Assembly (NCBI GenBank): GCA_963920705.1
Contig: OY987226.1
Span: forward strand, 17,575,100 to 17,639,099
Length of the DNA stretch: 64,000 bases
Origin: Odiellus spinosus
Lineage: Eukaryota > Arthropoda > Arachnida > Opiliones > Phalangiidae
Reading direction: 5' to 3'
The stretch's first letter is position 1; every line of letters starts with the position of its first letter. The position numbers were made by a program, and so were the translations under genes. This document shows, in pieces, positions 1-64,000 of the stretch. The notes beneath the pieces were generated by a model. The model was not told the origin of the DNA. It did not search any database and saw only the letters and a list, made by a program, of their open reading frames with translations.

Positions 1-211
1 TTTAAACTTATTTTCTTATCAAATTTGATCAAATGAAAGTTCGATCTATTGCCTTTCGATCAAACGAGCCTACGTGCTAAAGATTTTTTTACCAAATTCC
101 TTGATATTATTTTTACAAAATGAATTTTCCTAATTAAGATACAAAATTTAAAGTTTCTTTATTTGTTACAAATGCACCCATCCGTGAAAAAAATGTTGGT
201 TCAAGGATTAA
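1..211. other. Unassigned left edge
   Basis: AT-rich sequence with no recognised gene or repeat boundary before the first palindromic element. The short open frame beginning at 163 runs into that element and is not considered coding. Confidence 0.3.
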
Positions 212-635
212 ATGGAAACTTGGAGATAATTTTGAATTTATTTTCGGAATCACCATGCCAAAAAAGTATTCTAAAATTTTCAAAACAATTATTAGACACG
301 TTAATTTCTAAAGTTTGTAAATTAAATTCGGACCTATCACAATACTTCAGCCTTCAACAGCAGTTGTAACGTACTAACATTAAAAGAACCTGCCGGCGTT
401 TGACTCCAAGGTCTTGGCCATCAAATGATGGCCTATTCTTTTAACGTTATAGGACATTGCGAGCGCTGTTGAAGGCTTAAATAATATGATTGGTACAAAT
501 TGATATATACTTTTATTCAGACTTTACCTATCTTTAGAAATTAATTTAAACGTGTCTAAAAATTGCGAAAATAATCTGGAATACGTTTTTTGGCATGGTG
601 ATTCCGAAAATAAAAAGAAAGATACAAGTTTCCCT
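212..635. mobile_element. Degenerate TTAA-type palindromic MITE, GGAAACTTGGAG family, copy 1
   Basis: The left end follows TTAA (208-211) with a damaged first base, and the right end reads AAGTTTCCCT then TTAG. The interior shares CACCATGCCAAAAAAGTATT and CAGCCTTCAACAG with the copy at 4.0-4.4 kb. The centre (about 380-440) folds back on itself. It is the same family as the element at 12812-13217. Confidence 0.7.
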
Positions 636-3394
636 TTAGATTTGAGAAATTCCTTATGGCATGTGATGATTAAACGCGTCAAATTTACATTGAATTCTTT
701 ATCAAAATTCTTTATTAAAATATAATTTTAATAATTTTTCAACGGATTTCCTAGTACAACGCTGATGTTAAAATACTCTTTTAAAGCGTATCACTTTAAA
801 GCACTCGAACCTCGAAACAATAGTAACTTAACTTTGATATAAAGACATGAGATAAAACGTAACTTAGGCTATAACAATATTTATACGGGTGGAGTTAAAT
901 TTGGAGGCCCAACTACGAATGTTTTTTTTTTCTTTTTCTACACTAACTTACTATGTCATAATCCGTCAAACAAATTAAAGCCAAAGAAGTTAATGAAATA
1001 GTGAAAAGCGGAGAAAAGGTCGGTTATAAGTAATCAACTCTCCGTTGTAATTCAGCACGCGTTGCTTCTAATAATTTGAACACCTCGGAATGATAATATA
1101 TATCAAATTAACATTGTATCACGTGTCTTTTATATTAAATTCTTTATATTATTATATTATGTGGAACGGAAGTTCACGATATATATATTAAGAGTGTCTT
1201 TTCTTTTTCTTGGCTGCGTCGGCCTAGCCCGAATTATTATTGTTTACGCGCGATTTTATAACCATTTTGAGTGGTGAAAAACGGGAAATCAAAAGTGCCG
1301 GTCTAATTTTTTATTTTTTTTTCCTGCCTCAAATCTTCGAGTGTTATCTTAAATATTGTTTCATTTTTATTTTATCCTTTTCGAGATTTTATTTATTTTA
1401 TATTCGTCGAGGTCTTTAGAAGGATATATCTTGGAGGAATATTGTACGGGTCTCAATGACTGAGAATTTTCACATAAAGACGCGAGTGGTTCGATACTCT
1501 CGAATTCACTGTTCACCTGAGTTCAGCTTTGTCAGTACATTGAGTTCGAACGCTTATGAACTCTGAGTTCAAAAATTTTGTACAATTGAGTTCGCGAGTT
1601 TCAGCCCCCTCGTAAAGACGCGTATGCAGCTTTACCTGTTAACCCAGATCCTCGAACATTTATAAGTGCCATTCGAGCCGCTTGTAATCACTTTAGTACA
1701 ATCAAAGGTACAGCCTCTACACCGATTACACCGAGTGACTGGCCCCTTCTCAAGTACCCCCAAGAAACACAGATAGAAGCAGACAAATCAGTCGGCCACC
1801 ATTATAGTTTATTCCTCCAAGGATATATAAATCGCGTCCTTGTTGGGTCAACAATGGACCACACGCTAATGTTATATCTTACATTCTTTCCGCTCTTTGT
1901 TCATTCAATATTGTATAAGGCCATATGTATTTGATCCGGTCGCTAATTTATTTGGTATCACGCTGTTTTTACGGATAAAAATCAACCGAAATTAAAATTA
2001 AATAAATTTCATAATTTTGAATTCAACAAAAATGGACGAAAGTCATTTTAAATTTTGGTCCAAATTGCTGACATTATAATTTGAAGTTTCTTTACGCATC
2101 AACTCGGAGGTATGATATTTTTAATATGGATTTTTAATAGATAGAAAAAAAATAAATAAATAAATAAATACAATTCATAAATATTCGAAAAAATGGTGAC
2201 AGTATCACTTTAACGCAACTCAAGTGGTTAATATTTGATTTATCGCGTAGCACTAGCATAAATTATGTGCTTTTATAGATAGCGCACTCGTTTAATTATT
2301 CGTAAATATATTCCACGTACTACGAAAGAAATAAATTAAGAACTTAAAAAAATTCGAACCATTCCTGTTATTTTTCTAATAAATATCCACGATTACAAGG
2401 GTCTTATAAAGTTAGGCCATCAAGTTCACATTGTTAGAAAAAACAATTCAACGAATAATTAAGTCCGTTTAAACGACTTTATTATTTTAATGAGATTTTG
2501 GGGGGTTGATATCGTATCACTCAATGGCGACTTCGAAATGAAAACCCAAAAACATTATTCAGTTTCAACTTAAGAATGGATTTATTATACCATGTAGAAA
2601 AACTGGTTTTCTAACGAGAATTTCATTCCTTTCTAAGACTGTTACTGATTAGAGTATAATAACGAAACCATAGACTCACGATTAAGAGAAATATTAAATT
2701 TGAAACAATAACCTCCGGGGAGCTTGATTTCCATTGTTATAAATTTTCAATGCCCTTTTTTTGCGATATTTATGAGTCAAGTGTCAATGTCTGAAGTTTC
2801 TTTATTATTTTTGTTTGAATTAAAGCGTTTAATGAAGATATATTAGCGGGGAAACTAGTAGAGAAAAAATACGTAAATTAGTGAGGTGAAATTTAAAGGG
2901 CTAGAGACTACAAAAATGAACGAATTTATATTTTATACCAAAAGTCTATCACTTCATTCCGGATTCAAACACCTACTTTCACGCGTTTCACGCTCGCACG
3001 CTAATGATTTGAGACACTCTAGCGGCCGCAGTCGGTATAAATAGTGAAATTGGAAGCATCAGTCTTTGGAGAAATTCTGGAGTTGGGGGGGGGGGGGCAA
3101 TATGGTCAAGCGCGGCCCGCCTAAATTCCGCTTCAGCTGTAATAGCGAGAGCCAATATACAAATCTTAGCTAATAGAAACTGCTTACGCAAAATATTAAT
3201 TTCCCTGAAGATGCCGCGATATTTTTTGATCTCGAAATGTCTATTAACTCGTAATTATAGGACTGTATAGGACATTTCGAGGATGCAGAATAATATAGTA
3301 CAGGTTTAAAAATATATGATTTTATAGGAATTCTAGGGCTGCCTGAATATTGTGTACTTTTAACTTGGGATAGATGATTTTTATAAAGCAAGAA

Positions 3395-3435
<41 letters not shown>

Positions 3436-4005
3436 AAAAAGAGAATCCCAAACCCTTTAATTTAAACTTTCTTGATTTGTACCTACACGTTTGAACTTTG
3501 AACGGAGTAATTGTAAAATTATAATTGTTCAAATACTTTAGTTAACCAGTTAACTAGTGACTACGGAGTGGTACGAATAATTAACATCCTTAAAATGGTC
3601 ATACATTGAGGTATGAAAATATTTTTTATACAAGGTATTAATTCGCTAATTAAGGTTGAAACCTTTTTTGGGAAGGGTGTGTTGGTGTTCCTTGATGGCC
3701 TATAATTCATTATCTCATCGAATAATCGTTTATAACTATGGCCGAAAACTTGAAGGACATCAGTTTTAATTTTGTTCTTGACCTTACGAGCTTAACCTCG
3801 ATCGTAAATTTTAATTAAAACTAATAAATTCGGGTATATTTTGTCGAAATTTAATTGGAAACTTTTATTCTTGGTGGTTTATCTCGTTATAATAGATTTT
3901 AATTAAATTACTTCTTTATACGCAATTGTTTTACGGATCTTATCGCGACGTGGTACGATTTAAAAATTAGAAATATATTTTTTACGATTGTGGTGAGGTT
4001 ATTAA
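636..4005. other. Gene-poor stretch with simple repeats
   Basis: No exon recognised on either strand. Holds recurring GAGTTCG/GAGTTCA words (about 1500-1600), an (AAAT)n run near 2150-2170, a G-run at 3086-3097 and an A-run of about 33 at 3400-3432. Several short open frames overlap the G-run but have no splice support. Confidence 0.4.
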
Positions 4006-4357
4006 AGTGAGGCTGTTACCTTTTTTGAAATGAAAACCAAATGAAAATTGAGTTTCATTTTCGGAAAGATTATTTTTACCACCATGCCAAAAAAGTATTC
4101 GACAATTTTTAGACACGTTTTTAGTGTTTAAATAAATTTTTGAAGTTTGGTAGAATTTGAAAAAAATAAATATAAATTCGGCCAATCACATTAATTTCAG
4201 CCTTCAACAGTTCTTGTAATGTCCTAACATTGAATTAATAGGCCGGAGTTTGATGTCCAATTTAAACACCAAAAACGTGTTTAAAAATTACGAAAAAATT
4301 ACTGGATTCGCAAAAATAAATTCAAAAGCTGTTCCATTTTTAGCTTCAAGTTGCCCT
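4006..4357. mobile_element. TTAA-type palindromic MITE, GGAAACTTGGAG family, copy 2
   Basis: The right end is AGCTTCAAGTTGCCCT followed by TTAA (4358-4361); the left end is degenerate after TTAA at 4002-4005. It shares the internal words ACCATGCCAAAAAAGTATTC and CAGCCTTCAACAG with the first copy. Confidence 0.65.
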
Positions 4358-5893
4358 TTAAATAGTACAAAGAAAAAAAAATATGTAAAAAATGGTGACA
4401 GATTCACTTGAATACTAAAGTGGTTGCGGTACTCGGAAACAATTATATCTTTGATAAAATGTAAGATAATTTAACTTATTAGGCTAATTAAACCAAGGTT
4501 ATACTTTATACACAGTGTTTATTATTTTCAACCACATAAAAAAAATCATTGAATTTCACTGTTATATTTAATCTCAAAAGAAAGAAATTTCCCCTCCTAC
4601 TTCAAGATGAAGATTAGGGTATCAATTCGTAAGATTAACAGGAAGTAGCTAGTAGCCAAAGGACATAACAGGAGACAAGAGAATCTATTCTAAGCAATAA
4701 GAAAAGGCGGGGAAATTAGCGTTAGGTTGCGATAAATAATAAGAATTATTTAAAAAAAATTCTTCTTCTAGAATTCATTTGTCATGTGACAAACTTTTTT
4801 TCCATTAATTTAATCTTGAATGCTTCTAATGGTATAAATATTTTGCATTTTTACGGAAAATTCAAGATATACCCACAATTTTAGGGATAACCCCTAGCTG
4901 GCAAAAAAATAACAAAATTCAATCCGAGACGAAGAAGACAAACATTTGAACCTTATGGTGGCGATCGACAACTGATGTATTATAATCAATTTTAAAAAGA
5001 CTAGCAACTCGACTCGAGCCTTTTCTTCGCGGTTCTATTTCTTAACTATCGAACGCGTACGGGTAATTGAAGATAAATGGAGTCTAGTGATCAAAGAAGG
5101 TAACTTCACGGTCACGTACACGTTAATCAAAATGCGATATAAATATTTCGTAACCTGTGTCTCGAGTAGTCAACTAAGAGTCATAAAATTAATCGCAAAA
5201 AAATACCACGAATCAGTTCATATATTTTGTACGATAATCCCATATCGTAAATCGCGCTAAATTCTCGACCATTGGCGTGAGAGTTAAATTGAACTTGACA
5301 CTTTAATTTTAAGAAAGTGCCATCGGATTTCTGCTGAATACTATAATTTCAAATTTCTCAAGAAATAGGTGAATAATAATTGAATTTCGTAAGAAACATC
5401 CACTCGAACTAATTGAAAAGGATAATAATATTAACGTCGGCAAAAACTCAAGATTACAAAAACAATAAAATATAAAGAAATACAATGTCTGGTCGAAAGG
5501 AAACTATCGAATGGCGTGCCAATACAACAAATATCACCCTACGCTCGAATGATCACCAAAAACAATAGAAACTCCGAGTGCCCTCAAAAAATACACAATT
5601 ATACCATTTTTTCGAGTAAAGCCCTAGTTAAAGAAAGTGAAAACGCTCAGAAAAAGTCCTAATCTTTTTAGCTTGAAATCGTACTATGGTTAAATCGCCT
5701 AAAAGGGTCCCATTCGCCTTTGTCTCTGATCGGAACTCAACGTGAAATAAGTTAATCCGCTGTTAGAGTGGGTGCCGATTTTTGTGGCAGCTGATAAGGA
5801 TTGCGATGGATTGGAACCCAGTTAGCTTCCACCCGTACAAATTAAGCGATTTCAAACCGAGATAAAAACGAATTAAGAATGTCACGATTTTTG

Positions 5894-5938
<45 letters not shown>

Positions 5939-7896
5939 GGTATACATTTAATTGAGATTAACAGAATGGAACGTACCCAACAGTTGGATATATCAAATGA
6001 TATAGATTATTAAGTTTCAAAATTATTTGGAACTTGTACGGGTACGTCAAGCGGCTAAATTTAATCAAAACGAATAGGCATTGCACGTGACTAAAGAACT
6101 GTAGAAGGAAAAGGTAGTTTCACGTACAAGTACGCGTTTCATTTAGGGATTTTAAATATCTTGTTTCATATCTTTATAAAATTACCACAGCTGATTGAAA
6201 CGGTGTTTTCTTGCATTTGAAAATAATTTAATGCACAAAATTATATTAATTTAACTCAAAATGCTTGTTATGTCTCTAAATTAATAACCCTAAATCAAAT
6301 AAATGAAATTCAAACTGGCGCTCGATCTTCGAGTTTAATTTTAAGATGCATCTATGAAATAAATAAATCTTGTGGTCTGCGGGGCGAGGCGTGGGGCCAC
6401 TGTAGTTACGCAATGTAACGACTTGTTTTCGTGGCCAAAGTTAAGTTCTCAATTAGATTTAATTCATTTTTTCTTAAGATTTTCAACTTAGGAAAGTTAT
6501 TTTTGCGTAAAGTTTTGGAGTTAAGTTGTTTTCGCTCTAAGAAAGCGGCGTGCTAATTTGTATTTAAAAATCTAGTTAGCACGCTACGTTATAAAAAGAC
6601 AATCTACTCCTAGTATAGAGATGAACTAGAATAGAGATATGTACTACATATGCACCAAAGCCAACACGCTGGGCCCATAGAGGTAGAATATGCTGTGTCT
6701 AAGACGCGCTTTCAATCAAGATTTTTGTTGGCCAAAAATCGAGCATTTGCGTCAAAACAAAGTTGAAGCCTAACATCAATCACTATCCCACTTTAGTACA
6801 GTCAAAACTACGCGACTGTACACCGATTACGTACCTGACAAAACATTTAAGACTACTTCGTGTTAGCATAAATAAATTCACATGGTTCAATAAGTTATTA
6901 AAGTTAGTCAGTTTCACGTACATGTACGCGTTACGGGTACCATTTTCAATATCCCTATTATAATTAAATAAATGCGAAACTGTATTGTAGGTTTGAACGG
7001 GCCTTGTTGGGTGTCGACTCTAGCATTTCAATTTCAATTTTACAATAAAATTAAGTAGGCTTAGCGTCGATAGAGACTTAACCTCAATCTAATTTTATTG
7101 AAATATTCGAATTTAACGATAATATTGAAGAAATATGTCTAAACAATACGATTTGAAGTTTGTTTCTTAAAAGGAAAAAAACACGGAAGTTCTCCAACTT
7201 ATTAGAAATTCGTGAGTTGCCGTTTAAATATAATAATACTTTTTAATATTTGTAAACCCATTATTATTTAAATCTTTCGCGGTAGTCCGGAGAAATGTTC
7301 GCTAACGTACAATCGAAATTAGATTAATTATCTAAAGTAGGTGTTGGCTCTAACACCAACTCCATTTTTTTTTTTTTTTTTTGGCCTCTTAATTACGTAT
7401 CCAGGATTTTTAATGGAAGTCTCCGAAAACGTATATTTTGAACTCGTACGTATACGTGAAGCTTTAAACTTTAATAACAAGTAAAGCGACTATCTGCGAT
7501 TTGTAAGCCCTGATTTGTGCATAAGGGAAAGAGATTTTAAAGGGATAATATCTAAAGCAGATCGGGCCTTTAACTAAAATAACATCACGTACCCGTTTCG
7601 TTACAAGTATACGATAGAAGTTCTAAACTTATGTTGTTACGAAACGAAATTGCTCTCAAAGTTTTTCATCTAATGTTAGGAATTAAATGGGGTTATTATT
7701 CGTTCCTCGCATCAAGAGAGTTCCGGTTGCAGAACTGGTCAAAAACACAAAAAGGGATTATATTCCATTTAAAATTAAAAAATTATTAAAAGTTGGACTA
7801 TTTTCAAAGGCGCTAGATTTTCAAATTTTATTTTAAGGTTAATAAATATTAATCTACATCTATGTTCTGGAGGGAGCAAAATTAAAATACTATTTA
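4358..7896. other. Gene-poor stretch with short CACGTAC palindromic repeats
   Basis: No gene recognised. Short foldback repeats recur: 6030-6140 starts with AACTTGTACGGGTACGTCAA and ends with its imperfect inverse TTTCACGTACAAGTACGCG; related ends occur near 5105, 6910, 7445 and 7590. A pure A-run lies at about 5898-5934. Part of the AGGGACTATCTGCG family lies at about 7480-7575. Confidence 0.45.
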
Positions 7897-8391
7897 CAGG
7901 GCTCCCAGCGCATAGCCCAGAAAAAATTATAGGTATTATAGGTTTTAAAAGCCAAAAATATAGGTAATTTATAGGTCCAAAAATATCAATTTATAGGACT
8001 TTTTATAGGTTTTTAGTTTCGAAAAATAGGGGTTTTATAGGTAGGTTTCGCTGACATGTAATGCAATATAGATTCTATAGCCTATAGACCTGTCCCTCTG
8101 CCTTTCTTTGGCACTACTAGCTACTCACGCCCACTCTCGACAGTCTACCTAACCTCTAAAAAAATAGAGTAATAATTACCAGTGACCTAGGAGAGGAAAC
8201 CTTGCACTTTTTCAAGTAAAAGTATAATTTTTATAGTTATATAGATCATTCTTTTCGAATTTTATCACCTAAATTGAACAAATTCCCCAAAAAATAGGTA
8301 TTATAGGTTAAAAAGTGAAATTATAGGTTTTTATAGGATCACTTCAGAATTATAGGTAATTATAGGTATTATAGGTGGTCTGGGAGCCCTG
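7897..8391. mobile_element. Inverted-repeat element, CAGGGCTCCCAG family, copy 1
   Basis: It begins CAGGGCTCCCAG and ends with the exact reverse complement CTGGGAGCCCTG. TATTTA stands directly outside both ends (7891-7896 and 8392-8397). The interior is full of ATTATAGGT words. It has no open frame, so it is non-autonomous. A second copy lies in the last PIGU intron. The CAGGG ends resemble hAT elements, but the duplicated target length is not the usual eight. Confidence 0.85.
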
Positions 8392-10254
8392 TATTTACAA
8401 ACGTTTCGAATTATTCTTCCCATAGCGTCACAGGTAAATAAGCCATGATTTATTTGTGATAATGCTTATTGAATAAGGACCCCCCCCCCCCCCACCCTAT
8501 AAAAAAATATGTTAATTAGAAGTCGACTTATAATTTAAGCCCGTTTGTTGTCAAAATCGACCAAGATTTAAATTTTGGTCGCAGCTAGCGGTTGCCAATT
8601 AAGAGTCAAAATTAATTTTCCCCAATTAAACAAATATTTTCACGGTTTCATTATTACGTTAAGCGAGAGTGTAAGGTGTTGTTTCGAGTATTAGTGTCAG
8701 CAAATGTCAGGGTAACGGGCTACAAGGTTTCTAACCCAATTAATTTTCTGACCAAAGAAAATCAAAATCGCAAAAGGGAAAGACAGATTTGAGAGAAATA
8801 AGCTTCTTTCAATCTTTCTCTATCAGTTGGGCGACACCTTGGCGACACTCGAATACAAAGCGCATATTGTTCTAAGAAAACTAAATAAAATAGAATAAGA
8901 CGCGAACGATTAGCGCTCCTTAGAATTAAAGTGACGATAAATGGAATTCGAGTCGGGATTTTCAGGGAGCTTCATTACAACATGGACAACTGTAGAGGGA
9001 TCCACGACAAAATAGCAGGCGCAATAGGTTTTTGCTTGATATATAAAATTATTGAATATTATTTAGTTTTCTGTAGATGACGCTATGATCGTAGTGTGGG
9101 ACAAACTAGAGGGCCTCAGATCGAAGTGCCGGTTATTTAACCACCGTCATGGTATGTCCCTCTACAGTATACTTGGTCCATGATTACAGAATCACGCGGT
9201 TACTCCATTGGATTATGCTTTTTGGCCGCTACTATCGCTACGTAGTTCTGCCCATAATTATACGTGATATCACCCACACGTGAATGTGGCGTTTGTCAAA
9301 CCAAGTCACGATTTCCCACATTCTACGTCATCAAGCGGAAAAACTTGTATATTTCTGTCATTTTAAATTTGAAGTTTCTTTCTTCAAGCGTAACCCAAAG
9401 GTGTACAATTTTGAATATAGTTTTTTAATAGAATGTGAAAAAAATAATTGTGACATCGTCACTTTAAGTTAAGCTGTTTGCGCCAGAGTTCGTACAAAAA
9501 AAAATAAAATTAAGACGAAAAGTGATTGGCAATTACCAATAGGGAACCTTGTTAACTTAAGTGACAGCCTTTTAATTTGTTAAACAATTGGAAATTTTGC
9601 TTTCAATACTTGTTAAACAATAGTTTTTATAAATATCTTGATGTCTTAGCGAAAAATATTTGGTAAAGTTCAAACATTTCACATTGATTTGTATATACGT
9701 TCGAAGTTAGGATTTCTACCTTTGATTCAGAGATTACGGTTAATTATACAGTTTTGAATTTGTTGAATGATGGAGTTTCCTAATTTTACATCAGAATCTT
9801 AGGGTTATTGATCTAAATCATTAGATCATTCTATTTCTTGGGCAAGTTAAAAACCAGAATAGTAACTAAAGACGTTTAATGCATTAAATATAAATACATT
9901 GAAAATTAAATAGTTTTTAATTAAATTGAGAAAACCGCATGTTATATTCATCGGGGATGTAGTACGTACGAAGATGCATGTAGTCTAAAAGGGTGCAGCA
10001 TTCAAGCAACCACCGTTTTTAGATCCTCCCCGAATTTCGTATTGCTTTTCTTATACGATCATTCCAAACGAAGGACTTAACACCTACCAATGCTGGGATT
10101 AGGCTTAACCGAGGGTCTAACCACTCGCCAAAATATTCTAGCCTTGATTTGTGATTTTTAGATTTTTTTTTTTTTTTTTTTTTTGGATTACGTGATTTTT
10201 TTTATTGTGTTTTTTTCTAGATTTTTTTTCATTTTTTTCGTGATAATTTCGTGA
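8392..10254. other. Gene-poor stretch
   Basis: No exon, RNA gene or transposon boundary recognised. A C-run occupies about 8480-8494 and a T-run about 10165-10184. The short open frame at 9284-9472 shows no homology that I know. Confidence 0.35.
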
Positions 10255-11840
10255 TTATTTAATTATTTCGTCATTATTCGATAATGTCGTCATATTATTC
10301 GATAATGTCGTCATATTATTCGATAATGTCGTCATATTATTCGATAATGTCGTCATATTATTCGATAATGTCGTCATATTATTCGATAATGTCGTCATAT
10401 TATTCGATAATGTCGTCATATTATTCGATAATGTCGTCATATTATTCGATAATGTCGTCATATTATTCGATAATGTCGTCATATTATTCGATAATGTCGT
10501 CATATTATTCGATAATGTCGTCATATTATTCGATATTTCGTCATATTATTCGATATTTCGTCATATTATTCGATATTTCGTCATATTATTCGATCTTTCG
10601 TCATATTATTCGATCTTTCGTCATATTATTCGATCTTTCGTCATATTATTCGATCTTTCGTCATATTATTCGAAATTTCGTCATATTATTCGATATTTCG
10701 TCATATTATTCGATATTTCGTCATATTATGCGATATTTCGTCATATTATGCGATATTTCGTCATATTATGCGATATTTCGTCATATTATGCGATATTTCG
10801 TCATATTATGCGATATTTCGTCATATTATGCGATATTTCGTCATATTATTCGATATTTCGTCATATTATTCGATATTTCGTCATATTCGATATTTCGTCA
10901 TATTCGATATTTCGTCATATTCGATATTGCGTCATATTCGATATTGCGTCATATTATTCGATATTGCGTCATATTATTCGATATTGCGTCATATTATTCA
11001 ATTTTGTCGATCGATAATTTCGTCACTATTTGATAATTTCGTCATTTGATAATTTCGTCATTTGATAATTTCGTCATTTGATAATTTCGTCATTTGATAA
11101 TTTCGTCATTTGATAATTTCCTCATTATTTGGTAATTTCCTCATTATTTGGTAATTTCCTCATTATTTGGTAATTTCCTCATTATTTGGTAATTTCCTCA
11201 TTATTTGGTAATTTCCTCATTATTTGGTAATTTCCTCATTATTTGGTAATTTCCTCATTACTTGGTAATTTCCTCATTACTTGGTAATTTCCTCATTACT
11301 TGGTAATTTCGTCATTACTTGGTAATTTCGTCATTACTTGGTAATTTCGTCATTACTTGGTAATTTCGTCATTACTTGGTAATTTCGTCATTACTTGGTA
11401 ATTTCGTCATTACTTGGTAATTTCGTCATTACTTGGTAATTTCGTCATTACTTGGTAATTTCGTCATTACTTGGTAATTTCGTCATTACTTGGTAATTTC
11501 GTCATTACTTGGTAATTTCGTCATTACTTGGTAATTTCGTCATTACTTGGTAATTTCGTCATTTGGTAATTTCGTCATTTCATAATTTCGTCATTTCATA
11601 ATTTCGTCATTTCATAACTTCGTCATTTCATAATTTCGTCATTTCATAATTTCGTCATTATTTGATTATAGCGTCATTATTTGATTATTTCGTCATTATT
11701 TGATTATTTCGTCATTATTTGGTTATTTGGTCATTATTTGATTATTTCGTCAAATGTTTGATTATTTCGTCATTATTTGGTTATTTGGTCATTATTTGAT
11801 TATTTCGTCAAATGTTTGATTATTTCGTGATTATCTCGTG
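10255..11840. repeat. Tandem array of TCGTCAT-type units in successive variants
   Basis: Blocks of 17-21-base units follow one another: ATTATTCGATAATGTCGTCAT first, then units with CGATATTTCGTCAT, CGATCTTTCGTCAT and ATTATGCGATATTTCG. Next are short TTTGATAATTTCGTCA units, then TTATTTGGTAATTTCCTCA, TTACTTGGTAATTTCGTCA, and finally degenerate TGATTATTTCGTCA units. The blocks are internally uniform and change sharply. Long open frames on both strands are by-products of the repeat. It lies downstream of HSF. Confidence 0.95.
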
Positions 11841-12811
11841 ATTTAATGTTATTCGTGATTTGATTTTTTCGCGACTATCTGTTTTTTTTCGTGATTTGAT
11901 TTTTTCGTGACTATCTGTTTTTTTTTTTTGTGATTTGATTATTCGTGACTATTTGATTATGATTATTGATTTTCTGGATTATCTGAGTGACTAGCCCCTC
12001 GGGCTTGGCGCGTTTAAGGGAGAATGCAAGCGACAAATAAACGCCATTAGTAAATATACTTAAAGGGAGAATGCAGCCCTAAAAATAAATAGCCATGTAG
12101 GAAAATATGCATAAAGTTTGTGTCCCTTTAAACATAAAATTATGTGGAGGAGATATTAAAGAAACCCGCTACGCCATTAACGAAAAAAAAAAAAAAAAAA
12201 AAATCGTACATCTTCAAATAGGCGAAACTAAAACGAAATTTATCGAAATGCTCAATTTCACAACACGGGTTCTATTCCTTTTAACTTTAAAAAATTATTT
12301 AAAACCTCAAGTTGTTTAGTTTGCTTTATTAAAATTATTACATAACAAGGGTCTCCTTTTCAAAGATTCCTTGAAAATGAAAGTAATTTCCAGGCATGTC
12401 GTGGTTTGAGTTATTCAAATTTTAACTAAAACATGGAAAAATTAAAGAGAAAAAAAGGGGGTCCAATTTGTTTTTGGGAATATTTATAAAAATTTTAGAA
12501 TAATTATAAACTAGAGAAAAATATCAAAAAGAAAATTATTCAACGCAACTATTAGTTAAAGTATCTTATTAGCAAAGATAATGTAAGCGTCAACTAGTTT
12601 AGAAATTGTTATTGAGCCGTCTTGGCTTTGAGAAAATAAATAAAACTTGAGAAAATTTATTAATACTGTTAAAATGTTGTTTAAGAAATATTTTCTGACT
12701 TAAAACCAAATTAATAGTTAAAAAGTGTTGGCCTGATATCGTAATTTAACCCATATCGTAGTTTAACCGGTATGTCAAAATTAATAAATCAGAACTAATA
12801 CTTAAATTTAA
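11841..12811. other. Region between tandem array and next MITE
   Basis: No gene recognised. Two left ends of another TTAA family lie near each other: AAGGGAGAATGCAAGC at about 12016 and TTAAAGGGAGAATGCAGCC from 12060. A run of about 20 A lies at 12183-12202. These are probably broken element ends. Confidence 0.4.
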
Positions 12812-13217
12812 AGGGAAACTTGGAGCTAAAAATGTAATAGTTTTTGAATTTATTTTCAGAATCACCATGCAAGTTCTAGGCAAGTTTTGGTGTTTAAATT
12901 AATTTCTGAAGTTTGGTTAAATTTCTATAAGACTCGGGCCAGTCATATTATTTCAGCCTTCAACTGCGCTTGTAATGTCCTAACATTGAAGAATAGGCCG
13001 GCATTTGATGTTCAAGACTTTCAGCATCAAACGCCAGCCTATTCTTTCTGATTGGCCCGAATTTATACTTACATTCACATTTAAACAAACTTTTGAAATT
13101 AATTTAAACACAAAAATGGTGATTAAAAATGCTAGAAAATTCTCGAATACGTTTTTTGGCATAGTGATTAAGAAAATAAATGCAAAAGATGTTACATTTT
13201 TAGCTCCAAGTTTCCCT
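12812..13217. mobile_element. TTAA-flanked palindromic MITE (T2/Kolobok-like), AGGGAAACTTGGAGC family
   Basis: Best copy of the family. TTAA at 12808-12811 and 13218-13221; ends AGGGAAACTTGGAGC and GCTCCAAGTTTCCCT. The halves are loose inverse copies, and the centre (about 12988-13047) holds AGAATAGGCCGGCATTTGA facing its inverse. No coding capacity. It lies just downstream of HSF. Confidence 0.9.
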
Positions 13218-13716
13218 TTAACCTGATATTGGGCTTAGGGTTAAACAACAAGGAATACATTTACGAGGGTACTAGCTTTATCTCCGTCAGGAGTTCAATG
13301 CTCGTTTCGTTTACTTGTCTTTCTCCCTTACTCTTCGACAGAGGCGCCATCCGTTTTAAGCATTATAGTTCTTCAACAAATTTTAATTTTACATCCTCGT
13401 GAGACGTAACAATAAGAATAGAAATATTGGCATCTAGTTTACGCCAAAACATTGAAAGAAATTCATAAAGTAGAAATCTCAAATAAAATTGAAAAAATGC
13501 TGGATTTTTAATGAAATTGGGGTTTGTTTCCCGAACTTTTACGAGCCCTTTTAAAATTACGTTAGTCATCAATTTTTCAGGTTAACTGCGTGCTAACTCG
13601 TTAATTATATTAACGCACCCAGGCAAGTATTTATTTTGCGTGTTACAGATTCAAATAAAAAAGGTTACATTTTGAAACCCTACTCTTTCCAAGCGAATTT
13701 CAATTTCCCAAAAAAA
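13218..13716. other. Downstream flank of HSF
   Basis: Contains the likely HSF poly(A) signal (13630-13635, minus strand). Nothing else recognised; the minus-strand frame at 13363-13572 has no support. Confidence 0.35.
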
Positions 13717-16700
13717 CTAACTGGTTTTCTTCTTTTTGGCTCGAAGAGAACTTTGAGTGGCTGTTTTTTTTCTTTGAATGGTACGAGGAATTTCAAAGTT
13801 GGAGTCTTTCGGGGGATTTTGTTGTAAATTTGAAATATATTGAAGTTGAGTGGCCGCCCGATTATCAGATTGGTTTCGAACCATCAAGTTACGAAAGAGT
13901 TCTTCCTGCGAGACTCCTAATAATTCCGCGATACAATCGTTAGTCGACGTCAAATCAGAATTCTCTTCATTAGAAGTTTTTAAATCATTGGCTAAATCCT
14001 TTTCATTCGCGGCCGCCGACTCAGTTTCCATCAAATTAGGCAAATATTGAACCACTTCATTACCTAATTTAATCGTTATTAGATTAAATTAGGTTTAAAT
14101 TAAAATTTTAAAGGATTAATGAACTGATTAAAGGAGTCCTTCACGGCCGTGGCGTCCCCCCCCTGTTTTTTCAAAAGTCGGTCTTCCAAAAATTGCCCAC
14201 TGCATGTCTTTGGCGCCCCAGTAGTATATATCTATTAAGTAGTATAGAAGGGAGGGTCGCTAAAAACTGAGGGGGGAAGCAGTAGACATGAGGGAGCCGC
14301 CAAGGCAGTGAAGGACTCCTTTAAGGAAATATTGAGGTATTTACCAGTCACATCTCCTTTTGCAAATCGAAACGAATCCTGTTACGATTACGTTAAAGAT
14401 TAATTTAAAAATTAGTCTATTAATATTAGACGGAGAATGAAACCTGACAAAAGGTGGTTTTCTTTTGGTTTCTTACATTAGAATTGGCCAAATCCATAAG
14501 TTAAACATTCTACAAAACAAATATTAAGCTCGAATTCAATTTTTAAATTATTTCTAAAGTAGGCTTAACAAGAAACCATGGTGAGATTATCTTGCTGTTA
14601 ATGAGTAAACGCGCCCGTTCAATAATAAAATGTTTCAAAATATCCTTTTGCTCGTTAACAACGAGCTATCAAACTAGTCTAAATAGACACTTATTGAGAT
14701 GAACAAGGCTTGTGGAACAACAAATTGCTAGAGTCCGATGTGCTGTCAAATACAGCCAAAGTAGGGGGACGTAGGCAAGCCCCCTTAACTAGTGTGAGTC
14801 GTCCTTTGTGCGGAATCACAAAATTGCGCGCCAGGCGTTTTCATGCTGGCTTTACAAGCCTCAGATACTATTTTTCGTTTATTCAGCTGTGGTTTCCCCG
14901 TCACAAGGGCAAAAATTGAAAGCCACAAACAAATTAACCTTATATAATGACATCTTAACAAAAAGGCTGGGATCTATTTCCTTCTACTTCTATCTATTCG
15001 TGCTATTATTGCCATAGCAGACGACCCTGACATAGTTTTTGTTGTTTGTCAGATATAGTCTTTATTGGGCCTAAAAGTTCGGTAGTACCAAGAATAGATC
15101 TAAACCACACAAGAATAATAACAGCTATAGCTTTGTATTTACAATCGGGTGGAGCCAATAGCGGCCTTAAGCCCCGCCTCCTATCACGCGCACAGCAAGT
15201 GATTTTCTACAAAAAGCGCGGAACACGGTTACAAAAGTCAGCAGGTGGGGAGGAAATCTCGGACAGCGGGGGAATTCTCGGGTCTGTGATAGGGTGTAAA
15301 TCATAACGTATATTTCTTCAAAGCTAACAAGCTCCTCCCATTTGTGACTAGCGTTATACTGGAGCTATAGCAGGGTTCGTACAAAATTTTGGAAGTTAAT
15401 TTCCCTGACTTTTCCAGATTTTGCCTGACCATTTCTAAATAATTTCCCTGACCAATTTTTTCATGAATTTATTCTTACGAGCGAGCTGTTGGCAATTCCC
15501 ACATTTTATTTGACATACTTTATCAATCGGAGTCAGGATAGTTTCTCAGAATATGAGAAACAATTTGAATCTTTAGGCAAATATTTTGAGTTTATAATAA
15601 TTACGTTACAACTGATTGGTAAAACAATCATAAACAGTTCCTTGACACATACCAAGATATTTATTTTCTCTGACCACTTGGGCTATTTTCAAATTTCTTG
15701 ACTTTTCCTGACCTATTGGAGCAATTTTCAAAATCCCTGACTTTTCCCTGACCTTTCGGGCCACTTCCCAAATTCCCCGACTTTTCCCTGACCTTTAGGC
15801 CAATTTGCAAATTCCCTGACTTTTCCCTGATCTTTTGGGCCAATTTGCAAATTCCCTGCTTTTCCAGGTCATGTACGACCCCTGTATAGCGTACAGTTCA
15901 TTATTCTTGTGTGGATATAGATCTAGTCTTGGTAGTACATATTGTTTAATGAGTACAAAGCAAATAAATAAAGTCTAAAAAGTCACTGCGAGGAATCATA
16001 GACCGAGTAATCTCCCAAACAGAAGCTCCCTATGCGCATAATTCTTTTACAAGTAGGAACTGTATTTTTGTCCATTTTACCTTGAGAAGGTAGGCTTTGA
16101 GGGTCATGCTACCAGCAGAACTTTAATCTGAATATGAGCGTTACTTTAAATGTTACAATTGATTTCAAGCTTAATATTGGTTTGTTAATTTGTTATACTT
16201 AGGCCTACCACATAGAATCACTTGTTGTTGGGCTGCTGCATTCTCCCTTTAATTATATCTAAGTAATTTTATTACCGTTGGTAAATTATTTCCAGGCACC
16301 GTATCATCAGCACCAAAAAGCTGAAAATAATTTGGAGGTAATTTTTAAATGAAACGACTAAAACTAAGCAATCAAGGCGATCGAGAGTATCAAGGAATAT
16401 CTTACCCCCAACAAATTACTGGTATCGATGCTATAAGAATTGCCCGATAGTTGTTCGGACAACCAATCTAGTTCGTTATCGATTCCTTCCAAATGATCCG
16501 TAAATGACGATCTTTTATCGAGATAAATGTTATAAAACTAGAGTTAATTACACTATAATACTGGCCATTATCCAAGAGCATATTTATACAACGCGTTACA
16601 CCCAAATTGCGCAAAAATTTCGAACTAAATTGTAATAACTGCACAGCGAAGTCAATTTAAACCCAAACTCCCAAAAAATTTGGTATTAAGTGAAGTTTAT

Positions 16701-19700
16701 AGATTGTTTTGGATAAAGTAGCTAAAGAATATTCCACCACTCTTTCCTAGCTTTCCTATCATTGCAGGGCTGCTAGCCTTTCTCTCCGCTTCAACTCACA
16801 AGTAGTTGACAACACCGGGGGAAATGGAATTTACTCCCTTTAGTGAAAACTATGAATCTAATTTGGTCCTACACTAGCTGTTATAACAGCACAGTAAAGT
16901 ATATTTAAGCCCAAATAGCAAAGACCACACAGCATGGTTATTAAAGGGAGCCCAAAGGGGGTGCAAATAGAGGGGTCGACATTTTTAAAATACGTCATCA
17001 TGGGAACCAATTGTGGGGTTCAAAATAGCCGCTAGAACTATCCTGGCGCTAGGTGTTTGGGCGCGTTCCCCGATATGTAGTATTCCGCGTTTCCCCGAGT
17101 CCTCCCACTCCCTACTCCAACGTGGGCCTCGTGGCTCCACCCCGGATCCGGATGATGCCTATTTACGCCAGGGCTCTTCACGAAAAATAGTTCCCTATCA
17201 CGTGATAGTGACGTTTTTTAAAAATGTCTTCCCCCCCCCCCATATTGGTCTTTTGCACCCCCTTTGGGCTCCCTTTAAGGCCCAAATTTAATTGTTCATA
17301 AATATCGAAGATTTTTTTTTTTTGGATCTCTATAGACTAGGACTAATTTTCCCCCAAAATTGTCATTAACCTAGAAACGCACCTTAACTCTATTCGCGCC
17401 TTGTCAAACTGATTTCGAGGCTGTTTTTACTCTCCATTTCAATTTACTCCCACATAATAATAAAAAAAAAAAGATATCGCCTGTTCCAATGAGGGGAAAA
17501 AAATCTAATTCAGTCAAAAATGGTACAATTTGGAAAATTCTAACAAATTGTCGAAATAGGCAATTAAAATAACCGCAGGAATCAACAAAAGTGGACCAAC
17601 CCTTACCTAAAAAAGTTAGTCTTAAGAGGTCTTTCGGGTGTCTTATGTAGTCCTAAAGGGACTATCTGCGATTTTCAAATCCCCTTTAAAGTAGCCTTCT
17701 TTTCTAGCTTAGCAGACGACGTTGTACAAAATAAATTGTACAGTCAAAGCTAGGCTGCGTGCGTAAGGGAAGAGCATTTTAAAGGGGCAAGTTTCAGAGC
17801 AAGTGGGGCCTTTTAAAAGTCTTGCAGAAATCTTAAAGACTTCCCCAAGGGGCCAAGACTTTTGTATTGTTCTTGAAGACTTCTTCAGATCAGACTTTTT
17901 TCCGTAAGGGGACGAAATATAAAATTTTAGTTTACTTTTGTTGAATTTAGGTTATTTCTTATAGTTTATTTCGTCTTATTTCTTTGGAATTTTCAAATGA
18001 GAACCATTTATGACCAAATTAATCTTTTTTCTCATCAGAATGACCAAATTAATCTTTTTTCTCATCAGAAGGCCGATTTCTTTTGTGATTCTATGGAAGC
18101 ACATTAAATGAAAAGTAAAACCAACATCGTGCTCGCGAATGTTTTTCAATTTGTATAGATTAAATTCACAAGATCAGTTTGGAAAGGCCCGTATCCAGTA
18201 AAGTAGCGTGTCTACATTAACCAAATTAAAAAAAACCATCAACATTAATTCTTGCGATTTTCATTGACCTTTTGCCCTCTATTCGAAATTTGGATTAAAA
18301 TTACAAACATTATCTCGGAAGAGATAAAATAAAAAAATTGGGGTATCTTTTTAAGAACATTGAAAACTAATGGGGTTTGATCGTAAGAGTTTCAGGCAAT
18401 TGCGAGAAGGAAGTATGAAAAATAACATTTAGTAGTGCTGATGGTGGCGAAATTAAAAATGTATTACGGTTACCTTTCAATATCAAATCTTTTGTAACCG
18501 GGACTTAACAAGGAACTAAAATCATTCATCGAACAAAGGGAAGCAAAAAGTCAAACCCGATCATTTACATCGAGAGAAAGAGAGAAAACAAATTGGAAAA
18601 ATAAAATTAAATTGATTAGAAATTAGTTAAAGATAGTCTCGTCAAAATAAGATTTTGTATGGATACATAACAATTTTCACTTGATTTGCCCTTAAATAAA
18701 GTTACCAAGAACCGTTTACAAATTGAACCTTTTTTAAACCCATTAAAAGCCGGGAATAATCCCCATTAAAAGCCGGGAATAATCCCCATTAAAAGCCGGG
18801 AATAATCCCCATTAAAAGCCGGAAATAATCCCCATTAAAAGCCGGAAATAATCCCCATTAAAAGCCGGAAATAATCCCCATTAAAAGCCGGAAATAATCC
18901 CCATTAAAAGCCGGAAATAATCCCCATTAAAAGCCGGAAATAATCCCCATTAAAAGCCGGGAATAATCCCCATTAAAAGCCGGGAATAATCCCCATTAAA
19001 AGCCGGGAATAATCCCCATTAAAAGCCGGGAATAATCCCCATTAAAAGCCGGGAATAATCCCCATTAAAAGCCGGGAATAATCCCCATTAAAAGCCGGGA
19101 ATAATCCCCATTAAAAGCCGGGAATAATCCCCATTAAAAGCCGGGAATAATCCCCATTAAAAGCCGGGAATAATCCCCATTAAAAGCCGGGAATAATCCC
19201 CATTAAAAGCCGGGAATAATCCCCATTAAAAGCCGGGAATAATCCCCATTAAAAGCCGGGAATAATCCCCATTAAAAGCCGGGAATAATCCCCATTAAAA
19301 GCCGGGAATAATCCCCATTAAAAGCCGGGAATAATCCCCATTAAAAGCCGGGAATAATCCCCATTAAAAGCCGGGAATAATCCCCATTAAAAGCCGGGAA
19401 TAATCCCCATTAAAAGCCGGGAATAATACCATTTAAAAGCCGGGAATAATACCATTTAAAAGCCGGGAATAATCCCCACTTAAAAGCCGGGAATAATCCC
19501 CACTTAAAAGCCGGGAATAATCCCCACTTAAAAGCCGGGAATAATCCCCACTTAAAAGCCGGGAATAATCCCCACTTAAAAGCCGGGAATAATCCCCACT
19601 TAAAAGCCGGGAATAATCCCCACTTAAAAGCCGGGAATAATCCCCACTTAAAAGCCGGGAATAATCCCCACTTAAAAGCCGGGAATAATCCCCACTAAAA

Positions 19701-22700
19701 GCCGGGAATAATCCCCACTAAAAGCCGGGAATAATCCCCACTTAAAAGCCGGGAATAATCCCCACTAAAAGCCGGGAATAATCCCCACTAAAAGCCGGGA
19801 ATAATCCCCACTAAAAGCCGGGAATAATCCCCACTAAAAGCCGGGAATAATCCCCACTAAAAGCCGGGAATAATCCCCACTAAAAGCCGGGAATAATCCC
19901 CACTAAAAGCCGGGAATAATCCCCACTAAAAGCCGGGAATAATCCCCACTAAAAGCCGGGAATAATCCCCACTAAAAGCCGGGAATAATCCCCATTAAAA
20001 GCCGGGAATAATCCCCATTAAAAGCCGGGAATAATCCCCATTAAAAGCCGGGAATAATCCCCATTAAAAGCCGGGAATAATCCCCATTAAAAGCCGGGAA
20101 TAATCCCCATTAAAAGCCGGGAATAATCCCCATTAAAAGCCGGGAATAATCCCCATTAAAAGCCGGGAATAATCCCCATTAAAAGCCGGGAATAATCCCC
20201 ATTAAAAGCCGGGAATAATCCCCATTAAAAGCCGGGAATAATCCCCATTAAAAGCCGGGAATAATCCCCATTAAAAGCCGGGAATAATCCCCATTAAAAG
20301 CCGGGAATAATCCCCATTAAAAGCCGGGAATAATCCCCATTAAAAGCCGGGAATAATCCCCATTAAAAGCCGGGAATAATCCCCATTAAAAGCCGGGAAT
20401 AATCCCCATTAAAAGCCGGGAATAATCCCCATTAAAAGCCGGGAATAATCCCCATTAAAAGCCGGGAATAATCCCCATTAAAAGCCGGGAATAATCCCCA
20501 TTAAAAGCCGGGAATAATCCCCATTAAAAGCCGGGAATAATCCCCATTAAAAGCCGGGAATAATCCCCATTAAAAGCCGGGAATAATCCCCATTAAAAGC
20601 CGGGAATAATCCCCATTAAAAGCCGGGAATAATCCCCATTAAAAGCCGGGAATAATCCCCATTAAAAGCCGGGAATAATCCCCATTAAAAGCCGGGAATA
20701 ATCCCCATTAAAAGCCGGGAATAATCCCCATTAAAAGCCCGGAATAATCCCCATTAAAAGCCGGGAATAATCCCCATTAAAAGCCGGGAATAATCCCCAT
20801 TAAAAGCCGGGAATAATCCCCATTAAAAGCCGGGAATAATCCCCATTAAAAGCCGCGAATAAACCCCATTAAAAGTCGTGAATAAACCCCATTAAAAGTC
20901 GTGAATAAACCCCATTAAAAGTCGCGAATAAACCCTATTAAAAGCCGCAAATAATTACCCTCCTAACCAACTTTCAATTAAGTAATATATATACAACTTA
21001 CAAAGAAATAGGCGGTTGTTCGTTTAGAGCCACAGTCATTTGCGGGTTATTGGAGGTGGAGGGAGTGGGTGATTCGATCAAATCTGGGATTATCAAGTTG
21101 TTTTTTTCACTAACCAAGGGAACATTGGAAGGGGGATCGCTTCTAGAAGCTTGGGTTGAAGAGGGAGGCTGAGGACTGAGGACCTCTTTCCCATCATTAT
21201 TATTCGTCTCAGAATCTACCAGATCTTCTAACGTCGGATCAGCTGAGGTGGGGGAATTCAGAAACTCATTTTCCAGAACATCATTACCCGTTGGCAACAT
21301 TAGAATAGTGTTTCTGCATTCAAAACAAATTAGTTAACTTTTATAACGCAAAGTATTAAAATCTAGATGACCACATTACATATTTTCCCTTATATTCTAA
21401 CTATAAATCCTGTGATCTCCTATATTTGAACTCAAGAGATGTCAAGCAAATAGAATTTTTCAATGATTACCTATCCTCCCTTTAGATTAGTATAATCTGT
21501 AATATTTAATATTCTATAGCATTTAAGCTTTTAGTTTTTGTTACTACCACGTATGAACCAGTGATGAGACTATTTCCTACAATATTTTGAAGGCTTTACT
21601 AATTTATCGATGAAGATATTTCCCCAGTTAAGATAGTCTGTAATACTCCATAGTATTTAACCGCATAGTAATTACCAGGCATGAACCGGTGATGATACTA
21701 TTTCCTAAGACATTTTCAAAGCTTTCCTAATTGTAACATATTCCTCGCTGAAGGCTTTGAAAAAACCAACAACATCAGACATAATAAAATAAGTATATCC
21801 AATCATAGTTTGTTATTCTCCGTCTGCATAAGAGTTTTGGTGCCGTTTATTTTGTATCTACAGTAGTTGATCTAGGTTATATTGCTTCCTATTATTTAAC
21901 ATAAGATGCATTTATATTATCCTATATTTAACTGAAACATTTCCTATACTTCCTATAAAGGATTTCTAAATTTAACGTGGTCACTCTGGATTGACCTAAT
22001 CTTACGTGGGTGTTTGTAAGGGAACGAGGACGCTTAGAGGCTCCATTATTTCTTCAGTGTTTAAGGGACTGTCAACGGCAGGGCTGTTGACGATGGGTTG
22101 TTCGGGAAGAGGGCTTTCTCGAGATTGTTGTGCCTCGCAAAATTCTGGATTCAGAAGTCTTTGATTGATTGGTGAGGGCACAGATTCGGCGGCAACTCTA
22201 GATTCCAGGGAATCAGTCACATCTCTAATAACTGGTCCAGTTGAATTGTTCGAACTCTGAGCTTGGCTCTGAGACATACGTACGGATAACTTTGGTTAGG
22301 ATTCTATCTAAGATTGTCTTAATATCAGAGCCGCTACAAACATTTCACGAAGTGATTCCAGTTTGATTGAGTTTCAAACATGGACAACTTTTCAAAATTT
22401 ATCAAATCTAAATTTCCTGGACCCTTTTTAGATCAAATTTCAACCTCCTGAGCCCTCTTTAGACCACTCTCACCCTCCTTGAGACCTTGACCTTTATCTT
22501 TTTTGAAAAATTAAATCCTTGGAACCCCTTTTGAAGAGTGTAGCAACCCTGTTAAAGCAATCAACGATATACTAACAGAATATTGCCTGGTGAATCTTCC
22601 TATCTTGGGTGATTCGGAAGAGGCGGAACTATTATTCGAATTATTGACGGAACTATCATACAACATGAGAGGCAATTTCCTTTGGACAACGTTAATGTTT

Positions 22701-25133
22701 CTGTTTCCGGGTTGAACGAGAGTGACCAGGAATTGAATCAATTTCTCCACGACTTGTTGCTGTTTCATGTGTTTTTGTCTCAAAAAAGCCACTTCTCTCC
22801 ACAGGGCTTCATTCTCTCGTTTCATGTCATTCAGCAAGGAATCTACGCTCTCTTGTTTCCCTCTAATGGCTCGAACATCGGTTAAAATTTCGTGCATAAC
22901 ATCCGCCGAAGAGTCTGTGTTGATTAAACTATTGTTCGAGGTTGATGTAGTTCCGCCGCGACTAGTTGAAGTCTAATATCGATACAAAGACTATTCAGTT
23001 ACAGTAATGGCTCTAGTCAAGAAAAGATACTACTACAGTGGGAATGTTCTTGGAGTGAGGTAAACGCAGAGAACTGAATTGGTCCGCTAAGCCTTGGGTA
23101 CTTTCCAACTCAATCAGAGGTGGGCAAATTCGCGAACTTTCTCGCGAGTGACCAGGCTTGGCTGTACAAAGTCACTCGCGAATTGCCCAGCACTGAACTC
23201 AATTGAATCATTTGAATGCTCTTAATGCTAAGCCTTGGCTACTTTCAAACTCAATTGGATGTTCTTAACGCTAAACCTTATCAAAGTCAGTACACACTTC
23301 TGAACCAGGAGGGGACTTGGATGTTCTTAACGCTAAACCTTATCAAAGTCAGTGCACACTTCTGAAGCAGGAGGGGACTTTAACTTGTACAGGATTGTCG
23401 TCTTTCCTCAATAGGTGGTGGGATGATTCAGAAATTTTTGCAGAAGCGTCTCTCCCATTATCATGGCAACTCGATGTAGGAGATGTTACTACGTCGGGTT
23501 CCCACGGCAAGTAGAGAGACACGTCTGCAAAATCTTTGGTTATCGCGCCTCTGTAGTGGAAAATTGGGCAACTAAATTTCTCCCTTTGGATTTTTTTTTT
23601 TTTTTTTCGCTTGCTCTGGCTTGGTAAAACATAGAAGGCGTTGTTCTCAATTTATTTAACACTAAGACTTGGCTACATTCTAATTCAATTAGGGTTTTAG
23701 CGAATTATGCCTCTTTCTGCCTCAAGTTTTTACATTTTACAAATTATTAGAAGTTATTCCCAGTTTTGATTGGAAGTTGTGGCGGAGTAGCCAATAAAAA
23801 AATTAAGAACATAGAATAATTAATAAAGTTGCTAGATGTTCAAAGTACATGCAAGCATGTTAACATGGGGTCCTAAACATTCCCAGTGACCCTTACCGAA
23901 AAAAGTCTGATCTGAAGAGGCCTCTCAAGAACGCTACAAAAGTCTTGGGGAAGTCATTAAGACTTCCCCAAGACTTCTTGACATAATGAAAGACTTCCCC
24001 AAGACCTCTTAAGACTAACTTTCTTTGGTAAGGGGAGTATTCGTTTCTGTTCTTCTCGATAATTAGAATAAAACGTCAGAAAGTGATTATACAGGTACTG
24101 AAACTTTTCTCTTGATATACTCCAATAAAGTTTCTTGTCCCTTTAAGAAATATTGATGATAAAATTCCATCGTATCTGATTCGCATTTTAAACCTCCTTG
24201 GTCCGCGAGCTGTTTTTTCCTGAACCCATCTGTATGTCCCAAAATTATAAGATTTAACGGAGCTAGTTGACATTTAGAGTTGACTATCAAGTTTTACCAC
24301 TTACACATATTTAGCTGCCTTATAAAGCTCTGCATGTTGTTGTGCTTAAAATACATGGGTAAAAGTTCCCTTGCAAAGCGCGTTTGATCGTGAATAAAAA
24401 AACTCGTGCCATCCTAAAAAGGCAGTCATGATCTCAGTAAACAAAATACCTTAATGAATCTCAGCCCGACTAGCAAATCATTGAAATAGGGTAAGAACTC
24501 GTTATGTAGAAAACACTAGAGATAATTAACTACAATCCCTGTACCCTGGCAACAGCTATAAATATTAAGCCTGCCAATCTAAATACCCCCTCCAAAAATA
24601 AAACTAGAGCAACTGCTTTCAAATATGAAAATGTTTGGTTCAGCAATTATAGTCTATATTTGGAAGGCAAAATATATCAATGTACAAAATATTTCACTTT
24701 GGGGAAAGACATGAGTAATAAAATAAACCTTACACCCACAAATTCCTCCAAGTAGGCGTAAAAATAATAAATAAGTTTTGCTTGTCTGCCATTAAGTTCA
24801 ATTAAAATACCCTAATAATAAGGGTCTTCGAAGACATTTTGACTATGCCTATAGTTAAGGTAATTAATTCCAGACTTTCCAGGTGTATAATTAGTAGCCC
24901 GGTCTTGCCAGTTGCGACAACTTGCCAGTTGCCACTGAAGCCAATATATTTTTTATTCTACGCAATAAGCCTTGGGGATAAAGGTAAAAACAAAAAAATA
25001 GGCTTAAAACATTTCACATTACCACGTTCCAGCATATCAAATCGTCACAATTAGGATCTTCCACTAATCTCATTAATTTGGTCAAAAAGGCTGGGACATT
25101 TCCGCCCGCCGCTCCTAAATCCGTAGAATGCAT
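13717..25133 (-). CDS. HSF: Heat shock transcription factor (HSF1-type), 10 exons, about 624 aa
   Basis: Trimeric nuclear activator that binds heat shock elements. Exons (minus order): 25133-25023, 24413-24305, 24229-24099, 22972-22577, 22289-22006, 21313-21002, 16511-16406, 16320-16276, 14378-14345, 14063-13717; all phases close. The DNA-binding domain (about residues 12-117) reads [16 protein letters not shown], then [27 protein letters not shown] and [14 protein letters not shown], with the usual intron inside the NMY/GFRK join. The HR-A/B coiled coil (about 140-205) contains [16 protein letters not shown] and [10 protein letters not shown] Ser/Pro-rich middle holds [10 protein letters not shown], like the GPIISDIT of HSF1. 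HR-C (about 450-485) reads [17 protein letters not shown] and [12 protein letters not shown]. Exon 9 is a 34-base microexon; its join gives [10 protein letters not shown], matching GKQLVHYT of HSF1. The tail is lysine-rich, a possible nuclear signal. A poly(A) signal lies at 13630-13635. The family is certain; exons 8-10 are less sure than the rest. Confidence 0.93.
14132..14320. mobile_element. TTAA-flanked MITE filling HSF intron 9
   Basis: TTAA at 14128-14131 and 14321-14324; ends AGGAGTCCTTCACGGCC and its inverse (CAGTGAAGGACTCCT). It takes up 189 of the 281 bases of the intron between HSF exons 9 and 10. The ends fit the TTAAAGGRR consensus. No coding capacity. Confidence 0.85.
15371..15884. 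mobile_element. CAGGGTTCGTACA inverted-repeat element with internal TTCCCTGAC repeats
   Basis: Starts CAGGGTTCGTACA and ends TGTACGACCCCTG, inverse with two mismatches. TATAG abuts both ends. The right half consists of four to five imperfect copies of a 55-60-base unit containing TTCCCTGACTTTTCC and GGGCCAATTTGCAAA. hAT-like ends, no transposase. It lies in HSF intron 8 (14379-16275). Confidence 0.8.
16945..17274. mobile_element. TTAA-flanked MITE, AGGGAGCCCAAAGGGGG family, in HSF intron 6
   Basis: TTAA at 16941-16944 and 17275-17278. The terminal inverted repeats are perfect for 23 bases (AGGGAGCCCAAAGGGGGTGC and on). The interior is GC-richer than its surroundings and includes a short open frame that I do not consider a gene. 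Confidence 0.9.
17600..17911. mobile_element. CCCTTAC/GTAAGGG MITE carrying a nested second MITE
   Basis: Ends are CCCTTACCTAAAAAAGT and ACTTTTTTCCGTAAGGG. Words such as AGACTTCCCCAAG match the uninterrupted copy at 23.9 kb. From about 17653 to 17818 an unrelated AGGGACTATCTGCG-family element interrupts it, so the CCCTTAC element inserted first. Confidence 0.75.
18739..20957. repeat. 23-base satellite, roughly 96 copies, inside HSF intron 6
   Basis: Unit CCATTAAAAGCCGGGAATAATCC, very homogeneous. Blocks of variants occur: GCCGGAAAT (about 18815-18960), CCACTTAAAAG (about 19475-19690) and CCACTAAAAG (about 19690-19990); the last few copies (from 20855) decay to GTCGTGAATAAACC. Each unit has a CCGG/CpG. 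There are no spacers, so it is not a CRISPR array. HSF transcription crosses it on the minus strand. Confidence 0.97.
23115..23195. mobile_element. 81-base hAT-type MITE in HSF intron 3
   Basis: Perfect eight-base target duplication AACTCAAT (23107-23114 and 23196-23203). Ends CAGAGGTGGGCAA and TTGCCCAGCACTG, the usual CAGNG hAT type. The interior pairs CGCGAACTTTCTCGCGAGTGA with TCACTCGCGAA. No coding capacity. Confidence 0.88.
23255..23378. repeat. 62-base tandem duplication in HSF intron 3
   Basis: Two nearly identical units (23255-23316, 23317-23378), each starting TTGGATGTTCTTAACGC and ending CAGGAGGGGAC. The short open frame that starts in the second unit is not treated as coding. Confidence 0.85.
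23890..24034. mobile_element. CCCTTAC/GTAAGGG MITE in HSF intron 3
   Basis: Ends CCCTTACCGAAAAAAGTC and GACTAACTTTCTTTGGTAAGGG-type inverse. The centre is built of AAGTCTTGGGGAAGTC and its inverse. Uninterrupted relative of the element at 17600-17911. Confidence 0.75.
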
Positions 25134-25808
25134 AATTGATAAAAATTAACTTTTAACTTTCGTTATCATCGAAACGATTAGCCGTACGTCTGCTCTGTAC
25201 AAATACGACGTTGTTTTGATCCTGAGAAGCGAGAACCAGTAATACATAATCACGATCAATTGACGTCATTATGCCGGAATTTCCGGAAATAGATTTATTT
25301 ACCGGTGAAATGTTACGTGATTGGATAAAAAAAAGTAAACATTTTCATTGATTGGTTAACAGAGGGAGTCAGCAAGGGAAACATTGACACGTCAGAGGTT
25401 TTTATCTCTCACCTCGGTGTGATCCCCCTTAGTGAGGGAGTTACAGTATTCGCCATTACAAAAACCCCCTGTAAGAGCTTATTTGACGTCAAGCTTTCTT
25501 TCCCCCTCAGCTCTTCGCTGTCTCCCTATATTTTGGCTTAGAATTAAGACAAGTTTAAGAGTCAAAAACCAGTTTTTTTATCCAAAAACTGAGGATCACT
25601 GGTCCCGGGGACTAGATTAATTAATTTTAATATTTTAGAAATATTCTAAGAAGGAATACGAATCGGTTCGGACTTCGGATCCGGAGGAGCAGTTGAAAAA
25701 AAAAATATTTTCAAGCCTGTTTGGGGTTTATGTATTAAGCAGACGACAAAAAGAGAGGAAGTCTTTTTCTATGCAAAAATGATAAAATCTAACTAAAATT
25801 AATTAAAA
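25134..25808. promoter_or_regulatory. Shared divergent promoter of HSF and PIGU
   Basis: The start codons of HSF (minus) and PIGU (plus) face away from each other across 675 bases, so both promoters must lie here or overlap it. A perfect CRE/ATF palindrome TGACGTCA sits at 25261-25268. It is followed at once by CCGGAATTTCCGGAA (25274-25288), a near-palindrome with two ETS cores that is also close to, but not exactly, a heat shock element. No TATA box is obvious. Assignment of the sites to either gene is inference. Confidence 0.55.
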
Positions 25809-28800
25809 ATGACAATTACAAACGTTTTGAAATGGTTTGTGGTATCGATTTTCGGTATTTTGATTCGTTTGCTATGTTTCCATTCAAATTTACACGAGAT
25901 ATTCGTCAATAGAATTGAAATTTCGACGCCGGTAAATTCTTGGAAAAGAGGTTTGAATTTTAACACTTGGTTAAAGTTTTGACATTTGGATGATTTGCTC
26001 CATAATTAAGCCAGAAATTTTTATTTTAATAATGCTAATTAATTTAGTGACTGAAGGGGTTTATTTACAAAATTCCAAAATTTCTCCGTATTCTGGAGAT
26101 ACTTTCCACGAAGTTCCATTAGCGTTATGGCTTTACACGCAATTATTCAAACATATACCCACACAGTTACCCTTTTTATTTATGGTAATAACTCTCAATT
26201 AAAATTATTTTAACTATGGGTAACCATTAATTACAACAAACGTTTATATTAAGATAAGTGATCTGTTAACCGCACTACTACTAGCATGGAGTTCTAAAAT
26301 CTATTCCAATAACTTGGTAAATTAAATATTACGAATATATAATAATATATCAACTATCATTAATTAGAGTTTAATTCTTCCCAGTTAAAAGAAGAATCAA
26401 ATCTCAAAGTCCCATCATCATTCAAAGCTTTAGCTTTAAGTTCAAACAGTATCAGTGACATACCATTCTACGTATTTTGCATGTAAGTTATTACATTTTA
26501 ATTAATTTTATAATGAGATATAATTATAAATTTTAAATGAATTATTTTAAATATAGCTATCTTTTTTCGCCCTATTCAATATTTTCTTGCGTTGGACAAG
26601 CTACAACTTCTCTAACTAATTTATTCCTGGCCATAGTATTCTTATCAGTGGCTTGCAGTAAGAAATTATATAAAAAAAAAAAAATTATGAATAATTAATT
26701 ATCACTTATGTTTTTTTGCAGAAATGTGGCTTCTGGCCGCAGTTAGTCTTTCCATATTGAGTTATCATTCGATATACCCCGTCATTTTACTGATACCATT
26801 GTTAGTCGGTATAATAAATGACCCAAACTCGGGTAAATCAAAGTTTTGTCTGACTTTTATCACAATGTCAATTTCGGTGGCTTCTTTACTCTACGTATCG
26901 AAAGAATATATGGGAAATTGGGATTTCTTGATTCCCACTTACGGTTCGATGTAATATTATCGCATTTACTTTTAACGATTTTTTTGTAATTGAAAAAAAT
27001 ATTTTTGCTAATTTTAAATTACAGATTAACTGTTCCCGATTTGACTCCAAACATTGGTTTATTTTGGTATTTTTTCACCGAGATGTTTGATCAATTTAGA
27101 GTTCTTTTCCTATGGACGTTCCAAATTAACGTATTCATCTACGCGCTTCCGTTAGCAATCAGATTCAAGTAAATATTCTTTTTTTTAAAATATCTTAGAA
27201 AGGGATAATGAAATGTAAAATATCCCCAAACAAATACAGAATTAGGCTTGGAAAATTTTTGTGTTGAACTAGGCTTATCCCACTTTGGTGTTGAACTAGG
27301 CTTGGCATAGTTAATTTTGAATTAGGCTTATCACACTTTATTGTTCAACTAGCTAGCTTGGCATAATTGATTTTGAATTAGCTAGGCTTCTCCACTTTGG
27401 TGTTCAATTAATTTTAGCCTCATTTGGTTTTGAATTATGCTTATCACACTTTGATGTTGAAATAAACCCAGAAAATTGGGTGTTTAATTTAATTTAAAAG
27501 GTTAGTTCTTTTATTAGGCTTAGTACGCTTGGTGCAGAATTAGGCTTTGTCCAATTTGGTGATGAATTAGGCTTGCAAATACTGAGAACTATTTAGTTCA
27601 CCCTCTCTTTAATGCATCAGTAATAGTAACTTGGTGTTTTTTTTATATATATTCAATCAGACATGAACCAATGTTGCTACTTTACGTCCAATTGTTTTTG
27701 GTTTCAATATTTAAATCGTACCCAAGTATCGGAGACTACGCTATTCCTTTTGCATTTCTTCCAGTATGGAAACACAACTTTCCGTGTAAGATCATTTTTG
27801 TATCTTTGCCAAAAATACCATGACATATCTTTCCAAACTTTAATATTTATCTTTTCTTTTCATCCCCCAAAGTTATGAGGCAGAGTTTCTTAGTAGGTTG
27901 TATTCTAGCCATGACGTTTGTGCTGGCTCCGTTATTATGGTATCTTTGGATCTACGCTGGTAGCGCCAATTCTAATTTCTATTTTGGAATCACTCTCGCC
28001 TTTAATACGGCGCAAGTAAGTTAAAATAGCAACTATTAAATCCACTATATTTCCAGTGCCATTTTTGGCAAGGCTTAGTTCAAACTGAAAAAAAGCTGTG
28101 GTCTACGTGATGTTCCTCTTAAGATTTATTTAAATATATTTTCTACTGTAACAGTAAGGCTTAGCTGACAGAAATGGACAATTGTCCAGTAAATCCCTTA
28201 CCAAGTTATCGGACATTTTAATAGATGACATTGCCAGATTTCCTGTAATAGAAAGTACTGTTTCTTATCAGACAAATGTCCAGTGACCCCTCTCGAAAAT
28301 AAAAAGTTATGGGGCACATGTAAAATTTATCGGGCAATGGCAGTACATATTTCCATCACTGCTATCAGAAACCTAAACATCCGTCCAGTCTGTTCTGCAT
28401 TTACACTCCACCTTAGATCTGAACTTTATACTCCCTTTAAGGTACAATTTGGCCTAAATGTTTTATCCTAGTAACTTAGCGATATATTTAGACTGTTTCT
28501 TATAAAAAGAACAATCGTGAATCCTGGGCTCCCAGCGTAGAGCCAAGAAAAAATTATAGGTATTATAGGTTTTAAAAGCCTAAAATATAGGTAATTTATA
28601 TAGGTCCAAAAATATCAATTTATAGGACTTTTTATAGGTTTTTAGTTTTGAAAATTAGGGGTTTTATAGGTAGGTTTCTCTGACATGTAATGCGATATAG
28701 GTTCTATATCCTCTAGACCTGTCCCTCTGCCTTTCTTTGGCACTACTAGCTACTTGCACTCCTCTCGACAGTCTACCTAACTTCTAAAAAAATAGAGTAA

Positions 28801-29749
28801 TAATTACCAGTGACCTAGGAGAGGAAACCTTTCTGCCACAGCTTGGTTTTTTGCAATCATTTGCACTTTTTCAAGCAAAAGTATAATTTTTATAGTTCAT
28901 TCCTTTCGAATTTTATCACCGAAGTTGAACAAATTCCCCAAAAAATAGGTATTATAGGTTAAAAAGTGAAATTATAGGTTTTTATAGGATCACTTCAGAA
29001 TTATAGGTAATTATAGGTATTATAGGTGGTCTGGGAGCCCTGTCGTGAATCCCGCTAATACTTAAATAGTAGTAGGATTGTAGGCGTACTATAAGCAAAT
29101 AAGGTTTCAGTTAACGGTGATAAAAGGGGTTTGTGGTTGATGCCTTAGGTCATCAATTAGGTAATCGTGCCGCTGTGATGTAACTCATCCATGCACTTTC
29201 ATAATTTATAATTACACTTTCAAGTATATGGCGAGCGCATTACGGACAATATATTAAGATCAGTGAAAGAAATTTCCCTCCAATAAAATATAACTCAAAA
29301 CACTATTCCACAAATAGTAGAGTGTAAAGTACTCATAATAAAACAAATAAATTTTAAATAATTAAAAATTATCAAGCTTACCAAGTTGATTTGAGCTCGC
29401 AGCTTAAAAGTTCAGCACTATTTAAATCCATGTTTATTGGCAAACAATATTTTTTGTTTCATTATATGGTTCAAACGGTGATTCACATTATGAGTAATTG
29501 AGTATACCCTAGCTCTTCATCAGTTCAGATATATTCAAGCAGTTTGAATTTGCTAAGCCTTGTTAAACGGCGTGGAAGTTTTGTCCAAAATTTCTTCTTA
29601 TAACGTACTTTTTTGCTTCTTAATCTTCTCTTGCTAAGATATTTTTGGTCACTGATTTGTTGTTCGCGTATTGTAAACGTGATTATCATCTCAATAATGG
29701 AATCGAGTTGGACGAAACAGGACAACCTCAAAGACTGGATTTGAAATAG
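25809..29749 (+). CDS. PIGU: PIG-U, GPI transamidase complex subunit, 10 exons, 430 aa
   Basis: Multipass ER membrane subunit of the GPI transamidase, which attaches GPI anchors to proteins. Exons: 25809-25950, 26048-26184, 26254-26316, 26385-26482, 26557-26657, 26722-26950, 27025-27168, 27661-27785, 27873-28015, 29639-29749; the frame is open to a TAG stop. Length fits the family (human about 435 aa). Diagnostic stretches: [18 protein letters not shown] near residue 60, the conserved block [15 protein letters not shown] with FQINVF just after it, [12 protein letters not shown], and [18 protein letters not shown]. The start has a first hydrophobic segment ([14 protein letters not shown]) like the human N-terminus. 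The last intron (28016-29638) carries a 519-base transposon copy, and intron 7 carries imperfect repeats. Its 3' end converges on BOP1. Confidence 0.95.
27235..27580. repeat. Imperfect tandem repeats in PIGU intron 7
   Basis: About eight loose repeats of a 35-45-base unit, such as TGTTGAACTAGGCTT and TTTTGAATTAGGCTTATCAC with CACTTTGGTG between. Strongly diverged. No coding role is seen, and PIGU exons flank it cleanly. Confidence 0.6.
28524..29042. mobile_element. Inverted-repeat element, CAGGGCTCCCAG family, copy 2 in PIGU intron 9
   Basis: Close copy of the element at 7897-8391, with the left end mutated to CTGGGCTCCCAG. An exact nine-base direct repeat TCGTGAATC flanks it (28515-28523 and 29043-29051). 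It carries about 24 bases not present in the other copy (around 28830-28860). Non-autonomous. Confidence 0.88.
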
Positions 29750-30653
29750 AATATAAATACTTGTATTTTAGAACATGAAGCCAATTTTCTTTCTTATTAT
29801 TTGTATTGTTAATATTCCACGATGTTTTTCACAAAAGAATGATTAAAAATACTAAATAGAATGAATATGATGTTTTAGAATAAAAATGAATTTGCATAAA
29901 ACTGTTCTTGGAATCTTGAAGATCTAACGACTTTCGGCACAAAATGGCGGCAAATTTACTATTGTCAGAAAGTTTTACTAGTTTTAGATCTCGCCAGTTT
30001 CACGTTTAGGCGCCAAAATCTGTATATGGTTTTAGCTTGGAGGAACTATAGAGGGGGGAAGCCAACTGACAGTTCTAGAACTTAAAAAACGGGGTAAGCA
30101 ACCCACCGAATCAGGGGGACGATACTACATGGCTAAATTTTCAGTTTAATACGTAGGCAAGGGAGACTCGTCAGGTAACGGGAACGCCATAGATAAAATA
30201 ACTACGTAATTAATAGTAATACGTAGTTATTTTATCTATGGGTAACGCCAATAGACTAAATACCGAAATAGTCGGGTATTCCCGCTATAGTTCCTCCAAA
30301 GTTTTGGTACATGTGGCGCCATCTAGAACGAGTATTTTATTCAATAAAGGCTACAATATTTTCCCGCCTTTTTTTAAACGCGAGAACGCTTATTGCGGGA
30401 GACCTTTTTTACTAAATTCAAACACACGCGGCCCATACTATTTCAAAGTATGACATTTTAAAAATATCTTTACCATATTTTAGAAATGCTTGAAAATAAA
30501 ACTTCTTATTTTTCTTTAGTTTCCAATAATGTAGATTCAGAAAAAAGGCCAAATCAAGAAATGTGTTTCTTAATATATCCTTTAAGTTAATTTAAAACTA
30601 CAAAGTTCGATTGAAATAAAATTTATTTTCAGAAAAAAGAGATATAATTATTT
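29750..30653. other. Convergent intergenic region between PIGU and BOP1
   Basis: No gene seen. Possible PIGU poly(A) signal AATAAA at 29879-29884. A possible BOP1 signal (AATAAA on the minus strand) lies at 30622-30627, giving a very short 3' UTR. A perfect hairpin occupies 30187-30241. The open frame that begins next to the hairpin looks non-coding. Confidence 0.5.
30187..30241. repeat. Perfect 22-base inverted repeat with 11-base loop
   Basis: The arms 30187-30208 and 30220-30241 are exact reverse complements (left arm begins CCATAGATAAAATAACTACG). The spacer is ATTAATAGTAA. It could form a cruciform in DNA or a hairpin in RNA. No target-site duplication was recognised around it. Confidence 0.85.
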
Positions 30654-33471
30654 TTAAGAGTATAAATGAATTTTGCTATCAGCTCCAGCGGATAAAATCC
30701 AAGGTTGATTAGGATGAAATTGGCAATCTAAGATTCCCATATCATTCGTCACTTTATGTCCCTTTAGTACTTTGACTGGAACAATCAAGGGGTTTTGAAG
30801 CAAATCACTAATAAAGAAACAAATAATAAAATTATAAATTGAACGTAATTTTAGTATGGGATTTAATTATTATTTTTGGTTCATTGGAAACTTACTTATA
30901 AACCATACCATGCGAAATAATGACGGAAGCATCATCGCTAGCCGAGGCAAATAGGGGATATTTCCGATGCATGGCAACTTGTCTAATAGCTCGTTTATGG
31001 TGTCGTAGAGTTTTGTAGGGTTTAACTGAAAGATCCAAATCAAACCAACTCAATCTACAATCGAAACTTCCGATAATGACATGATCTCCGTTTGGGTGAA
31101 TAGCCATCGACGATAACCATTTGCAGTTGCAGAGTAATTTTTTGGTTTGCGCTTGTTTAAGCAAATTAAAGATTCGAACGTGGCGCTGAGTGGCCACAAA
31201 GAAATAAGGGCGGCTCGGATGGAATAAAACTTTTTGAACGAGACCATTTGTTTTGGCGAAAGGAGCCGTGGAAGCTCTGGTCGATAAACGATGAACTAAT
31301 ACCGCTTGATTCGTATTGGCAGTCGTTACGGAGGCCAAATAATCTCCCTTAGCTTGCCAGGTTACTTGTTCGACCAAATTAAAGTGTTCGATTGAAATTC
31401 GGATGCCTTTATGATAGTCTTTATCCGTTAAAGGAATAGATCTCCAGACTGCTGATGTTTTTGACGTTACTAAGGAATACCAAATGTTTAATTCCTGACG
31501 TTTTTATCTAAACTGTTACCTAAGATGGCTGCTATTTGTCTTCCGCTCAGTTTCAAAAGGTTTTAGAATATAAATCATTTTTATACTAATCAATAATATC
31601 TACCTTTTTCTTCTATTTCTTTAACCTCAATAGCATCTGATACGGCTTGCAAAGCTGCATCAGTATCATTTATCACATTTTTACTTCCAACTCCCGGATT
31701 TACAATAAAAATAAAGTTTCCTCTGAAAATTAAAAAAGGCCAAAATTATTCATTACGATTTTGAAGATGGTAAAATTTTTAAAACTTACGAAGTAACAGC
31801 GAGAAGATTAATGGTCGAATTAGGACACCAAGTTACGCTCCTAACAATCTCGTCAAACTCTAGAACTTTGACGCAACGTCCTGTTAAAATCTCCCATATT
31901 CTGACGGTCTTATCATTTCCACCTGAGGCGAAAAATTGCCCAGACGGTTCGATACCGATTGCTCGAACCATATCACTATGCCCTTCGTAAACAACGGCTA
32001 ATGCGGTCGGGAAAGGTTGCAAATCCCTGGGTTTGGGTAATTTGGGAATCAAATCTTCGGGATCAACGTTCACTTTCATTTTAATTTGTCGAGGACAAAG
32101 ATAAAGATCCAAACAACGTTCGAATCGTTCTTGGGTAAAATGCTCGTAGCCTGGAACCAATCGTAAACTGCTGTATTTCTTAGGGATAAAATTATACTTT
32201 CTCATTTCCGGTTCAGTTTTCTTCCATTTTTCAAGCTCGGCATCATTCATTAGATATTCGGGAGGAGGATTATAACTTTCCTCGTGACCAGGAAGTTTTA
32301 ATTTTGGAGCAGGAATGTAACGTTGCATTCTACGACTAATTTCATTCTTAGATGAAAAAAAGAGGGTTTGATATTTCAAATTTAACGCGTAGATAAATTA
32401 AAATAATAATTAAACTTAATTACTTCATTATCATCTTCCCATAATGGGAAAAACTTCTTTGGTTCCTTTTTCGGAGGTTCAGGTTTCATCCAACCCATTT
32501 TAATGGCGTGAACTATGCGAGAGACCTTTTCTTTCTCATTTTTTGACGGAATGAAGGAACGTTTGTGTTCCGGTCGATTCGTAACTGGATGAATCATTGT
32601 TTTGTATGTAAAGAAATCTATAAATGGCTAATAACAAACGATCCATTGAGAAACGATGGAATAAAATTAATGAAAAACTAGGGAGTCTCGTTCTAACCTG
32701 ATAAGGATCAAAGTTTCCATCGGGATATCTTCCCTTTTGAATGTTATTGATTAATTCCAAATCCTCATCGTTTAAAATGACATCTTGACCAGTTTGAGGA
32801 TCTCGAACTGTCCGCCAGTAATTAGGATCATCCATTTTTTTGATAAAGTCATCGAGTTCGTCGCCTTTAATTGGTTTGATGATTTTCTCGCCGTCCCAAT
32901 CATAGCCCAAATGAGGATAATCGTTGTACCAATGTAATGGTACGTTTCCAATCGTGTTTCTTAAGTCCTACAGGATTTTTTGTTACTATATAAATAAATA
33001 TTAAAGGTAAATAAATGAATTGGTCTTACCTCTTCGTCCGATGAATCTTCTTCGTATTCGTCTTTTAGAGGCTCAATTTTTGTTTCCGCAGAATTTTCAT
33101 CGTCATTTTCGTGCGTAGTAGTTCTGATTTCACTTTCATTCTCGCTTTCTTCAGCGGACGAAATTTGGTGGCTGGATTTGGTAAGAAGCTCATCATCCTC
33201 ACTATCGATCGAAGAAAGATCGTCATTCTCATCCCCAGTGTTTCCATCTTCAGAAGAAGTTACGTGTACTTCGAGACTAGCGTCTCCTAGAGATACTTCG
33301 GAACCCTCCGATTCCTCATCACTTTCCTATAACATGTATAATGTAAGCTTAATTATAATTAATATAATTAGTGATTAATTATTAGCCTACTTCGCTAGTA
33401 CCGCCTTCTTCAAATTCTAGTTCCGAATAAACGCTGGATTCATCGTCAGAGTCATTGAGATTGGTCAACAT
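30654..33471 (-). CDS. BOP1: BOP1, ribosome biogenesis protein (block of proliferation 1), 8 exons, 751 aa
   Basis: Nucleolar scaffold of the PeBoW complex (PES1-BOP1-WDR12), needed for 28S/5.8S rRNA maturation and the 60S subunit. Exons (minus order): 33471-33391, 33326-33030, 32967-32698, 32627-32424, 32346-31790, 31722-31604, 31469-30896, 30807-30654; all phases close. Length is close to human (746 aa). The first 125 residues are Asp/Glu/Ser-rich. The BOP1NT domain follows, with [66 protein letters not shown] and [13 protein letters not shown]. The C-terminal half is a WD40 propeller, with [40 protein letters not shown] and [14 protein letters not shown]. Nothing is missing, so the gene is intact. 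The start codon is the only in-frame ATG before the acidic stretch. Confidence 0.97.
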
Positions 33472-34166
33472 GATGGACCAGAATCTCTTATAATTCTTTA
33501 TAAATACTAATATTAATTCGTTTTTAACCTATATTTAAGTAATTAATTCACTTCCATAAGCGGCCGTAAACACGTGTTCCTAGGGACTAAAACTAGCAGA
33601 CTGCAGACTATCTCAAAAGAAAAACCAAGTAACGCCCTCTAGGATTTAATAATGTAGCTACGCTAACGTCAAATATTTCCCGCCTAAAACTACCCGCGAA
33701 TTTCAAATCGACTTAAAACAAATCCAAAATTTAAGAGGATTTAAATCGAGTAAAATGGCAAAATAAGTTACAAAACTAATAAATTAATTTATTCATCAAA
33801 TATTTCCTTGTTTTGAAACCATAATTCTCCGCAAATACTAAAATTTTCCAAAAATTATAAAATTCCAATAATTTATTTAAAAAACTTAATAATCCAAATA
33901 AATAGAGTACAAATCCAACCAAATTTCAAACCAGTTAATGCTGTAGTATTTTAAAATTAATTTACTATCCGTTAACAAGAATTTCGTGGAACTTAGAATA
34001 CGATTAAAAGCTTCTAACGCAGCCGCCGTGGAGAGTGGGATTTCTCGGGAGCATTCTCGGCTTTCTAGGAAATCGGGGCATTTCTAGTTGTCGGATAGAA
34101 GAGGCGAGAGCTTTCTCGAAACTCCCTTCACTTGCAGGATAATCCTTTCTCGTGCGGCTTTGTAAG
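33472..34166. promoter_or_regulatory. Divergent promoter region between BOP1 and CIB
   Basis: Both genes are transcribed outwards from this 695-base stretch. I see no TATA box placed correctly for either gene. The stretch just before the CIB start is GC-richer than the surroundings. The region contains no repeat that I recognise. Confidence 0.4.
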
Positions 34167-37100
34167 ATGGGGAATAAAGTGGTCACATTTACCGAAGAAC
34201 AAATAGAAGATTATCAGGTTAGAAAATCTCAATTAAATGAACTTCAAAACTCCAGGTTCAAATGATGAACTTAGAGCCATATTCTAGAACTTTAAATAGT
34301 ACTTAAATTAATACTAAAAAAATCAACTACATCTAACTGAAATAATTGAATTATAGACAAGAATGGCATAATGGCCAAAGAGTAGTATTTGAAGTCAAAA
34401 CAAAAATGATATTTTTGCGTGATTTCGAGTTTAAAAAAAAATAAAAAATAAAAAAAAAAAAAAAAATTGCAGCATTTTGTTTTATAATATTTTCATATTT
34501 AGCTTTATGGAAAGTAAAATTAAAATATAATCGAGGTCTTAAATGTAATGAAATGGAATTACAATTTCTTTACATTTTACATGGGCAAATTTCAGAGCAG
34601 ATAGGACCATTAAGTTAAAGGGAAACTTTCTGAGAAAATTCTCGTATACGTTTTCTGGCATATTGATTCCGAAAATAAATTCAAAAGCTGTTCCATTTTT
34701 AGCTCCAAGTTTCCCTTAAAAACTATCTGATTGTTTGAATTCTTCAATCGAAATTGCCTTTATTTAATTACTTTTACATCATTTAATTTTCTCTGTATTG
34801 ATGGCAACAAGAGCTGTATATTACTATAGCTCTTTTAAATTAACACTGGAACAAACAAAAACTCATCAAATTGCACTAAAGCACTATGAAACATAGTAGG
34901 GGTGTTTTCAATGACCACCCGTAATTGGCATTCCCGTATTTCTCCTTCCCCGAACATCCCCTTGTTAGCTACTCGAAACTGAATAGAGAAAAATTCGCCC
35001 ACATTTAATGCGATAAATTAAATCTTAGTTTTAAAAGGTCAGAGAAATTTTCTATTCATCTAAATTTAAATATTTTATTATTATTTTTCAGGACTGTACA
35101 TTTTTTACAAAGAAAGAAATTCTACGGTACGTAAAGAATTTTTATATTTCTCGAAATATTAAAATAAATTAGAATTTGGAAATCTGCGGAGTTTCACGCC
35201 TAAAAGCCCTAAAAAGTATTATAATTTTGTAATGACAATAATAGTGACTTTAAGATCGTAATAAAGAAACTGTGATTTGAAAAATATATTTTGGAATTTC
35301 CAAACAATATAAATTTTTACATTTGGTTTTCTGGATCACCGAATCTGTTGAAAATAATTTTAAAAATTTGGGAACCGGTTCAGAAGTCAGAACTTATAAT
35401 TTTAACTCTTTCTTTCTTTAACAAAAATATACTAAATAAAAAGAATTAAAAAAAAAAATGTAGAAAGTTTCAAAAAACCGGAACCATAATATCGAATCTT
35501 TAACCTAGATTTTAAAGATTCCAGGTTACGGATAAAATATCGCGTTGAAAATAGTATTGCTTTTTTTTTTAAATCTCTCCCTTTGAGGTTTAATATTTTG
35601 TAGCATTCCGCCTCAACTATGAACATTTTGTAAACCTTTCTTGACTAGAAACCGATACACGCCGTTAATTTTAACCAGTGCTAGTTCAAGTAAACCAAAA
35701 AAGTCCCGAAACCTCACGTACTAGAAGTCAAAGATCAAAGCTTTAAAGGGATGGTGAAGTGTATAAGTTATTTTTACTACATTTCCTATAAAAACGAGTT
35801 GTATCTTGAAAATAACCTTTATAAACGTTCAGAACCTAATTTTGCGGTAGCAAAATATATTTTGAAACAAAGTTAATTGATTCAATTCTACTTTGAAGTA
35901 TCGTAGTTTGATTACGGTAGCTTATTATTTTAAACTAGTTTCATTTCCAACTATATTCTAACTATAGCAGTATACAATCTTGATAACTGTGAAAATGAAT
36001 TCGATAGATAACAGATTTTTTTTAAGCTACGGTCACATCAGCACATCTTAATCAATTTGAAACGGTAAAATCAAACCAATTTTCAAATCTAAAGGAATCG
36101 TTTTAAGCGCCACGTGTTCACGCATATCTTTATAAATCGATTTACTGTAGCTTCATCTATCGGTTGTTGAAACCGAATCGGTATGAAACTGGTTCCCGAA
36201 GCACTTTCGAGAAATCGAGTCAAATCGATTCCAGAAAAGGTTTCCCGTTCTCACGACTCTAGCGAAACGTTTTGAAACGGTTCAAATCGATTTCAACGCA
36301 GCTTTAGTAATTAAAAGGAGTACCGAGTTAGTTCTAGCCGAAGTTCAATGATGCCTGAAGTCCAAAAAGCGTGCTAGAGTTAGGGCTAAGAAACGAACCG
36401 TTGCGTGTGTTTAGCACACTATTTTTTAATTTGGTTCATATACTCGCATTAAAGTGATGCTGTCACAATTTTATTCGACAGTCTGGGTCAATTGGGGCCT
36501 TGTCAAATTGGTCTCGCGCCAATATTACGAATTTATAATTTCGAAATTGAAAACATCGATTTGGAGTGCGTGACAATCGGGGACAGCATCACTTTATATT
36601 ATAAAGCTATTTTACTCTTGCTTTCTTCGATTACAGATTATTAATTGTAAATTTTTACCACTAATTTTGAGTTAAACGAGGTATAATTGAATATTTCCCT
36701 TTAGAAACTTTTAAGAAAACAGAGCTTTGAATTTAGTGTGTGGAAATAACTTTATGTTCGTTATTTTCTTACGAAAATACAGCTGCAAAGATACGTTACA
36801 ATAGAGTTTTAACACCCACATACGTATACGTACCACATAAGGGTGGTTTTTCGCTTCCATCAGCGGACGGGTTCGAGTAAAGGATAACAAAAAAAAATAA
36901 ATAAAAAAATAAGCCTTTACCACATCCAGTGCTCACAGTCTCTTCTCCGGAAATGGGAAAATGCACCTATATGTTTCAATGACGGGTCCCTAACCCTTTC
37001 CGTTCGAGGAGGTTATAGAAAACTATCTATATGGCTTCGTAAAACGGCGTATCGAGGCCGCGCTTATGTAAACCACGTGTTTCAATTCGAGAAAAAACTC

Positions 37101-40100
37101 AAGCTGAAGGCTGATACTCTTACGTACTCGAAAGAAAGCCGACTAAAGCGATACTATGGTTAGAAAAGGGAAGCCAATTAATGGAACTCTTTTTAGGCCC
37201 TTTTAAAGGGCATATCTGCTCTAGAATCTGTCCCTTAAAATCATCTTCTCTTACGCAAACAGCCTGGTTTTAGCTGTACAATTTGTTATCGCCAACGTAG
37301 TCTGCTAAGTGAAAAAGAAGGCGAACACGGTTCCTTTTAAAGTCACCGTCTTTTCTCGCTAGCAGACGACATTGACAGTAAAAAAATGTACAGACCAAAG
37401 CCAGGATGTGTGTATAATGGGCGATGATTTTGAAGGGTCAGATTTTCGAGCAGATCAGGCCTTTATTAGACAACCCCGCTTAGAAGACCAACGCCTCTAG
37501 CCTTTCTGCTCTATTCCGCGTAGTTCGGTGGACAATCTAACTGATCTCTGACTGCGAGGGAGATGCAAGGTGGCACGCGATGGACTATGGTCATAATCAT
37601 TTTGATTTTCAATACGCTCGATGTTAGGCTTTCTTTTATTTCTTTATGGGTTTGTTTTCTGGATTTCTGAGAAATAGACGAGGAATCCACGTTTGCGCCT
37701 GTTGAAGATTCGTACTGGTCTATATGGTTTTATCCCACGGGATTCAACCACACCCTAACTCTATTAAATCAGACACTATATATGTAGGGTTATTGGGGAC
37801 GCGACTATCCAACCCAAACCATCTGCTCAGTATTAGGTCTTACAGCTTCGAGTCGGGAGTAACGACACACTTTTTTATAGAAGAATTTGGTCATGTTTTT
37901 CTTTTTTTGGGCGCGTCCATAAAGTATCGAGTGAGTTTATTGTGAATTATACTAATTTATATTATATTCGTTAAAATTTTAAAATTGGATTAGCTTCAAA
38001 CAAGCTAAAAACTGGCGAGAAAAATCCCTAAACACTTGATTAAAAAAATCTCCATGCATAAATAAAATTCCTACCACCCCCCAAAATAACTTCGCCAAAA
38101 CACTCAAACACAACATATAACCACATACTTGCATATGCTGATGACCGTGGTTCCAAGCGCTTTAGAAGTCATTTCTATTTTGTAGTACTTTAAAGGGACT
38201 ATCTGCGATTTTTAAATCCCCTTTAAAGTCGCCTCCTTAGCAGACGATGGAAGCAGCATAAGGGAAGAGTATTTTACATGGGCCAAATTTCAAAGCAGAA
38301 AGGGCCTTTAAAGGACGTTGATATGGTCAACGTCATCTGCTAAGCTATAAATGAAGACGACTTTAAAGGGATTTAAAAATCGGAGATAGTCCCTTTAAAT
38401 TCCAAACTCAGTGAAATCTGTTGTACAAATAAATCAAAAATGAGTTCCCCCTCATCATGGACGTCAAGAGATGCCTTGACCAAAAACCATGGTCTTTGTT
38501 TAATTGAAATTAAGAATATTAGGAACTCAAAAATGAATAATTTGTGAAATTATTATCTGTCGTAGGGTTCAAAAAAGGTTCCGAGAATTGGATCCAAAAA
38601 CTGTACCACAAGTTATGACCGGAGACGAAGCTCACACCGTTGTCGTGCCTTTAGAGAGAGTCGAAAAAATGCCAGAATTAAGGGTAAATAATCAGTACTT
38701 ATAATTAATTAAATTAAAAATTCAAACGACCCAGTAACTGGGCTTTAAAACTATGCCAAAGTTTCGTAAATTTAATCTATACGCTTCTGAAATAATTCAA
38801 ACAAAAGGTCGCATAGTGAATATAAACAGGAGTAAGGGAGCTTGATTATGTTACTCCTGATATAAATTATTAATGAAAGGAAGAAACGAAGTTATTATTT
38901 GGACTTTGCAATCTTATCCAACGCGTGGTCCTTCGCATTTATTTGAATCGAAAAAGGACCCCCATTTTGGTTAAGTCAAATAATGGTTACTACAAAGTTA
39001 CAAATGAAACTCCCACGCTTTCAGAGAAACCGTTCAACAAATCAAACTTTAATAAGTTTTCTCCAAATACGTAGAATTTCTGCCTTCCCACGCGTAAACC
39101 TCGACATATATCTGTGATGCACTACCGTATAACTCTATCCTGTAGCGCTTCGTAAATATCTAAAGAATGATTATATTATTAATTAATTAATTCGCTTATT
39201 ATTTTATTCGCAGGAAAACCCATTCAGAAAACGTATTTGTCAAGTTTTCTCGCACGACGGAAGCGGAAATATGACTTTCGACGATTTCCTCGATATGTTT
39301 TCCGTTTTTAGCGAGCAAGCACCCAGGGATATTAAAGTCGTCTACGCTTTTCGAATATACGGTATGTTAGAGGTTAGACCTAAAGCCCCGTTTTCAATCA
39401 AGTTTTTCAAGCTTAACCGCTTCCGCTTTTAAAAGATAAGCTCATACCAAATTCATTCTGATTTGGTTAGTCACTTGAAGCTTGACAACGTGGATTAAAA
39501 GGAGAATTTAACCTAACAACAAGGGTTTTTTATCGATTCCTTATCGTTTAAATAGGCCTAATCTAACAGTAAAAAAATAAATATTAAACTAGATATAAAT
39601 TTACCCTTAAAATAGGCTTAGCTGGATTCATGAAGATATCCTGAACTCTCCGTATAAGGTTTAGCAACCAATGATATTGTTCGATGGCTCTTACATGGGG
39701 AATGCAGGATCTCCATGATCATGTTCGCTAGTCTTTATACGGGTAGTTCAGGATATATCCATGAATCCTGCTAAGCCTATTTTGATGGTAAGTTTTAAAT
39801 TTATTTCTAGTTTAATACTCGTTTGTAATTTTTTTACTGTTGGATTAGGACTTGTTGTTAAGTTGCTTTCTCTCTTTAAACGAAAAGTTTTATTTAAGCT
39901 TCAACTTTGATTTGACGCAAAAGCTCGATTCTTGGCCAACAAAAATCTAATTGAAAACGTCCCTTTAGGAGTATAGCAATAAACGCAAAATTTAATTTCG
40001 AGACGAAATCTAACATTTACAATCTATTTTAAATTAGATTTCGACGGAGATCAGTTTATCGGAACGAACGACATAGAACAAGCCGTGATTGGATTAGCGG

Positions 40101-41106
40101 GTACCGAATTAACCCCCGAGGAAATCAAATTGGTCGCTGAAAAAGTTTTAGACGAAGCCGACGTCGATGACGATGGCAAATTGTCTTTCATGGAGTTTGA
40201 ACACGCCATCTCCAGAGCACCCGATTTCTTGGGGTAAATTTCGACGTTCATTTTATTATTATTATTTTTTTTATAATTTGCGTCTTCTTAAAACTTTACG
40301 GGTAATATCATTACGCGATAAAAGCACTGACGTACACGTTATGAATAAATAAAATGTAAATTAAAGGGCAGGTTTGATTAGCGAAAATTAAAAAAAACTC
40401 CATCGAAAATACAAAAGCCCCTGAATGGGATCTTCTCATTATACTTATACGCTCCAAGGCTAAAACACTTTTACAGGCGTCAGGTAGTAAATACATTAGA
40501 GCCTCAGCCCCTGTATCGGTACTTCATTCCTAGTCCTAAAGCGCGCCAGGCAAAACATCTAAGAAAGCAGTAGGTTCTAATTACTCTTAAAGTGAGAATG
40601 CAGCCTAACAATAAGTGTTTTTTATCGATTCCTTATCGTTTAAATAGGCCTAATCCACCAGTAAAAAAATTACAAACGAAAATTTAACTATAAATAAATT
40701 TCAAACTTACCCGGAAATAAGCTACCAATCGAATGTTATTGGAAGTTTCATGGAGATTTCGACTTAACAACGGGCCTTTGCTCATTGGTCGCTGACTCAT
40801 CAATGCGAAGAAATTCAGGATCGCCATGAATCCAGCTAAGCCTATTTTCTAAGCCTACTTGAAAAAACTTGAAATCCACTTAACTTTGAAAACCAAATTG
40901 ACTTTAGGCGTTTACAAAAAAGAGGTGGAAATATTTTATCACCTTTCCCTTGTTTTAATTTGTCGGTAAGTTAGGCAACAAGGCTTATATCCCTTTTATA
41001 TTTATATATTAATTCCTGATAGTAAGAAATAGATTCAAAGACAGGTAAAAAAATTAAAAAAGTTTTTTTTCATTTTCTTTTCAGGTCTTTTCATATCAGA
41101 ATATAA
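34167..41106 (+). CDS. Calcium- and integrin-binding protein, CIB2/CIB3 type, 6 exons, 189 aa
   Basis: Small EF-hand protein that binds Ca2+/Mg2+ and partner tails; vertebrate CIB2 and CIB3 bind TMC channel subunits and integrins. Exons: 34167-34217, 35092-35126, 38566-38683, 39214-39361, 40038-40233, 41085-41106. The N-terminus MGNK matches CIB2/CIB3 exactly and presents Gly2 for possible myristoylation. Next come [29 protein letters not shown] and [22 protein letters not shown]-hand 3 is [12 protein letters not shown] (residues 118-129), with Asp rather than Glu at loop position 12, as in other CIBs. EF-hand 4 is [12 protein letters not shown] (159-170). The ending APDFLGSFHIRI is almost the vertebrate CIB2/3 ending; its last exon codes only seven residues. 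EF-hands 1 and 2 lack a full set of ligands, as usual. Orthology to CIB2 versus CIB3 cannot be decided here. Confidence 0.95.
34619..34716. mobile_element. Short GGAAACTTGGAG-family fragment in CIB intron 1
   Basis: Follows TTAA (34615-34618) with AGGGAAACTT and ends AGCTCCAAGTTTCCCT then TAAA (one T lost). Only the right-hand part of the family remains, including TTTCTGGCATATTGATTCC. The preceding 40 bases resemble the right end of the AGGGACTATC family. Confidence 0.65.
37193..37465. mobile_element. Degenerate AGGG-family repeat in CIB intron 2
   Basis: Shares CTAGCAGACGACATTGACAG and the surrounding TTTTAAAGTCACC/GCAGATCAGGCC words with the elements at 17653-17818 and 38194-38394. Ends are not sharp. 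Confidence 0.5.
38194..38394. mobile_element. TTAA-flanked foldback MITE, AGGGACTATCTGCG family, CIB intron 2
   Basis: TTAA at 38190-38193 and 38395-38398. The left arm AGGGACTATCTGCGATTTTT returns inverted at the right end with one mismatch, and the inverse match continues through the CAGACGA/TCATCTG region. An internal TTTAAAGG at about 38319 marks where a single unit would end, so this looks like a unit plus an inverted partial copy. Confidence 0.8.
39499..39875. mobile_element. Long-arm TTAA foldback element in CIB intron 4
   Basis: TTAA at 39495-39498 and 39876-39879. Nearly the whole element is two inverse arms: AACCTAACAACAAG, CCTAATC, CAGTAAAAAAAT, AATAGGCTTAGC and GGATTCATG on the left return as inverse sequence on the right (CATGAATCC, GCTAAGCCTATT, ATTTTTTTACTG, GGATTAGG, CTTGTTGTTAAG). 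The end is a variant of AGGGAGAATGCAGC. No open frame. Confidence 0.85.
40591..40865. mobile_element. Partial copy of the AGGGAGAATGCAGC family in CIB intron 5
   Basis: Follows TTAA (40587-40590) with AGTGAGAATGCAGCCTAACA, then shares TTTTATCGATTCCTTATCG and the CAGTAAAAAAATTAC block with the element at 39.5 kb. The right terminus is missing after CAGCTAAGCCTATTT. Confidence 0.7.
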
Positions 41107-42154
41107 AATTGAGCGCGGATCATTTTTAAAACCATGTGATATTTAAAACGAAAAAAAAAAAAAAAAAAAAGACCTATTCGTTATTTACAACGTTAAGCGA
41201 AAAACGAATTACCAATTTACGATAAAAGTTTAATTAAGGCGGTCGCCGCTTTTCCCAAGAAATTAATCTTGACCGTATATGATCGTTGTCGGGTGTACTC
41301 GGGTCCAAAGATTTCCACGCGAAATAACCACCGTATAAGGCCAATGGCCAATATTTAAAAAATATCCCAAAAAATATATCAAGAATATATATCGTGCGAG
41401 TCATGTAAAATATTTATAGTTATTCTTTATAATAAAAACCAATGTTTTAGTGTTTAAAAATTAGTTTTTTTCATTATTTTTGATGTTAATAGCTGTGGCA
41501 GCCGCACTTGATTCAGTCAAATCTCTACATTTTTACCAGTGCCTTTTAATCCCAATTAAAATTAATTTTTTCATCATTTTTGATGTTAATAGCTACGGCA
41601 GCCGCACTTGATTCAGTCAAATCTCTACATTTTTAGTTCTGCGATGCAAGGGACATGTCATCGAAAGAGTCGCTTTTAATGTTATTTCAATGGGAAAATG
41701 GAGCGTTTTGATTGGCTAAAGGTCGAATTTTTGAAATTGCATTACAGATGATGATAGGCCCATAACATTGAACGCTGTCGCGTTCACTGAATTTCAAATT
41801 AATCTAGGGAATGTCTAATTTCTAATGGTGCAATTGATTTATGCCTAGTCGGACAAGTCAAGTCGGACAGGTCGGACAAGTCAAGTCGGACAGGTCGGAC
41901 AAATCGAAACAACCTTTAAAAAAGGCCTTCTTTCTTCTTGTGCTATCGGTTTATGCCTTGGTGATAGTAGAGAAAGGTTAAGACTATTTTAAGATAGAGA
42001 GTTATTTCTGGAATTTTCCTCCATTTCTATCAGTGGCGGAATAATCTTTAACGAGTGGTCAACTTTATAATTTTTCATTAATTTAGGGAATGTCTTCTTT
42101 TTAATGGTGATATGGTTTTGTCTTGGTGATAGTAGAGTGCTATTTATATAATAA
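41107..42154. other. Downstream flank of CIB
   Basis: A likely CIB poly(A) signal lies at 41431-41436. Then come two direct copies of ATTTTTGATGTTAATAGCT with GGCAGCCGCACTTGATTCAG (about 41476-41528 and 41577-41628), and short GTCGGACAGGTCGGACAA repeats at about 41848-41903. No gene recognised. Confidence 0.5.
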
Positions 42155-42691
42155 TAATAAAAATTATTATTTCATCTTCTCGTTTGTAAACTTATTCAAA
42201 TCGAGTCTATTTTTTTTTAATTTAATATTTCAAATTTTTCCTTTTTCATTTAAGCTAAAATTCTATTGATATTTTTGCCATAAACTTAAATATTTAATTG
42301 GATTGAGTAATTAAAGCTCCAAATTAAAAAAAAATATTTATAAAGGTGAATTAGGAGACAATTTTATGTACAATACTTTGATTCTGTTCAAATCTAGGAA
42401 ATATAAATACGTATTTTAGTATAATTTAATTAAAATTAATGATCAAAATTATTCTTAAGATATTTATTTTGAACAATAAATTTTAAAGATATTTACATAA
42501 TTTTAGTTATTTTTAAAAACCGAAAAGCTCGCGCTTGCTTCGTATTACCGTAATTTTTACAATTGAGTATTAAACGTGTTTAGAAAAACACGTGTATCTT
42601 TCTCTAAAATATTTAAACGTAATAAATTTATTGTTTACTTTAAATTTTAATACTTTAACCAAAAAAAAATTTATGTTTTTGGAGTAGTTTC

Positions 42692-42732
<41 letters not shown>

Positions 42733-43925
42733 ATAGAAGCTTGGAAGCACCATTTACTAATTATAATTATATTTAATCTAATTTCAAATTAAACTTAAAT
42801 ATCTATTGCACAACTCCTTTTTCAAAAATGTGAAATAAAATTTAAATGACTAAATTTACAAAATATCAGGTCGCAAGTCAAGGGTATTTGACTTAATTAT
42901 TTATGAGCAATTAAAAGTCTTAATAAATCTCGATTAAAATATAGGAGAACTATAGTTACTATAATTAGTGTCGTTAATTACTAATTATCGTAATCATAAT
43001 ATATGCTTTATATATATATACAAACTAAAAATTGAGATTATTTCCAAAATAAACTTAAAATGTCACTGATGGGTTTAAAGTTGCCTAAGGCAATTTACGA
43101 ACATGCAACTTTTTAATACGGATAGCTATTATAGGAATATTTGTTATTTAAACCTAAATACTGTAATTTGGATAATACTAATAATGTTTCATTAAAAACT
43201 TTACGATTTAATAAACTATCATAATATATCTCAATAAAAATGACAACTATATCTGGCCATATCATGTCTACTAAACAAATTAGATAATTAATTTACCATG
43301 AATTTCCATGAAATATTTTATAATATAAAAAGTCAGAAATTAGCTTGAAGCAAAAATATTTTCCTAGAATTTCCATGAAAGTTAATATATCATGATAAAA
43401 ATCGTATTTTTCATGAAAATTGATATACCGTCATGGAATTTTCATTAAAAATCAACACCATGATAAAATCATACATTTCTATGAAAAATTAATACCATAA
43501 TAAAATCACACATTTTCCATGATCAATTATATATCATGTTAAAATCATACATGTTGCATGATAAAGTTCTACATGATAAAATCATGAATTTTAATTAAAA
43601 ATAATATACCATGATAAAACATGAATTTTTTATTAAAAATTATATAACATGATAAAATCATGAATTTTCCATGAAAATTATAAATCATGTTAAAATCATA
43701 CATTTTGCATGATATTATAAACCATGAAAAAGTCATACACTTTCCATTAAAAACTATATACCATGATAAAATCATGAATTTTTAACCGTTTTAGTTAAAA
43801 CATAAGGTACCATGATAAAACATGAATTTTTCATTAAAAATTAAATAACATAATAAAATCATGAATTTTTCATTAAAATATAATATACCATGATAAAATC
43901 AAGAATTTTCCATGAAAATTATTCG
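42155..43925. repeat. Duplicated block, copy A
   Basis: Matches 48652-50400 in the same orientation with only scattered differences (for example the shared ATTATTTCATCTTCTCGTTT start and AAGCTTGGAAGCACCATTTA). Copy A has a long A-run at about 42692-42731 where copy B has about ten. Ends in an array of CATGATAAAATCATG-type units (43375-43925). No gene seen. Confidence 0.85.
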
Positions 43926-44239
43926 CGTTACTTGGTCTACAAATACTTTAGAACCTTCAAAATTCTGATATTTTTTAAAAGAAAATTGACCTTGCTTATT
44001 TTACTCGATATTCATTTAAATTTAATTCATTATAAAGCAAATTTTTGCTGACTCTGTTTCTCAAAATTCGTACCCTCGTTGGAATTTTGAATTAAGTGTG
44101 ATTCTTCAACTTTATCTTGGTAAGAAGTATATTTTTGATTTGAGTTATTGGTTTAATGTATTCATTGTTTAATTGAAAATTATTTATTTTTATTTCCAAA
44201 CTTCGTCTTCCACCAATGCCGTAAATTTTAATATTTTAG

Positions 44240-44451
44240 GCATGGTTAGGTTACATCACGTGGGTGTTTTTGGCTGTCGGAGAGGTACATTTTGGTTTCC
44301 CAACTTGTTTGAATTTGAAATGTAGCGAATAATTAATCAAGTCTAGGTATTTTTAATATGGGAAGTATTTAACAAACATCTTTATTATTTTTAGATGGCT
44401 TATTATAAAAGAACTCCATTCATGGACAATGGAACAAATGATATGTGGAGT
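44240..44451 (+). other. Two candidate exons of an unidentified membrane protein
   Basis: After an acceptor, 44240-44284 encodes AWLGYITWVFLAVGE and ends at GTACAT. After a second acceptor, 44396-44451 encodes MAYYKRTPFMDNGTNDMW and ends at GTAAGT; the phases fit (0 then 0). A phase-compatible hydrophobic exon ending in TGA might start at 48364. I do not recognise the family, and in such AT-rich DNA this could be chance. Confidence 0.2.
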
Positions 44452-44455
44452 AAGT

Positions 44456-45050
44456 CTAGGTATTTTTAATATGGGATATATCTATAAAAATATATGGACA
44501 ACAATAAAAATCACGAATGGCGTACAGTTTCATATGGGGGATAAGCAATATACGTTTCATTGAAAAATTAGACCTATTTAAAAGTTGTTTTTCAACTATA
44601 TCTTGATGTAAGAAAAGATAATCTTCAATATCAGGAAATGAACGTAATTTTCTAACATTAGGGCCTGAGGTATAATAGTACACATCTCCTATACGAGAAA
44701 CTTGAGATCTAAGGAATACCACTTCCCTATGCCAACCATAAGAAAAAGGTTTTAACAAAGGACTATCAATTTCTCCCATATCTGTAGCTACAACAGGGTC
44801 AGTATTAACTATATACAAGGGGTTGTTGATCAACTACTGGATTTGAAACAACCGGTATCTCCTCTATAAGGGGATTCGAAAATCTGACTCTTGACCTTAA
44901 ATTATACCGGGGAGGTTCCTCATTCTCACTTCCACTAGAAGGTTCCTCGATAATTATAGAGCTACCTATTTGATTAAAATTTCTTTGATTCACTTCAGTT
45001 TCGGGCGAGGGGTCAAACACTCGCGAACTCGGGTGTACAAAATGTTTCAA
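44456..45050 (-). pseudogene. Methyl-CpG-binding-domain reading frame with a frame break
   Basis: Two overlapping minus-strand frames read as one protein interrupted by a one-base shift near 44805-44833. The upstream part has PPRYNLRSRVRF and many Ser/Glu. The downstream part reads PFSYGWHREVVFLRSQ, then GDVYYYTSGPNVRKLRSF and IEDYLF, the standard order of an MBD fold (GW-REV-R, DVYYY, KLRS, YL), followed by NFSMKRILL. MBD proteins read methylated CpG or tether chromatin complexes. I see no clear splice pair that repairs the frame, so a decayed copy, a missed short intron or a sequencing error are all possible. The N-terminal and C-terminal limits are uncertain. Confidence 0.45.
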
Positions 45051-46025
45051 CTCTTAGCGCTACCGAAGCTGGACTTAAATGAACTACCCCCTCGGTTTTG
45101 GGTTAATCAGAAGTTTAATTTTAGGAGCGTTTAATTGTATTTAAATTAATTAACTTAGAAGCCCGGATTCCCTCCAACAATACAGTTAAGTACGTTTTTT
45201 CCCCTGATATCTGATTGGTCCGATTTTAAAGGTTTAATTAAACTTAAGTACGAGCAAAATTAAATCTAGAAATGAAATAAAACTTAATTAGTAATAACTG
45301 CTAATTTTACAGGGCAATACTAGAGATTAAATTAGCCAAAGGGTTAAGAGTAATAAAACACATGTGGGAAATTTAGGAGGAAATTCTATTACGTGGGAAA
45401 AATAAACTCGCCATTTCTTTTGAAGTAAAACAGTTGGAAGAATTTAACATCTTCGATCACGTACGCCCTTAATTACTTTAAAAGAAATGACTCTTTTTTG
45501 TTAACGATGATAATATAACGTTAAGCCATTACTAATTACCATTTCAATGGCTTAAATTCAATTATCCAGACAAAAATTATAAACATTTTTGAGCAAAGAG
45601 CATTCATTTATACGAATTTGAAGAAATATCTCCAACAAAACTAACCAGGGTGTTGGGCAAGTACTACTTTCTATCGTATAATATTAACATAACGTATAAA
45701 TCCGCCTTTACTTATAACCTTATGTCAACTCAATTTGAAATATATAAATACAAAGATATATATTTAAAATTGGTATAATTATATACACGCTTTGAACTTG
45801 GGGAAATACTCTTGAATGAAAAAACGAGTTTTTGATTTATGACTTTAGAAATGGCATCTTAAAAGGGAGAATGAACTATAGTTTTTAATATTTGTGGGCG
45901 TGGGAAATAAATTACAATTAATTATAACAAACCTAAAAATTTGAATTAATTGAATTTTGCTAATTAAAATAAATAAAACTAAAATTCTAAAACCAAATTA
46001 AACGTTTAAATTGATTAACTGTTTA
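45051..46025. other. Stretch without recognised features
   Basis: AT-rich. Holds a solitary TTAAAAGGGAGAATGAAC word near 45858 resembling the end of the AGGGAGAATGCAGC family. No exon recognised. Confidence 0.3.
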
Positions 46026-46660
46026 CAGGGTTTGCACAGTTTTTCACATTTAAATTCCCTGACCTTTCCAGGCTTTTCCCTGACCAGAATCAGACAAATT
46101 CTTAAAACAATACACTAAAAAGTAACTTTTTCATTGGAACTATAGGAACTTATCTTAGTTATGAAGAAAGAGTTACTTTTTAGGACCAAAAAAACATTTT
46201 GATGGAAAATGCGCCTTTACTAACGACCCCTATAAGAAAATGCACACTCCTTAGGTACGTACCTAGAGAAAACTTCGCCTTCCCGACTTAACTTTAGTTC
46301 AGGAGGAAGTTTTACATTAGTTCTCCATTGAAAACGCGCTTTTACGAACGACCCCTATAAGAAAATATAAACTCCTTAGGCTTGTACCTTAGGAGCAACT
46401 TTTTTTGATCTCCCCCGACTTAACTCTATTTAAGGGGGAGGTTTTATACTGGTCACACCTGTGGATCTGCGCGCTCGTCTGTATGTCACTTTCGGGATTT
46501 TTCCCTGACCTATTGGGCCAATCTTCAAATTCCCTGACCTTTCTCCGCCCATTTAAGCTCATTTTGAAATTCCCAGACTTTTCCCTGATCTATTGGTTGA
46601 ATTTTAGTCGAATTTCCAAATTCCCAGACTTTTCCCTGAACTGTTGGGCCAATTTCCAGG
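46026..46660. mobile_element. Degenerate TTCCCTGAC element with inserted tandem duplication
   Basis: Starts CAGGGTTTGCACAG and contains TTCCCTGACCTTTCC repeats like the element at 15.4 kb, but lacks a clear right end. Its middle is interrupted at about 46206-46458 by two copies of a roughly 125-base unit, each containing CGACCCCTATAAGAAAAT and CTCCTTAGG. Confidence 0.6.
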
Positions 46661-47472
46661 GAACCTCGTGAGAGTTTTGAGAGCAATTTTATTAACTTTT
46701 GCTTATAGTTTAGAGCCATGATTTTTATTTACAAAGAGGTTTGGATCAAAGCAAGGTGGGTCATGTCAATAAAAATGCGGCTGTTTTTTTTTATTTGAGA
46801 AATTTTGGGAGGGAAAAAGGTGAAAAGAAAATGGATATTTCTCACTTTTAGGCCCAACTTTCCACTCTTTTGCGTTCGAAACTGCCCTGTGGACAGTGGT
46901 CCACAGAGCTCTCTGCTTACAATAGAATGAATTTTATATATTTGCAGAGGTGCTTTACCATTTTACAAAGAAAGTACTCTTTGAGAGCTTGTCTCGTAAC
47001 TTAGTTTTGGAAACATTCCTGAGGTATTTTAATTTTAATAATTAACAATGCTCGATTGTAAGCAGCTCTAAAACTCAAGTTCTTTTGGGAGAGAACTAGT
47101 TGCGTCTAGAACGATATCGGAGGTATCGGTTATTTATAATAATAAAAATTTAGACGTTAAGAGTCTAGAACAGCTACAAGTTTGTAATTAACCCGGCCAT
47201 AAAATACAATTCCTTTTCTCGTTTAAGAAGATTAGGAACCGGCATTCGAGGCAGATTTTTAAGAGCGATCTTTGAGAAGAGATGTTTCAGATAGTTACGG
47301 GGTTTTTGGGGCAAAGAACAATGGGATGAATAATGAAAAAAATATTTGGTGATGCTTGTTTTGGTTGACCAAAAGAAATCCTCCATTTCTAACCCCCATT
47401 TTGGCAATCCTAGTCTTATGGAAGAAACTTATTTTCAGCGGAAAAGAGGGCCAAGATACTAGCAAGACCAAA

Positions 47473-47846
47473 TTCCGTAAGAAGTCTGAGCAGAAGCCGA
47501 TGAAACCCTCCTTTGAAGTCTATTACTCCCGGGTCTTGTCTACCCCTCTCTGTATGGGTTAGTTTCAAAAAGCGCGATTGGTACGCCTCCTAACGGTAGA
47601 TATTTTCGGAGCGGGAGTTCGTCGAGCGAATATCTCTAGCAGCCTTGGAGTTCGTCAAAAAAACGTCGTCGTTTGTGGAGAGAGAAAATTTCCAATTTTC
47701 CGTAGACAGGGGGGTATGAAGTACGACCCCTCCGATCTCGTAAAATTGGGAATTTTACCCATACAGAGAGGCGCGCTATATGGAACATTAGAGTAGTAGA
47801 CTTCAAAGGAGGGTTTCATCGGCTTCTGGTCTGAGGTATTACGGAA
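47473..47846. mobile_element. Foldback element with arms of about 50 bases
   Basis: Left arm TTCCGTAA...CAGAAGCCGATGAAACCCTC (47473-47523) returns inverted at 47796-47846; 32 bases are perfect. The interior open frame has no known homology. No target duplication identified. Confidence 0.8.
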
Positions 47847-47928
47847 GCCAATTACGAGCGCGATATGATTACACCCAGGACAGCGTATATATAACTCAAC
47901 ATAGCTTCCCCCAAGCTACGACCCCTTA

Positions 47929-48168
47929 AATAGGCCTAATACACCAGTAAAAAAAATTACAAACGAATATTTAAATAGAAATAAATTTCAAACTTACCCG
48001 AAAAATAGGCTTAGCTGTGAATTTCTTCGCATTGATGGGTCAGCGACCAATAAAATGCTATTGGATGTCTCATGGAGATTTCGCCTTAACAACGGGCCTT
48101 TGCTCATTGGTCTCTGACCCATCAATACAAATCTCCATGAATCCAGCTAAGCCTACTTTTTAGGCGGT
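47929..48168. mobile_element. Partial copy of the AGGGAGAATGCAGC family
   Basis: Shares the CAGTAAAAAAAATTACAAACG, ATAGGCTTAGC and GGGCCTTTGCTCATTGGTC blocks with the copy at 40.6 kb, and ends in the inverse CAGCTAAGCCTACTT. Both termini are worn. Confidence 0.65.
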
Positions 48169-48651
48169 TACAACCGTAAGCGATGTAGACATTTTATCAT
48201 TAACTTCTTGTTTTGATTTGTCGGAAAGTTTCTCAACTTATCATTTTGGTGTAGCTAAAAACCATCTAATCAATTGAAAATAGCCAATCAAAACAACAGT
48301 ATTATTTTAAAAACAAATTTAATATCTTTAATTATCTTTTTTTTTTTCTTTTTTTTTTTTCAGTCCTTATACAGGAATCTTATTTCATACGAATTTTGTT
48401 AATATTTTTTCTCCGTTTATTGTATGTATTATTTGTTCAGTTTATGGGGGAAGTTGGTGTTATAATCAGTTGAAATTTCCTGTTTTTATTTAAATGGAAA
48501 ATATTAAGTGAATGTTTTGAATTTGTTTTTAAATGTACAATATATGGAAGCCTATACTTATTCCACAAGTACCTAAAATTATAAACTTTTGTTCTGGTTT
48601 TAATTTTTCATACAAACACCAAATATTACCGTAAAAATTTCGAAGGCCAAG

Positions 48652-50640
48652 CAAATAAAAATTATTATTTCATCTTCTCGTTTGTAAACTTATTCAAATC
48701 GAGTCTATTTTTTTTTTAATTTAATATTTCAAATTTTTCCTTTTTCATTTGAGCTAAAATTCTATTGATATTTCTGCCATAAACTTAAATATTTAATTGG
48801 ATTGACTAATTAAAGCTCCAAATTTAAAAGAATTATTTATAAAGGTGAATTTATAATTTATGAGACAATTTTATGTACGATACTTTGATTCTGTTCAAAT
48901 CTATGAAATATAAATACGTATTTTAGTATAATTTAATTAAAATTAATAATCAAAATTATTCTTCAGATATTTATTTTGAACAATAAATTTATTCGTAACA
49001 CAATTTTAAAGATATTTACATAATTTTAGTAAATTAAAATGGCTCTCGAGCCAAAAAGCTCACGCTTGCTTAGTATTACTGTAAATTTTACAACCGAGTA
49101 TTAAACGTGTTTAGAAAAACACGTGTATCTTTCTCTAAAATTTTTAAACGTAATAAATTTATTGTTTACTTTAAATTTTAATACTTCAACCAAAAAAAAA
49201 TATATATATAATGTTTATGGAGTGGTTTCCAAAAAAAAAAACCTAGAAGCTTGGAAGCACCATTTACTAATTATAATTATATTTAATCTAATTTCAAATT
49301 AAACTTAAATATCTATTGCACAACTCCTTTTTCAAAAATGGGAAATAAAATTTAAATGATTAAATTTACAAAATATCAGGTCTCAAGTTAAGGGTATTTG
49401 ACTTAATTATTTATGAGCAATTAAAAGTCTTAATAAACCTCGATTAAAATATAGGAGAACTATAGTTACTATAATTAGTGTCGTTAATTACTAATTATCG
49501 TAATTAGAATATATGCTTATATATATATATATATATATAACCTAAAAATTGAGATTATTTCCAATTTAAACTTAAAACAATGATGGGATTAATGTTGCCT
49601 TAATTGACTATAAAATTAATATTAAGGCAATTTACGAACATGGCAACTTTTTAATACCGTTAGCTATTATAGGAATATTAATTATTTAACCCTAAATAAT
49701 ATAATTTGGATAATACTAATAATGTTTAATTAAAAATTTAACGATTTAATAAACTAACATAATATATCTCAACAAAAATAACAACTATATCTGGCCATAT
49801 CGTGTCTACTAAACAAAATAATTAGAAAATTAATTTCCCATGAATTTCCATGAAATATTGTATTATATAAATAGTCAGAAATTAGCCTGAAGCAAACATA
49901 TTTTTCCTAGAATTTCCCTGAAACTTGATATACCATTATAAAATCATATATTTTTCATTAAAAATTATATACCATGATAAAATCATGAATTTTTCATTAA
50001 AAATTATATACCATGATAAAATCATGAATTTTTCATTAAAAAGTATATACCATGATAAAATCATGAATTCTTCATGAAAAACTATACATGTTACAATCAT
50101 ACATTTTCCATGAAATATTATACCATGACAAAATTATACATTTCTTATGAAAATTTTTATATACCATGATAAAATCATACATTTTCCATGAAAAACTATA
50201 TATCATGTTAAAATTCATACAATTTCATGAAATATTAAAAACCATGATAAAGTCATACATTTTCTATGAAAAATTATATACCATTATAGTCCTACATTTT
50301 TCATGAAACATTATATAGCATAAAAGCATACATTTTCATGGATATACCAGTCAGATCAAGAGAAAAAATTAGTTTGCTTTCCATGAGTCATAAAATCATA
50401 CATTTTCCATCAAAAATGATATACCAGTCAGCTCAAGAAGAGAAGAAAAAGTTTTAGTTTTCCATGAGTCATAAAAAATCATACATTTCTATGAGAAATC
50501 ATCAAATCAAGATGATAAAAAAATCAGTTCTAGCCTTTCAAGGGTCAAAATCATACGTTTTCCATGAATTTCCATCAAAAATAATATCAGTCATATCAAG
50601 AAGATAAAATAGTCATAGAATCGATGTAAACCATAGATTT
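48652..50640. repeat. Duplicated block, copy B, with longer palindromic array
   Basis: Counterpart of 42155-43925. The trailing array (about 49925-50640) has units of roughly 40 bases such as ACCATGATAAAATCATGAAT with TTTTTCATTAAAAATTATAT. It differs from copy A in number and order of units, as expected for independent expansion or contraction. Confidence 0.85.
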
Positions 50641-53600
50641 TTCCATGAATTTTCATAGAAATTGAATCTATTAATCAACGAGTTATTCAATCATAAATTG
50701 TCCGTGTATTTGTCACCAAAATAATGCGCAGCCAGCCACGATATTTATCAAACTATAATAGTATTTTCAAGATATTTGTTTGTTTTTTTATATTATTTTG
50801 TTTTTAAAAATGAGCTAAACTTCGATCGGAACACGCGCGATGCCATGTACGAATATTTGGACTTGTTTGAATTATATTGGCGGACCTTTGTTTTTTTTTA
50901 TTAAGAAAGAATCTTTAAATCTTTGTCGTTTTCGCGCCGTCGTTCGTATTTCTAAATCTTTCTTATAGAAACTAATTATTATAACAGAGCCTATGTACAC
51001 AATTATTTAACAATTTACAATTTCAGCGTTTTTCTGTTGTTGTTGTTAAGAGTTCTACGTCTTTTTTCAAACTCTTTAATACATTAACAATAGCCAGCCA
51101 AAAATATTAAAAAAATTTCATTCCAAAATTATTTTTTCTTTAAATTAAATAATTCTAGACACTAAAAATTTGTTAATTAGTAATTACGCTTATTTTTAAG
51201 CAATTACATCATGAATTAATTTAAGGTAACACGAACATACATATTAGCCTTCCGATTATGTTGGATACCTTTTCTATATCATCAGAACCAAATCAGCGGA
51301 CGACAATCATCGCTATTCTGCGTGTCTGAGAACCACATTTGTCAGTTAAAAACAACTTTTTATGATCAGACCCTTAATAATAGCATTCCCTAACCAAGGA
51401 GTCAGGCGTGCTAGAAAACTACTACCATAGGAAGGTTGCCTCATTCGAGTCCTTCTCATTGCAGGCTCTAAGCAGAGCATCCGACTTAAAGGGGTTATAA
51501 AGCTCTGACCCAAGGAGGATGGTATAAATTCTCATTCCTAGCGCTACATCTAATAAATGCTCTCTTCAATCAGCGCCAGTTACATTTAAAAACAAGACTT
51601 TGCGAGCTCTAGCATACCATGTTACGTTTTCGTTTAAACTCCCTTTAATTATCCCTCATTATTATTCTATGTAAATTAAAAGTTATTAGTTATTCAAGTC
51701 TGATATTTAATGAACCCATGAACACGACAATGGCGACCAAGACGGGATTGAACCCAAATTTCATATAAACGATAAAAATGGTCACAATTGTCAGGATAAA
51801 TGCGTCAGAAGATAATCTGTAATTCTTACGTGTTCAGTAATTTTAACATTAAAACTGCTAGTGAAATTGTTAAGCCTTGGCCTATTGGCAAAAAGAGGAA
51901 ATAACTTGATGTCAAATTATCCATTTATTAATAGGCTTGTAGATTTACCTTGAATAAATAATTGAGAACTCTAGGATATGACTCTCAAAACCAAGTTCAC
52001 CTAAAACCAATGTGCGACTTCAGCGCACGTAGTATGGGTTTTTCACAGAAACATGAATATTTTTCACGCATCCCAATTGGCTAAAAGCTTGCGCATGGGA
52101 AGCGTTAACCGGAACCCATAACACTTTTACAGGAAGTTATGAAAAGCATACTTTCATCCCCCTTTCCCTCGCGACTGCTTTTGAGAGCCCAACCTGAATG
52201 CCTTACCAAAGGCTAGAGTGTCATATCCTGAAAAAGATAAGCTTTTTATTATTTATCCAAGCTTTGACAACTTAAGGCAGTTATATATTCATGCTAGCCT
52301 AAATAAATTCATGATAACGTAACTTTTTTTTTTTTTTTTTTAATTATCCTAAAATTTTGGGTTTATTTGGATTGAAATATTATTATTTTCAGGTAAAATT
52401 CTCTTGGCATTCATTTTAATTATAAAATAATTAAATATCTGGTCCCAGATTAATATTTTGCGTCATATTATTTTTTATCACAATTAAATAATTTTTATGC
52501 CAGCCTAATTATTTTTATTCTAACGAGGGATATTTCAAATTTTTTTTCGAAACTTTTATTTTAAAAAATGAAAGGCGATTTTTATTAACTTTTAAAATTA
52601 ATTATAATTAGATTAGCGTATTTCAGATAGTGTTTTAACTAGAAATGGTGTAGGAGAAGTTTTAAATTTATCTAGTTTTAGTTTCAAAAAGATTAATTCA
52701 ATCACTTAAAATTAAAGGGAGTCTCATATAAAAGTTTTGGTAAATTCTAGTTATTTAGAAATCAATGAGATTTGCAAAACGAGTCAAATTACGACAAACA
52801 CATTATTGTCATTATAACACGTTGATTAAAACGACTGTTTAAATAAAATTAGAATAGTCACAAATACTTCCATTGTGGGGTCATTTTGAAATTGTTTGGG
52901 TTGGCTGATATCAAGCTTTAATCGATATTGATATTTTAACCAATATCAAAGCAAAACCAATAACAGTATTTTTTAATGTTAGCCGCAAAATTCAAATTTT
53001 TGAGCTTAAAAATTGACGTGACATTGTGCCATCTATCATATAATATTGGTAAAATGTAATCTTTGATTTTTACGTCATTTCTTTTCAAGTAATTTCTTGC
53101 AGAAAATTTAGAAAATTTTGGTCACAACTCGCAAAATTCTGATTTTCAAGCCAAAAAAACTGACATCACAAGTGCCATCTATCTTAAGAAACTGATGAAT
53201 ATTGGTTATTTAGTCGCGAAACCTCCATATCGGTAAAACTATGATGTCAGTAACATTCACCAGTATCATATTAGTTAACGTAGTTAATGGTTTGATATGC
53301 CTTCAACTTTGAAAATTCATATTATTATAATGGTCCAATTTCAAAGAATTTGGTCTCATTTTGAAGCTCTCATTAATTTCTATTAAAATACTTAACCAAA
53401 CGACTAATTATTATCAGACTTAACCCATAAATTTCTCGTAAAACACTTTCTATTTAAGAAAAGGCAAAAAACTTGTAAAACACCACTCGAATACCTTTTC
53501 AAAATTAAAATTTTAAAACCAATTCTATTTTAAGTAGAATAATCTCTTTACGCATAATTGAAACTAAAATTAGTTAAATTACATTGCGTAAGCTAATCGT

Positions 53601-54072
53601 ATTAAGGATTATTTAATTATTTTATTTTCCACGCGTATTTTTCAAATTTTTTTGAGAAAGAGTTTGGAAAAACGCAAATTATTAGTGTTTTTTTTTTTTT
53701 TTTTTTTTTTTGCGTTTTACTTTTTTTGAGCTCGTAGATTTGCGCTGGGCTTAAAATTAATTATTCGTATATTTTATTTATGATCTAAATTTTGGGAAAG
53801 TAAAAAAATTCCCAAATATATTGTTCTTTTTTTTCCCCCCGATATTTCAATTTCAAATTTCAGTTTTTTGCCTTATTTTTTTAACTTTGGCATAAATTGC
53901 ATTCGGCGCATTGTTTTTGTTAGCGTTTATTGGAAAGTTATCGCGTGCCCTAGATATAAGATCCTTTTTGCTTCATTTTCTAAAAAGTTTGGTGTCATTT
54001 TAGTCGTTTTAAGAGATAGAGAGTTAGAGGAGAGAGATAGAGAGAGCGGAGTTTTTTATTTAGTTTTGCGCT
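50641..54072. other. Long gene-poor stretch downstream of the RGS-binding protein gene
   Basis: No exon or bounded transposon recognised. Solitary CTCCCTTTAA (51640) and TTAAAGGGAG (52714) words are possible element ends. T-runs at about 52323-52341 and 53689-53711. The frame at 53868-54089 overlaps the 3' end of the RGS-binding gene on the other strand and is not supported. Confidence 0.4.
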
Positions 54073-57005
54073 TCAACCGACTATTATAAAGATAACTCCA
54101 ATGAGTACCCCCCCTCCGATGAAGAGCATTATTAGAATGGAAATGACGATACACGCGTGATGAGTCGTGCTGGCTGGACCACTCGAACCACTTTCTAGCA
54201 CCTACACCAATAGACACTCAATATTCATTTAACTTTACAACACTAACACAAATGACAAACGAAATATTGTAAACATTTTGTTACACTTATAAACTTTGTT
54301 ATAGTCTAGTTACACAGGAATCATACTTCCCCAATTTAATTATTCTAAATTAATTATCTATTTATTTTCCCATCATATTTATCTAAATTAATCAGTTTAC
54401 CTTTATATTTAGGATATTTCCCTAATTTTATCAGTTTCCCATCATATTTCCCTAATTTTATCAGTTTCCCATCATATTTCCCTAATTTAATCAGTTTCCC
54501 ATCATATTTCCCTAATTTAATCAGTTTCCCATCATATTTCCCTAATTTAATCAGTTTCCCATCATATTTCCCTAATTTAATCAGTTTCCCATCATATTTC
54601 CCTAATTTAATCAGTTTCCCATCATATTTCCCTAATTTAATCAGTTTCCCATCATATTTCCCTAATTTAATCAGTTTCCCATCATATTTCCCTAATTTAA
54701 TCAGTTTCCCATCATATTTCCCTAATTTAATCAGTTTCCCATCATATTTCCCTAATTTTATCAGTTTCCCATCATATTTCCCTAATTTAATCAGTTTCCC
54801 CATCATATTTCCCTAATTTAATCAGTTTCCCATCATATTTCCCTAATTTAATCAGTTTCCCATCATATTTCCCTAATTTAATCAGTTTCCCATCATATTT
54901 CCCTAATTTAATCAGTTTCCCATCATATTTCCCTAATTTAATCAGTTTCCCATCATATTTCCAATTTTATCAGTTTCCCATCATATTTCCAATTTTATCA
55001 GTTTCCCATCATACTTCCCTAATTTAATCAGTTTCCCATCATACTTCCCTAATTTAATCAGTTTCCCATCATACTTCCCTAATTTAATCAGTTTCCCATC
55101 ATACTTCCCTAATTTAGTTTCCCATCATACTTCCCTAATTTAATCAGTTTCCCATCATACTTCCCTAATTTAATCAGTTTCCCATCATACTTCCCTAATT
55201 TAATCAGTTTCCCATCATACTTCCCTAATTTAATCAGTTTCCCATCATACTTCCCTAATTTAATCAGTTTCCCATCATACTTCCCTAATTTAATCAGTTT
55301 CCCATCATACTTCCCTAATTTAATCAGTTTTCCATCATACTTCCCTAATTTAATCAGTTTTCCATCATACTTCCCTAATTTAATCAGTTTCCCATCATAT
55401 TTCCCTAATTTAATCAGTTCCCCATCATATTTCCCTAATTTAATCAGTTCCACATCATATTTCCCTAATTTAATCGGTTACTCAACATATTTTCCTAATT
55501 TAATCAGTTTCCCAATTATAGTTTCCTCATTTAATCTGTTCCCAGTCATAATTTCCTAATTTAATCAGTTTCCCTTTATATTTTCCTAAGTTAATCATTT
55601 CCCCATCACATTTACATAAGTTAATCAGTTTCCCATCATATTTCCCTAAGTTAATCAGTATCCCATCATATTTCCCTAAGTTAATCAGTATCCCATCATA
55701 TTTCCCCAAGCTAATCAGTTTCCCATCATATTTCCAAAAGTTAATGAGTTTTCCATCATATTTCCCTAAGTTAAGCAGTATCCCATCATATTTCCCCAAG
55801 TTAATTAGTTTCCCATCATAAACATTAGATCCAAAGATTATTAGATTAACCATTATCATTTCTCTTTGAAGTTTGTATCCAAAATAAAAAATTATTAAAT
55901 GGTCTGGACAAACCTGCAGTCCGGTAGTTAAAGACGTCGTTTCTAAAACAGGATGAAGGTCATCACAGCTACTAGAAACCGTTACAGCGCCTGTTGGACA
56001 GAGAGTCAAATAGTCCACAACGGGGCCCAAAACGGGGTCTCGATGGAGGGCCAGATCCAAATCGTGAACCGTCATTATTTCGCTTAATTAATAAAAAAGT
56101 TATATTAGTTTACCCCTTTAATTAAGATTAAAAAAAGTAATAATTACTTTTCGAGTATGTGCCACGTGTCTCTCTCTTGCCAGTAAAGCGCCGTTAAAGA
56201 GATGGGCGAAGATTGCCATGACTTTTGCGACGCTTTCCTCGACAGCAAAGATTGCTCTGACAAACCCGTTTTCACAAAACCAAAGTCTTCCTCTTTGTTG
56301 TATTCTAATACCAGATTGGTTACAATTCGCTCTAGTTACAATTTAAATATGAGTAAGATTCCCTTACCAAGATCGGAGAATAAAGGAAAGGTATGGAATA
56401 AGTGTCTCGTTAGCCTGAGTTCTCGGTCGAGCGTATGAATGCTGGCAATAAGGATACGGCACATTTGTTCCAATTTCTGCAACTCTTTCTTGGACAAAGA
56501 TTCAGCGCTAAACAAAATAATCCCAGCTTAGATGATAAAATTACCACGGAAGACGATTAAAAATACCTTTTGAAAGCTTGTGAAAGATGCTTTTGACAGC
56601 TAGCGATATCTTGAAGGGCTTTTTGTCTCAACTCTGCCATTTCTTCTCTGGCAGCCACCCCATCCGCGTTGCTTCCCACCGACTGTACCAAATGTCGGTA
56701 CTCGCATATTGTTTGGTTTAGTTTGTTAATAAGCTAAGGTTTAACAATATTTCTTTTTATAAATCTTAACTTTATCTCTTGAAAGAGTTAAGAGCGGATC
56801 TTACTTTAAGAGCGGTGGTCGGTTGTTGGGGGCATCCGTTAGCCGTTGTAGAGGAGACGGGGGATTCTCGACAAGCGTTAGACGGCGAAAGTAAGACGTA
56901 GGGCAAACCGGATTTGGAAGCGGCTTGTTTCGCAAAGCTTTCGTCATTGGCCGCGGCTGTCGGCGAAGATGGAAGACTGTCTTTGGAGTCTACGGGATGG
57001 CTCAT
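54073..57005 (-). CDS. RGS7BP/RGS9BP-like R7-family RGS membrane anchor, 6 exons, 304 aa
   Basis: Members of this family hold R7-type RGS proteins with G-beta-5 at the membrane and so speed the shut-off of G-protein signalling. Exons (minus order): 57005-56805, 56733-56567, 56507-56368, 56256-56148, 56082-55914, 54201-54073; all phases close. Exon 2 gives LINKLNQTICEYRHLVQSVG, then EEMAELRQKALQDIASC, matching the R7BP/R9AP pattern of LN-T-Y-LV-S-G followed by a helix of R/K-A. Exon 3 (LEQMCRILIASIHTLDREL) fits the next helix. The last exon gives a hydrophobic tail (about residues 278-304: CIVISILIMLFIGGGVLIGV), a tail anchor as in RGS9BP. The first exon adds a Ser/Ala-rich stretch of about 65 residues not typical of the family. 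The last intron (54202-55913) is mostly minisatellite. A poly(A) signal lies at 54055-54060. A SNARE-like protein is the alternative. Confidence 0.75.
54366..55822. repeat. 30-base minisatellite in the last intron of the RGS-binding gene
   Basis: Unit CAGTTTCCCATCATATTTCC plus CTAATTTAAT, nearly fifty copies; the edges (54366-54420 and 55450-55822) are degenerate. Because 30 is a multiple of three and the unit lacks stops on the minus strand, it reads as repeated KLIKLGKYDG. Two blocks differ by CATATTTCC versus CATACTTCC. Confidence 0.95.
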
Positions 57006-58379
57006 ATTATTTTCCAGAGAGAAGATACAAGGGAGGCGGTGAAAAGAACGCGAATCTGGAATATCCCCAAAAAAATTTGAAAGTCGTTTTAGTCGGAAAA
57101 AATACCTAGGTTGACGGTTTATAAACTAAGATAAAGGCTATTAAAATTAACTAATAAAAAACCATCATCAAATATAAACTGACCTTGAAATAAAAAGATG
57201 ATAAAGGCGTAAGCCTACATTTAGGGGCAAAGGTTTTATTTTCCAGCCCAGAAGCCTCGGTCTAACGAAACAGACTGGGAAATTGGTAATATATCGCGTT
57301 TCGATAACTTACCTTTCGTGAAGATTGGGATTTTTTATACATTTTTAATTTCGATAATCTCTTGTTTCCTCTTTGCTTTAAGGATTACACCATCGTTTAA
57401 TGTAGAATAACTACAAAAACAATACATAATTTTCGAGAAAAATAGACGGAGAAGTGAGAAGAAAAAGCGATTTGGCTTTGCGGTGAAGAGGGGAAACAAG
57501 AGCTCACGTGACCCAAAAATCGAACCCGAAAAGATGGAAATATAATGTTTCTAGAGTTACAAAGACAGTTATCTTGGCTAAAATATATATGTTCCAGCCT
57601 CCATGCGCCCCTATTGTCAGCAACCGGAAGTCTCATTTTTACTGAAAGGATTGACACTTTTGGTATTCCTGTAATGTTATTTGATCCATGACCCTGATAC
57701 ACCAGGGATTTTTTTAAGATGTGATTTATTATGCAGAGCAAATACAGAAAAAAATTCGAATTATTTCAATATAATATCTTTTTTCCGCGATCTAAAATAG
57801 GAGAAAACAGAAACTTTTATCTGTGTGAACAAGGTGTTTTCTAGACTCTAGAAAAGCTAAAAAATCAAATGATCTCTGCAAATTGGTTTTTGAGTAATTT
57901 TGAATGGTAGACCTGTCGTTTTTTTAAGCCTGTTGGTTACATATAAAGCGAAAGGTCTTCTGGAAGTTCAGTCCAATTTGAATTTGTGAAAGGGGTTACT
58001 GTCCAATCAGAAAACATCCTTATTTCCGTCCCAGACTTGAACTAGTCTTTTTGGGAGGCCTATAAATTTTTCATCTATGTCCGTACTTATTTTTAATTTT
58101 GAATATTTTTTTTTATTTGCAATTACACATAAAAAAGCATAGATATCTATGTAAAAAAGTAGCACTCAAAAAAACGTTGATTATGCTATTTTATTCGATG
58201 ATGAAATTCTTGCTAAAATTTATCTCTAACCAAATTGTCTCAATAAACGCAATTAAAATAAAAATCAACGCATACGAAACTAATTGAAGTTTAACGATAT
58301 TCATTTATTCTTTGTCCCCCTTTTACAAATAATGTTAACATAAAATAGAACTATTTATCAATAAGTTTGTATTCAATTT
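57006..58379. other. Intergenic region between COPE and the RGS-binding gene
   Basis: Upstream flank of the RGS-binding gene and downstream flank of COPE. A minus-strand frame of 114 codons (57397-57741) has no recognisable homology and no splice context, so I do not annotate it. No bounded repeat seen. Confidence 0.35.
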
Positions 58380-60147
58380 CTATCCACTGGGAGCGTATTG
58401 CCGAGTTAGTCGATCAAATTCTTGTTCCTGAAACAATTAAATCATAAAATTTAAAATTAAATCATCCTAATTGAAATTAAGTTTCGAAATTTACTTTATT
58501 CTGATAATCTTTGATGAAACTATGACTATTATTGGAATCGCGAAGTTGACTCAAATAACGATTGCTGACTTCGGGAGCTTTTCCTGCGTGTTGCGAGAGA
58601 ACTATCATGTTGATTAAAGTTTCTGCACTGTTAGAGTCCTGAAATTTATTAAATTAGGAAAAATAATTAAATGATTGATCAGAAATTAAATATTTTCCAT
58701 CATATTTCCCATATCAATTATTTCTTGTCCAGTTTCAAAAATTCAATTACTTTCTAAAAGTTTCTAGTCATATTAAATTGCTTTCCCATCATATTATTTC
58801 CTTTAATTCAATTCCCCTAATTTCATCATTTCCCTATTTTATTCCCCTTATTTGAAAATTTTTTCATGGAATTTCCTTTAGTTTGATCTTTTTTCCCTAT
58901 TGTATTACACAAATATGATCTTTTCCCTCATTAATTTGATTGTTTTCCCATCATAATTCACAAATTAATCATTTTCCGTTCCCATTGTTTTTATTGTTTT
59001 CCAATTTTGATAATTTTGCCCATCATGTTTTGCTTGTTTTACAAATTTTTTCATTTTCCTCATCATGTTTTGACTGTTTTAAAAATTTTCCCGTTGTTAT
59101 TTCCTTAAATTGAATTCGATCTTTCGCCCCATCACAAATTTCAAACCAAAACAATATTTTATAGTATTTACTTTTTCTAGAGCCTCTTGAAGCAAAGGTT
59201 CAGCGTCTAAAAATTTTCCTTGAGCCATGAGTGAACAAGCTTGACCGTTTAAGAGCAAAGGGGTCGAAGCGCATTTGTCCGAAAGCTCTTGGAAGATGTA
59301 ATAAGCTTCCTGGAACTTTTCTCCACCCTAAAACCCAAAGAAAAGGTTTAAAAAACATGTAATTACTAATTAGAATTAATTACTATAAGATATAATATTT
59401 TAATAATTACAATGGCCAAATTCAACCAAGCTTGGGCCAGCTGGGTTAACGTTGCGTCTTCGTCTTTTTCTTGCATTCGTTTCAATTCTTTCCTGCGTTA
59501 AAATTACAGTTATTAATTAAATTAGCTATTGTAATTAAAAAAAAAACTTACTTGGCCAAATCGACTCTATCCAGTTTTAAATAAGCTTGCAAAATCATCG
59601 CGGAGCATTCTAAACTATCGGCTTGTTGTAAAACTCTAAGAACAGATTCGTAATTCTGTTCGTGGAAGTAGATGGTCCCGATCGTAATTAAATTGGTGAC
59701 GTTGGAAACGTCGACATTCTTCGAAACTTCTTTCTCAATAATAGTTAGGATGCGATCTCTGGCAAGGAGTTATCATTATTAAACATTTTGTATAGAAAAT
59801 AAGGAGTGTATAAGTTACTTTCGGTTACGATCGCCCGAAAGGAAATCAGCCAAAGTTCGAAGATCTTTCAAATCGGAATTTTCGCCGGGGCGAATTTCAT
59901 CCAATACTACCCCGAACTTGCGTTGAGCTATGTAAGCTCTGTACATAAAAATATCGCCTTCAAGTTTCTCTGGGGAATGGTTCTGAAATGAAACTGCGTA
60001 CGTTGGAATAATATTAGGTTTGGGTGTCGAGAAATCAAGCTTTACCTTTAATTTTTGGGCTTCTTTAATGCATTGTTGAAAATTTCCAATGTAAAAGGCA
60101 TTTTTGATGTCGAATAGCGGATCTGGTTGATTTTGTTGAGCCGACAT
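58380..60147 (-). CDS. COPE: COPI coatomer subunit epsilon, 7 coding exons, 300 aa
   Basis: TPR-like solenoid protein of the COPI vesicle coat, which partners alpha-COP in Golgi-to-ER transport. Exons (minus order): 60147-60046, 59982-59819, 59758-59552, 59492-59411, 59327-59172, 58638-58495, 58427-58380; all phases close. Length is close to human (308 aa). Diagnostic segments: [124 protein letters not shown] and the ending [13 protein letters not shown] good donor at 60397/60398, with an acceptor just before the ATG, suggests a 5' UTR intron, which puts transcription start near 60.4-60.5 kb. A minus-strand AATAAA lies at 58304-58309. Confidence 0.96.
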
Positions 60148-60398
60148 CGTCTTAAAATTTAAATTAAATAAAAGAAATTCACGAAGAATTAAAGAATCCA
60201 GCACCAGCACTGAATTTGTCTGAAATGTCAACCGAGGCTTAAGAAACACTGATAAATTAACTATTTTTAAAAGCTTACAAAGACATTTAAATCAACAAAA
60301 CATTTATAAGAAAAAAATATGATGTTAATAACAAACATATAATTCCCAATTAAGTGTTAAAATTCTTCAATTAGTTAGAGTATAGCAATCAACTTACC

Positions 60399-60527
60399 TT
60401 AATCGTAATTTTCTTCGTCTTTACAATTACACTAGCGCAACAATAACACGACAGCTTTCACGTATGACATCATCGTTTAACGGACCAATCACGTTCCTGA
60501 AGAAAACCCGGGCTTGCTGGTCGGCGT
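60399..60527 (-). promoter_or_regulatory. Probable COPE promoter
   Basis: This stretch lies just upstream of the inferred non-coding first exon of COPE. It contains TGACATCA (60465-60472), one base from a perfect CRE/ATF site, and CCAAT (60484-60488). No TATA box is seen. A hAT-type element begins immediately beyond it, so the promoter cannot extend far unless it uses that element. Confidence 0.45.
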
Positions 60528-61226
60528 CAGCGTTGCCAGACGTACCATAATTATGGTACTTTTCAATAATTTGAGCTCCAAATTTGGAACGTACTATAAT
60601 TTTGATGATGTACCATATGGTACGCTAATTTGCTATAATTTGATTAGGCGTGTACCATAAATTCAATAATTTTTCATATAGTACTATTTTTTCCATAATT
60701 TCGAAGAAGTACCATATTTTCAATATTTTTCGAATAAGAACTATAAATACAATAAATTTTCTTATGCTCAGCCCTTTGCGGGCTACTAGTACCGTGTGAG
60801 GATGATGGGGAAACTTTGGCGAGGGCCCGAGGGGGTGGGTGCGCCACCTCCAGTGTTAGTATGTTACACGCTGGCACCATAGACTACCAGTGGGCCGTGG
60901 CAATTTAACTGGCGGCCGGTCGCGGACCCGCGGGGCGAGAGCTGAGCGACGGAGGAGGCAATAATTGGCGGCAATTTAGCGCTAGATCTTCGGTTCTTCG
61001 CGGGCAATCGGGCTCTGCCGCTCTGTCTTTAGGGCTTTATGCTTAATTTTAGTAATTTCTTAATCCAGCCTGGCATAACCAAAATGTCTTTATAACTTGT
61101 TTTAAGATTAAAACTACCGCCAGATTTTAACTCCGCCCAAAAAAGGAGGTACCATAATTTTTCCAAAAATTCAATAATTTTGGAGAGAGAATACCATAAC
61201 TTGATTTTTCAAATCTGGCAACGCTG
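60528..61226. mobile_element. hAT-type non-autonomous transposon upstream of COPE
   Basis: Perfect eight-base target duplication GTCGGCGT (60520-60527 and 61227-61234). Perfect terminal repeats CAGCGTTGCCAGA/TCTGGCAACGCTG. The flanks are rich in GTACCATAAT words. The core (about 60770-61030) is strikingly GC-rich and unlike the rest. No transposase frame remains. The tidy ends suggest a young insertion. Confidence 0.93.
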
Positions 61227-61234
61227 GTCGGCGT

Positions 61235-62872
61235 TTTTCAAGTCCAGATATTTCAAAAACCGACGCGTGAATGCCGTTATACCCATTGTATCATTTGTTT
61301 TCGACCAAATACGTTTAAAATAGCTTCAAACTTTGGAAAATGATTTATTCAAATTATGTAGTAAGTAATGAGGAGTAAACGTACGAAATTCTGAGTCAAA
61401 ACAAGCTTTAGCTTGAAAGTAATGTGGACCTTAAGAAAACCATGGTAAACCTCGGCCCAACGAATTTTGCCGCCATAATTTTTCTCGGCTTTTGTTCTTT
61501 TGGCTGCAAAAGCTATTCTCAAAAATGCTCTTAAAAGTTTCTACTATAGCCACGAAAGATGATGCGATCAAATTTGAATCGTGCATAACGAGGAAAATAC
61601 CTCTAATAACAACTGACGCGGAATTGTACTGTGTAAATATATATACAAAGATGGGTGAGATTAAAACAAGTTTAGAGAAGATCTCAAGATGGATTAAAAA
61701 CCGAAACTTTACGGTACACTCCAAAATTTACAATTCAACCGGAAGTGAGAGAAAAACAAGGTTAAAAATACTGATTTGGGCAGAAATGGGTCAAAGCCCC
61801 AAAACGTTATCTCTTTGAAATTTCGAAGAACATGTCTCGTGTAATGTGTTGTGCGGTAAATCATCGATATATTAGATAATCACCCCTGTCTTCTAGGATT
61901 TGGCAGCATTGTGAATGCTTGGATGAATGTAAGTTTGCAATTTCAATGAAATATTTTTTTTGGGGGTCCTTAACATTTTAGACTAAGGATTGTGTAAATT
62001 TCGCCCCTAATTGTAATTTGACTATTGTAATTGCCTATAGTTTTATTAGTTAAATCTTAAAGAGTTTAGACCATTGAAGGGTTCGTTAATTCACTATCAA
62101 TGGCGGGTGGTATACCATCAAAGTTATAAACTAGGCTCTGCCGGAACATGAACTTTTTATTCAATTCGTTAACCCATTTCAATTAATTTATAATCATCAT
62201 TATTCTCTTAGAGCCGGTTAAATATTTATGCAAAGTATAAGCTATATCTTTTATTATTCAACCAAGATTTCACATAATGGTGCCCCCACTTGATCTGCGG
62301 ATAATTGCGAGGGACTATAGATACCCACATTTTTTCGAAGTTTAAAAACTTATTAACCCTAATTCTAAGTTTTGGGCGCTTTTTCGGGCCTTGCCGGTCG
62401 TTGTCAAAAAGTAGTTCTCGATTTTGGCCGCTAGTCGTCACCACCATCTCTAGAAAAAAATTGTGATTTAAACAAGTTAGATAAGACCATAATCATTGGC
62501 GCACCATTTTGGTGAAGATAAGAGGAATTCGTTCCATACTGTTATATCAATACCTACGTAAAAATTCCGTAGGTTGGTTCTAAGGCCAACTAAAGGGAGA
62601 GGAAAATGAAATGTTTTGTTTTATCTAATCAAAACATTTAAAACATTGAAAAATGTCTGAATTGTGCAAATAAAAATCAGAATTGGTTATGTAGGCTAAC
62701 TTAATGATTAGTGAAGTCAGGAATTTTGAAAATTTGTCTAAAGGGGTAGTGAAATGTTGGGTGTCTCTGAAAATATGTCTAAATGTATTATATAAATTTA
62801 AATTTTTTGGAATTTAAGTCCTAAAGAGGTGGTGAAATGTTCGATATTTTTGAAAATAGATCTAGTAAAATA

Positions 62873-62903
<31 letters not shown>

Positions 62904-63507
62904 CAGTTCTAAATAAAAGTTAGTGGAATTAAGAATTAAAAAAAAAAAAATAGCCTAAAGGGATTCTGAAACCGTTTTTTATTTAGTAAAACATGAGGGT
63001 TTTATTAAGGTGTATAAAATCTTAAATACTTCAGATATTTCTAGGATTCGGTTAGCCCACAAAAAAAATTTATATCTTGACTATGACGTCACACGTAACC
63101 TTAAGATAACGTATTAACCGTGACGTAGTTTTAAAGACATAATTTAGTCGTTCATTTTCGCATCAAAATCCATCTTTTTAAAATAATGATAAACATCTGT
63201 GACATAATAGAAAGCCATAAATAATAATCATAGTCTTTACAATACGTATAGAAAGAAATGGGGAATTTTTGAGTTTGAACTCGCGGGTCTTTACCCCGGC
63301 AACTTTATATTTAGTTTTACTACAAAATAAGATTTGAGCCGAGCGCTATCTTTTAAGAGCAGACACTCTTTCCTTTTGACAGAAAATGATAGAAACAGGC
63401 GAACGGGGGGGGGGGGGGGGGGGGTTAGCGGGAGGATTTTAGCCTAACCTGTCACCAAATTTCTCGCCAAGTTCAAAATTTGGAAGAGAGGCCTGTAGGA
63501 AAGCTCC
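61235..63507. other. Gene-poor stretch near right edge
   Basis: Overlapping open frames on both strands at 61431-61818 (97 and 108 codons) show no homology that I recognise. T-run at about 62872-62899, A-run at 62938-62950, and a G-run of about 18 at 63406-63424. No bounded transposon seen. Confidence 0.35.
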
Positions 63508-63540
63508 TATAAAAGGGGCGATCTCATCTCGAATTTGCAG
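63508..63540 (+). promoter_or_regulatory. Candidate TATA core promoter
   Basis: TATAAAAG at 63508-63515, followed by GGGGCG; an initiator-like TTGCAGC has its A at 63539, about 31 bases downstream, the normal spacing. Downstream sequence to the window edge is less AT-rich than average and could be a 5' UTR or first exon of a gene off the edge, or part of a mobile element. Confidence 0.35.
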
Positions 63541-64000
63541 CGAGTGTCAAAGCTACGAGACCTTATTACGTCTTAGATTCGTTCCGGCAGCTTAAAATAG
63601 GTCTTTTATACGTTCGCTAAACGTACTCGAATCGAATTGAGATTGACTACGGACGTGACCTTTCGGAGATTTCTTTACGAATAACGGGGGAGTTCCTCCT
63701 ATCTCTAAGATATCGTTATAATAGCTTTTGAGTGAGAGTTAAAAGGGTCTATGGGGAAGGTGTAAGGTTCGTTAGTAGAGCATTTTACGAGTGATCATCG
63801 CTCTAGGGGGAAAATTCCAGGTGCTTAAAAGGCTTTTCGGTAAATTCACTTTTCGATTCCCTGGGAGCTGGGCTTCCGTTAGTTCGGGCGCCCGCCCAAC
63901 TTGCCCAAATCCCCAAATTTTCGTCGCGAAAACCAAATTGAAAAGGCTAGCGCGAGGCGGCGAAAGTATTAAGGGGCCATAGAGCGTAGTATCTACAGGC

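Follow-up and report, generated by a model that had tools for sequence, protein, structure and literature searches.

TTAA duplications combined with termini of the form 5'-RR and YY-3' mark Kolobok elements as against piggyBac, according to PMC9587614. The T2-MITEs are described by TTAA plus a terminal AGGRR in PMC6004289, where the Xenopus A5 ends are given as beginning with AGGGGAACTATCATGA (Table 5), and iMITEdb, which covers 98 insect genomes, lists Kolobok among 16 MITE superfamilies, with an average of about 386 bp (PMC5199201).

The DNA analysed here, a stretch of 64,000 nucleotides from Odiellus spinosus (contig OY987226.1 of assembly GCA_963920705.1; hereafter the window), contains five small intervals that a preliminary description had read as TTAA-flanked elements with different interiors, starting with A(A/G)GG or AGGA:

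12808..13221, forward strand: E1, a 406-bp element (12812-13217) with TTAA at 12808-12811 and 13218-13221 and ends AGGGAAACTTGGAGC
14128..14324, forward strand: E2, a 189-bp element (14132-14320) with TTAA on both sides and ends AGGAGTCCTTCAC
16941..17278, forward strand: E3, a 330-bp element (16945-17274) with TTAA on both sides and ends AGGGAGCCCAAAGGGGGTGCAAA
38190..38398, forward strand: E4, a 201-bp element (38194-38394) with TTAA on both sides and ends AGGGACTATCTGCGATTTTT
39495..39879, forward strand: E5, a degenerate copy (39499-39875) of a family whose better copies read TTAA-AGGGAGAATGCAACC

TTAA lies immediately beyond both ends of all five intervals, which are non-coding. When the window was scanned for TTAA pairs 60-3000 bp apart whose first 15 bases are inverted with at most 3 mismatches, 12 pairs were found, and the four that start with AGG on both sides are exactly E1-E4 (0, 1, 0 and 1 mismatches, respectively, in the 15 terminal bases); no AGG-AGG pair was present in any of 80 randomised windows (40 order-1 and 40 order-3 Markov). 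The inverted arms measure 63 bp in E1 (TTAA counted in), 39 in E2, 27 in E3 and 38 bp in E4. The termini of these four elements are AG..CT, i.e., of the 5'-RR / YY-3' form, and they fit AGGRR, as AGGGA in E1, E3 and E4 and as AGGAG in E2. The E5 window copy was missed by the scan: its ends, AAGGAG and AGAGAG, match at 79% over 29 bp, and AGGRR, absent from this copy (AAGGA), is present in better copies of the family. Comparison of the E1-E4 interiors with each other gave nothing at E below 0.01. The boundaries proposed earlier thus stand without change for E1-E4, together with the AGGG/AGGA start and the unrelated interiors, while E5 is a degenerate copy with an atypical right end, it alone accounts for the AAGG start, and its family has ends related to a longer element (see below). 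TTAAAGG by itself occurs 20 times across the 64-kb window, and the reading frames of the window code for BOP1, coatomer epsilon and a methyl-CpG-binding domain.

Further copies of three of the families are found in the window, listed here without strand:

208..638: E1-family copy with decayed ends
4080..4361: incomplete copy of the E1 family, with CCCTTTAA as its right end (4361)
34615..34720: short E1-family copy, left end TTAAAGGGAAAC, right end CCCTTAAAA
17654..17816: E4-family copy, its left TTAA degraded to CTAA
7482..7573: E4-family fragment
37203..37464: element related to E4, with TTAAAGGGCATATCTGC at its left end
40587..40854: copy of the E5 family, with TTAAAGTGAGAATGCAGCC at its left end
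47926..48165: E5-family copy without ends
14426..14573: E5-family fragment

In the 443-Mb assembly, copies of E1, E2 and E3 keep these boundaries and are flanked by TTAA, which confirms them; copies with differing boundaries, the outcome that would have overturned the first assignment, were not what the genome showed. The exact 1-414 span of E1 recurs in 13 of 40 scored copies (the window copy counted), drawn from 3,929 candidates. Among 46 recognised E1-family ends, i.e., ends that differ from the anchor by at most 3 substitutions, with identical repeats of an end removed, TTAA is in register at 36, and its positions are conserved at 87-98% against 33-46% at six flank positions; of the 10 ends without TTAA in register, 6 lack it even when a shift is allowed. 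All 40 scored E2 copies (76 candidates) span 1-197, nine of them at 100%, and TTAA stands on both sides of each of the 17 copies that were read, window copy included; nine are identical, the window copy among them, and the flanks of the copies read are unrelated, with an identity averaging 27%. Likewise, all 40 scored E3 copies (90 candidates) span 1-338 at 99-100% identity, and E3 ends gave 87 forward matches genome-wide and 0 in the reversed control; among the matches listed, those at C1:15777929, C1:17422309 and C2:5378931 stand unpaired, lacking a second end some 338 bp off. Since copies of E2 and E3 match end to end and are identical or nearly so, both families are very young, and from their sequence they look as if they had moved very recently. 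The E4 family is older and diverged: out of 2,187 candidates 40 were scored, three of which span 1-209 (the window copy and two others at 75% and 70%), and most other scored copies are partial, ending at query position 209 or beginning at 1. The E5 family is large; the window copy has the family boundary on its left, but 37 of the 40 genome copies scored match it only as far as 341-362 of 385, which makes its right end atypical. Of eight E5-family ends read, six start with AG, one with AT, and one has AG behind a decayed TTGA. A first genome-wide end pattern was too loose for element counts, its reversed control lying far above the pattern itself; a scan of 351 kb for TTAA pairs gave 64 pairs, 32 of them with an AG start, and 0, 0, 0, 0 and 1 in shuffles, a result biased by the fact that many of its stretches had been chosen as E1 or E2 copies.

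Sites with and without the insert were also compared. One E2 copy (L107) interrupts a reverse-transcriptase-like frame, identified by eye from its YADD motif, and the frame continues across the joined flanks with one TTAA. In insert-free relatives of two other insertions (L108 against tandem units in L018, and L102 against L067) the 4-bp site is present once, reading TAAG and TTGG instead of TTAA; 9 of 11 rows of the L108-L018 comparison are ungapped at the insertion site. The L105, L109 and L108-against-window comparisons are gapped there, and L105 and L109 were left out of the evidence. When the flanks of 20 insertions were joined, no unbroken match over the junction turned up in the sequence searched, while a later E2 set gave some.

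The preliminary description had implied a Kolobok transposase with a THAP domain and a DDE core, and two long elements of this type were found and read whole. Element A, on contig C2, is 6,065 bp long, flanked by TTAA, with 576-bp perfect inverted repeats beginning AGGGATAATG; its gene appears exon-split. Element B, on contig C7, is 4,595 bp long, with TTAA and ends AGGGTTACCGACAG. Both have TTAA-AGGG ends. A THAP domain was recognised in A, B and a third locus, L118 (8.8e-17, 8.6e-16 and 3.3e-11, respectively). A and B carry DGRxDSPG, VTDxH, DxWH and an H-H-C-H zinc motif, and are collinear with L118, a 793-aa single-frame homologue in which H-H-C-H is also present and in which D440, D508, DVWH at 529 and E656 represent the D..D..E triad with C/DxxH between the second D and E. 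Judged from motifs and alignment, the triad is collinear in the exons of A and B, and both elements encode THAP transposases bearing the Kolobok signature. The two elements share 31% identity across one exon, and their terminal likeness is limited to AGGG. Of 65 transposase-exon matches, 28 are element A or B, and the other 37 have identities of 26-80%; the genome thus holds many Kolobok lineages side by side. Element B is present in 10 copies, protein-identical over one exon, and the THAP exon of element A in 17 copies, all with one score.

Element A is the observed parent of one miniature family: MITEs at four loci outside the window (L007, L019, L021 and L022) are built of its ends, matching from the first base, with 72-89% identity over 127-247 columns at seven of eight ends. 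The E5 family also appears related to it. In a comparison that used two well-preserved ends of the eight, plus the window copy, the scores against the element A end were 22 for L115 (shuffle 99th percentile 11; 0/500), 15 for L112 (10; 0/500) and 12 for the window copy (9; 2/500); the E5 family thus appears to have some relation to other Kolobok material in the genome. Sought directly in the window, the element A end gave one weak match at 12017, with 7 mismatches in 26. E1-E4 have nothing in common with elements A and B past AGG(R), which means that their parents are not among the elements read. The upstream kilobase of 20 further THAP loci contained no E1, E2 or E3 ends, and E4-family sequence adjoining one THAP locus (L089) is a neighbouring MITE. 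TTAAAG upstream of 12 of the 20 THAP exons was not weighed as evidence, because left sides alone were examined and TTAAAGG is common in the window. The best lead to an E2 parent is a 5,088-bp element with E2-family ends at C8:12072425-12077512, located through these ends; an unpaired E2 end also lies at C8:12110237, 4.7 kb from a transposase exon of another kind.

Altogether, E1-E5 very probably belong to the Kolobok superfamily as miniature cut-and-paste DNA transposons, non-autonomous and of the T2-MITE kind, moved by a THAP-type Kolobok transposase, and the earlier assignment to this type gains from the long same-end elements and from the MITE family made of element A ends. As to transposition chemistry and the pairing of transposase with window family, we infer that the transposase would come from a full-length element at another place in the genome and would excise the miniature element on recognising its terminal AGGR together with its subterminal repeats; the excised element would then be inserted at TTAA, leaving TTAA on both sides. 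Each Kolobok lineage likely drives the families whose subterminal sequence suits it, and we propose that families with unrelated interiors can coexist because the ends alone matter and several Kolobok lineages are present. The system may still be moving, with E2 and E3 mobilised now by intact THAP-Kolobok elements and E2 originating from C8:12072425-12077512 or from the copy at C8:12110237, although this proposal is tentative.

That a single Kolobok transposase stands behind all five families, as initially suggested, is unlikely: the families share TTAA and the AGGR end code, both E5 and the MITE family outside the window resemble element A ends, and the THAP exon of element A scores identically in its 17 copies, but A and B are only 31% identical in one exon, more than half of the exon matches belong to other lineages, the ends of A and B are alike in AGGG only, just as among E1-E4, and the unpaired E2 end neighbours a different transposase. 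Somewhat less probable still is movement by the PF20700/YqaJ group (KolobokE-like) in place of the THAP type. PF20700 has 74 matches in the genome, some in long open frames; however, 28 of 30 loci lack a TTAA inverted repeat of score at least 11 within 1.5 kb, the other two have weak TTAA pairs (scores 14 and 13) with starts other than AG, and the TTAA pairs around L049, of scores up to 35, lie in repeated DNA and begin with CTTTTTGATATT, not AG. These elements were rejected as parents, the matching ends belonging to the THAP type; L118 aligned poorly with PF20700 proteins over the full length, and that alignment was set aside.

TTAA is palindromic around TA, so that filled and empty sites look alike under TA or TTAA duplication, and the palindrome alone cannot rule out that 2 bp, TA, are duplicated at sites where TTAA is preferred. 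A mariner-like, TA-target transposase with such a preference, for which the element would start with AAGGR, is nevertheless very improbable, given that the long elements sharing these ends code for transposases of THAP-Kolobok type and that conservation is similar over all four TTAA positions in the E1 family. Mobilisation by piggyBac, whose transposase likewise has TTAA as its target, can hardly be credited: a search of the 443 Mb with the piggyBac DDE model gave 1 candidate and 1 match, a fragment (183-aa frame, PF13843 positions 2-129), leaving no sign of the piggyBac parents that would have overturned the first assignment, and RR..YY termini are the Kolobok form in PMC9587614, and the proteins of elements A and B, which share the end code, are of Kolobok type. 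The sole P-type element read (L069) has ends CGGTGCCTCCGAGATCC, unlike E1-E5, and the P element was rejected too.

TTAA elements run the risk of being mislabelled as piggyBac, and in this genome the lone piggyBac fragment, the end code and the proteins of the parent elements all point to Kolobok. With its near-identical families and multi-copy Kolobok elements, this genome is a good place to seek an active Kolobok transposase, and it suits tests of the minimum common end sequence that lets a transposase carry unrelated passengers; if E2 and E3 are indeed mobilised now, it would hold a live natural transposase-MITE pair of the superfamily.

Compared with known systems, E1-E5 share only the TTAA target with piggyBac MITEs, differing in termini and transposase, and they are akin to the insect Kolobok MITEs of iMITEdb, as presented in PMC5199201, at the superfamily level. 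Elements A and B resemble XKol of Xenopus, as outlined in PMC6004289, in THAP, DGRxDSPG, DxWH, H-H-C-H, TTAA and AGGG ends; unlike XKol, element A has its 576-bp perfect inverted repeats and apparently split gene. The small families are closest to the Xenopus T2-MITEs as characterised in the same source, a likeness of features and not of compared sequence: both have flanking TTAA, terminal AGGRR, several subfamilies and Kolobok transposases in the same genome, whereas two of the families described here are nearly free of divergence.

Within the window, a scan for TTAA pairs whose first 15 bases are inverted returned 12 pairs, four of which start with AGG on both sides; these correspond, exact to the base, to the first four elements of the preliminary description (E1-E4), and the identical scan of 80 Markov windows gave no AGG/AGG pair. 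All five intervals were inspected together with their flanking sequence: the fifth (E5) is bordered by TTAA on both sides, as had been described, but its ends are poor (AAGGAG and AGAGAG). The features of the window are:

7899-8392 and 28526-29043: two copies of a repeat (88% identity), AATTATAGGT units close to one end
10242-11834, 18739-20955 and 54414-55820: three tandem arrays, units of 19-20, 23 and 30 bp
12812-13217: E1
14132-14320: E2
16945-17274: E3
30892-32397 (-): host gene, BOP1 with WD40
38194-38394: E4
39499-39875: E5
40031-40237 (+): host gene, EF-hand-like exon (by eye only)
42156-43782 and 48654-50336: two 1.7-kb copies of a repeat (84% identity), with many CATGATAAAATCAT units
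44456-44833 (-): host gene, methyl-CpG-binding domain
47473-47846: inverted-repeat element, 56-bp arms (89%), without TTAA
59815-60291 (-): host gene, coatomer epsilon

The distance from E5 to the EF-hand-like exon that follows it is about 150 bp.

Copies were searched in the 443-Mb assembly containing the window. For E2 (76 candidates), all 40 scored copies span 1-197, nine at 100%; TTAA is found on both sides in 17/17 copies (16 inspected with 120-bp flanks, plus the window copy), nine of which are letter-identical, and the flanks are unrelated. The 40 scored copies of E3 (90 candidates) all span 1-338 with 99-100% identity, the top score being held by three, the window copy among them. E1 gave 3,929 candidates; 13 of the 40 scored copies (window copy included) span exactly 1-414, and the others, with 69-82% identity, are partial or a few bases short. 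The border of this family is sharp at 46 recognised ends, where TTAA is 87-98% conserved per position versus 33-46% in the flank, and is in register at 36, shifted at four and lacking at six. Of 2,187 E4 candidates 40 were scored, and three span 1-209 (the window copy and copies at 75% and 70%), the others being partial. For E5 (6,967 candidates, 40 scored), non-window copies are 81-85% identical to the window copy, and the right end originally proposed is reached in just three of the 40, window included; in four inspected copies, four of the eight ends match TTAA-AGGGAGAATGCAACC letter for letter, the remaining four are a few substitutions away, and TTAA is intact at seven.

Three sites elsewhere in the assembly fit insertion at TTAA, leaving TTAA on both sides. 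At L107, an E2 copy splits what looks by eye like a reverse-transcriptase frame (YADD); when the flanks are joined with a single TTAA, the reverse-transcriptase-like frame continues across, with its own stop further along. Tandem units in L018, related to the flank of L108, have 4 bp once at the site, TTGG (9/11 rows ungapped), and the sequence in L067 related to the L102 flank has 4 bp once, TAAG. The comparisons for L105 and L109 have gaps at this point and were set aside.

A THAP search of the assembly gave 638 candidates, 150 of them scored, and the first three loci inspected comprised one P element and two Kolobok-type elements:

Element A: 6,065 bp, TTAA on both sides, perfect inverted repeats that are 576 bp long and start with AGGGATAATGAAAGGGCG
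Element B: 4,595 bp, TTAA on both sides, ends AGGGTTACCGACAG
P-type element (L069, C1:7167000-7171500): 800-aa frame, 31-bp inverted repeats from CGGTGCCTCCGAGATCC

Among the scored matches, 17 copies have in common the THAP score and 186-aa frame of element A, and 11 those of element B (160 aa). An 801-aa frame is common to three THAP matches (cf. L069). The A and B exons contain a THAP domain and gave no match to Pfam DDE models; their motifs (GDGRADSPG/ADGRCDSPG, VTDKH/VTDRH, DNWH/DVWH, plus H-H-C-H) are collinear with those of L118, a single frame of 793 aa. Over its second D and DxxH, L118 is also matched, below threshold, by models of the ISL3, MULE and Mutator transposases. DGRxDSPG, present in all three, is what we take to be a Kolobok signature. 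THAP, H2CH, DDE and C/DxxH are Kolobok features according to two papers (PMC6004289, PMC9587614).

The ends of the E5 family are related to those of element A. MITEs found by chance in four loci (L007, L019, L021, L022) carry the ends of element A around a different middle, with AGGGAGAATGAAAGGC or AGGAAGAATGAAAGGC at the termini and TTAA on both sides in 4/4; the right end of the L022 copy departs after about 20 bases. At window 12014-12042, TTAA is followed by GGGAGAATGCAAGCG, which resembles an E5-family end. E1-E4 have nothing in common with elements A and B but AGG(R), and the ends of E1-E3 are absent from the upstream kilobases of 20 further THAP loci. Across the assembly, the E2 end is matched exactly at 63 places in forward and 59 in reverse orientation (reversed control, 0); of these 122 places 100 are listed, and they comprise 47 pairs, 46 of them spaced 197-270 bp, and six unpaired ends. 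The remaining pair, C8:12072425(+) and C8:12077512(-), is 5,088 bp apart, and this element had no match in the element B exon search. Inward of the unpaired end C8:12110237, at a distance of 4.7 kb, lies a match to a Kolobok transposase exon (E 2.2e-7, 34% identity); simulation, set to seven ends (unpaired or long) and 5 kb, gave a chance of about 0.005 for this, both settings being picked post hoc.

The assignment to Kolobok/T2 is right at the superfamily level. A piggyBac transposase behind E1-E5 is strongly argued against, because the piggyBac DDE model found a single fragment in the whole assembly and the window elements have RR..YY termini. Mobilisation of all families by one Kolobok-like transposase, as initially suggested, is unproven, and several Kolobok lineages are more likely.

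The element B exon search gave 65 matches in 79 candidates: 11 of B, 17 of A (one score) and 37 others at 26-80% identity. One of the latter (C2:25661010-25661363) overlaps a match to the PF20700 'Mutator' model in a shared 585-aa frame, which ties the THAP-Kolobok exon group to the PF20700 group. PF20700 transposase genes are numerous in the assembly (70 candidates, yielding 74 matches), and a search of PF20700 loci for element ends gave none that was convincing. The E1-E5 families are new members of a kind already known, insect Kolobok MITEs being already catalogued (PMC5199201); what makes the finding stand out is how young E2 and E3 are. In all three PF20700 loci scanned (L039, L048, L049) a YqaJ nuclease domain follows the PF20700 match in the same frame, an arrangement in which they are like KolobokE, in agreement with its description in PMC9587614.
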